Source: Bryobacterales bacterium
Lineage (GTDB): Bacteria; Acidobacteriota; Terriglobia; Bryobacterales; Bryobacteraceae
Assembly (NCBI GenBank): GCA_025463005.1
Contig: JAOAPR010000253.1
Coordinates: forward strand, 1 to 32,800
DNA: 32,800 nucleotides
Reading direction: 5' to 3'
The translations under genes and the position numbers were made by a program. Numbering within the stretch: the stretch's first letter is position 1; each line of letters starts with the position of its first letter. The notes beneath the pieces are model-generated. The model ran no database searches and was not told the origin of the DNA. It worked only from the letters and a program-made list of their open reading frames with translations. Below are positions 1-32,800 of this stretch, one piece after another.

Positions 1-1
1 C

Positions 2-169
2 CAACCGTGCTTGTTCTATGATGCGGCAAGCAGTGGCGAACGCGTGACCTTCAAACCGATCCAGACACCGCGCGATCTTTACAAACGCTTCAAATTCATC
101 CCGATAGCGCTGTTGCAGACGCTTGCACTGATGACAGGGAGCAGCCAAGACTGTTTGATTCACCTTTAG
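2..169 (+). CDS. C-terminal fragment of an unidentified protein (cut by the window edge)
   Basis: An open frame enters from the left edge and runs 55 codons to a TAG at 167-169. The visible tail is rich in Phe, Leu and Lys and shows no motif I recognise. It lies in the same orientation as the aspartyl-protease remnant that follows. It could be the true end of an upstream gene or a chance open frame at the edge, and nothing here decides between the two. No function is proposed. Confidence 0.3.
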   Translation, partial: QPCLFYDAASSGERVTFKPIQTPRDLYKRFKFIPIALLQTLALMTGSSQDCLIHL

Positions 170-216
170 AGGATACCTTAGGGCCTCGCACCGTTGCCGA
201 CTGTGTGGCACTTTAA

Positions 217-456
217 TCTTCTGCCGGAGCGCAGGGGGAGCAAGAGGTCGTTGTGCGCTCCACTCCCGTCAGCTTTCATATCGGGCCGCAAAGCTTCCTT
301 TCGTTTGACTACGCGACTTTCGATACTGGCCGTATCAGTGCGCAGTATGGAACTGCGATCGCCGGCGCAATCGGATATTCGCTGCTGAGGGACCTCAATC
401 TCGTGGTCGACTACCGCCGCGGCCTGGTGAAGCTATCCAAGCAGCAGTCGCCCTGA
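217..456 (+). pseudogene. Remnant: C-terminal part of a retropepsin-like aspartyl protease
   Basis: The frame is open from just after a TAA at 214-216 to a TGA at 454-456. Its tail reads AIGYSLLRDLNLVVDYRRG, which closely resembles the typical C-terminal motif of bacterial retropepsin-like proteases (G-x-L-G-x-D-L-L-x-x-F-x-V-x-I-D-Y). The catalytic DTG motif and the first half of the domain are absent, and an in-frame stop lies directly upstream, so no complete protease can be made. A GTG at 253 could start a 67-residue product, but it would lack the active site. I read this as a decayed gene. A short protein of another role is less likely. Confidence 0.5.
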
Positions 457-629
457 CGAGACTCGCGCCCACCCATTCCCGGAATCTTTTCCCGCAATCG
501 CGAACGCAGGCAATCACAGCAGAGACGGTTCGTACCGTAAGATGCCGACCCCTGGCTCCCACACTGGACGCATTTAGAACTCTTGCGGCGTAAAATCCCC
601 CGGCAACCCGCGCGCGATGAGCTGGCCAA
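411..629 (-). CDS. Possible small zinc-ribbon-like protein (uncertain)
   Basis: A 72-residue frame starts at a TTG at 629. Its centre carries CVQCG followed, 14 residues after the second cysteine, by CCDCL: two CxxC pairs of the kind that bind one zinc ion. A basic stretch follows (RSRLREKIPG). Its last third runs antisense to the aspartyl-protease remnant, and no convincing Shine-Dalgarno site precedes the TTG. It lies about 100 nt downstream of tRNA-fMet on the same strand, so read-through from the tRNA promoter could transcribe it. The paired cysteines are the only argument for a real gene, and chance is a serious alternative in GC-rich DNA. Confidence 0.3.
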   Translation of the reverse strand: MASSSRAGCRGILRRKSSKCVQCGSQGSASYGTNRLCCDCLRSRLREKIPGMGGRESRQGDCCLDSFTRPRR

Positions 630-732
630 GAATAGCAGGGAGATCCGTATGGCTCCTGAGGCGGTGCCGACGGCGAATTGCAGTACGTAGCAGAAGGGCG
701 AGTGGGACTTTTTCGGAGGAGTGAGTTTGTGT

Positions 733-809
<77 letters not shown>

Positions 810-814
810 CATTC

Positions 815-843
815 ATGGTAGCGTAGGTTCTCCCAAGCGTCAA
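815..843 (-). promoter_or_regulatory. Promoter of tRNA-fMet
   Basis: On the minus strand a TTGACG -35 (838-843) and a TACCAT -10 (815-820) are separated by exactly 17 nt. The -10 ends 5 nt before the mature tRNA 5' end. This is the best sigma-70-type promoter in the window. Confidence 0.75.
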
Positions 844-871
844 ACTTCGCCGCCGGTATTCTAAACTCTGG

Positions 872-880
872 TGCTATGAT
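872..880 (+). promoter_or_regulatory. Extended -10 of the lipoprotein gene, predicted leaderless start
   Basis: TGCTATGAT is an extended -10 (TG, one base, TATGAT at 875-880). Exactly 7 nt (881-887) separate it from the ATG at 888, so transcription should begin at or within one base of that ATG. No Shine-Dalgarno site is present. This selects 888 over the upstream in-frame ATG at 876, which lies inside the -10 element. Confidence 0.6.
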
Positions 881-887
881 GGCACCC

Positions 888-1247
888 ATGTCCCGCGCTC
901 GCCGATGGCTCATGCTCGCAGGCCTGTCGATGCTGGCTGTCGCCTGCAGCTCGCAATCAGCGGATCCTAAAGCGCTGCCGTCCTGGGTCGGAATCTATCC
1001 CGGTTCGCACGCTCAAGGTAGCGGATCAGACTTCGTTTTCCAGACGAAAGATCCAGCCGAGAAAGTTCTCGATTTTTACCAGCAACAGCTCACCCAAAAC
1101 GGGCTCCACATGGACCAGCGCGGAGGCGGCGAGTATGGCGGACTCCTTTCGGCGGAAGACGATTCCCACCGACGCAGTGTGGTGATCAACATCCGCTCCG
1201 ACAAAGGGACTTCCGAAGTCAGCATAACCCCGGTCGAAAAAAAATAA
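888..1247 (+). CDS. Small secreted lipoprotein of unknown function
   Basis: This 119-residue protein has a basic N-terminus (RARR), a hydrophobic segment and a lipobox ending at Cys20 (LAVAC). It is therefore expected to be cut by signal peptidase II and anchored to a membrane by a lipid. The mature part has an aromatic, glycine-rich start (SWVGIYPGS), a helix-like stretch (KVLDFYQQQL) and an alternating C-terminal section ending EVSITPVEKK. I do not recognise a characterised family. The start at 888 was chosen because the promoter -10 sits 7 nt before it. The aminotransferase start codon follows the TAA directly, with no gap, so the two are probably translated from one mRNA. Confidence 0.85.
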   Translation: MSRARRWLMLAGLSMLAVACSSQSADPKALPSWVGIYPGSHAQGSGSDFVFQTKDPAEKVLDFYQQQLTQNGLHMDQRGGGEYGGLLSAEDDSHRRSVVINIRSDKGTSEVSITPVEKK

Positions 1248-2402
1248 GTGTTCTCGTCCCGCCTGAACTGGACCCAGCGCCCCAACCGCCTGTCGACGCT
1301 CCTTGCGGAAAAACGCCAAGCTGGCGCCCAAGTGCTGGATCTGACCGAGTCGAATCCGACCCGCGTCGGTCTTGCCTATCCCGAAGCCGAAATCCTGGCC
1401 GCCCTGGCGGATGCGAGCGCGCTGCGCTACCATCCGGCGCCCCAGGGAATGGATTCGGCCCGCGGAGCTGTCGCCGGCTATTATCATGAGCGCGGCACGG
1501 ATATTTCAATTTCGAGCGTGCTCTTAACTGCCAGTACGAGTGAAGCTTACGCATTCCTCTTCAAGCTTCTGACGAATCCTGGGGACGAGATCCTTGCGCC
1601 CCGGCCCTCCTATCCGCTGTTCGAGTTTCTGGCCGGCCTCGAGTCGGTGCACATCCGCCAGTATCCGCTGCGATATGACGGTGTCTGGCACGTCGATTTC
1701 GACGCCTTGGAGCAGGCCATCACGCCCCGCACCCGGGGCATCGTGGTCGTGAATCCGAACAACCCCACCGGATCCTTCCTGAAGCGCGCTGAGCTCGATC
1801 GTCTGGATTCGCTCGCCGCCGAGCGGGGCCTCGCGATTCTTTCCGACGAGGTTTTCCGCGATTACGCCTTCGCCGCAGAGGCCGATCGTGCTTCGACCCT
1901 GGCGGGCGATCGTCGGGCGCTCACGTTCTCCATGAGCGGATTGTCGAAGATCGCTGGGCTGCCCCAGATGAAGCTTGGCTGGATTGTAGCCAGCGGGCCG
2001 CATAGCGATCAAGCTCTCGACGCGCTCGAGCTCATCGCGGACACGTATCTGTCGGTGTCGACGCCGGTTCAGGTCGCCCTGCCGCGATTACTTGCGCTTT
2101 CGAATGGGATTTTACGACAGATCCGCCAGCGAACCGCTTCGAATCTGGCTCGATTGCGCGACGCTCTGTACGGATCTGCGGCGACGCTGCTGCGCACAGA
2201 AGGCGGCTGGTACGCCGTGCTGCAGGTGCCGCGAACCCGCACGGAAGAGGAGTGGACGCTCAAGCTGCTCGACGAGTCCGGAATCCTGGTGCAACCTGGA
2301 TTCTTCTTCGATTTCGAATCCGAGGCGTTCCTGGTGGTCAGCCTGCTGCCCGAGCCCTCGATATTTGCAGAAGGGCTGGCTCGGCTGCGCAGCATCATAT
2401 AA
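1248..2402 (+). CDS. PLP-dependent aminotransferase, class I/II fold
   Basis: This 384-residue fold-type I aminotransferase moves an amino group between an amino acid and a 2-oxoacid using pyridoxal phosphate in the cytoplasm. Visible motifs are NPNNPTG (169-175), SDEVFRDY (199-206) and the cofactor lysine in SGLSK (Lys234), followed by MKLGW. An N-terminal LTESNPT segment is typical of the aspartate/alanine aminotransferase group. The exact substrate cannot be read from the sequence. The GTG start abuts the TAA of the lipoprotein gene, so translation is probably coupled. The next gene begins 9 nt after the stop, yet a TATAAT overlapping this gene's stop codon suggests that gene also has its own promoter. 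Confidence 0.9.
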   Translation: MFSSRLNWTQRPNRLSTLLAEKRQAGAQVLDLTESNPTRVGLAYPEAEILAALADASALRYHPAPQGMDSARGAVAGYYHERGTDISISSVLLTASTSEAYAFLFKLLTNPGDEILAPRPSYPLFEFLAGLESVHIRQYPLRYDGVWHVDFDALEQAITPRTRGIVVVNPNNPTGSFLKRAELDRLDSLAAERGLAILSDEVFRDYAFAAEADRASTLAGDRRALTFSMSGLSKIAGLPQMKLGWIVASGPHSDQALDALELIADTYLSVSTPVQVALPRLLALSNGILRQIRQRTASNLARLRDALYGSAATLLRTEGGWYAVLQVPRTRTEEEWTLKLLDESGILVQPGFFFDFESEAFLVVSLLPEPSIFAEGLARLRSII

Positions 2403-2403
2403 T
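2398..2403 (+). promoter_or_regulatory. -10 box of the S9 peptidase gene, predicted leaderless start
   Basis: A perfect TATAAT overlaps the aminotransferase TAA. The S9 peptidase ATG follows after 8 nt. The 8 nt contain no Shine-Dalgarno site, and no good -35 is visible, so a leaderless or near-leaderless start is predicted. Confidence 0.5.
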
Positions 2404-2411
2404 CGCAAGTA

Positions 2412-4739
2412 ATGGCCATCAAACGGATTCTGCTGGGGGTGTTCCTGTTCGCACTGCTTGCGGGCCAGCGGACCCAAGTCTCCGCGCAAGGGAAGTTTTT
2501 ACTCACGATCGACAACATTATGCGAGGGCCGGAGCTTTACGGCTATGCGCCTCAGGACGTGCGCTGGTCGGGCGATAATCAACGGATTTATTTCCAGTGG
2601 AAGCAGGCCAGCGATCCCATCGATAAGCCGCTGGACACATGGATGATCCCGCGCGACAGCGGCTATCCGCGCAAGCTCAACGACGAAGACGCCAAGACGG
2701 CGCCTCCCGCTTCCGGGGATTCGACACGCGATCGGAAACGAACGGTTTATGTTCGGGACGGCGACGTGTTCCTGTACGACTTCACCAGCGATAAAGCGAG
2801 GCAACTCACCAAAACAACGGATGCCGAGAAAGACCCCCATTTCACGCAGGACGAAAAGCGCGTAGTGTTCACACGAGGGGGAAATCTGTACATCCTGGCG
2901 CTCGAGGGAGGAGCACTCGAGCAGATGACCGACATCAAGCCTGCGGCGGTCGCGCCAGAAACCAAACCCGCGGGAGACAAGGTACCCGAGACCAGCCAGG
3001 ATTTCCTGAAGAAGCAGGAAAAGGAATTGCTCGCCGCGGTGCGCGACCGCGTTCGATTGAAGGATGCAGAAGAAGCTAGAAAGAAGCGTGAGAATCCGCG
3101 TAAACCGTTCGAACTCGCGGAGCGCCAGAGCGTCAAGAGCCTGGAGTTGTGCCCCAGCCAAAAATGCGTGATCGCTGTTGTCGAAGAAGGCCCCAAGGGC
3201 GATAAGCCTGACAACGTTCCGAACTACGTGACCGAATCCGGTTACACGGAGGAGATCAAGGGTCGGACCAATGTCGGCGATCCCCAGGAGCGAACACGCG
3301 TGGCAATTCTGGATTCGCTAACCGGCGAGGCGCAATGGGCTGATCCCGGCTTAGGCGATCGCCAAATAGATCTCGATCTGCCGCTCTTCAATGAACAAGG
3401 CACCCGTGCCGTGATGGTGGCGCGTTCCGTGGATAACAAGGATCGCTGGATTCAGTCGCTCGACACGGCATCCGCGAAAACCACCACGCTCTTCCACGAG
3501 CACGACGACGCCTGGCTGGACGGGCCGGGCTATGAGACGCTCGGCTGGCTCAAGAGCGGCGACGAAATCTATTTCGAAAGCGAGCGCGATGGCTGGGATC
3601 ATCTCTACAAAGTCTCCGCGCTCGGCGGCGATCCCAAGCAGCTTACCTCCGGCAAATTCGAGGTCACCAGCGTAGAGCTATCCGAGGACGGCTCGAAGTT
3701 TTACCTCACCACCAGCGAGGCCGGCGCTCCGGAACGCCACTTTTATTCCATGAGCGTGAACGGCGGGCCGCGGACGCGGATCACTACGCAACCGGGCGGT
3801 CATCGCGTCGTGCTTTCGCGCGATGAGAAATACCTGGCGGACGTCTACTCCTATATGAATCGGCCGCCCGAAATTTACACAGGCGAGAACGAGGCCGGCG
3901 CCAAAGAGGAAAAGCGGACCGATTCGCCATCGAAAGACTTTTGGGATTATGCATGGCAGGATGCGCCGATCGTGCAGGTTCCGGCGCGCGAGGGAGCCAT
4001 GATCCCAGCGCGCTGGTTCAAGCCCGCGAACTATCGGCCCGGCGGACCCGCAGTGGTTTTCGTCCACGGCGCGGGCTATCTGCAGAACGTCTTAAAATCC
4101 TGGTCGCCGAACTATCCGCGAGAGTACCTGTTCCATCACTTCCTGATGGAGCACGGTTACATGGTTCTGGATATGGACTACCGCGCCTCGGCCGGCTATG
4201 GCCGCGATTGGCGCACTGCGATCTACCGGCACATGGGCGGCAAGGATCTGGAGGATAACATCGACGGCGCGAAGTGGCTGATCGCGCAAGGCGCCGACCC
4301 CAAGCGCATCGGCATCTACGGCGGCAGTTACGGCGGATTCATCACGCTGATGGCGATGTTCACCAGTCCCGACACGTTCGCGGCGGGGGCGGCTCTGCGG
4401 CCGGTGACGGACTGGGCGCACTACAATCACGGCTACACGTCAAACATTCTCAATACGCCCCAGGCGGATGAGGAGGCGTTCCGCAAATCATCGCCGATCT
4501 ATTTCGCTGAAGGCTTGAAAGGGGCGCTGCTGATCTGCCACGGCATGGTGGATACGAATGTGTTTTTCCAGGATACGGTTCGCCTGGTACAGCGGCTAGT
4601 TGAGCTGCGAAAAGAGAACTGGTCGGTGGCGATGTACCCTGTGGAGAATCACGGGTTCGTGCGGCCCGAGAGTTGGGCCGATGAGTATAAGCGCATCTTC
4701 AAGTTGTTCGAAGACAATCTGAACCGCGAACGTCAGTGA
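2412..4739 (+). CDS. Secreted S9-family serine peptidase (prolyl oligopeptidase / DPP-IV type)
   Basis: This 775-residue protein begins with a signal peptide (hydrophobic run, likely cleavage after VSAQ near residue 26). A long N-terminal half with repeated blades (for example FTQDEKRVVFTRGGNLY and WLKSGDEIYFESERDGWDHLYKV) is the beta-propeller that screens substrates in this family. The C-terminal alpha/beta-hydrolase domain carries the nucleophile in GGSYGGF (Ser639), Asp714 in HGMVDTN and His747 in ENHGF, in the normal order and spacing. It should cleave short peptides in the periplasm or outside the cell. A lysine- and glutamate-rich stretch near residues 190-235 is probably an insertion between propeller blades. 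The gene converges with the SDR gene, with a 6-bp gap. Confidence 0.93.
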   Translation: MAIKRILLGVFLFALLAGQRTQVSAQGKFLLTIDNIMRGPELYGYAPQDVRWSGDNQRIYFQWKQASDPIDKPLDTWMIPRDSGYPRKLNDEDAKTAPPASGDSTRDRKRTVYVRDGDVFLYDFTSDKARQLTKTTDAEKDPHFTQDEKRVVFTRGGNLYILALEGGALEQMTDIKPAAVAPETKPAGDKVPETSQDFLKKQEKELLAAVRDRVRLKDAEEARKKRENPRKPFELAERQSVKSLELCPSQKCVIAVVEEGPKGDKPDNVPNYVTESGYTEEIKGRTNVGDPQERTRVAILDSLTGEAQWADPGLGDRQIDLDLPLFNEQGTRAVMVARSVDNKDRWIQSLDTASAKTTTLFHEHDDAWLDGPGYETLGWLKSGDEIYFESERDGWDHLYKVSALGGDPKQLTSGKFEVTSVELSEDGSKFYLTTSEAGAPERHFYSMSVNGGPRTRITTQPGGHRVVLSRDEKYLADVYSYMNRPPEIYTGENEAGAKEEKRTDSPSKDFWDYAWQDAPIVQVPAREGAMIPARWFKPANYRPGGPAVVFVHGAGYLQNVLKSWSPNYPREYLFHHFLMEHGYMVLDMDYRASAGYGRDWRTAIYRHMGGKDLEDNIDGAKWLIAQGADPKRIGIYGGSYGGFITLMAMFTSPDTFAAGAALRPVTDWAHYNHGYTSNILNTPQADEEAFRKSSPIYFAEGLKGALLICHGMVDTNVFFQDTVRLVQRLVELRKENWSVAMYPVENHGFVRPESWADEYKRIFKLFEDNLNRERQ

Positions 4740-4745
4740 GCGGCC

Positions 4746-5567
4746 CTACACCCGACTGCCACCCGAGCACAGCAGCACTTCCCCCGTGACGTAATCCGAA
4801 AGCGGCGAGCAGAAAAACAGCACCGGCCCTGCCGCTTCCTCTGGAGTTCCGAACCGGCCCAGCGGATTCTGCGCCCGCAGCGCCTCGCGAGCCGCTTCCT
4901 GCACGCCGACCTTGATCTTCCGCCCCTGCACGTCGATCTCGCCACCCAGCGCCTGGGTCAGACGCGTTTCGATGAACCCGAAGCCCACGGCGTTGACGTT
5001 GACGTTATAGCGTCCCCATTCCTTGGCCATGACTTTCGTCAGCCCGATAATGCCCGCCTTACCCGAGCCGTAGCCGGCCTGCCCCGCGATGCCGTCCATC
5101 CCCGAAATAGAGGTGATGTTTACCACTTTGCGCATCACGCGGCGGCCTTCGGAGCTCTCCTTCTTGGCGGTTTCACGAATCCAATTGGACGCGGCGCGCA
5201 GCACCCGGAACGGCGTCACCACGTGAATATCGAGCATGGCCTGAAACTGCTCGTCGGTGGTCTTCTGGATTACGTTGTCCCAGGTGTATCCGGCGTTATT
5301 CACGATGATGTCGAGCGATCCGTATCCCGCGAGCGTGGCGTTCACCAGCTTTTCCGGAAACTCGGGCTTGGTGAGATCGCCGGGCATGGCTTTGGCTGCC
5401 CCGCCCGCCTGGTCGATCAGCGTGCCGGTCTCGAAAACCACGTCGCGATCGAGATCGCTCAACATCATCGAAGCGCCGGCTTCCGCGAGCTGGAGAGCGA
5501 TGGCGCGCCCAATGCCCCGCCCTGCGCCCGTCACCAGGGCCGTACGACCTTTCAGGTCAAAACTCAT
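4746..5567 (-). CDS. Short-chain dehydrogenase/reductase (FabG-like)
   Basis: This 273-residue Rossmann-fold oxidoreductase carries TGAGRGIG (13-20), NNAG (90-93), the catalytic Ser near 153-155 in ITSIS, and Tyr166-x3-Lys170 (YGSGK): the full classical SDR active site. An acidic residue at the end of the second strand (SDLD, 37-40) favours NAD(H) over NADP(H). The length and C-terminal PLGRFGTPEE / YVTGEVLLCSGG motifs match FabG-like 3-oxoacyl or 3-hydroxyacyl dehydrogenases. The substrate is not determined. A 15-residue charged insert (about 134-147) before the catalytic strand is longer than in FabG. The gene stands alone, with its own -10 box 6 nt before the ATG. Confidence 0.9.
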   Translation of the reverse strand: MSFDLKGRTALVTGAGRGIGRAIALQLAEAGASMMLSDLDRDVVFETGTLIDQAGGAAKAMPGDLTKPEFPEKLVNATLAGYGSLDIIVNNAGYTWDNVIQKTTDEQFQAMLDIHVVTPFRVLRAASNWIRETAKKESSEGRRVMRKVVNITSISGMDGIAGQAGYGSGKAGIIGLTKVMAKEWGRYNVNVNAVGFGFIETRLTQALGGEIDVQGRKIKVGVQEAAREALRAQNPLGRFGTPEEAAGPVLFFCSPLSDYVTGEVLLCSGGSRV

Positions 5568-5573
5568 GAATGC

Positions 5574-5582
5574 TGTATAGCA
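5574..5582 (-). promoter_or_regulatory. Extended -10 of the SDR gene, predicted leaderless start
   Basis: On the minus strand TG (5582-5581), one base, then TATACA (5579-5574). Six nt separate the hexamer from the ATG at 5567, which puts the expected +1 on the A of the start codon. No Shine-Dalgarno site is seen. Confidence 0.5.
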
Positions 5583-5599
5583 CAGGCGACGTATGCCAT

Positions 5600-6214
5600 T
5601 CAGCTACGGCGTTTCGCTTTAACCCGGGTGGGCTGGGGGCGCCGTATCCAACGGGTCACGGAAATTGCGCTTCCGATCAGACAGAACGTCGTAAATCCAA
5701 CCATGAACCACACAAATCCCGTGGAGTTCGCGATCCGCAGAATGCCCCTGCCAAATCGAAGCGCCGCGAGTCCCACCAGCAAGAAGCGCAGGGTTCGGCC
5801 AAGGAAAACAATGCCAAGTAACCGGATGCGGGGATATTGCAGTGCGCTGGAAGCGGCAATGACAGCAGTGAAAGGAAACGGTGGCGGCGCCAGGCTCGCG
5901 GTAAAGAGCGCGATCCAGGCCTTTTGTCGCACCTTTTTCATCAGGAATTGCAGACGCTCCCGCGGCAGCACGCGGGTTAAGCCCTCTTCCCCCATTCGGC
6001 GACTAACCAGATCCAGCAGCGCCACGCCAATCATGGAACCCACGGATGCGGCCAACACATATATGGGTAGTTGTCCATGATTTCTGGCGACCAGCACCGC
6101 CAGGAGCAAGTCGTTGCCTAATGGAAAGAAGAGAAATGAGGAATCCAAAACGCCCAGCAGCACGAGGCCCAGAGCGCCGAGATGCAGGAACCAGCCAAAG
6201 AGAGTCCGGATCAA
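5600..6214 (-). CDS. VTT-domain (DedA/YqaA-type) inner-membrane protein
   Basis: This 204-residue protein has about five hydrophobic segments. It carries the features of the SNARE-associated/VTT family: an N-terminal re-entrant region (SSFLFFPLGNDLL), a glycine-rich segment (SVGSMIGVALLDLVSRRMG) and the proline-rich APPPFPFTAVIAASSAL section, followed by an arginine in GRTLRF. Proteins of this fold act in envelope homeostasis and lipid transport, but the exact role of this member is unknown. Translation starts at a TTG at 6214, supported by a GGAAGG Shine-Dalgarno site 7 nt upstream (6222-6227). The gene starts 49 nt downstream of tRNA-Ala on the same strand and may share its transcript. The C-terminus is strongly basic. 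Confidence 0.82.
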   Translation of the reverse strand: MIRTLFGWFLHLGALGLVLLGVLDSSFLFFPLGNDLLLAVLVARNHGQLPIYVLAASVGSMIGVALLDLVSRRMGEEGLTRVLPRERLQFLMKKVRQKAWIALFTASLAPPPFPFTAVIAASSALQYPRIRLLGIVFLGRTLRFLLVGLAALRFGRGILRIANSTGFVWFMVGFTTFCLIGSAISVTRWIRRPQPTRVKAKRRS

Positions 6215-6263
6215 GACGGAACCTTCCAGAGCACTCAGCGGTCCATTCGTCGGGAGAAAAATT

Positions 6264-6339
6264 TGGTGGACCTGGACGGGTTCGAACCGTCGACCTCTTC
6301 CATGCCATGGAAGCGCGCTCCCAACTGCGCCACAGGCCC
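6264..6339 (-). tRNA. tRNA-Ala (GGC)
   Basis: A 76-nt cloverleaf on the minus strand. The acceptor stem GGGCCTG/CAGGTCC contains the G3-U70 wobble pair that identifies alanine tRNAs. The anticodon loop ATGGCAT gives anticodon GGC, reading GCC (and GCU) codons, on a CTTCC/GGAAG stem. The T-loop is TTCGAAC. A73 and an encoded CCA end at 6264. Confidence 0.95.
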
Positions 6340-6386
6340 ACGTGTGGGTACTTCGAAGGATCTTTTCCTACGATAACATAGACTCC

Positions 6387-6932
6387 GTGACAGACCGGAA
6401 TCAGGCGTGGGAACTTTTGTGCGAATTCACGAAGTCGGACAGCCTGCGAAGGCACGCGCTGGCGGTAGAGACCTGCGTCACCGCCTACGCCCGGAAGCTC
6501 GGCCAGGACGAAGACAAGTGGTCCGTCACCGCGCTGCTGCACGATTTCGATTACGAAATGCATCCCGATGCGCCGGATCATCCCATGAAAGGCGAGCCCA
6601 TCCTTGCGGGGCGCGGCGTGGACGAGGAGATCCGCCGGGCGATCCTTTCCCACGCCAACTATAGCGGCGTGCCGCGCGTTTCGCTGCTCGAGAAAACGCT
6701 CTTCGCCTGCGACGAGCTGGCCGGCTTTCTCACCGCCGTCAGCTACGTTAAGCCCGGGCGCAGTATCCAGGAAGTGGACGTAAAGAGCGTCCGGAAGAAG
6801 CTCAAAGACAAGGCCTTCGCACGATCAGTAAGCCGCGAAGACATTATCAATGGCGCCACTGAGCTCGGAATCGAACTCGACGATCATATCGAGTTCTGCA
6901 TTCGCGCTATGCAGGCGCGGGCCGCGATCTAG
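6387..6932 (+). CDS. HD-domain phosphohydrolase-like protein
   Basis: This 181-residue cytoplasmic protein has the HD metal-binding signature: His23 in LRRHALAVE, the His52-Asp53 pair in LLHDFDYE, a run of further histidines (HP at 59-60 and 65-66) and Asp109 in FACDELAG. This spacing matches the stand-alone HD-domain hydrolases that are often annotated HDIG-domain protein. The substrate is unknown, with nucleotides and phosphate monoesters common in the family. I place the start at the GTG at 6387, because the open frame upstream of it only crosses the tRNA-Ala gene in antisense. A weak TAACAT hexamer lies 7 nt before the GTG, so this gene too may be leaderless. Confidence 0.83.
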   Translation: MTDRNQAWELLCEFTKSDSLRRHALAVETCVTAYARKLGQDEDKWSVTALLHDFDYEMHPDAPDHPMKGEPILAGRGVDEEIRRAILSHANYSGVPRVSLLEKTLFACDELAGFLTAVSYVKPGRSIQEVDVKSVRKKLKDKAFARSVSREDIINGATELGIELDDHIEFCIRAMQARAAI

Positions 6933-6941
6933 GGCTTTAGC

Positions 6942-7061
6942 TCACAGGATGTTGATGCCCGATATCCTCAACATCCAGACCACCAGCCACAGGGCGATCA
7001 CCGCTACAACGATGTACCGGATCCATTGCCCGATGGTCTTCGGTTCAGTCCGGTTTTCCAC
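6942..7061 (-). CDS. Single-span small membrane protein (39 aa)
   Basis: This short frame begins at a GTG at 7061, 9 nt after the stop of the metallo-beta-lactamase gene upstream, and ends with TGA at 6942-6944. The product starts with a polar, charged stretch (MENRTEPKTIGQWIR), then has about 16 hydrophobic residues (YIVVAVIALWLVVWML) and a short tail, RISGINIL. That is the layout of a single-pass membrane peptide with the N-terminus inside. Position and orientation make it the last gene of the MBL cluster. I know no family for it. It is supported by the clean transmembrane profile and the tight spacing, not by homology. Confidence 0.5.
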   Translation of the reverse strand: MENRTEPKTIGQWIRYIVVAVIALWLVVWMLRISGINIL

Positions 7062-7070
7062 GGCGGGAAT

Positions 7071-7934
7071 CTAATTCTTCAGCTCCGCCATGATCTGATC
7101 CAGCTTGTTCACGACATTCGGGTTAACCCACAAGCCCCCATTCGTCATAAACACCTTGGCGATATCATCCTTGCTCTTGCCCTCGCGGACCATAGAGATC
7201 ACGGTCGCCGGAAGCTTCACGGTGACGTCGCGATAATCCATCAGGTACTGGCGCTTGGAAACCGGGCCGTGGCCCGGGATCACGGTGTCGAAATCGAGCT
7301 GGAGTACCCCATCGAGAGTCTTGCCCCACTCCTTCATGCTTCCGCCGTTCGCGTAGTCAACATTGGGGCCGTTGTTGGCGCCGATATCGCCGCTCGCCAG
7401 GACGCGCAGCGCCGGGAAATAAACCACCGCATCGCCATTAGTATGTCCGCGGCCGAAGTATTTCATGCGGACTTCCTTGCCGCCCAGAAACAGATCGGTT
7501 TCGTCGGTGAACACCACGCGCATCACGCCCGGAGCCTTGTTTTTCACCATGGTGTCGCGAGCATTCTTGTGCGCGATGATCTCCGCCGTGGGAAGGAACT
7601 TCTCATTGCTGCCGGTATGGTCGCCGTGCAAGTGCGTATTGAGCACGTACTTGATTGGCTGGTTGGTGACGCTCTTTACCTTGTCAACGATGTCCTGGAA
7701 ATCGTACTCGAACTTATCGTCCACCAGGATCACCCCTTCGTTGGTCACTAGGACGGTGGAATTTCCGCCGTCTCCGATGATCGCGTACAGGTCCTCGGCG
7801 ACTTTGCTGATCGCGTTATTGGCTTGCTTGGGCTGCTGTTTTCCCTGGGGCTGGGGAGCCTGTGTATAGGCGATCCACGTGCATCCCAGTGCGACCGCCC
7901 CGGCGGAAAGGCGTACGACTAGTGTCCGGCTCAT
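7071..7934 (-). CDS. Secreted metallo-beta-lactamase-fold hydrolase, paralogue 1
   Basis: This 287-residue protein has an N-terminal signal or anchor segment (about residues 5-25) and a zinc-binding MBL fold. The main ligands are visible: HLHGDH (His101, His103, Asp105, His106), His164 in GRGHTNGD, Asp183 in ASGDIG and His222 in VIPGHGP. All positions needed for a binuclear zinc site are therefore present. The MBL fold hosts beta-lactamases, thioesterases, glyoxalases and lactonases, and the substrate here cannot be told. It is the last of three tandem paralogues, and residues 1-10 (MSRTLVVR) and the spacing of every metal ligand are the same as in paralogue 2. A copy of the shared -10 element precedes the ATG. 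Confidence 0.88.
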   Translation of the reverse strand: MSRTLVVRLSAGAVALGCTWIAYTQAPQPQGKQQPKQANNAISKVAEDLYAIIGDGGNSTVLVTNEGVILVDDKFEYDFQDIVDKVKSVTNQPIKYVLNTHLHGDHTGSNEKFLPTAEIIAHKNARDTMVKNKAPGVMRVVFTDETDLFLGGKEVRMKYFGRGHTNGDAVVYFPALRVLASGDIGANNGPNVDYANGGSMKEWGKTLDGVLQLDFDTVIPGHGPVSKRQYLMDYRDVTVKLPATVISMVREGKSKDDIAKVFMTNGGLWVNPNVVNKLDQIMAELKN

Positions 7935-7941
7935 GCCGGAG

Positions 7942-7950
7942 ACTATATCA
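7942..7950 (-). promoter_or_regulatory. Extended -10 of MBL paralogue 1, predicted leaderless start
   Basis: TGATATAGT on the minus strand, with hexamer TATAGT at 7947-7942 and 7 nt to the ATG at 7934. The element is shared with the two other MBL paralogues at identical distance. No Shine-Dalgarno site is present. Confidence 0.62.
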
Positions 7951-7968
7951 AAATTCGACCTGCGGTGG

Positions 7969-8835
7969 TTAGCGCTTCAGCTCGGCCAGCATCCCGTCGA
8001 AGCCGCGCTGGAATTGCAGACCCGTGGGAGCCCATCCGTACTTGTCCTGCACGACCTTGGCGATCTCGTCCCGGCTCTTGTTCTGGCGAAGCATGTCGCT
8101 CACCTCCATGCGCAGCTTTTCGATATTGTTGCGATAGGTGAGCATGTCGGCTTTCTTCGCCACCGGGCCATGGCCCGGAATCACGGTGTCGAAGTCGAGC
8201 TTCATGGCTCCGTCCAGGGTTGCCGGCCATTCCTTCAAGCTGCCGCCCCCGCTGTAGTCGATCAGCGGGCTGGTACCCGCCATTAGATCGCCGGTGTGAA
8301 GGATTCGCAAGGCCGGAAAATACACCATGGCATCCCCGTTCGTGTGGCCACGGCCGAAGTAGCGCATCTGGACTTGTTTGCCGCCTAGAAAGACATCGGT
8401 CTCCTCGGTGAAAACGACGCGCGGCGCGCCGCTCTGTTTGCCCTCAATCATGTTCTTTCGGGCGTTCGCGGTTGAGATGATCTCGGTCGCCGGCGGAAAC
8501 TGCGCATTGCTGCCGGTGTGGTCGCCGTGGTGGTGGGTGTTCAGCACGTACTTCACCGGCTGAGGCGTAACGCTCTTGATCTTCGCCATGATGTCGTTGA
8601 AGTCGTACTCGAACTTGTCATCGACGACGATCACGCCTTCGTTGGTGACGTAAAAGGCCACATTGCCGCCGTCGCCTTCGATCTCGTACAGATCGTCCGT
8701 GATCTTGTTGAGTTTGTTGTTCGCCTGCTTGGCCTGCTGTTTTCCCTGGGGTTGGGGAGCCTGGGTATAGGCGATCCACGCGCAGCCCAACGCGATGAAT
8801 ATTGCAGAAACACGCACCACCAGTGTCCGGCTCAT
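7969..8835 (-). CDS. Secreted metallo-beta-lactamase-fold hydrolase, paralogue 2
   Basis: A 288-residue paralogue of both neighbours with a signal or anchor segment and a complete zinc site: HHHGDH (His101, His103, Asp105, His106), His164, Asp183 in HTGDLM and His222. Long identical blocks with paralogue 1 (QAPQPQGKQQ, THxHGDHTGSN, VDDKFEYDF, LDFDTVIPGHGPV) show recent duplication. The loop after Asp183 (MAGTSPLIDYSGGGSLKEW) instead resembles paralogue 3, so this copy is intermediate in sequence. The stop codon lies 34 nt before paralogue 1, and that gap carries the next promoter element. It is probably periplasmic. The substrate is unknown. Confidence 0.88.
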   Translation of the reverse strand: MSRTLVVRVSAIFIALGCAWIAYTQAPQPQGKQQAKQANNKLNKITDDLYEIEGDGGNVAFYVTNEGVIVVDDKFEYDFNDIMAKIKSVTPQPVKYVLNTHHHGDHTGSNAQFPPATEIISTANARKNMIEGKQSGAPRVVFTEETDVFLGGKQVQMRYFGRGHTNGDAMVYFPALRILHTGDLMAGTSPLIDYSGGGSLKEWPATLDGAMKLDFDTVIPGHGPVAKKADMLTYRNNIEKLRMEVSDMLRQNKSRDEIAKVVQDKYGWAPTGLQFQRGFDGMLAELKR

Positions 8836-8842
8836 GCGGGCT

Positions 8843-8851
8843 AATATATCA
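8843..8851 (-). promoter_or_regulatory. Extended -10 of MBL paralogue 2, predicted leaderless start
   Basis: TGATATATT on the minus strand, with hexamer TATATT at 8848-8843 and 7 nt to the ATG at 8835. Same element and spacing as in the other two paralogues. No Shine-Dalgarno site. Confidence 0.62.
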
Positions 8852-8871
8852 GAAGCTGCGATCGGCCGCTC

Positions 8872-9765
8872 TTACTTCAGCTCGGTCATCATCCCCGGCA
8901 GGCTCCACTGCATGTTGAGGCTTCCGGGCTGCCAGTTATATTCCGCAGTCATCACCTTGGCGACTTCGTCCTGGCTCTTGCCCTGGCGGATCAAGGTCTG
9001 GACGCGCGTTCGCATAGCCTCTGCCTTGTTGCGATAGGTCAGAAGATCGGCCTTCTTCGATACTGGACCGTGCCCGGGAATCACCGTATCGAAATCGAGC
9101 TGTCCCATCACGGTGTCGAGAGTCTTGGTCCATTCGACCAGGCTGCCGCCTCCCGGATAATCGATCAAAGGCGTCGCGGCGGTGAACATATCGCCGGTGT
9201 GGAGCACGCGCAGCGCGGGAAAGTACACGAACGCGTCGCCATTGGTGTGCCCGCGGCCGTAGTATTTCGCCCGAACCTCTTTGCCGCCCAGGAACAGATC
9301 GGTTTCATCGGTGAACGTCACGCGTGCGGGAACCATGTTGGGGGGCGCATTCGACTGCTTCTTCTGCACGATCCCGTCATGCGCATTGCGCGTCGAGATG
9401 ATCTCGGCCAACGAAGAAAAGCGAGTGTTCCCGCCGCTGTGGTCGGCGTGATAATGCGTGCTCAGGATGTATTTCACGGGCTGCGAGGTCACCTTCTTGA
9501 CGTTGGCCATGATCTCGTCATAGTTCTGTTCGAACTTGTCGTCGACCATGATCACGCCTTCATTAGTGATGTAGACGGCCACGTTCCCCGCCCCACCGCC
9601 GTCGATGACGTAAAGATCGTCCGTAATCTTGATGAGGGTAAATGGTGCGGGAGCTTTCGCTTGCGCGGGAGCCTGCTTGCCCTGCGGATTCTGCGTATAG
9701 GCCACCCACGCTCCAGCCAGCGCCAGAAATCCGGCGAATAGCCGTACCACCAATGTCCGTTTCAT
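8872..9765 (-). CDS. Secreted metallo-beta-lactamase-fold hydrolase, paralogue 3
   Basis: The first gene of the tandem cluster encodes 297 residues with a signal or anchor segment. Its zinc site is HYHADH (His104, His106, Asp108, His109), His173, Asp192 and His232. It is the most divergent of the three: HADHSGGN replaces HGDHTGSN, there is an Ala/Pro-rich linker at about 29-41, and a short insert near residue 143 (PNMVPA). The core GRGHTNGD and LDFDTVIPGHGPVSK blocks are unchanged. It lies 75 nt downstream of cpoB on the same strand, but its own -10 element suggests independent transcription. The substrate is unknown. Confidence 0.88.
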   Translation of the reverse strand: MKRTLVVRLFAGFLALAGAWVAYTQNPQGKQAPAQAKAPAPFTLIKITDDLYVIDGGGAGNVAVYITNEGVIMVDDKFEQNYDEIMANVKKVTSQPVKYILSTHYHADHSGGNTRFSSLAEIISTRNAHDGIVQKKQSNAPPNMVPARVTFTDETDLFLGGKEVRAKYYGRGHTNGDAFVYFPALRVLHTGDMFTAATPLIDYPGGGSLVEWTKTLDTVMGQLDFDTVIPGHGPVSKKADLLTYRNKAEAMRTRVQTLIRQGKSQDEVAKVMTAEYNWQPGSLNMQWSLPGMMTELK

Positions 9766-9772
9766 GGAAAGG

Positions 9773-9781
9773 AATATATCA
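9773..9781 (-). promoter_or_regulatory. Extended -10 of MBL paralogue 3, predicted leaderless start
   Basis: TGATATATT on the minus strand, with hexamer TATATT at 9778-9773 and 7 nt to the ATG at 9765. The spacer has no Shine-Dalgarno site. It lies in the 75-nt gap after cpoB. Confidence 0.62.
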
Positions 9782-9840
9782 GATCCGGCCAGGCTACCGC
9801 TCGGAAGACCTTCAGAGCCGCTACAGGAATGGAGCGGTTC

Positions 9841-10743
9841 TCATTTGGTGCGCTTCTTGCCATTGTTCAAGGGAGGGCGCGCCGGGCTACTCAGCTCCCT
9901 CAAGTACTGCCTCGCCTGAGCGACCTTGTCGTCGGTGGGATACTTCGCGATGAACGCAGTGAATTCCTTCTTCGCCTCGACATTGCGGTCAAGCTTCATC
10001 AGGGCGACGGCCTTGCCGTACAACGCGTCGCGCGTGATGGGATTCTCCTGATAACGCTCCAGCACAGCGTCGTAGGCCTTGACGGAGTCCTCGTACTGCT
10101 GGCCGCGGTCATAGATCACGCCCATGTAGTATTGCGCCTTGGGCGCATTTTCCGCCGACGTCGGAAACTGCGCGATGAACGCACGAAACTCATCCATGGC
10201 GAGCTGGTTCTGGCCGCTCCTGAAATCGCGCTCGGCGGCTTGGAAAGCCACATCTGCGGAGGCGCCCGCGGTGGTTCCAGCACCTGGTCCGGCGGCCGAC
10301 GGCGGCGGAGCGGCGGGCGGAGCGCTCAACGTTTTCACGTTATTCAGGATTTCAGTCAGCTTCTCGTCGTTTCTGGCCAGCCGGCGGGTCAGCTCATCCA
10401 TGGTGGTTTGCAGCGCGCCGAACGACTGGGACATCTGGTCCACCCTGGTGCTCATCGAGGTGATCGGTTGCACCAGTTTGTCCTGTTGCGCGGCCACCGC
10501 GGACGTCATCGTTTGCTGCAGCGCGCCCAGGCTCGCCACCAGCTTCGAGTTTGCATCCAACGTCTGTTTCAACAGCGCTTCCAGTTCGGCGTTTTTCTGG
10601 TCCTGCGCGTCTTTAGACTGCCGGATCTGGTTCTGGAGCTGCGCGACATCCCGCTGCACTTCCCGAATCAGATCCTTTTCCGACTGGGCCTGGAGCAGCC
10701 CACCCAGCATGAACCCGGATACCAGCAAGCGTGAAAACTTCAT
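9841..10743 (-). CDS. cpoB: CpoB/YbgF-like cell-division coordinator (Tol-Pal system)
   Basis: A 300-residue periplasmic protein with a signal peptide, a long coiled-coil region (about 25-140, rich in Gln, Asp, Glu and Lys heptads), an Ala/Pro/Gly linker (about 145-170) and three C-terminal TPR-like repeats (for example FRSGQNQLAMDEFRAFIAQFP). In characterised bacteria this architecture, at the end of the tol-pal operon, coordinates outer-membrane constriction with peptidoglycan synthesis. The ATG at 10743 is preferred over the GTG at 10746 because AGGAGA lies 7 nt upstream of it. The gene is separated from pal by a short gap with a strong hairpin, so its expression may be tuned separately. 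Confidence 0.88.
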   Translation of the reverse strand: MKFSRLLVSGFMLGGLLQAQSEKDLIREVQRDVAQLQNQIRQSKDAQDQKNAELEALLKQTLDANSKLVASLGALQQTMTSAVAAQQDKLVQPITSMSTRVDQMSQSFGALQTTMDELTRRLARNDEKLTEILNNVKTLSAPPAAPPPSAAGPGAGTTAGASADVAFQAAERDFRSGQNQLAMDEFRAFIAQFPTSAENAPKAQYYMGVIYDRGQQYEDSVKAYDAVLERYQENPITRDALYGKAVALMKLDRNVEAKKEFTAFIAKYPTDDKVAQARQYLRELSSPARPPLNNGKKRTK

Positions 10744-10772
10744 CACGTTTTCTCCTTTGCCAAATGCATTCA

Positions 10773-10797
10773 GAAGGACGGCTCGCAGCCGTCCTTC
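10773..10797 (-). terminator. Intercistronic hairpin between pal and cpoB
   Basis: A perfect 11-bp stem (GAAGGACGGCT / AGCCGTCCTTC) with a 3-nt loop lies 15 nt after the pal stop and about 30 nt before the cpoB start. No T-run follows it, so it is not a classical intrinsic terminator. It may act as a partial terminator or an mRNA-stabilising element that sets a lower cpoB level than pal. Confidence 0.6.
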
Positions 10798-10812
10798 GGT
10801 TTCTCTCGCGCG

Positions 10813-11610
10813 CTATTGGCCCGCTGACATGTGGTCGCGGCGGTTGCGCTGATAGCACGCTTCGTTTGCGTCCGTGCACTGCGGGCGTTCCTTGCCGTAA
10901 CTGATGGTCCGGATCCGGTTCGCAGGCAAGCCCTGCTGGACGTAATAATCCTTGAGGCTGGTGGCCCGGCGATCGCCCAGACCCAGGTTGTACTCAGCCG
11001 ACCCGCGCTCGTCGCAATGTCCCTCGATCAGCACACTGAAGTTGGGATCCTGGGCGAAGATGCGCTTGAGCAGCTCGGCATTTGCCATGGCGGAGCGCAC
11101 CGCGTCGGCGCGCAAATCGCTCATGTCGTAATCGAAATAGATATCCTGCGCCTCGCGACTCAGCATGTCCGCGCTCGAGATGGTGACCGTCGGCTTGGGC
11201 TTGGGCGGCGGTGGCGGAGGCGGAGCATTCACCGTCACCGTGACCGAACGCGTATCCATCCCTCCGGATCCGCTCGCTGTGAGCGTGTACGTGGTCGAAT
11301 TACCCGGGGACACTTGCCGGGTCCCGTTGGCCTGAATGGCTCCCACGCCCTGATCGATCGACATATTGGTCGCATTCGCGACAGTCCATCGCAAGGTCGA
11401 CGACTGGCCGCGCTCGAGGGTTGCTGGTTCGGCTGCGAAGGTGTCGATGCGAGGAGGCTGCGGCTTGGGCGGAGGTGGTGGCGGCTCCTCGACCTTCGGC
11501 GGCGGCGGGGGCGGAGCCGACGCCGCTACCTTCTTCTTACATCCGGCGGCTGCCAGCAAAAGCGTGGCGGCGAACACCGCTGCACTCAGTGTTCTGATGT
11601 TCATTCGCAT
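10813..11610 (-). CDS. pal: Peptidoglycan-associated lipoprotein Pal with an inserted Ig-like domain
   Basis: A 265-residue outer-membrane lipoprotein with lipobox Cys24 (AAAGC). Order of parts: proline-rich linker (33-53), an Ig-like domain (about 54-128; RIDTFAAEPATLERGQSSTL to RSVTVTV), a second proline-rich linker (130-140), then the OmpA-type peptidoglycan-binding domain (about 155-262) with the hallmark GHCDERGSAEYNLGLGDRRA and a C-terminal NRRDH. Ordinary Pal is about 170 residues and has no Ig-like domain. The first ATG is at 11610, but a second ATG at 11604 has AGGA 5 nt upstream and may be the true start. It sits between tolB and cpoB in the operon. Confidence 0.92.
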   Translation of the reverse strand: MRMNIRTLSAAVFAATLLLAAAGCKKKVAASAPPPPPPKVEEPPPPPPKPQPPRIDTFAAEPATLERGQSSTLRWTVANATNMSIDQGVGAIQANGTRQVSPGNSTTYTLTASGSGGMDTRSVTVTVNAPPPPPPPKPKPTVTISSADMLSREAQDIYFDYDMSDLRADAVRSAMANAELLKRIFAQDPNFSVLIEGHCDERGSAEYNLGLGDRRATSLKDYYVQQGLPANRIRTISYGKERPQCTDANEACYQRNRRDHMSAGQ

Positions 11611-11662
11611 CCTATGTTCTCATGGCCTCCCTGAAAATTTCGATCACAACTGACTGCTGATT

Positions 11663-13009
11663 TCATTCAATTCCCTTCGCCCATACGGGCTGGATGTTGT
11701 TCCCTTGCGTGGTGAGCTGTTTGACGTTGGTTCCGTCCGCCAGCATCGTATAAAGCTGCGTGACGCGTCCGCGCATGGACGAGAACACCAGGTGAACTCC
11801 GTCCGGCGCCCACCACGGATTCTCGTTCCTTCCGCTGTTGCTCGTCAACTGCACATACTTACGATCGGCGATATCCATTACGAAAATGTTGAAATTGCCG
11901 GGCTCATAACCGCGCGTCCAGCAGAACGCGATATGGTGTCCATCCGGGCTCCACGAAGGATTGGCGACGTCGCCTTCACCGGTCGTGAGCATTTCGCGGT
12001 CGGTCCCGTCCAGATTCATGCGCCAGAGCTGCTGATGCCCGGATCGCCCCGAGATGAATAGCAGGTCGCTGCCGGTTTTCGGATTGACCCGCGGCGAGAC
12101 CTCGATCGCACGCACGTTAGAGATCCGCCGCATGCCACCGCCATCGATCCCGGCCATCATGAGCTGCAGCCATCCGTCTACGGTCGCGGCAAATAAGATG
12201 TTCTTCCCGTCAGGCGTGAACTCCGGCGTCGCAACCGCGGAAGAAACCGGATTCACGAAGGTCTGGCGGCGGCTGGTATCGGCAGTGTGGATCCGGATCT
12301 GCGGATTGCCGCCTGCATAGGTCATAAAAGCAAACAGCTTCCCATCCGCGGATACGGCGGGTTGACTGGTGCTTGAACCATAGCGGGTTAATTGCTTCTG
12401 GTTGGACCCGTCGTAGTCCATGGACCAGATTTCCTTGATCGGGCTGCCGCCCGTGCGATCGGAAGCGAAATAGATCTTGGTGCCGGACAGTGTCGCGATG
12501 CCCAGTTGGCGGAGAATATCCGCTGCGAATTCTCGCGCGACCTTTTTCGCGCCGTCATTGCTCAAGGCCCCGTAATAGCGGTTTCCAAACACCTGGGCGC
12601 TCTGCACGCTCGGTTGCCCCAGGTTGAAGAAAAAGCCGTACAGCAGGATTTGATTGTCCTGAACCGCGGTATATCCAAACGCCAGGTAGTTTGCGCCGAC
12701 CGGAGGCCGTGTCCAGATCGAGAACAAGGCTGGCGGTTTGAAATCGCTGGGCTGCTGCGGGACCTCCAGCGGGTACGAAGTTTTCGGCGCCAACCGAAGC
12801 TGGCCGGTGTTGTCCAGCTCGTCCCATAAGGTCTTGTTGAACTGGTCCATGTACTGCTGCGCAGCGCCCGAGCCGTGCATATCAGCGACCGCGATCACGG
12901 GGCGATCCCCCTTGATGATTTCGATCCGAGCGTCCTGCGCGCCGAGCACGATCGCGCCGACCAGCACTGCGGCCAGCGCGGAGAAAACGGCGATATGTCT
13001 TGTTTTCAT
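11663..13009 (-). CDS. tolB: TolB, periplasmic beta-propeller of the Tol-Pal system
   Basis: This 448-residue protein has a signal peptide (cleavage near LGAQ, residue 25), an N-terminal alpha/beta domain (about 30-165) and a six-bladed propeller of repeated units such as IYFASDRTGG, LFAFMTYAGG, LLFISGRSGHQQLW and LVFSSMRGRV, the WD40-like blades typical of TolB. It binds Pal and links the outer membrane to the inner-membrane TolQRA motor. The ATG overlaps the stop of the upstream TonB/TolA-like gene as ATGA, so the two are translationally coupled. The propeller is complete up to the last residues (NNIQPVWAKGIE). Confidence 0.93.
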   Translation of the reverse strand: MKTRHIAVFSALAAVLVGAIVLGAQDARIEIIKGDRPVIAVADMHGSGAAQQYMDQFNKTLWDELDNTGQLRLAPKTSYPLEVPQQPSDFKPPALFSIWTRPPVGANYLAFGYTAVQDNQILLYGFFFNLGQPSVQSAQVFGNRYYGALSNDGAKKVAREFAADILRQLGIATLSGTKIYFASDRTGGSPIKEIWSMDYDGSNQKQLTRYGSSTSQPAVSADGKLFAFMTYAGGNPQIRIHTADTSRRQTFVNPVSSAVATPEFTPDGKNILFAATVDGWLQLMMAGIDGGGMRRISNVRAIEVSPRVNPKTGSDLLFISGRSGHQQLWRMNLDGTDREMLTTGEGDVANPSWSPDGHHIAFCWTRGYEPGNFNIFVMDIADRKYVQLTSNSGRNENPWWAPDGVHLVFSSMRGRVTQLYTMLADGTNVKQLTTQGNNIQPVWAKGIE

Positions 13010-13797
13010 CGTTTCAGCTCAAACACAATCTCGAATGTGGCCGAATTCCGCTCGAACGCTTGCGGTAGAGGCGGAAACGGGCTTGATTCCAGGATCGCTC
13101 GTCGCGCGGAGAAATCCAAGGTTGAAATCCCGCTGCTCTGCAGTACGCGCAGCGCACCGATGGTGCCGTCGCGCCGGATTTCGAAATCCACGATCACCTG
13201 CGGCGCCGTGCGGATACTGGCGTCCACATCGCCTGTGCGCCAGTGCTGCGTCACCAGTTGCTGGATCCGCTGCGAATATTCGCCGAAGCGCGTACCTAGT
13301 GTGGTATTCGCGCCCATGCCGATCAGCCCCGCGCCGGATTTCTCGGCATACAGCGGATTCGAAACCGCCGGCGCTTGCTGCGACTTGATCTTGTTAGGAT
13401 CCAGCTCGTCGAAGGATTTGAAGCGGCGAGGCTGCGGCTGGGTTTCCACTTTCGCGCGTAGTTGCTTGGCGGTCTTGCTCTTGAGCGCGATCGCGTCCTT
13501 GGGCGGTGGAGGCTCCCTCTTCACCTGCTCCGGTTTGGGCGGGGGCTGCGGCACTTCCGATTTCGTGTCGTGAGCCACCGGATTCTCCGGGCCGCTGTGC
13601 GCCAGAGGAATCGATTTCACCGTCTCGATACCAACCGACGCGCCTCCCGCATTAGGATCGCCGAATGATTCGCGATGCCCGGCAATCCACGCGTAGGTGA
13701 TCAAGCCGCCCAGCACCGAGAGATGCAGCACCAACGCCCCCGTAAAAGGTCCACGGAGGGACTCGCGCTGATCCAGGATGTCGGCGTGCCCTGTCAC
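13006..13797 (-). CDS. TolA/TonB-like protein with C-terminal TonB domain
   Basis: 263 residues: a short cytoplasmic N-terminus, one transmembrane helix (about 18-40), a Pro/Lys/Glu-rich periplasmic spacer (about 80-125) and a TonB-type C-terminal domain (about 170-263; VIVDFEIRRDGTIGALRVLQSSG ends in FPPLP). In the tol-pal context it fills the TolA position between tolR and tolB, transmitting energy from TolQR to TolB-Pal. The spacer is much shorter than the long helix of E. coli TolA, so the protein looks more like TonB in build. It starts at a GTG at 13797, 10 nt after tolR stops. TolA function is inferred from position. Confidence 0.87.
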   Translation of the reverse strand: MTGHADILDQRESLRGPFTGALVLHLSVLGGLITYAWIAGHRESFGDPNAGGASVGIETVKSIPLAHSGPENPVAHDTKSEVPQPPPKPEQVKREPPPPKDAIALKSKTAKQLRAKVETQPQPRRFKSFDELDPNKIKSQQAPAVSNPLYAEKSGAGLIGMGANTTLGTRFGEYSQRIQQLVTQHWRTGDVDASIRTAPQVIVDFEIRRDGTIGALRVLQSSGISTLDFSARRAILESSPFPPLPQAFERNSATFEIVFELKR

Positions 13798-13807
13798 TTT
13801 CTTGGAT

Positions 13808-14251
13808 TCACTTCCTTCGATCCTCAGGCTTGGTGACTACCTTCTGCTTCAGCTTAGCTTCATCCAGGGCGCTGATCACTTGAGCGAAGTCGCCCCAGGT
13901 CAGTTCCTTGTCGCCCTTCACATAAACCGTATCTTGATCTTTGAAGCGGCGTCTGACTTCCTTGCCGAGGTTATTGATATTGACCTTTGATTCATTGAGA
14001 TACAGTGTCCCATCGCGCGCCATACTCACCACCGGATGATCTTCCGTGGTGTCCCGCACCTGTTTTACCTGAGGAACATCGATATTGAGCCCAAACTCCA
14101 TGACGCTGGCCGTGACCATAAAGATGATGAGCAGTACAAGAACTACGTCCACCAGCGGGACCACGTTCATCTCGGAAAGGACTCCGATCTGCGAACGCCA
14201 CCGGCCGCGTCCTAGCCGGCTGCCGTTCGATCCCATCCCGGAAAACGCCAT
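13808..14251 (-). CDS. tolR: TolR/ExbD-family proton-channel subunit
   Basis: 147 residues with a short basic N-terminus, one transmembrane helix (about 29-48) and a periplasmic domain. The helix contains NVVPLVDVVLVLLIIFMVTA with the conserved ion-carrying Asp35. Together with TolQ it uses the proton gradient to drive the TolA-like protein. Sequence alone does not separate TolR from ExbD. The tolB-pal neighbours decide for TolR. It begins 13 nt after tolQ. Confidence 0.92.
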   Translation of the reverse strand: MAFSGMGSNGSRLGRGRWRSQIGVLSEMNVVPLVDVVLVLLIIFMVTASVMEFGLNIDVPQVKQVRDTTEDHPVVSMARDGTLYLNESKVNINNLGKEVRRRFKDQDTVYVKGDKELTWGDFAQVISALDEAKLKQKVVTKPEDRRK

Positions 14252-14264
14252 CTGTAGCTCCTAC

Positions 14265-14954
14265 TTACGGACCTTCGACGGTTCGCTCAGCAACGTTCAG
14301 GAACTCCAGCGAGAAATCTTCCAGTCGCTGGCCGAACTCCTTGATCGCGTTGTTGAAATAGTTGTAGGCAATCGCGGCTGGAATAGCCGCTCCCAAGCCC
14401 AGCGCTGTGGCCACCAGGGCGCTGGCGATGCCCGGCGCCACTGCCCGCATGCTGGTCGAACCAGCCAACCCTAGGCCGGTGAACGCATCAATGATCCCCA
14501 GCACGGTGCCGAACAGGCCGATGAACGGGCACACCGCAGCCGCCGTGGCCAGCCAGTTCATGTTCCGCTCCAGCCGCGTGATTTCCTCGCTGATGCCCAT
14601 TTGCAGGCTCCGCTCGAGGGCCACCAGGTTGGTCAGCTTGGAGCGCGACGCCATCTGGCGGCTGAGTTCGCTATATCCGAAGTCGAAGACCGTCACCAGC
14701 GGAGCCGCCCGGAATTGCTCCACCGCGGCGGCCACTGCATCCAGACGGCTGGACTTGCGAAAGGCCTTCAGAAATCGCTGGTTAGCCCGTCGTCCCCGCC
14801 GGAATCCGCCCAGCTTCGAGAAAATGATCGTGAACGAAAGCAGTGAAAATCCCAAGAGAATAATCATCACTGCCAATGGAACCGGCTGCGAGGCGCCCAC
14901 TAACTCCCAAAAGTTCACCTGTAGCAGTAAGCCGTTCCAGTGTGGCAGCGTCAA
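14265..14954 (-). CDS. tolQ: TolQ/ExbB-family proton-channel subunit
   Basis: 229 residues with three transmembrane helices (about 25-45, 135-160 and 178-198). The conserved block between helices 2 and 3 is present: WLATAAAVCPFIGLFGTVLGI and MRAVAPGIASALVATALGLG. It forms the inner-membrane motor with TolR. The annotated start is a TTG at 14954, with no ATG or GTG nearby in frame and only a weak upstream AAGG. It is the first gene of the six-gene tol-pal operon, and its likely promoter lies in the divergent gap with recN. Confidence 0.9.
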   Translation of the reverse strand: MTLPHWNGLLLQVNFWELVGASQPVPLAVMIILLGFSLLSFTIIFSKLGGFRRGRRANQRFLKAFRKSSRLDAVAAAVEQFRAAPLVTVFDFGYSELSRQMASRSKLTNLVALERSLQMGISEEITRLERNMNWLATAAAVCPFIGLFGTVLGIIDAFTGLGLAGSTSMRAVAPGIASALVATALGLGAAIPAAIAYNYFNNAIKEFGQRLEDFSLEFLNVAERTVEGP

Positions 14955-15015
14955 CCCGGTAAATTCCCTTCTCTCTGCCGGCCCCGCCGCGCTCCGCGGC
15001 GCGCACCTATTTCCA

Positions 15016-15046
15016 ATTGTAAACGAGACGCCCCTGAAACATGCAA
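15016..15046 (-). promoter_or_regulatory. Possible tolQ operon promoter
   Basis: On the minus strand a TTGCAT (15041-15046) and a TACAAT (15016-15021) are 19 nt apart, longer than the usual 17. The leader to the TTG start is about 55 nt and carries a small GCCGCG/CGCGGC hairpin (14986-15000). Confidence 0.35.
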
Positions 15047-15088
15047 GTTAAAAAATGTTTTTTACCTCGCTTTGGCGGCTCCTTGCCA

Positions 15089-15128
15089 GTCGCGGTTCGG
15101 TGCAGGTCGCGGTTCGGCGCACCGAACC
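15089..15128. repeat. Direct repeat with overlapping inverted repeat upstream of recN
   Basis: A 12-bp direct repeat GTCGCGGTTCGG occurs at 15089-15100 and 15106-15117. The sequence GCACCGAACC at 15119-15128 is the exact reverse complement of 15094-15103, and its last 7 bases also complement the second copy (15111-15117), so two mutually exclusive hairpins are possible. It lies 34 bp upstream of the recN -10 box and could be an operator. Confidence 0.6.
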
Positions 15129-15161
15129 ACGAGTGCCAGCAAGTGGCCAGCCGCACTACTT

Positions 15162-15167
15162 TATAAT
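15162..15167 (+). promoter_or_regulatory. -10 box of recN, predicted leaderless start
   Basis: A perfect TATAAT ends 8 nt before the GTG start of recN at 15176. The spacer has no Shine-Dalgarno site, and no good -35 is visible 16-18 nt upstream. Confidence 0.55.
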
Positions 15168-15175
15168 CGGTTCCA

Positions 15176-16852
15176 GTGCTGGTCGAGCTCGCGGTCGAAA
15201 ACTACGCGGTCATCGAAAAGGTCCGCGTGCGGTTTCACCCCGGCTTGAACCTGCTCACCGGCGAAACCGGAAGCGGCAAATCCATCGTGGTCGACGCCCT
15301 GGGTCTGCTGCTGGGCGGCCGCGCCTCCCCGGAAATGGTCCGCACCGGGGCCACCCGCGCCCGCGTGTCGGGAATTTTCGAGGTCGCCGATTCGCCTGCT
15401 CTGGCGAAGCTGCTCGAAGACGCCGGGATCGAAATCGAGGACCGCGAGCTTCTCGTCGAGCGCGAAATCCAGGCCGGCCGCAAGTCGCGAGCTTTTGTAT
15501 GCAACCGTCCCGCTACCGCTGCGCTGCTCAAGGATCTGGCAGCCCACTTGGCCGATATCCACGGCCAGCACGATCAGCAGCAGCTCTTCTCGCCCGCCGT
15601 CCAGTGCGACATGCTGGACGCGTTCGCCGGGGCCGTCGACTTGGCCGGCCAAGTGTCTGAAGCGTTCCAGGCTTGGAAGCGGGCAGCGGTGGAACGCGAG
15701 GAGCTCGACCGCAGCGCCCAGGAAAAGCTTCGACTGGCCGACTTGTGGGCGTTCCAGCGCAAAGAAATCGAGGCGGTCGGACCCAAGCCCGGCGAGGATG
15801 CCGATCTCGAAAATGAGCGCCGGGTGTTGCGTAACGTCGTCCGGCTTCAGGAGCTGGCCGGCGGCGCATACGCAGCACTCTATGAAGACCCCTCAAGCGC
15901 CTCCGCGCAGGTAGGCTCGATCGCCAAGCGCCTGGAAGAATTGGCCCGTATCGACGACAGCGCGCGAGAGATGCTCGCGCAGCTCCAGCCCGCGTCGATC
16001 GCGCTTGCGGAGACCGCACATTCGCTCCACCACTACTTGGGGAACCTGGAAGCCGATCCCGCACGTCTAGATGAAGTAGAAGACCGGCTTGCCGCTCTCG
16101 AAAAGCTGAAGCGTAAGTATGGGCCGTCGGTTGAGCAAGTCCTCGCCTTCCTTGAAGAAGTCAGCACCAACCTCTCGGCTGTGGAAAACGCGGATGAGCG
16201 CCGCAATGCTTTGCAAAAGGAAGTCGCCGGATTCGCTAAAGGCTACGAAACGGCGGCGAAAAAGCTCTCCGCCCGCCGTCATGAGGCCGCGAAGGAACTC
16301 AGTAAGCGTGTCGAGCAGGAGCTTTCGGCGTTAGCCATGGAAAAGACCCGCGTCGGGATCCGCGTCGAGCCCGCTGAATGGTCCGAACGCGGCGCCGACA
16401 CGGTCGCGTTCCTGATCGCGCCCAACGTCGGCGAGGAACTGAAGCCGCTGGACAAGATCGCCTCGGGAGGTGAGCTATCGCGTGTGGCTCTGGCTCTCAA
16501 GACGTGCACGTCGGGTGCGCCAAAGAAGAATGCTCTCCCGCGCACGCTGGTGTTCGACGAAGTCGACGCGGGCGTGGGCGGCAGCGCCGCAGAATCGGTT
16601 GGCCGGCGTCTCAAAAAGCTCTCCGGCGCGAATCAGGTGATCTGCGTAACGCATCTGCCCCAGATCGCAGGGTTCGCCGATCACCACTATTTCGTCGAAA
16701 AGCACTCGGAAGGCGGCCGCACCCTCGCCTCGATCGAAGAACTGACGCCCGACGCGCGCACCCGCGAAATCGGCCGCATGCTTTCCGGTGAGCGCATCAC
16801 CCAGGAAGCCCTGCGCCACGCCGAGCAACTCCTGAAGATGGCGGCCAAGTAA
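15176..16852 (+). CDS. recN: DNA repair protein RecN
   Basis: A 558-residue SMC-like ATPase acting in double-strand break repair. The N-terminal Walker A is GETGSGKS (29-36). A long coiled-coil region occupies the middle (about 160-370). The C-terminal half holds the ABC signature SGGELS (about 430) and the Walker B region TLVFDEVDAGVGG (near 460), followed by a histidine switch (THLPQIAGFADHH). The order and total length fit RecN well. It starts at a GTG 8 nt after TATAAT. Repeats further upstream suggest regulated expression, as is usual for recN, but I see no motif I can assign to LexA. Confidence 0.95.
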   Translation: MLVELAVENYAVIEKVRVRFHPGLNLLTGETGSGKSIVVDALGLLLGGRASPEMVRTGATRARVSGIFEVADSPALAKLLEDAGIEIEDRELLVEREIQAGRKSRAFVCNRPATAALLKDLAAHLADIHGQHDQQQLFSPAVQCDMLDAFAGAVDLAGQVSEAFQAWKRAAVEREELDRSAQEKLRLADLWAFQRKEIEAVGPKPGEDADLENERRVLRNVVRLQELAGGAYAALYEDPSSASAQVGSIAKRLEELARIDDSAREMLAQLQPASIALAETAHSLHHYLGNLEADPARLDEVEDRLAALEKLKRKYGPSVEQVLAFLEEVSTNLSAVENADERRNALQKEVAGFAKGYETAAKKLSARRHEAAKELSKRVEQELSALAMEKTRVGIRVEPAEWSERGADTVAFLIAPNVGEELKPLDKIASGGELSRVALALKTCTSGAPKKNALPRTLVFDEVDAGVGGSAAESVGRRLKKLSGANQVICVTHLPQIAGFADHHYFVEKHSEGGRTLASIEELTPDARTREIGRMLSGERITQEALRHAEQLLKMAAK

Positions 16853-16857
16853 TTTCC

Positions 16858-18033
16858 GTGACCGCTACAGACAAACGCTCGCGCGCGATCCGCTTCATCG
16901 TCTGCCTAGGCATCGTCAGCATGTTCGCCGATATCACCTACGAAGGTGCGCGCAGCGTCATTGGTCCCTTTCTGAACACTCTCGGCGCGAGTGCCACACA
17001 AGTGGGGCTTATCGCCGGCATTGGCGAGATGGCGGCCGCCAGCCTGCGTCTGTTCTCCGGGCGCATTGCCGATCGGACACGCGCCTACTGGACCATCACC
17101 ATCTGCGGTTACGGCGTAAATCTGATCGCCGTACCGGCACTGGCGTTCGCCGGAAACTGGTGGACTGCCGCGATCCTGGTCGCGCTCGAACGAACCGGGA
17201 AGAGCATCCGAGGCCCGGCACGAGATGTCCTGTTGTCTGAAGCCACGGCGACCGTCGGCCACGGTTGGGGATTCGGCCTCCACGCGGCACTCGACCAGAC
17301 CGGCGCGGTGATTGGCCCCCTCATCGTCGCTTATACCGTTGCGAAATCGCACTCCTTCGGACCCGCGTTCATCGGGCTCGCCCTCCCGGCTGCGGCCGCG
17401 CTCGTTTCATTGCTCATCGCGCGAGCGTTATTCCCGGCCCAGGGCGCCGCCGCGCCGCACCAAGTGGAACAGACCCACTTCCCCAGAATCTTTTGGATCT
17501 ACGTCGCTTCGGCGGGAATTCTCGCCTGTGGATTTGTCGACTTCGCCCTGCTCTCCTACCACCTGCAGAAAACGGCGGTCATGGGACCGGCCATGATCCC
17601 CTTGGTCTACTCCGGCGCAATGGCTGTGAACGCCATCACTGCTCCGCTATTCGGCCGGCTATTCGATCGCTTTGGCGTGGTGGTGCTAAGCATCGGAACT
17701 CTGATCTCGATGCTGTCGCTGCCGCTGGGCTTTCTGGGCGGTCCGACAGCAGTGATGGCCGGTGTGGCTTGCTGGGCGACTGGCATGGGAGCTCAGGATG
17801 CAGTTTTGCGGTCCGGCATCGCGCAAGTAGTCTCCATGAACAAACGCGGCAGCGCGTTCGGCGCGTTCAACGGAGTCTTCGGCGTCATGTGGTTCGTAGG
17901 AAGCGCTGTCATGGGTGTACTGTATGACAGATCGGTGATGGCCGTGGTGGTGTTCGGGTTGACGATGCAACTCGCTGCAGCAGCAGCTTTTTACTGGCTG
18001 CGTGGAAGGCTTCGGCCTGCTGCGGGCGAATGA
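16858..18033 (+). CDS. MFS transporter
   Basis: 391 residues with about 12 hydrophobic segments and the overall build of the major facilitator superfamily, including the basic loop after helix 2 (SGRIADRTRAYW) and a second related loop (FGRLFDRFGV) that marks the start of the second half. An ARDVLL motif (RGPARDVLLSEA) is also visible. It exports or imports an unknown small molecule across the inner membrane. Translation begins at a GTG 5 nt after the recN stop, so it is probably co-transcribed with recN. The coupling does not itself reveal the substrate. Confidence 0.85.
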   Translation: MTATDKRSRAIRFIVCLGIVSMFADITYEGARSVIGPFLNTLGASATQVGLIAGIGEMAAASLRLFSGRIADRTRAYWTITICGYGVNLIAVPALAFAGNWWTAAILVALERTGKSIRGPARDVLLSEATATVGHGWGFGLHAALDQTGAVIGPLIVAYTVAKSHSFGPAFIGLALPAAAALVSLLIARALFPAQGAAAPHQVEQTHFPRIFWIYVASAGILACGFVDFALLSYHLQKTAVMGPAMIPLVYSGAMAVNAITAPLFGRLFDRFGVVVLSIGTLISMLSLPLGFLGGPTAVMAGVACWATGMGAQDAVLRSGIAQVVSMNKRGSAFGAFNGVFGVMWFVGSAVMGVLYDRSVMAVVVFGLTMQLAAAAAFYWLRGRLRPAAGE

Positions 18034-18090
18034 CAAGATCCCTGTTTACAAATACTTATGCCCCGGGATCCTGAGGTACCGCCTTACATC

Positions 18091-18119
18091 TGTACACGGA
18101 CTTTTCACGGTGGTAGGAT
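18091..18119 (+). promoter_or_regulatory. Promoter of the orphan structured RNA
   Basis: TGTACA (18091-18096) is followed after exactly 17 nt by an extended -10, TGG-TAGGAT (hexamer 18114-18119). The predicted start is near G18126. There is no open reading frame of convincing quality downstream. Confidence 0.5.
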
Positions 18120-18125
18120 TAAGTT

Positions 18126-18291
18126 GTCCAGTTGTGGAACCTTTTTTTAAAGGTTTCATCGCGTCTCTTTCTCGAGGGAAGAATCGCCGACTGCCCGGTG
18201 AACTTCCCGAAAGCTTGGCGAGCTACGCGACCTAGCGTCAGTGGTGAGCCGGCCGGTGAGTATCCTCCTCCGAGTACTCACCGGCTTTTTT
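18126..18291 (+). ncRNA. Candidate structured non-coding RNA, about 166 nt, unassigned
   Basis: The stretch has its own promoter and ends in an intrinsic terminator. In order it forms a 9-bp hairpin (18136-18157, loop TTTT), a closing helix TCGCGT (18159-18164) with ACGCGA (18225-18230) extended by CTC/GAG, and inside it a hairpin GGGAAG (18176-18181) with CTTCCC (18203-18208). Within that lies an inner stem CGCCG/CGGTG (18185-18200). CGCC (18185-18188) can instead pair with GGCG (18217-18220), forming a pseudoknot. The next gene downstream is convergent, so it is not the leader of a gene. It does not match 6S, SRP, RNase P, tmRNA or the riboswitch consensus sequences I can recall. Confidence 0.55.
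18252..18291 (+). terminator. Strong intrinsic terminator
   Basis: A perfect 11-bp stem GCCGGTGAGTA / TACTCACCGGC with a 12-nt loop is followed by six T residues (18286-18291) on the plus strand. The opposite strand lacks a T-run after the stem, so it works only for rightward transcription. Confidence 0.88.
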
Positions 18292-18329
18292 ATTGCCGAA
18301 TTTTAATTCAGGGTGGTTGTTCAGCGTGT

Positions 18330-19298
18330 TCAGCGCGGTCGCGTGAGCGCAAACAACAGCCGGCCGGGCGCAAACGGGGCGAGTTTTTCCGCCCATCCGC
18401 CTTCCAGCGCTCGACGCAACACCCCTGCCACCTGAAACGGCTGTCGCAGACTTGCGCGGCATTCGCGCAAGTATTCCGATACGGGCTGTCCCACCGCTGC
18501 CGCCCGACCCGCCATGGCCCCCGATCGCACTGCCGCCAGCAATCCCGACCCTGTGAATGGATCGACAAACGACAACGCATCGCCGGCAGGATACGCATGC
18601 CCGGCATCTTCAAACGCCTGCCCATACTGCAGCGGGCCTGTGGAAAACCACGAAGTAACTCGCCGCAAAGGTTTGAGCCGGTCGGACAAAGCCGGGCACT
18701 GCATCACGATGTCGTCGTATTCGAAACCAAAGCGTGAGAGAAAACTCTCCGGTGCGAGCCCGCAGATGTTGGTCCGGCCCGCTTCGACGGCGCTGACGCC
18801 CACATAGCAGCGCTCGAAAAAGAACAGCTCCACACCATCATCCACGGGACCATCAAAGTGAGCCTTGAACCCGAACAGACGCTGACCGCGCTGGGTTGCC
18901 GTCGCATGCCGGCCGGTCGCGACGATCAGGGGCCGTTCGTCTGCGGTTTCGCTCGCCAGATCCGCACCGCCCGCGCGAGCCTGGTCGAGCAGCATCAGGT
19001 CGAATGCATATCTACTCAAGCCGAACGCCGGCTCCGGGAGACGCGAGCTTTTCTTCCGCGAACCGAAATGCAGTTCGAGGCGTTGGACGCGTGCGGGCCG
19101 GGCCGCCAGAAATGCGTCCCACGCGCCCAATCGTTCCAGCTCCGGCCCGATTTCCGGCGAAAAAAACTCGCCGCAAACCTTGTGGCGCGGCAGCCTGGAT
19201 TTCTCGATCACCCCAACCCGCGCACCCTCGCGCAAGGCCGCCAGCGCCGCCGATGCACCCGCGGGACCTCCACCCAGAATGTTAATGCGTTGCTTCAA
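18330..19298 (-). CDS. FAD-dependent oxidoreductase (geranylgeranyl-reductase / FixC-like)
   Basis: 322 residues. The N-terminal FAD-binding GGGPAGASAA lies at 9-18, followed by a mid-chain conserved CGEFFSPE (about 42-49) and the second FAD motif GDALSFVDPFTGSGL near 240-254, where the substrate-side isoalloxazine pocket is formed. This combination is that of the group-A flavoprotein hydroxylase/geranylgeranyl reductase family, and members often modify lipids or polyketides. No pathway partner is adjacent. It starts at a TTG at 19298, with a TATAGT on the minus strand (19312-19317) about 14 nt upstream. It converges with the structured RNA and diverges from sthA. Confidence 0.82.
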   Translation of the reverse strand: MKQRINILGGGPAGASAALAALREGARVGVIEKSRLPRHKVCGEFFSPEIGPELERLGAWDAFLAARPARVQRLELHFGSRKKSSRLPEPAFGLSRYAFDLMLLDQARAGGADLASETADERPLIVATGRHATATQRGQRLFGFKAHFDGPVDDGVELFFFERCYVGVSAVEAGRTNICGLAPESFLSRFGFEYDDIVMQCPALSDRLKPLRRVTSWFSTGPLQYGQAFEDAGHAYPAGDALSFVDPFTGSGLLAAVRSGAMAGRAAAVGQPVSEYLRECRASLRQPFQVAGVLRRALEGGWAEKLAPFAPGRLLFALTRPR

Positions 19299-19417
19299 AT
19301 GGTCCGATCACCACTATACTGTCATCTAATACTCCAAGATCCAGTCAAAGCGCACAGCGCGTGGTGCGCACCAGTAAAGGAAATAATCGCGCCACGCTGC
19401 GTTGTGCGCGATGATGA

Positions 19418-20812
19418 GTGAAAATGCAGACGTATGACATGATTGTGATCGGCTCGGGGCCAGCCGGTCAGCGGGCTGCCATCCAGGCCGCCAAAATCGG
19501 AAAGCGCGTTGCCGTAGTAGAGCGGCGCGAGAGCATCGGCGGCGCCTGTATCAACACCGGAACCATCCCTTCCAAGACACTGCGCGAGGCGGTGCTGCAT
19601 CTTTCCGGCTATGCCTACCAGGGCATCTACGGCGTCAACTACCGCGTCAAAGAGAAGATCTCGATGGCGGATCTGGCTTTTCGGGTCCAGCACGTCATCA
19701 AGATCGAAATCGACGTCACCGTGTCGCAGCTTTCGCGCAACGGCGTGGAGATGCTGTTCGGCTGCGCAACGTTTACCGGCCCGCACACCATCCGCGTCCT
19801 CGGCTCGCAGGGCCCCGCGGACTATCAGGCCGAAAACATCATCATCGCCAGCGGCACCAAGCCCGCGGTATCTCCCAAAGTTCCCTACAACAATCGCAAC
19901 ATCATCAACAGCGACCAGATCCTGAACATGCCGGAGATTCCTAAGACCTTCATCGTGGTCGGCGGCGGCGTGATCGGCGTCGAGTTCGCCTGCATGTTCG
20001 CCACGCTGGGCGTGCGCATGATCCTGGTGGAAAAGCGCCCCCGGCTGCTGGAATTCGCCGACGCGGAAATCGTGGAGGCTCTCTCCTACCACTTGCGTGA
20101 CAACCGTGTGACGATGCGGCTCAACGAAGAAGTCTCGAGCGTCGAGGAAATGCCCGATGGCAGCGTAGTGGCGACTTTGGAGAGCAACAAGAAGATCACC
20201 GGCTCCGCACTGCTCTATGCAGTGGGCCGGCAGGGAAACGTCGACGAACTCAATCTTCCGGCCGCGGGCCTCGAAGCGGACGATCGCGGGCGAATCAAAG
20301 TGGACGCCAATTTCCGCACCACGGTCCCGCACATTTACGCCGTCGGCGACGTCATCGGCTTCCCGAGTCTCGCCTCGGTGTCGATGGAGCAGGGCCGGAT
20401 CGCGGCCGCGAGCGCCTACGGTCTGCCGGTGCAATCCAATCCGGCAACGTATCCGTACGGAATCTACACCATCCCCGAAATCTCCTTCATCGGAAAGACC
20501 GAGGAGCAACTCACCGACGAAGACGTTCCTTACGAGGTTGGCGTGGCCTATTACCGCGAGATTGCACGCGGCCAGATCCGCGGCGACACCACCGGGCGGC
20601 TGAAGCTGATCTTCCACCGCGAAACCCACGAGATCCTGGGGGTCCACATCATCGGCGACGGCGCCAGCGAGCTGCTGCACATCGGGCAGGCCGTGATGAT
20701 CCTCAAGGGAACCGTGGATTATTTCGTCGACACGGTCTTCAACTACCCGACGTTGGCCGAGTGCTACAAGGCGGCCGCGTTCAACGGACTGAATAAGCTC
20801 GCGAGGGCGTAG
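19418..20812 (+). CDS. sthA: Soluble NAD(P) transhydrogenase SthA
   Basis: 464 residues of the pyridine nucleotide-disulfide oxidoreductase family: FAD motif GSGPAG (12-17), NAD(P) motif VVGGGVIGVEFA (about 182-193), a GDVIGF block and the C-terminal dimerisation domain. At the usual redox disulfide the first cysteine is present (Cys44 in GGACINTGTIPSK) but the second is Thr49. That loss is normal for soluble transhydrogenases and separates them from lipoamide dehydrogenase or glutathione reductase. The enzyme passes hydride between NADPH and NAD. The start could be the GTG at 19418 or the ATG at 19424, and neither has a clear Shine-Dalgarno site. Confidence 0.9.
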   Translation: MKMQTYDMIVIGSGPAGQRAAIQAAKIGKRVAVVERRESIGGACINTGTIPSKTLREAVLHLSGYAYQGIYGVNYRVKEKISMADLAFRVQHVIKIEIDVTVSQLSRNGVEMLFGCATFTGPHTIRVLGSQGPADYQAENIIIASGTKPAVSPKVPYNNRNIINSDQILNMPEIPKTFIVVGGGVIGVEFACMFATLGVRMILVEKRPRLLEFADAEIVEALSYHLRDNRVTMRLNEEVSSVEEMPDGSVVATLESNKKITGSALLYAVGRQGNVDELNLPAAGLEADDRGRIKVDANFRTTVPHIYAVGDVIGFPSLASVSMEQGRIAAASAYGLPVQSNPATYPYGIYTIPEISFIGKTEEQLTDEDVPYEVGVAYYREIARGQIRGDTTGRLKLIFHRETHEILGVHIIGDGASELLHIGQAVMILKGTVDYFVDTVFNYPTLAECYKAAAFNGLNKLARA

Positions 20813-20842
20813 GCGCTTGTGAAACTGATAATCGCGCGTCGA

Positions 20843-21931
20843 TTACACGCCGCGTGTGGCAGCATCCGCCGCTGCCGCCAAATCCTGGAGGAGCTGAAAG
20901 AACGTCGAGGGTTGGCCCAGGAACAGACCACTCGCGGCAAGGAATGTCACCGCTCCCATTGCGGCTCCCGTAGTCTGCGTCGGACGAATGATGGAGCACA
21001 CCGGAAACGTCCGGCTCAGGAATGGGCAGGGCTCAGGCATGATCAGGTTGGTTTGGAAGTCTTCGCCGTCAAATGGGGCTTTATTAAGATCGGGAAATAC
21101 TAAACTGCGATCCCGCGGGTCCGTCAGCGGAGGTGCGTTCCCGGCCTTATCGTGCCAGGTTTGAAAATGGGCCATCTCGGTTGGGCCGATACTTAGTAAG
21201 ATTCGCAAAACCTCCACATTGGTGACCCTTTGGGCAAGTGATGGATAAAGGCTGGTACCTCCTTGTTCGATGGTTGCAAAATGAAATCCCGCAGTGTTAG
21301 CGATGGCCTGGATATGGTCTTTTGGAGTCAGGTCGTCATCAGATCTCGGAATTGCCGGATGCTGCCCCACACTCAGACTCGGGACCGCCTGGGGAAACGC
21401 AAAACCCGGATCGAGATCGGGATTGTTGGCGCGACTACGGTATCGTGTCCACCAACTCGTATCTACCGCGAGCTGCATGAGATTTGTGAGCCGCCCGATC
21501 TGTTGCGCTCCCGTAGCTCGGCTGCTCGGCAAAGTGCGAAACTGTTCGAGATTGGCCGGCGCCGCGCCGTGCGAAACCAGATATGCATTGATGAACTGGA
21601 AGTGGCTGATCTCATCCTCGGTATTGTCGTGAATGTACTGAGGCATATCCGCGTCGAGAACCTCAAGGGCTTTGATATATTTGGGGCTCCCGCTACCCCC
21701 TGGAACCTCGCTATCTTGGATTCCACCAAGTTCGTTGTACTGTATCCACAGATCGGTTTCGATGATCTCGGCAGCTGCAAGAAACCGCAGGATTGCCGCG
21801 TCTCCCGCCGTTAGCCCGCCGCCCTGGGCCAATAGTCCGGTACCCGCGGTTGCTGCGCCTGCCGCCACTCCTTTCCTCATGAACGCGCGGCGGGTAGGCC
21901 GGCGCTTTGAGCTTTTTAATAAGTTCGGCAT
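20843..21931 (-). CDS. Tat-exported ferritin-like domain protein
   Basis: 362 residues. A textbook twin-arginine signal (TRRAFMRK, about 13-20) and an Ala/Gly-rich hydrophobic stretch direct the folded protein to the periplasm. The body is a four-helix bundle of the Ferritin_2 type, with the expected metal ligands: Glu55 and Glu58 (AAEIIETD), an E-x2-H pair in EDEISHF, a later Glu in FATIEQGG, and E-x2-H in GPTEMAHF. It is likely a di-iron protein, but the role (iron binding, oxidation or stress protection) is unknown. The start ATG has GGAG 10 nt upstream. Three CGTAAA repeats lie 49-76 bp upstream. Confidence 0.85.
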   Translation of the reverse strand: MPNLLKSSKRRPTRRAFMRKGVAAGAATAGTGLLAQGGGLTAGDAAILRFLAAAEIIETDLWIQYNELGGIQDSEVPGGSGSPKYIKALEVLDADMPQYIHDNTEDEISHFQFINAYLVSHGAAPANLEQFRTLPSSRATGAQQIGRLTNLMQLAVDTSWWTRYRSRANNPDLDPGFAFPQAVPSLSVGQHPAIPRSDDDLTPKDHIQAIANTAGFHFATIEQGGTSLYPSLAQRVTNVEVLRILLSIGPTEMAHFQTWHDKAGNAPPLTDPRDRSLVFPDLNKAPFDGEDFQTNLIMPEPCPFLSRTFPVCSIIRPTQTTGAAMGAVTFLAASGLFLGQPSTFFQLLQDLAAAADAATRGV

Positions 21932-21979
21932 ACAACGTTGTCTCCTCGGAAGGGTAGATCCGCCCCGTTGGAAGCCGTT

Positions 21980-22007
21980 CGTAAATAAAACGTAAACAAT
22001 TCGTAAA
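21980..22007 (-). promoter_or_regulatory. Triple CGTAAA direct repeat, 11-bp period (likely operator)
   Basis: CGTAAA occurs at 21980-21985, 21991-21996 and 22002-22007, each exactly 11 bp apart (one helical turn), read as TTTACG on the minus strand. Such repeats are typical of binding sites for OmpR/PhoB-type response regulators. The array lies between the ferritin-like gene (start 21931) and the DUF6152 gene (start 22134), nearer the first. Confidence 0.6.
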
Positions 22008-22133
22008 ATCGGTTTTGTGTAGTAGGTCGAATAGTCAACATCGGAGACATGGCAGGGCGCCTCCAGGAACCATGCGGCTCCACCGCGTGTGATCGCACGA
22101 CAATTCCAATAAACTTAAATGCTGGGGTGAACT

Positions 22134-22571
22134 ATGGCGAAACCGATATCAGGAGCCTGGCGACTAGCTATTGCACTGTCGTTCCTCGCCACTGCTCTAC
22201 TAGCGCATCATTCCTTTGGCGCGGAGTATGACGCGACCAAGCCCGTCACGTTGACCGGCGTGATCACAAAAATTGAGTGGACCAATCCGCACAGCTACTT
22301 CTTTGTCGACGTGAAGGACGACAAGGGCAAGGTGGCCAACTGGAAGCTCGAAGGCTATCCTCCCAGCGTGCTGTCGAGGACGGGCTGGAAGAAGGATGTC
22401 ACCATGAAAGTTGGCGACACGGTGACGGTCTTCGGCTGGCACGCTCGCGACGGAACGAACTGGGCCCATTCGCGGGAGGTCACGTTCGCCGATGGCAAGA
22501 AGTTGTTCTTCGGACCCCCGGCAGGCACGGGCGATGGCGGAAATCTTCCCGCGGTGGAGGTTTCAAAGTGA
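22134..22571 (+). CDS. DUF6152 family secreted protein
   Basis: 145 residues with a signal peptide (about 1-24, ending ALLAHHS). The mature part starts HHSFGAEYDATKPVTLTGVITKIEWTNPH-like, which is the hallmark of the DUF6152 family, then a compact beta-strand-rich domain with GDTVTVFGWHARDG. The double histidine at the cleavage site and a further conserved His suggest metal or ligand binding, but function is unknown. A GGGGTGA lies 4-5 nt before the ATG. The stop overlaps the start region of the next gene, so the two are coupled. Confidence 0.82.
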   Translation: MAKPISGAWRLAIALSFLATALLAHHSFGAEYDATKPVTLTGVITKIEWTNPHSYFFVDVKDDKGKVANWKLEGYPPSVLSRTGWKKDVTMKVGDTVTVFGWHARDGTNWAHSREVTFADGKKLFFGPPAGTGDGGNLPAVEVSK

Positions 22572-23389
22572 TGCGCCCCTGGCTTGCGGCGACTGTTGTC
22601 GCGATGATCGCGCTGCCCGCTTCTGCTCCAGCGCAGACGAAAACCGGCGTCCCGCGGGCTGCCGACGGGAAACCGGATTTGACCGGGGTCTGGCAAGGCG
22701 GCACCGATCGCCGCGGAACCTGGGAGGAAGCAAATACCGGTCTCGGAGTCGGCGGAACAGGCCGCGATCCCTCTGCGGCCGTCGTGCCTTCCTCGAACGA
22801 CCGGCCTGCGGGCCGCGAAGGCGCTCCCTACCAGTCTTGGGCCGCCCAAAAGGTAGTGGAGGCCTTCAACAGAAGGGGCATCGACGATCCGACAGCATTG
22901 TGCCTGCCACCTGGATTGCCGCGAACAGCCATGCTGGGGCTCTTCCCGCAGCAGATCATCCAGACCCCGCAGCAGATCGTGATTCTCTACGAGTACATGA
23001 GCGTCTACCGCGTAATTCCGCTGAACGCGAAGCATCCCGACGATTTGATCCCCGCCTACATGGGCAATTCGGTGGGGCACTGGGAGGGGGACACTCTGGT
23101 GGTGGATGTGACCGGCTTCAACGATAAGACCTGGCTGTCAGGCGCCGGCACATTTCATTCCGACGAGCTTCATATCACCGAGCGCTATACGCGCGTCGAC
23201 AAGGACCAAATCAATTACGACGTAACCATGGAGGATCCGAAAGTACTAACCAAGCCGTGGACCCTTCATTCGACTATGATGCTGCGCGAAGGCACCCGCC
23301 TTCAGGAATATGTATGCGCCGAGAACAACCTGGATCCGGGACATTACGAAAAACTCCTGAAGGACGGGGTGAATTTCACGCGGCAGTAA
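22571..23389 (+). CDS. Secreted protein of the PDLTGVW family, unknown function
   Basis: 272 residues with a signal peptide (cleavage near PAQ, residue 22). The mature protein opens with GKPDLTGVWQGG and carries the conserved series YMGNSVGHWEGDTLVVDVTG, KTWLSGAG and a His-Ser-Asp-Glu patch, then DPKVLTKPWT. This recurring secreted family in Acidobacteria and Proteobacteria has no characterised role that I know. The ATG at 22571 overlaps the previous TGA by one base. A GTG at 22568 in the same frame, with GGAGG 7 nt before it, could be the start instead. Co-occurrence with DUF6152 hints at a shared role. Confidence 0.85.
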   Translation: MRPWLAATVVAMIALPASAPAQTKTGVPRAADGKPDLTGVWQGGTDRRGTWEEANTGLGVGGTGRDPSAAVVPSSNDRPAGREGAPYQSWAAQKVVEAFNRRGIDDPTALCLPPGLPRTAMLGLFPQQIIQTPQQIVILYEYMSVYRVIPLNAKHPDDLIPAYMGNSVGHWEGDTLVVDVTGFNDKTWLSGAGTFHSDELHITERYTRVDKDQINYDVTMEDPKVLTKPWTLHSTMMLREGTRLQEYVCAENNLDPGHYEKLLKDGVNFTRQ

Positions 23390-23396
23390 CCCCGGT

Positions 23397-24299
23397 CTAC
23401 AACGGCAGCACCGCCGCCATCGGAGTCCCAGCCCGCTCGCGCTCGATCGGATTCCGCAGCAGGCGCCCGAAGCCTTCCCACTGGATCACGACCTGATCGC
23501 CTTCCTCCAGAACCACCTCGTCTCCGAAACTGGAAATGCTGCCGCCCAAAAAATGGACATGCGCGTCACCCGGAATCCGATGAGCCTCGAATTGGAAATG
23601 ATGCCGCTCGATCTCCTCGAGGCGGAACGCTGTATGCTTCTCGCCCGTCCGGATTTCCTTGGACCATATCGGCGCTCCGCCCCGCTCCACGGCGACCGAT
23701 CCCGCCACGTCCTGGAATTCGGCATCGAGCGCCAGCTCCGGCCCGATCGCGCAAGACCGCAGCTTGGCGCGCGAGAGCAAGCGCGCGTCCTGTCCCACCA
23801 TAGCCGGATCCGCAAATTCATTCCCGGGAGTGAGCCCGACGCGCCGCGGCAGACCGTCCGGCCCGATCACATACACGGCAGCCAGCTCCGCTTCCTCGGC
23901 GCCGCCGCTCGCAAAACCGGGGATCGTGAGCGCCTCGCCGTGAGCGCGCAAGTTCACACCGTTCCCTTTTGTAAACCAAGGGGGCGCTGCCGGGGATTTG
24001 CCGGCATCATGAGCGTTCGCGCATCCCGAAACAAGGCAGCACGACGGATGCTCGGGATGGTCGAAGCTCGGCAGAAACCGCCACGCACTCCTCAGCGTGT
24101 GAACCTCGCGATAATCCAGGACAATTCCCGATAAATCCGTGCTCAGAAGGTCGCGCAGCTTCTGGCCGGTGTCGATCGCAGCCATGGCGAAGGCATAGGC
24201 GGACCGGTAGGTCGCCAGAAGATGTAGCTCGTCGCCGTTAACTAACGCCGTGCGGCGCCCATACTCCGGGTGGATGATCTGCACAAGCCGTGTGGGCAA
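23397..24299 (-). CDS. GguC/AraD1-like protein (fumarylacetoacetate-hydrolase fold)
   Basis: 300 residues with the order of motifs I know from GguC/AraD1 proteins: an N-terminal RLVQIIHPEYGRR, SAYAFAMAAID, WRFLPSFDHPEH, then TKGNG, EEAELAAVYVIG, GNEFAD, SKLR-like AKLRSCAIGPEL, and a C-terminal GDAHVHFLGG block. The FAH fold usually breaks C-C bonds or dehydrates sugar acids with a divalent metal. Family members are normally about 330 residues. Here the segment after CLVSG is short, with roughly 30-40 residues missing before PPWFTKGNG. Start is a TTG at 24299. The gene diverges from the F420-reductase-like gene, and its substrate is a guess. Confidence 0.75.
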   Translation of the reverse strand: MPTRLVQIIHPEYGRRTALVNGDELHLLATYRSAYAFAMAAIDTGQKLRDLLSTDLSGIVLDYREVHTLRSAWRFLPSFDHPEHPSCCLVSGCANAHDAGKSPAAPPWFTKGNGVNLRAHGEALTIPGFASGGAEEAELAAVYVIGPDGLPRRVGLTPGNEFADPAMVGQDARLLSRAKLRSCAIGPELALDAEFQDVAGSVAVERGGAPIWSKEIRTGEKHTAFRLEEIERHHFQFEAHRIPGDAHVHFLGGSISSFGDEVVLEEGDQVVIQWEGFGRLLRNPIERERAGTPMAAVLPL

Positions 24300-24341
24300 G
24301 ATTCAGCGTAACAGGCTGGCATACTGAGTCTGGAGGCGACG

Positions 24342-24995
24342 ATGGCGAAAAAAGTCGGAGTGCTCGGATCGGGCGTGGTGGGGAGAACGCTCGCCGAGGG
24401 GTTTCTCAAACATGGATACGAAGTCATGCTGGGTACCCGCGATCCGGCCAAAGGCGACGTGCCGGCGTGGGTATCCGCGCACCCTGGCGCGAAGGCGGGG
24501 ACCTTCCGCGAGACTGCGGTTTTCGGAGATATCGTCGTCCTGTCCGTTCTGGGCCGCGTGATTGAAGAAGTGATCGAACAAGCCGGACCGGATCATCTGA
24601 CCGACAAGGTCGTAATCGATACTACTAACCCGCTGGCGGAAAGCGCGCCGGTGGATGGAATCATGGAGTTCACCACCGGACCGAACGATTCGCTAGGCGA
24701 GAAGGTGCAGAGTTTGCTCCCCAACGCGCATGTGGTGAAGGCCTTCAACAGCGTGGGTAGCCCGCTCATGGTGAATCCGAAATTCGAGCAGGGCACGCCG
24801 ACCATGTTCCTTTGCGGCAATTACCCGGAAGCGCGACGCCTGGTATCCGAGATTTGCGTGCAGTTCGGGTGGGAACCTTTTGACTGCGGCGGGATCGCGG
24901 CATCGCGTGCGCTGGAGCCGCTATGTATGCTGTGGTGCCTGCCTGGCTTCCAGCGCAACGATTGGCGCCACGCGTTCAAGATGCTGACCCATTAA
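24342..24995 (+). CDS. NAD(P)-binding protein of the F420-dependent NADP reductase family
   Basis: 217 residues. The N-terminal dinucleotide-binding loop is GVLGSGVVGRTLAEGF (GxGxxG, about 8-13), followed by a Rossmann domain with VIDTTNPLAE (about 92-101) and VKAFNSVGSPLM (about 133-144), which are typical of NADPH:F420 oxidoreductase-like proteins. F420 use is only known for some members. Many bacterial homologues act on other substrates. A GGAGG Shine-Dalgarno site lies 5 nt before the ATG. A possible extended -10 TGGCATACT is at 24317-24325, giving a leader of only about ten nt. Confidence 0.8.
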   Translation: MAKKVGVLGSGVVGRTLAEGFLKHGYEVMLGTRDPAKGDVPAWVSAHPGAKAGTFRETAVFGDIVVLSVLGRVIEEVIEQAGPDHLTDKVVIDTTNPLAESAPVDGIMEFTTGPNDSLGEKVQSLLPNAHVVKAFNSVGSPLMVNPKFEQGTPTMFLCGNYPEARRLVSEICVQFGWEPFDCGGIAASRALEPLCMLWCLPGFQRNDWRHAFKMLTH

Positions 24996-25011
24996 CGCCA
25001 CAGCAAAATGG

Positions 25012-25031
25012 GGGACAGTCACCAGTGTCCC
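25012..25031. terminator. Hairpin in the convergent gap 24996-25049
   Basis: GGGACA (25012-25017) and TGTCCC (25026-25031) form a 6-bp stem with an 8-nt loop between the convergent F420-reductase-like and M14 genes. There is no T-run on either side, so terminator function is doubtful. The symmetric GACAGTCACCAGTGTC core could also be a scattered REP-like repeat. Confidence 0.35.
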
Positions 25032-25049
25032 GACCACAAACGACCCTTA

Positions 25050-27710
25050 CTAATACAGGGCATTAAACAGCAGCTTAAACGTCCCGTGCGGCTGCCCGCG
25101 GAACGCGATCTCGGGACCGAACAGCACCACTTTCCCTGCCCCGACTTTCGCCTCGGCAACCGCCGTCGATCCGTCCAGATGCTCCTGTCCCCAGGCCCAT
25201 CCACTGGCGAGCGTTTCCTTTCCAGCGAACCATGCGACCTTGCGACCCTCACCGTCCAGCCGGAACACCGGGCTGTTGTCGAAGAACACGATCGCTTCCG
25301 GCCCCATTCCGAAGGCCAGCGGATTCGTCGTGTCCACGGTCGCGCGCATCAGCGATCCCGGCACGTAAAATGTGTCGCGTGAAAGCCCCGCCAATGGATC
25401 GCTCACAGGTAGGCCAAGGAGCCGCGCCAAGCCGGTGGAGCTGCCGATCGTAATCAAAGTCCCTCCCGCCTGTACAAATTGCTTGAGCTGGGGAACGGTC
25501 TTGTCTTCAGTGATCTGGCCCAGCCAGCCGCGGTATTCGGCCGGAATGGTCGCTGCCGACGGCTGCGATCCGCCGCCGCCTTTCCGGAACGCGCCGTCGG
25601 TGAGCACCAGCACATCATATTTGCGGTTGAGATCGCCTTTGTCGAGCGTCTGCGGATACACCACCTCGAACGGAAACTCGAACTGTTCAAACAGCCAGCG
25701 GGTCCACCCCGAGGGAGCCAGGCCGCCGTACTGATCGTACAGGCCGATGCGCACCGGCTTGAGCTTGAGAATATCGGCTCCGGGTCCGGCTGTCGACGCC
25801 TCGACCGGCACACCGAGCTCAGCCGCGCCTTTCTCCAGAACCGCGCGCGCGGCGGAGCTGGCCGGGACCCAGATCGTTCCATCGCGTTTCAGCCAATACA
25901 CCTCGCTGCCTGCTTTCAGGAGCCGGTTCACCAACGTGAACGAATTGTTGATGCGGTGGCTGATCAGGTACCCGGCAGGATTCTCCGGTCCCTGAATTGA
26001 TTTGACAGGCGGGCTGACCAGACCGTTGACCTTGGCGAACGGGCCATCGAAGGCGTCAAGAATCCGATCGTATTTAATCCCCATTTGCAGCGCCAGCGTC
26101 CAGCCCGCGATGTCGTACGGAGCAACCGGCGGACCTCCGGGGTAGCGCATATCGTTCGGATGATCCTGCGGCTCGAACATATCGAGCACGTGCGGGCGGA
26201 AGGCCTGGGCGGTCTTCACCACAAACGAACCGGCCGGATAACTCTTGCCCGCCGCCTGAAACTCCGCGGTTGAGCGCAGCACCGTAATCCCGGTCTTCAG
26301 CAGCGCGTTCACGAATTCGACCGCAGTCGGGAAATCGTCCTGATTGGAGGGAATCACGTAACCGCGCGGATCGCGATATTGAGAGTCGTGCAGCACGGTA
26401 TCGTACAGCGTCGCAGCGAGAGGCCCTCCGGAAGTTCTGGACTGCTGTGCCGCGGCGGCGCGCAGCGCCTCGATCCGTTTAGGCGTGATGGTCCAGCTAT
26501 CCTGGCTGCCCTTCTCGATGGAGTTCCTGCCCATGCGGTAAATGTTGAACAGCAGCGTCTCGCGGTAACGCGACGCATAGTCGAGAACGGCCCGGTTCTG
26601 GCTGATGTCGTAATCAATCGACTGGCGATAATGCCAGCGCTGCGGCGCGATCGGCAACGGCCAGTCGCCCTGGGGCAACTGCTTGTCGGGAACCAGGGGA
26701 ATATCCACCGGTGTGGGGTTGCCGATGATTTCCGTCAGGATTCCGATCATATTGTGAAAGTACGAAATCGTGCGCAGCCCGCCGTTCCACCACGTGGAAT
26801 AATTCGAGCCGCTGCGCATGGCCGATCCGGCCTTGCCTTCGGCGATCAGTCGGCTGTGCATGGCCGACCCCAGCATTTCAACGCTGAGTGGGATTAACGG
26901 ATCCAGATTGTAGTTGAAAGGATCGCGGAAGGGCGGGATGAACACCACCGCGCCCGCGGGACCGGTCTGGTGATGGTTGTAAACGATCTGCGGAAACCAC
27001 TCCAGGAACATCTGCCGGTTCATGTTGGTCGTCTCGGGCATCGCCGACAGGAAGAAATCGCGGTTATCGTCGTGACCGATGTACTTGTGATACAGGCGCG
27101 GAAGACCGTTCAGGCTGCGCTTGGCCGAATCCGCCTCGCGCATGTACCAGTTGGCCACCAGTTCCTGCCCGTCCGGATTCGCCTGCACATAAAGCTGGAT
27201 GACATCATCCAGCAGCCGCGTGGTTTCCGGATCGTTGCGGCTGACCATCTGGTAGACCATCTCCATCAACTGCTGTGAGCCGACGGTCTCACTCGCGTGC
27301 AGGCCGCCGTCTATCCAGACCACCACTTTGCCCTGGCGCGCCAGTGCGTGCGCCTCGTCGTCCGTAAGTCCCTCGGCCAGCGCGAGCCTTCGCGCGATGT
27401 CCTTGTACTTGTCGAGGCTCCGAAGGTTCTCAGGCGAGCTTACAATCGCCATGTATTGGCGGCGACCCTCGGCGGTGGCGCCCATGTCCACCAATTTCAT
27501 CCGGTCCGATTCCGTCGCCAGCTTCTTCCAATAGGCTTCGAGCTGGGTGTAGGTTGCGACCTGGTAGTCGTCACCTATGTTGAAGCCCAGCGCTTCCTTA
27601 GGGGTCGTGATAGGGGAGGGAGACTGTGCGGAGACACTCCACGTACACAGGATTGCGGCGCACCAGGTTCGCACCAGGGCAATCCTGGCCCTCCGGCTCC
27701 GATTGGCCAT
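25050..27710 (-). CDS. Secreted M14-family zinc carboxypeptidase
   Basis: 886 residues with a signal peptide (cleavage near SAQS, residue 29). The zinc site is visible: His138 and Glu141 in GGLHASETVG, and His246 in YNHHQTG. The likely general base is Glu327 in ILTEIIGN. The domain spans about 35-340, and the following 500-odd residues hold an uncharacterised C-terminal region with a glutamine-amidotransferase-like fold. A longer open frame to 27770 exists, but the ATG at 27710 gives a normal signal peptide and follows a TACAAT box (27720-27725) by 9 nt. The protein should trim peptides in the periplasm. It faces clpX across a divergent gap. Confidence 0.9.
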   Translation of the reverse strand: MANRSRRARIALVRTWCAAILCTWSVSAQSPSPITTPKEALGFNIGDDYQVATYTQLEAYWKKLATESDRMKLVDMGATAEGRRQYMAIVSSPENLRSLDKYKDIARRLALAEGLTDDEAHALARQGKVVVWIDGGLHASETVGSQQLMEMVYQMVSRNDPETTRLLDDVIQLYVQANPDGQELVANWYMREADSAKRSLNGLPRLYHKYIGHDDNRDFFLSAMPETTNMNRQMFLEWFPQIVYNHHQTGPAGAVVFIPPFRDPFNYNLDPLIPLSVEMLGSAMHSRLIAEGKAGSAMRSGSNYSTWWNGGLRTISYFHNMIGILTEIIGNPTPVDIPLVPDKQLPQGDWPLPIAPQRWHYRQSIDYDISQNRAVLDYASRYRETLLFNIYRMGRNSIEKGSQDSWTITPKRIEALRAAAAQQSRTSGGPLAATLYDTVLHDSQYRDPRGYVIPSNQDDFPTAVEFVNALLKTGITVLRSTAEFQAAGKSYPAGSFVVKTAQAFRPHVLDMFEPQDHPNDMRYPGGPPVAPYDIAGWTLALQMGIKYDRILDAFDGPFAKVNGLVSPPVKSIQGPENPAGYLISHRINNSFTLVNRLLKAGSEVYWLKRDGTIWVPASSAARAVLEKGAAELGVPVEASTAGPGADILKLKPVRIGLYDQYGGLAPSGWTRWLFEQFEFPFEVVYPQTLDKGDLNRKYDVLVLTDGAFRKGGGGSQPSAATIPAEYRGWLGQITEDKTVPQLKQFVQAGGTLITIGSSTGLARLLGLPVSDPLAGLSRDTFYVPGSLMRATVDTTNPLAFGMGPEAIVFFDNSPVFRLDGEGRKVAWFAGKETLASGWAWGQEHLDGSTAVAEAKVGAGKVVLFGPEIAFRGQPHGTFKLLFNALY

Positions 27711-27719
27711 ATGGATCTG

Positions 27720-27725
27720 ATTGTA
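27720..27725 (-). promoter_or_regulatory. -10 box of the M14 peptidase gene, near-leaderless
   Basis: TACAAT on the minus strand ends 9 nt before the ATG at 27710, so the leader would be about 3 nt. No Shine-Dalgarno site. It supports the 27710 start. Confidence 0.4.
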
Positions 27726-27833
27726 AGGGAATCTACCGGGGGTGCGGCGGGCCTCGCCGGTATTAACCACCTTAGGTTACCCGGTTTCAAGCCCCATTTG
27801 CACCATCTTTGCCACCCCGGCCAGGAAGTCCGC

Positions 27834-27839
27834 TATACT
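27834..27839 (+). promoter_or_regulatory. Possible clpX operon -10 box
   Basis: TATACT with a TTGCCA (27809-27814) 19 nt upstream. The leader to the GTG at 27878 is about 32 nt and contains the Shine-Dalgarno site, so this would be a conventional leadered promoter, in contrast to most single genes in the window. Confidence 0.4.
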
Positions 27840-27877
27840 GGGAATGTCCGAGATCCAGTCATTGTGCAGGAGACCTT

Positions 27878-29158
27878 GTGAAGCGTGCCGGCTCCGACGA
27901 TTCCCTACGTTGTTCTTTTTGCCATAAAAGCCAGGATGTTGTTGGTAAACTGATCTCCTCCCCCTCTGATTACCCACGCGCCTATATCTGCGATGAGTGC
28001 ATTGCCGTCTGTAACTCGATCCTCGAGGACGATCGCAATGAGCAGCAGTATGGCGCGCCCCATAAACTGCCCAAACCATTGGAATTAAAGGAATACCTGG
28101 ATCAATACGTGATCGGCCAGGACGCTACCAAGAAGAAGCTCGCGGTAGCCGTCTACAACCATTACAAGCGCATCCAGATGAACAAGCAGCGCTCGGGTGA
28201 AGTGGAGCTGTCCAAGTCCAACATCCTCTTGATTGGACCCACCGGCACGGGAAAGACCCTGCTGGCCCAGACCCTCGCCCGGATTCTGGATGTCCCGTTC
28301 GCGATTGTCGACGCCACCACGTTGACCGAAGCCGGGTATGTGGGCGAAGACGTCGAGAATATTATCCTCCGGCTTCTTCAGAACGCCGATTGGGACGTCC
28401 AGCGTTGCCAGCAAGGCATCATCTATATTGACGAAATCGACAAGATCGGGCGCAAGGACGAAAATCCCTCGATTACGCGCGACGTCTCCGGTGAGGGAGT
28501 CCAGCAAGCGCTCCTCAAGATCCTGGAAGGAACGGTCGCGAATGTCCCGCCGCAGGGCGGGCGCAAGCATCCGCACCAGGAATTCACGCCGGTGGACACC
28601 ACCAACATTCTGTTCATCTGCGGTGGCGCCTTCATTGGCCTCGAAAAGACCATCGCCCGGCGCGTGGGTACGCGGACCATCGGTTTTTCGAACAGTAATG
28701 AGGAGAACGCCGCATCCTCAGCCCGGCGCACCGGCAGTTCGGGCCGGCGCGATGTGTCTATGTTGGAACAGGTCCAACCGGTCGATCTCATTAAGGGCGG
28801 ATTTATCCCCGAGTTCATCGGGCGGCTGCCTGTGGTGGCGGTGCTCGAGGACCTGAGCAAGGATGCCCTGGTACAGATTCTGAGCAAGCCCAAGAACGCG
28901 ATCATTCGGCAGTATCAGAAACTGTTCGAGTTCGAAAACGTGCGGCTGAAGTTTAGTGACGACGCCCTGGAAGCCATCGCGCAGCTTGCGATGGAACGCA
29001 AGGTCGGAGCGCGCGGGTTGCGGATGATCCTGGAGGATCTGATGCTCGACCTGATGTACTACTTACCCTCCTATAAGAAAGTTCGCGAGTTTCTGGTGAC
29101 CAAAGAGATGGTCATGACCCAAAAGATTAGTTTGGCGTTGTTAGAAAAGGCAGGATGA
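27878..29158 (+). CDS. clpX: ClpX, ATP-dependent unfoldase of the ClpXP protease
   Basis: 426 residues. The N-terminal zinc-binding domain has Cys12, Cys15, Cys38 and Cys41 (CSFC and CDEC). The AAA+ domain has Walker A GPTGTGKT (120-127), the pore loop GYVG (153-156), Walker B IIYIDEID (181-188) and a GGRKHP loop. It unfolds proteins and feeds them to ClpP, whose gene is not in this window. I use the GTG at 27878 with AGGAG 5 nt upstream. A longer open frame from 27809 would only add non-homologous residues. The stop overlaps the lon start as ATGA. Confidence 0.97.
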
Positions 29159-31581
29159 TCACTTCCAAAGAAAAATCTGATTCGCGGCGGCTCCCGATGA
29201 TGCCTATCCGGGATGTCGTTATTTTTCCGCATATGATGACGCCGTTCGTGGTTGGCCGCGAATCGAGCGTGCGCGCGCTCGAAGAGGCGCTGGCGGGGGA
29301 CCGCAAGATTTTCCTGGCAACGCAGCACGATGCGAGCGTGGACGAACCGCGCCCGGACGAGATTTTCTCCGTGGGGACCGTCGCCAACATCGTACAGAGC
29401 TTGCGCCAGTCCGATGGCAACATCAAGGTGCTGGTGGAAGGCGTCGAACGCGGGAAAGTAGTCAGCGTCAGCGAAGAAGATGGATACTTCCGCGCCACCG
29501 TGCGGACATTCAGCTATCGCATTGAATCCGGCCCGCAACTGGATGCGCTTATCTCGCGAGTGACCAACTTGTTCGAGCAGTACGTCAAGATCAGCCAGAA
29601 CGTCAATTACGACAACATGGTAGCGGCGGTTCGCACCGACGATCCGGGCAAGCTCGGCGATACCGTCGGCGCAAACCTCCAGCTTTCGATCGAGGAAAAG
29701 CAGGAATTGCTCGAAATCTTCGATCCCATCGACCGGCTGACCCGCGTTGCGGAAATGCTCGACATCGAGATCGAGAAGCTCAATGTCGACCGCACCATCC
29801 AGGGCCGCGTGAAGCGCCAGATGGAAAAGGCGCAGAAGGAATACTACCTCAACGAGAAGATCAAGGCCATCCAGAAGGAACTAGGCCGCGGCGAGAAGAG
29901 CGAATTCGACGAGCTGAAGAAGAAGATCGAATCCGCGGGCATGACCAAGGATGCGCTGGAAAAGGCCACGGCCGAGCTGAAGCGGCTGGAGCAGATGCCG
30001 CCCATGTCGGCCGAATCGACGGTTTCGCGTAATTATCTCGATTGGCTCCTGGCGGTGCCATGGAAGAAGAAGTCGAAAGAAATCCGGGAGCTGCCGTTCG
30101 CTCAAAAAGTTCTCGAAAGCGACCACTACGGCCTGGAGAAGATCAAAGAGCGCATCCTCGAATTCCTGGCGGTGCGCCGCCTGGTCAAAGATCCCAAGGG
30201 ATCCATCCTGTGCTTTGTCGGGCCTCCCGGCGTGGGTAAGACTTCGCTGGGAATGTCGATCGCCAAGGCTACGGGACGCAAGTTCGTGCGCCTGTCGCTC
30301 GGCGGCGTGCGCGATGAGGCGGAAGTCCGAGGCCACCGGCGCACTTATATCGGCGCCCTGCCCGGGCAGATTCTTCAGATGATGAAGAAAGCCGGCGTTC
30401 GCAATCCGGTGTTCATGCTGGACGAAATCGACAAGATGTCGACCGACTTCCGCGGCGATCCATCCGCGGCGCTCCTCGAAGTGCTCGATCCCGAGCAGAA
30501 CTACATGTTCATGGATCACTACCTGGACGTGGAGTACGATCTGAGCCAGGTATTCTTCATCGCCACGGCCAACGTGCTGCACACCATCCCGCCGGCGCTC
30601 CAGGATCGCATGGAAGTGATCCGGCTTCACGGCTACACCGAAGTCGAAAAGATGGAAATCGCCAAGCGGTTCCTGGTTCCCAAGCAGCGCAAGGAAACCG
30701 GCGTCGCCAACGACGAGCAGGTCGAGTTCACCGAGGAAGGCCTTCAGGAACTGGTCCAGCACTACACGCGCGAAGCCGGCGTCCGCAACCTGGAGCGGGA
30801 AATCGGCAACGTCTGCCGCAAGGTGGCGCGCTCGGTGGTAAACGCCCAATCCGATCCCAAGAAGAAGGATCATCCCAAGACCCTGGTCACCGCGGTGAAG
30901 GTGAACGAACTGCTTGGTCCTCAGAAGTTTCGCGAACAGGAAGCCGAGAAGAAGAACGAAGTCGGCGCGACACTGGGTCTGGCCTGGACCGAGGTGGGCG
31001 GGTCGATCCTCGGCACGGAAGCCGCGATCATGGAAGGCCGCGGAAAACTGACGACAACCGGCAAGCTGGGCGATGTGATGCAGGAATCGGCCCAGGCGGC
31101 TATGAGCTATGTGCGCTCCCGCGCCCATCATTTCGGGCTGCCGCGCGATTTCTACCGGCATCTCGACATTCACCTGCATGTTCCCGAGGGGGCGATTCCC
31201 AAAGATGGCCCTTCGGCCGGAATTACCATCGCGACCAGTATCACCAGCGCGCTGACCAGCATTCCGGTGCGGGCCGATATCGCCATGACCGGCGAAATCA
31301 CGGTTCGCGGCCGCGTGCTGCCCATTGGCGGTCTGAAAGAGAAGCTTCTGGCCGCGCACCGGCACGGTATCCGCGAAGTAGTGCTTCCGGCGGACAACGA
31401 AAAAGATCTGCCGGACATTCCCGATAACATCCGCAAGGAGATGAAACTGCACTTCGTATCGTCGATGGACGAGGTGTTGAAGCTGGCCCTTGAAAAAGAA
31501 ATCGAGATGGCCCCGCTGGCGGGGATGTTAACCGCGGCCGAGATCGTGGCACGGTCCCGGGAAGACAAGGTAACCCACTAG
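29155..31581 (+). CDS. lon: Lon ATP-dependent protease
   Basis: 808 residues: N-terminal substrate-recognition domain (about 12-205), a helical region with QRKEY-like coiled coil ([18 protein letters not shown]), the AAA+ domain with Walker A GPPGVGKT (about 356-363) and Walker B FMLDEIDK, and the C-terminal peptidase domain with the Ser-Lys dyad, Ser687 in DGPSAGI and Lys730 in GGLKEK. The spacing of 43 residues equals that in E. coli Lon. It degrades damaged and regulatory proteins in the cytoplasm. Its ATG overlaps the clpX stop by 4 nt, so two ATP-dependent proteolysis components are translated together. Confidence 0.97.
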
Positions 31582-31616
31582 GGGCTGTCCCTGGCCGCTG
31601 GCCCCTGGCCCTTAGT

Positions 31617-32189
31617 ATGGCCGCCCGGTTTATAATAAGTGCAGCCAGACCGGAGCAGTTTCCGCCGGAAGCGGACCCGGAAATCGCTTTTCTGGGCCGC
31701 AGTAATGTCGGCAAATCCAGCCTGCTGAATGCGCTGGTGGGGGCCGACGGACTGGCATTTACGAGTTCCTGGCCGGGCCGTACGCAGTTGATCAATTTCT
31801 ACCAGGTTGACGGCGGTTTTCGCTTCGTCGATCTGCCAGGATATGGATTCGCCAAAGTCCCCAAGGAAAATCGGGAGCAATGGAAAGGGCTGATCGAGCA
31901 ATATATGCTCGGGCGGAACGCCTTGAAGCTGGCGGTGATTCTGCTGGATGCCAGGCGCGGGTGGATGGAGAAGGATGTGGAGTTGCGGGACTGGCTGGAG
32001 TTCCACAATCGCCCCTATCTGGTAGTTATTACCAAAATTGACAAGCTCAAGTCTCAGAAAGAAAGGCATCAAAGCCTGAGCACCCTCCGGAAAAACTACT
32101 CCGGAGAGATGCTCGAATGCTCGGCCGTCACCGGCCGGGGAGTGAGGGAAATTTGGCAAGCGATCTCGAAAACAAAGATGACGCAGTAA
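31617..32189 (+). CDS. engB: EngB/YsxC ribosome-biogenesis GTPase
   Basis: 190 residues with all the GTPase motifs in the expected order: G1 GRSNVGKSS (about 27-35), G2 Thr in TSSWPGRT, G3 DLPGYG, G4 TKIDK and G5 SAVTG. It helps assemble the large ribosomal subunit. The ATG at 31617 follows the lon stop by 35 nt. A TATAAT sits inside the first codons (31632-31637) and is unlikely to drive this gene itself. The 3' end overlaps the rho start region by 37 nt. Confidence 0.95.
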   Translation: MAARFIISAARPEQFPPEADPEIAFLGRSNVGKSSLLNALVGADGLAFTSSWPGRTQLINFYQVDGGFRFVDLPGYGFAKVPKENREQWKGLIEQYMLGRNALKLAVILLDARRGWMEKDVELRDWLEFHNRPYLVVITKIDKLKSQKERHQSLSTLRKNYSGEMLECSAVTGRGVREIWQAISKTKMTQ

Positions 32190-32800
32190 CCACTGCTGCT
32201 CAAGACGCCGCTGGTCCGCTGCAGGAAGCCGCCAAGCCGGAGGGCAAGCCGGAATCCGGCAGAGGCAGGGCGAAGGCAGCCGACAAGGCAGCCGCCGATC
32301 CCAAGCCCGCCGCAGAGTCCAGACCGGCGCCTGAATCTAAGCCACCAGTCGAGGCTAAACCGGTCTCCGAACCCAAGCCGCCGGCAGATGCGGCTCCGGA
32401 GGCAGCCTCGGTGGCGCCCACCGCCATGGAGACTAAAGAGGCGGAGCCTGCTGGTCCCCAGCCCGGCGGGCGGCTGTTCGATAACCGGCGCCGCGCCCAG
32501 GGCAACCAGGGCAAGAACGGCAGCGCGCTCGACCTGGTGGAACTCAAGGACATGAGCATCCAGAAGCTCAATCAGATCGCCAAAGATCTGGGCGTCCAGG
32601 GCTTCGCGGGACTGCGCAAACAGGAATTGATCTTCAAGATCCTGCAGGTGCAGGCCGAAAAGAGCGGACTGATCTTCTCCGAAGGCGTACTCGAATGCCT
32701 GCCGGACGGCTTCGGATTCCTGCGTGCGCCCGAGTACAACTATCTGCCCGGCCCCGACGACGTCTACGTCTCGCCCTCGCAGATCCGTCGCTTCGACCTC
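32153..32800 (+). CDS. rho: Transcription termination factor Rho, N-terminal part (cut by the window edge)
   Basis: At least 216 codons to the right edge, with no stop. The TTG at 32153 has GAGGG 4 nt upstream. Residues about 1-124 form an Ala/Pro/Lys/Glu-rich low-complexity extension, then the Rho N-terminal domain begins at LDLVELKDMSIQKLNQIAK, followed by the cold-shock-like RNA-binding domain (SEGVLECLPDGFGFLR and YLPGPDDVYVSPSQIRRFDL, near-identical to E. coli Rho). An in-frame ATG at 32426 would give a shorter extension and is a second possible start. The extension overlaps the engB 3' end. The ATPase domain lies outside the window. Confidence 0.93.
   Translation, partial: MASDLENKDDAVTTAAQDAAGPLQEAAKPEGKPESGRGRAKAADKAAADPKPAAESRPAPESKPPVEAKPVSEPKPPADAAPEAASVAPTAMETKEAEPAGPQPGGRLFDNRRRAQGNQGKNGSALDLVELKDMSIQKLNQIAKDLGVQGFAGLRKQELIFKILQVQAEKSGLIFSEGVLECLPDGFGFLRAPEYNYLPGPDDVYVSPSQIRRFDL

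Follow-up and report, generated by a model that had tools for sequence, protein, structure and literature searches.

Start-adjacent -10 boxes in a Bryobacterales genome predict leaderless or nearly leaderless mRNAs

RNA polymerase initiates transcription about 7 nt downstream of the -10 box, and in Mycobacterium tuberculosis, which belongs to a different phylum, leaderless transcripts with a -10 box adjoining the start codon were reportedly mapped by RNA-seq by Cortes et al. in 2013. In Deinococcus-Thermus, about 30% of ORFs have an adjacent -10 motif, and the experiments described in the available part of the report indicate that a TANNNT -10 element suffices without a -35 element, is subject to a spacing requirement and yields leaderless mRNA (Zhong et al., 2025, Life Sci Alliance; PMC12340547). 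For Acidobacteria, the survey of Zheng et al. (2011, BMC Genomics 12:361; PMC3160421) lists, in the part available to us, leaderless genes in three of three genomes, at a mean of 13.3% of genes (9.7-19.4). Leaderless expression is thus not new for the phylum, having been predicted in 2011, and the suggestion in the first-pass annotation that the arrangement was undescribed in this lineage does not stand. The main text of PMC5397173, as far as accessible, does not mention Acidobacteria, and the accessible parts of PMC10783764 and PMC9581028 are not decisive for the leaderless question.

We examined a 32,800-nt stretch of a Bryobacterales draft genome (the window; contig JAOAPR010000253.1, assembly GCA_025463005.1), in which eight genes had been proposed to start just downstream of a -10-like hexamer. 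The boxes, read from the sequence, and their genes are given below, with distance counted as the nucleotides that separate the end of the hexamer from the start codon.

875..880, + strand: -10 box TATGAT (TGcTATGAT, TGn at 872-873), 7 nt before the lipoprotein ATG at 888
888..1247, + strand: small lipoprotein gene, predicted leaderless; same frame as the ORF listed from ATG 876, start 888 taken from the first-pass annotation
2398..2403, + strand: -10 box TATAAT, 8 nt before the S9 ATG at 2412
2412..4739, + strand: S9 prolyl oligopeptidase-family gene, predicted leaderless (Pfam PF00326, PF00930)
5574..5579, - strand: weak -10-like box TATACA with TGn before it (TGcTATACA), 6 nt before the SDR ATG at 5567
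4746..5567, - strand: SDR gene, possibly leaderless (Pfam PF13561, PF00106)
6374..6379, + strand: -10-like box TAACAT, 7 nt before the GTG at 6387 of an HD-domain gene (Pfam PF01966)
7942..7947, - strand: -10 box TATAGT with TGn (TGaTATAGT), 7 nt before the MBL ATG at 7934
7071..7934, - strand: MBL-fold gene 1, predicted leaderless (Pfam PF00753)
8843..8848, - strand: -10 box TATATT with TGn (TGaTATATT), 7 nt before the MBL ATG at 8835
7969..8835, - strand: MBL-fold gene 2, predicted leaderless (Pfam PF00753)
9773..9778, - strand: -10 box TATATT with TGn (TGaTATATT), 7 nt before the MBL ATG at 9765
8872..9765, - strand: MBL-fold gene 3 (Pfam match), predicted leaderless here, not in its closest orthologues
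15162..15167, + strand: -10 box TATAAT, 8 nt before the recN GTG at 15176
15176..16852, + strand: recN, predicted leaderless with a GUG start (Pfam PF02463); N-terminus conserved in relatives
27720..27725, - strand: -10 box TACAAT, 9 nt before the M14 ATG at 27710
25050..27710, - strand: M14 zinc carboxypeptidase gene, predicted nearly leaderless (Pfam PF00246)

All eight proposed boxes lie where they had been placed. TAnnnT occurs at 7-8 nt in six of the eight named genes (lipoprotein, S9, the three MBL genes and recN) and at 9 nt in M14, while SDR has only TATACA at 6 nt, the weakest of the eight boxes and not a TAnnnT hexamer because its last base is A. The HD-domain gene, absent from the first-pass annotation, also fits the pattern with its putative start at GTG 6387; our gene caller picked 6342. 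The S9 box shares bases with the TAA stop codon (2400-2402) of the upstream aminotransferase gene. The lipoprotein has no Pfam match and its lipobox was judged by eye. Because the three MBL genes lie in tandem and are paralogous (the window copies are about 52-64% identical to other MBL copies in relatives), about five independent cases underlie the seven genes at 6-8 nt. As judged by eye, none of the eight named starts has GGAG, GAGG or AGGA within about 18 nt, an absence that is partly trivial because the box fills that space. The accompanying claim that other genes do carry a Shine-Dalgarno site was borne out for clpX and for the genes at 10743 and 21931 (both - strand), but not for the aminotransferase (1248), MFS (16858) and engB (31617) genes, which have no Shine-Dalgarno-like site. 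Elsewhere in the window, a candidate for a conserved structured RNA, with no Rfam match, lies at about 18125-18292.

The search for TAnnnT before start codons that had been suggested for the whole genome was run on a sample of about 15% of it, comprising 684 called starts with the window excluded, and compared with 200 shuffles and with the expectation from distances of 14-59 nt. TAnnnT ended 6-8 nt before 57 of the 684 starts, against a shuffle mean of 20.1 (maximum 30 in 200) and 18.8 expected from the other distances, and TATAAT-like hexamers (TAxxxT with at least five of six matches) did so before 20 of 684, against 3.2 (maximum 10 in 200) and 3.9, respectively. Both genes with a divergent neighbor or a gap of more than 60 nt (34/357 versus 11.2 for TAnnnT) and short-gap genes (22/295 versus 7.5) contributed, 32 starts without a known upstream neighbor belonging to neither class. 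TAnnnT exceeds the shuffles by a modest margin, about 2.8-fold, so many single TAnnnT matches are chance occurrences. TGn, which precedes five of the eight window boxes as claimed, does not belong to the pattern at large, being found before 2 of the 20 TATAAT-like boxes outside the window and before 5 of 51 boxes at 14-49 nt; it is a feature of the MBL genes and not of the whole class. No TTGACA-like -35 element was detected 16-18 nt upstream of the 20 boxes (mean best match 2.10/6 versus 2.33 at all positions).

A seeded motif search with free spacing over 711 starts, window included, converged on TAnAcT with spacers of 6, 8, 7 and 10 nt and a log-likelihood gain of 91.8, where six shuffled sets gave 19.0-29.7; GGAG emerged as a separate motif. 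The box was recovered only from T-rich or TA seeds, a flat start leading to GGAG, and the TA fit in short-gap genes alone (29.9) was not above shuffles of the full set. Starts came from a second gene caller, which on the E. coli locus L200 found 34 of the 45 supplied annotated genes (appX, rmf and end-cut genes excluded), 26 of the 34 with the exact start; since it misses genes and starts, boxes adjoining a start are probably undercounted. In the window it missed the lipoprotein gene and started the HD-domain and M14 genes elsewhere, leaving them outside the 27 called window starts. A first caller with a weak coding model had returned 348 genes in 511 kb with truncated starts and was superseded.

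Through the same pipeline, E. coli showed no excess (TATAAT-like 0/142; TAnnnT 2/142 versus 6.6 in shuffles), whereas Deinococcus plasmids had TAnnnT before 10 of 124 starts versus 1.6; TAnnnT was counted as well as TATAAT-like hexamers because the five-of-six rule is too strict for GC-rich Deinococcus (2/124). G171, from the same genus as the window, gave 6/154 versus 0.5 for TATAAT-like hexamers and 10/154 versus 4.9 for TAnnnT, and in G083, from the same class, the TAnnnT excess was not significant (6/123 versus 2.8, P 0.06). A post hoc pool of G111, G168 and G053 had 8/191 versus 2.2, with G086 (0/51 versus 0.2) outside it. This lineage survey is thin, and we do not claim phylum-wide presence from these genome counts. 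In recN neighborhoods, TATAAT-like hexamers at 6-8 nt precede 25/387 starts in Bryobacterales, 4/59, 9/47 and 0/11 in other Acidobacteriota and 4/105 in Nitrospirota (0.9 expected), counts that repeat the same orthologues many times and are not used as evidence; given the Nitrospirota count, the pattern need not be limited to Acidobacteriota. An intact 16S 3' end was not found in the genome, which is uninformative because the draft may lack 16S.

Conservation is clearest in recN, for which 42 of 49 loci were compared (L069, L070, L082, L083, L086, L087 and L090, being partial, truncated or distant, were left out). In the Bryobacterales-type set, consisting of the window and 26 loci with at least 54% identity and the start present, the box occurs in 26 of 27 loci and is exactly TATAAT in 24, while the flanks are near random (median identity 0.26); the single locus without a box is L065, titled Nevskia soli. 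Spacing ranges from 6 to 19 nt and is 8 nt in 15 of 26; in 8 of 26 orthologues it is 10-19 nt, so that these do not preserve a leader of strictly zero length. The remaining 16 recN loci have no TATAAT in 45 nt, two of them having another TAnnnT 6-9 nt before the start. The single distance of the original argument is too narrow a description, since spacing drifts.

Among MBL genes, TGn and TATA[GT]T, the latter at 7 nt, are retained in 7 of 11 upstream regions in relatives. The box is kept at this distance before gene 1 in L042, L043 and L044 and before gene 2 in L042 and L044, and it is absent from these three loci, the closest orthologues, before gene 3. The lipoprotein box and its 7-nt spacing are retained in a 66% identical orthologue (L254); L255-L263 are distant and not alignable at the N-terminus. 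For S9, nine of the relatives' 14 loci (L209-L222) were counted, having at least 59% identity and an alignment beginning by residue 18, and all nine have TAnnnT at 6-8 nt. Of the uncounted loci, L215, whose alignment begins at residue 31, has TAGCAT with an in-frame ATG 8 nt after it, L220 (also from residue 31) has no box, L222 (29% identical) has TAAGTT 6 nt before a TTG, and L219 and L221 are partial. TAnnnT lies at 6-9 nt in 7 of 14 SDR-related loci, though not in the closest (93% identical). Of 12 M14-related loci (L239-L250; L251 and L252, at 36% and 33% identity, were not counted), nine have TAnnnT 6-10 nt ahead of an in-frame start. The scan covered more than one in-frame start for M14 and for part of the S9 and SDR loci, a procedure biased toward detecting a box, and binomial P values for S9 and SDR were not used because they ignore relatedness and stop-codon overlap.

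The position-specific excess, the E. coli and Deinococcus controls and the conservation among orthologues make it very probable that these boxes are -10 promoters yielding leaderless or nearly leaderless mRNAs, as had been predicted. A -10 element for the primary sigma factor would be set so that transcription begins on the start codon or some 0-3 nt away; a 6-nt gap would place +1 on the A of ATG and an 8-nt gap would give a 2-nt leader, the ribosome would take the 5'-terminal AUG or GUG without a Shine-Dalgarno site, and the genome would run this route alongside ordinary Shine-Dalgarno-led genes. A related account accepts the promoters and supposes short leaders of about 3-13 nt, translation independent of a Shine-Dalgarno site, or a start codon further down. 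The recN orthologues spaced 10-19 nt, mostly with no Shine-Dalgarno site evident by eye, speak for short leaders, as do the 9-nt M14 box and the TATAAT-like hexamers at 9-11 nt (11 versus 5.9 expected), but the excess peaks at 6-8 nt and conserved protein N-termini fix the recN start, and we consider this account unlikely.

The remaining explanations dispense with promoters. That an AT-rich, unstructured stretch aids ribosome binding, through S1 or open mRNA, would fit the enrichment of some permuted AT hexamers at 6-8 nt by up to about 2.6-fold (TAATAT 10 versus 3.9; TATAAT 22 versus 5.9). It is hard to reconcile with TAnnnT being the most enriched of eight A/T patterns of the form XYnnnZ (3.0-fold; TAnnnA 2.0, others 0.5-1.5), with the peak at 6-8 nt, or with exact TATAAT in 24 of 26 recN loci amid near-random flanks, and is highly improbable. 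Chance AT-rich hexamers, noticed because the reader sought them, might account for a window that is richer in boxes than the rest of the sample (5 TATAAT-like matches among its 27 called starts) and in which three of the genes are paralogous; as a general account, chance is refuted by the excess with the window excluded and by recN boxes that are conserved where flanks are not, and we give it almost no weight. Scarcely any credence attaches either to the TA of some boxes being the stop codon of the upstream gene: the S9 box overlaps the aminotransferase TAA or TAG stop in the window and in seven relatives, but outside the window such overlap occurs in 0 of 20 TATAAT-like and 3 of 57 TAnnnT boxes, in L218 the S9 box is separate from the aminotransferase stop, and L217 has no aminotransferase match. 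This reading is refuted in general and could apply to S9 alone.

Returning to start-adjacent promoters, we tentatively propose, as a possibility we hold at somewhat below even, that a conserved set of Bryobacterales genes, recN among them, has as its standing promoter a solitary -10 element next to the start, lacking a -35 and in most cases TGn, perhaps with CarD to maintain the open complex. In this view TATAAT would be held constant by selection, the start codon would move so that the leader varies from 0-2 nt to about 13 nt, and MBL gene 3 and SDR orthologues would switch between Shine-Dalgarno-led and leaderless initiation. A CarD domain occurs in a 173-aa open frame of the genome, and CarD is reported, in the available part of PMC4593161, to stabilize open promoter complexes and is listed there for Acidobacteria. 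If the leaderless reading is correct, many genes in the lineage would allow start codon and promoter to be read jointly, gene callers that depend on Shine-Dalgarno sites may place starts wrongly in it, and orthologues shifting between the two modes of initiation could be traced at base resolution; knowledge of leaderless genes as a class would be unchanged. As in the TA-led genes of Zheng et al. (PMC3160421, in the part available), which have TAnnnT with its first T about 12 nt ahead of the start, in numbers above those in dinucleotide-shuffled upstream sequences, the boxes described here are start-adjacent and exceed shuffles, and unlike that survey, our analysis concerns a sampled draft genome of Bryobacterales type and adds orthologue conservation. 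The likeness to Deinococcus-Thermus, as set out in the available part of Zhong et al. (PMC12340547), is a TANNNT element a few bp before the ORF, known there by experiment and here from sequence.

All eight -10-like hexamers that the first-pass annotation had placed next to start codons are present in the sequence of the window, seven of them in the form TAnnnT and the eighth, upstream of the SDR gene, as TATACA. Seven genes do have their box at 6-8 nt (counted from its last base to the start codon), as had been claimed for a single shared distance, but they amount to about five independent cases, because three of them, the MBL genes, are paralogues in tandem. An HD-domain gene that the annotation had not named also has such a box.

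6374-6389: HD-domain gene with GTG start at 6387 and TAACAT box at 7 nt
7071-9765, minus strand: three tandem MBL-fold paralogues (MBL1, MBL2 and MBL3), with three copies also in L042 and L044, two loci of relatives
9773-9778, minus strand: start-adjacent -10 box of MBL3, present in the window

By the textbook spacing between -10 box and +1, a box ending 6-8 nt upstream would make +1 coincide with the start codon or precede it by 1-2 nt; the resulting mRNAs would therefore be leaderless or nearly so, with the 5'-terminal AUG or GUG as translation start. The genome encodes a CarD domain in a 173-aa open frame, and a second match lies within a 1149-aa frame that is probably mfd. PMC4593161 describes CarD as a stabiliser of open complexes and lists it for Acidobacteria; we infer only tentatively that it is linked to these promoters.

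The draft genome (6.36 Mb in 342 contigs, the window being contig C199) was sampled in 80 stretches, which together with the window comprise 975,335 bases (~15% of the genome) and 768 called genes, 740 of them uncut at the 5' end and 711 having both a called start and 80 nt or more of upstream sequence; excluding the window left 684 starts, to which the following counts refer. Comparison with shuffled upstream sequences, the check that the first-pass annotation had proposed, revealed an excess of boxes at 6-8 nt in this sample. TATAAT-like boxes (TAxxxT with at least five of six matches) precede 20/684 starts, compared to a shuffle mean of 3.2 (maximum 10 in 200 shuffles) and 3.9 predicted from distances 14-59, and TAnnnT precedes 57/684, compared to 20.1 in shuffles and 18.8 predicted from the same distances. 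TAnnnT was found at 34/357 genes with a divergent neighbour or an upstream gap of >60 nt (against 11.2) and at 22/295 short-gap genes (against 7.5); the 32 starts that lack a known upstream neighbour fall outside both classes. The TAnnnT excess of 37/684, ~5% of called starts, is probably a lower bound, since the gene caller hit the exact position of just 26 of 34 E. coli starts. Of the 57 TA-led genes, 45 start with ATG, as do 498/684 genes overall.

A free-spacing motif search on the full set of 711 starts, window included, converged on a TA..T motif when seeded with TATAAT, TAnnnT or TTTTTT, the spacers lying near 6-8 and 10 nt; flat and purine seeds yielded GGAG. Among eight A/T patterns of the form XYnnnZ at 6-8 nt, TAnnnT was the most enriched (3.0-fold), followed by TAnnnA (2.0) and the rest (0.5-1.5); TATAAT reached 3.7-fold versus ~2.6-fold for some permuted AT hexamers. 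No general TGn was seen upstream of the boxes, and this element, previously included in the pattern, has to be dropped from it; a -35 signal was looked for upstream of the boxes and none was seen.

Most of the closest named relatives of recN, with identities of 57-88%, come from MAGs of Terriglobia, Bryobacteraceae and Bryobacterales, and the source of the window is accordingly treated as an acidobacterium of Bryobacterales type. Counting the window, 27 loci are of this type; in 26 of them the recN box lies 5-21 nt from the conserved start, and in 24 it is an exact TATAAT; the 38 nt preceding it have a median pairwise identity of 0.26. Box and start codon are separated by 8 nt in 15/26, by 6-9 nt in 18/26 and by 10-19 nt in 8/26, and the start codon is GTG in 17/26. 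TATAAT occurs within 45 nt upstream of recN in none of 16 more distant loci. Two public records, L045 and L065, are titled Bordetella parapertussis and Nevskia soli and look mislabelled; their recN is 73% and 54% identical to that of the window.

Ahead of the MBL genes, 7 of 11 upstream regions of relatives retain TATA[GT]T at 7 nt, preceded by TGn. These seven belong to all five MBL1/MBL2 orthologues of L042, L043 and L044 and to the single-copy genes of L046 and L060; in L050 the sequence is TAGACT, 12 nt from the start. The MBL3 orthologues in L042, L043 and L044 are without the box and have GAAAGGA or GAAAGGG in its place, and comparison of MBL3 with these three closest orthologues suggests that initiation may have switched between a leaderless and a Shine-Dalgarno-led mode. 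The S9 peptidase has TAnnnT at 6-8 nt in 9/9 orthologues (at least 59% identity, alignment from residue 18 or earlier), with varying inner bases. The aminotransferase gene upstream of it has a stop codon that overlaps this box and contributes part of the TA, both in the window (box at 2398-2403) and in seven of the nine orthologues; among the relatives the box is kept with this stop in two different registers. Boxes were found at 6-9 nt in 7/14 loci related to SDR, the closest locus being without one, at 6-10 nt in 9/12 related to M14 (in-frame starts near the N-terminus scanned), and in the sole close orthologue of the lipoprotein.

Downstream of recN, between an MFS gene and a FAD-dependent gene, lies a further candidate.

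~18125-18292, plus strand: conserved structured RNA candidate (putative small RNA)

The fold of 18110-18300 has a z of -5.97, and no Rfam match was obtained for the candidate, either at the gathering score or with E values up to 5. Blastn against the loci of relatives found it in 13 at ~70-90% identity, in two over 85 nt only. The alignment of 14 sequences contains two invariant upstream elements, CTGTACA and TGnTAnnnT, which look promoter-like, the latter resembling an extended -10, and an invariant terminator-like hairpin whose tip, CCTCC, could base-pair with Shine-Dalgarno sites; of the 38 predicted pairs, 11 carry two-sided changes. This RNA candidate may prove more promising to follow than the start-adjacent boxes themselves.

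The first-pass annotation knew of no description of the arrangement for this lineage, but one exists: Zheng et al. (2011) predicted leaderless genes in three of three Acidobacteria genomes, at a mean of 13.3% of genes. We conclude that the leaderless-promoter finding is correct and well supported, yet a fresh instance of a known phenomenon. Titles and abstract openings, with most subscription papers outside this scope, yielded no 5'-end mapping in Acidobacteria. Zhong et al. (2025; PMC12340547) describe experimental tests of the arrangement in Deinococcus, a genus with experimentally demonstrated leaderless genes, and a scan of bacteria at large. With the identical pipeline, 200 kb of E. coli K-12 gave TATAAT-like boxes at 0/142 starts and TAnnnT at 2/142 (6.6 in shuffles), and 200 kb of Deinococcus plasmids gave TAnnnT at 10/124 (1.6 in shuffles). 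The raw TAnnnT rates of 8.3% in this genome and 8.1% in Deinococcus are not to be equated, because the background is much higher in this genome.
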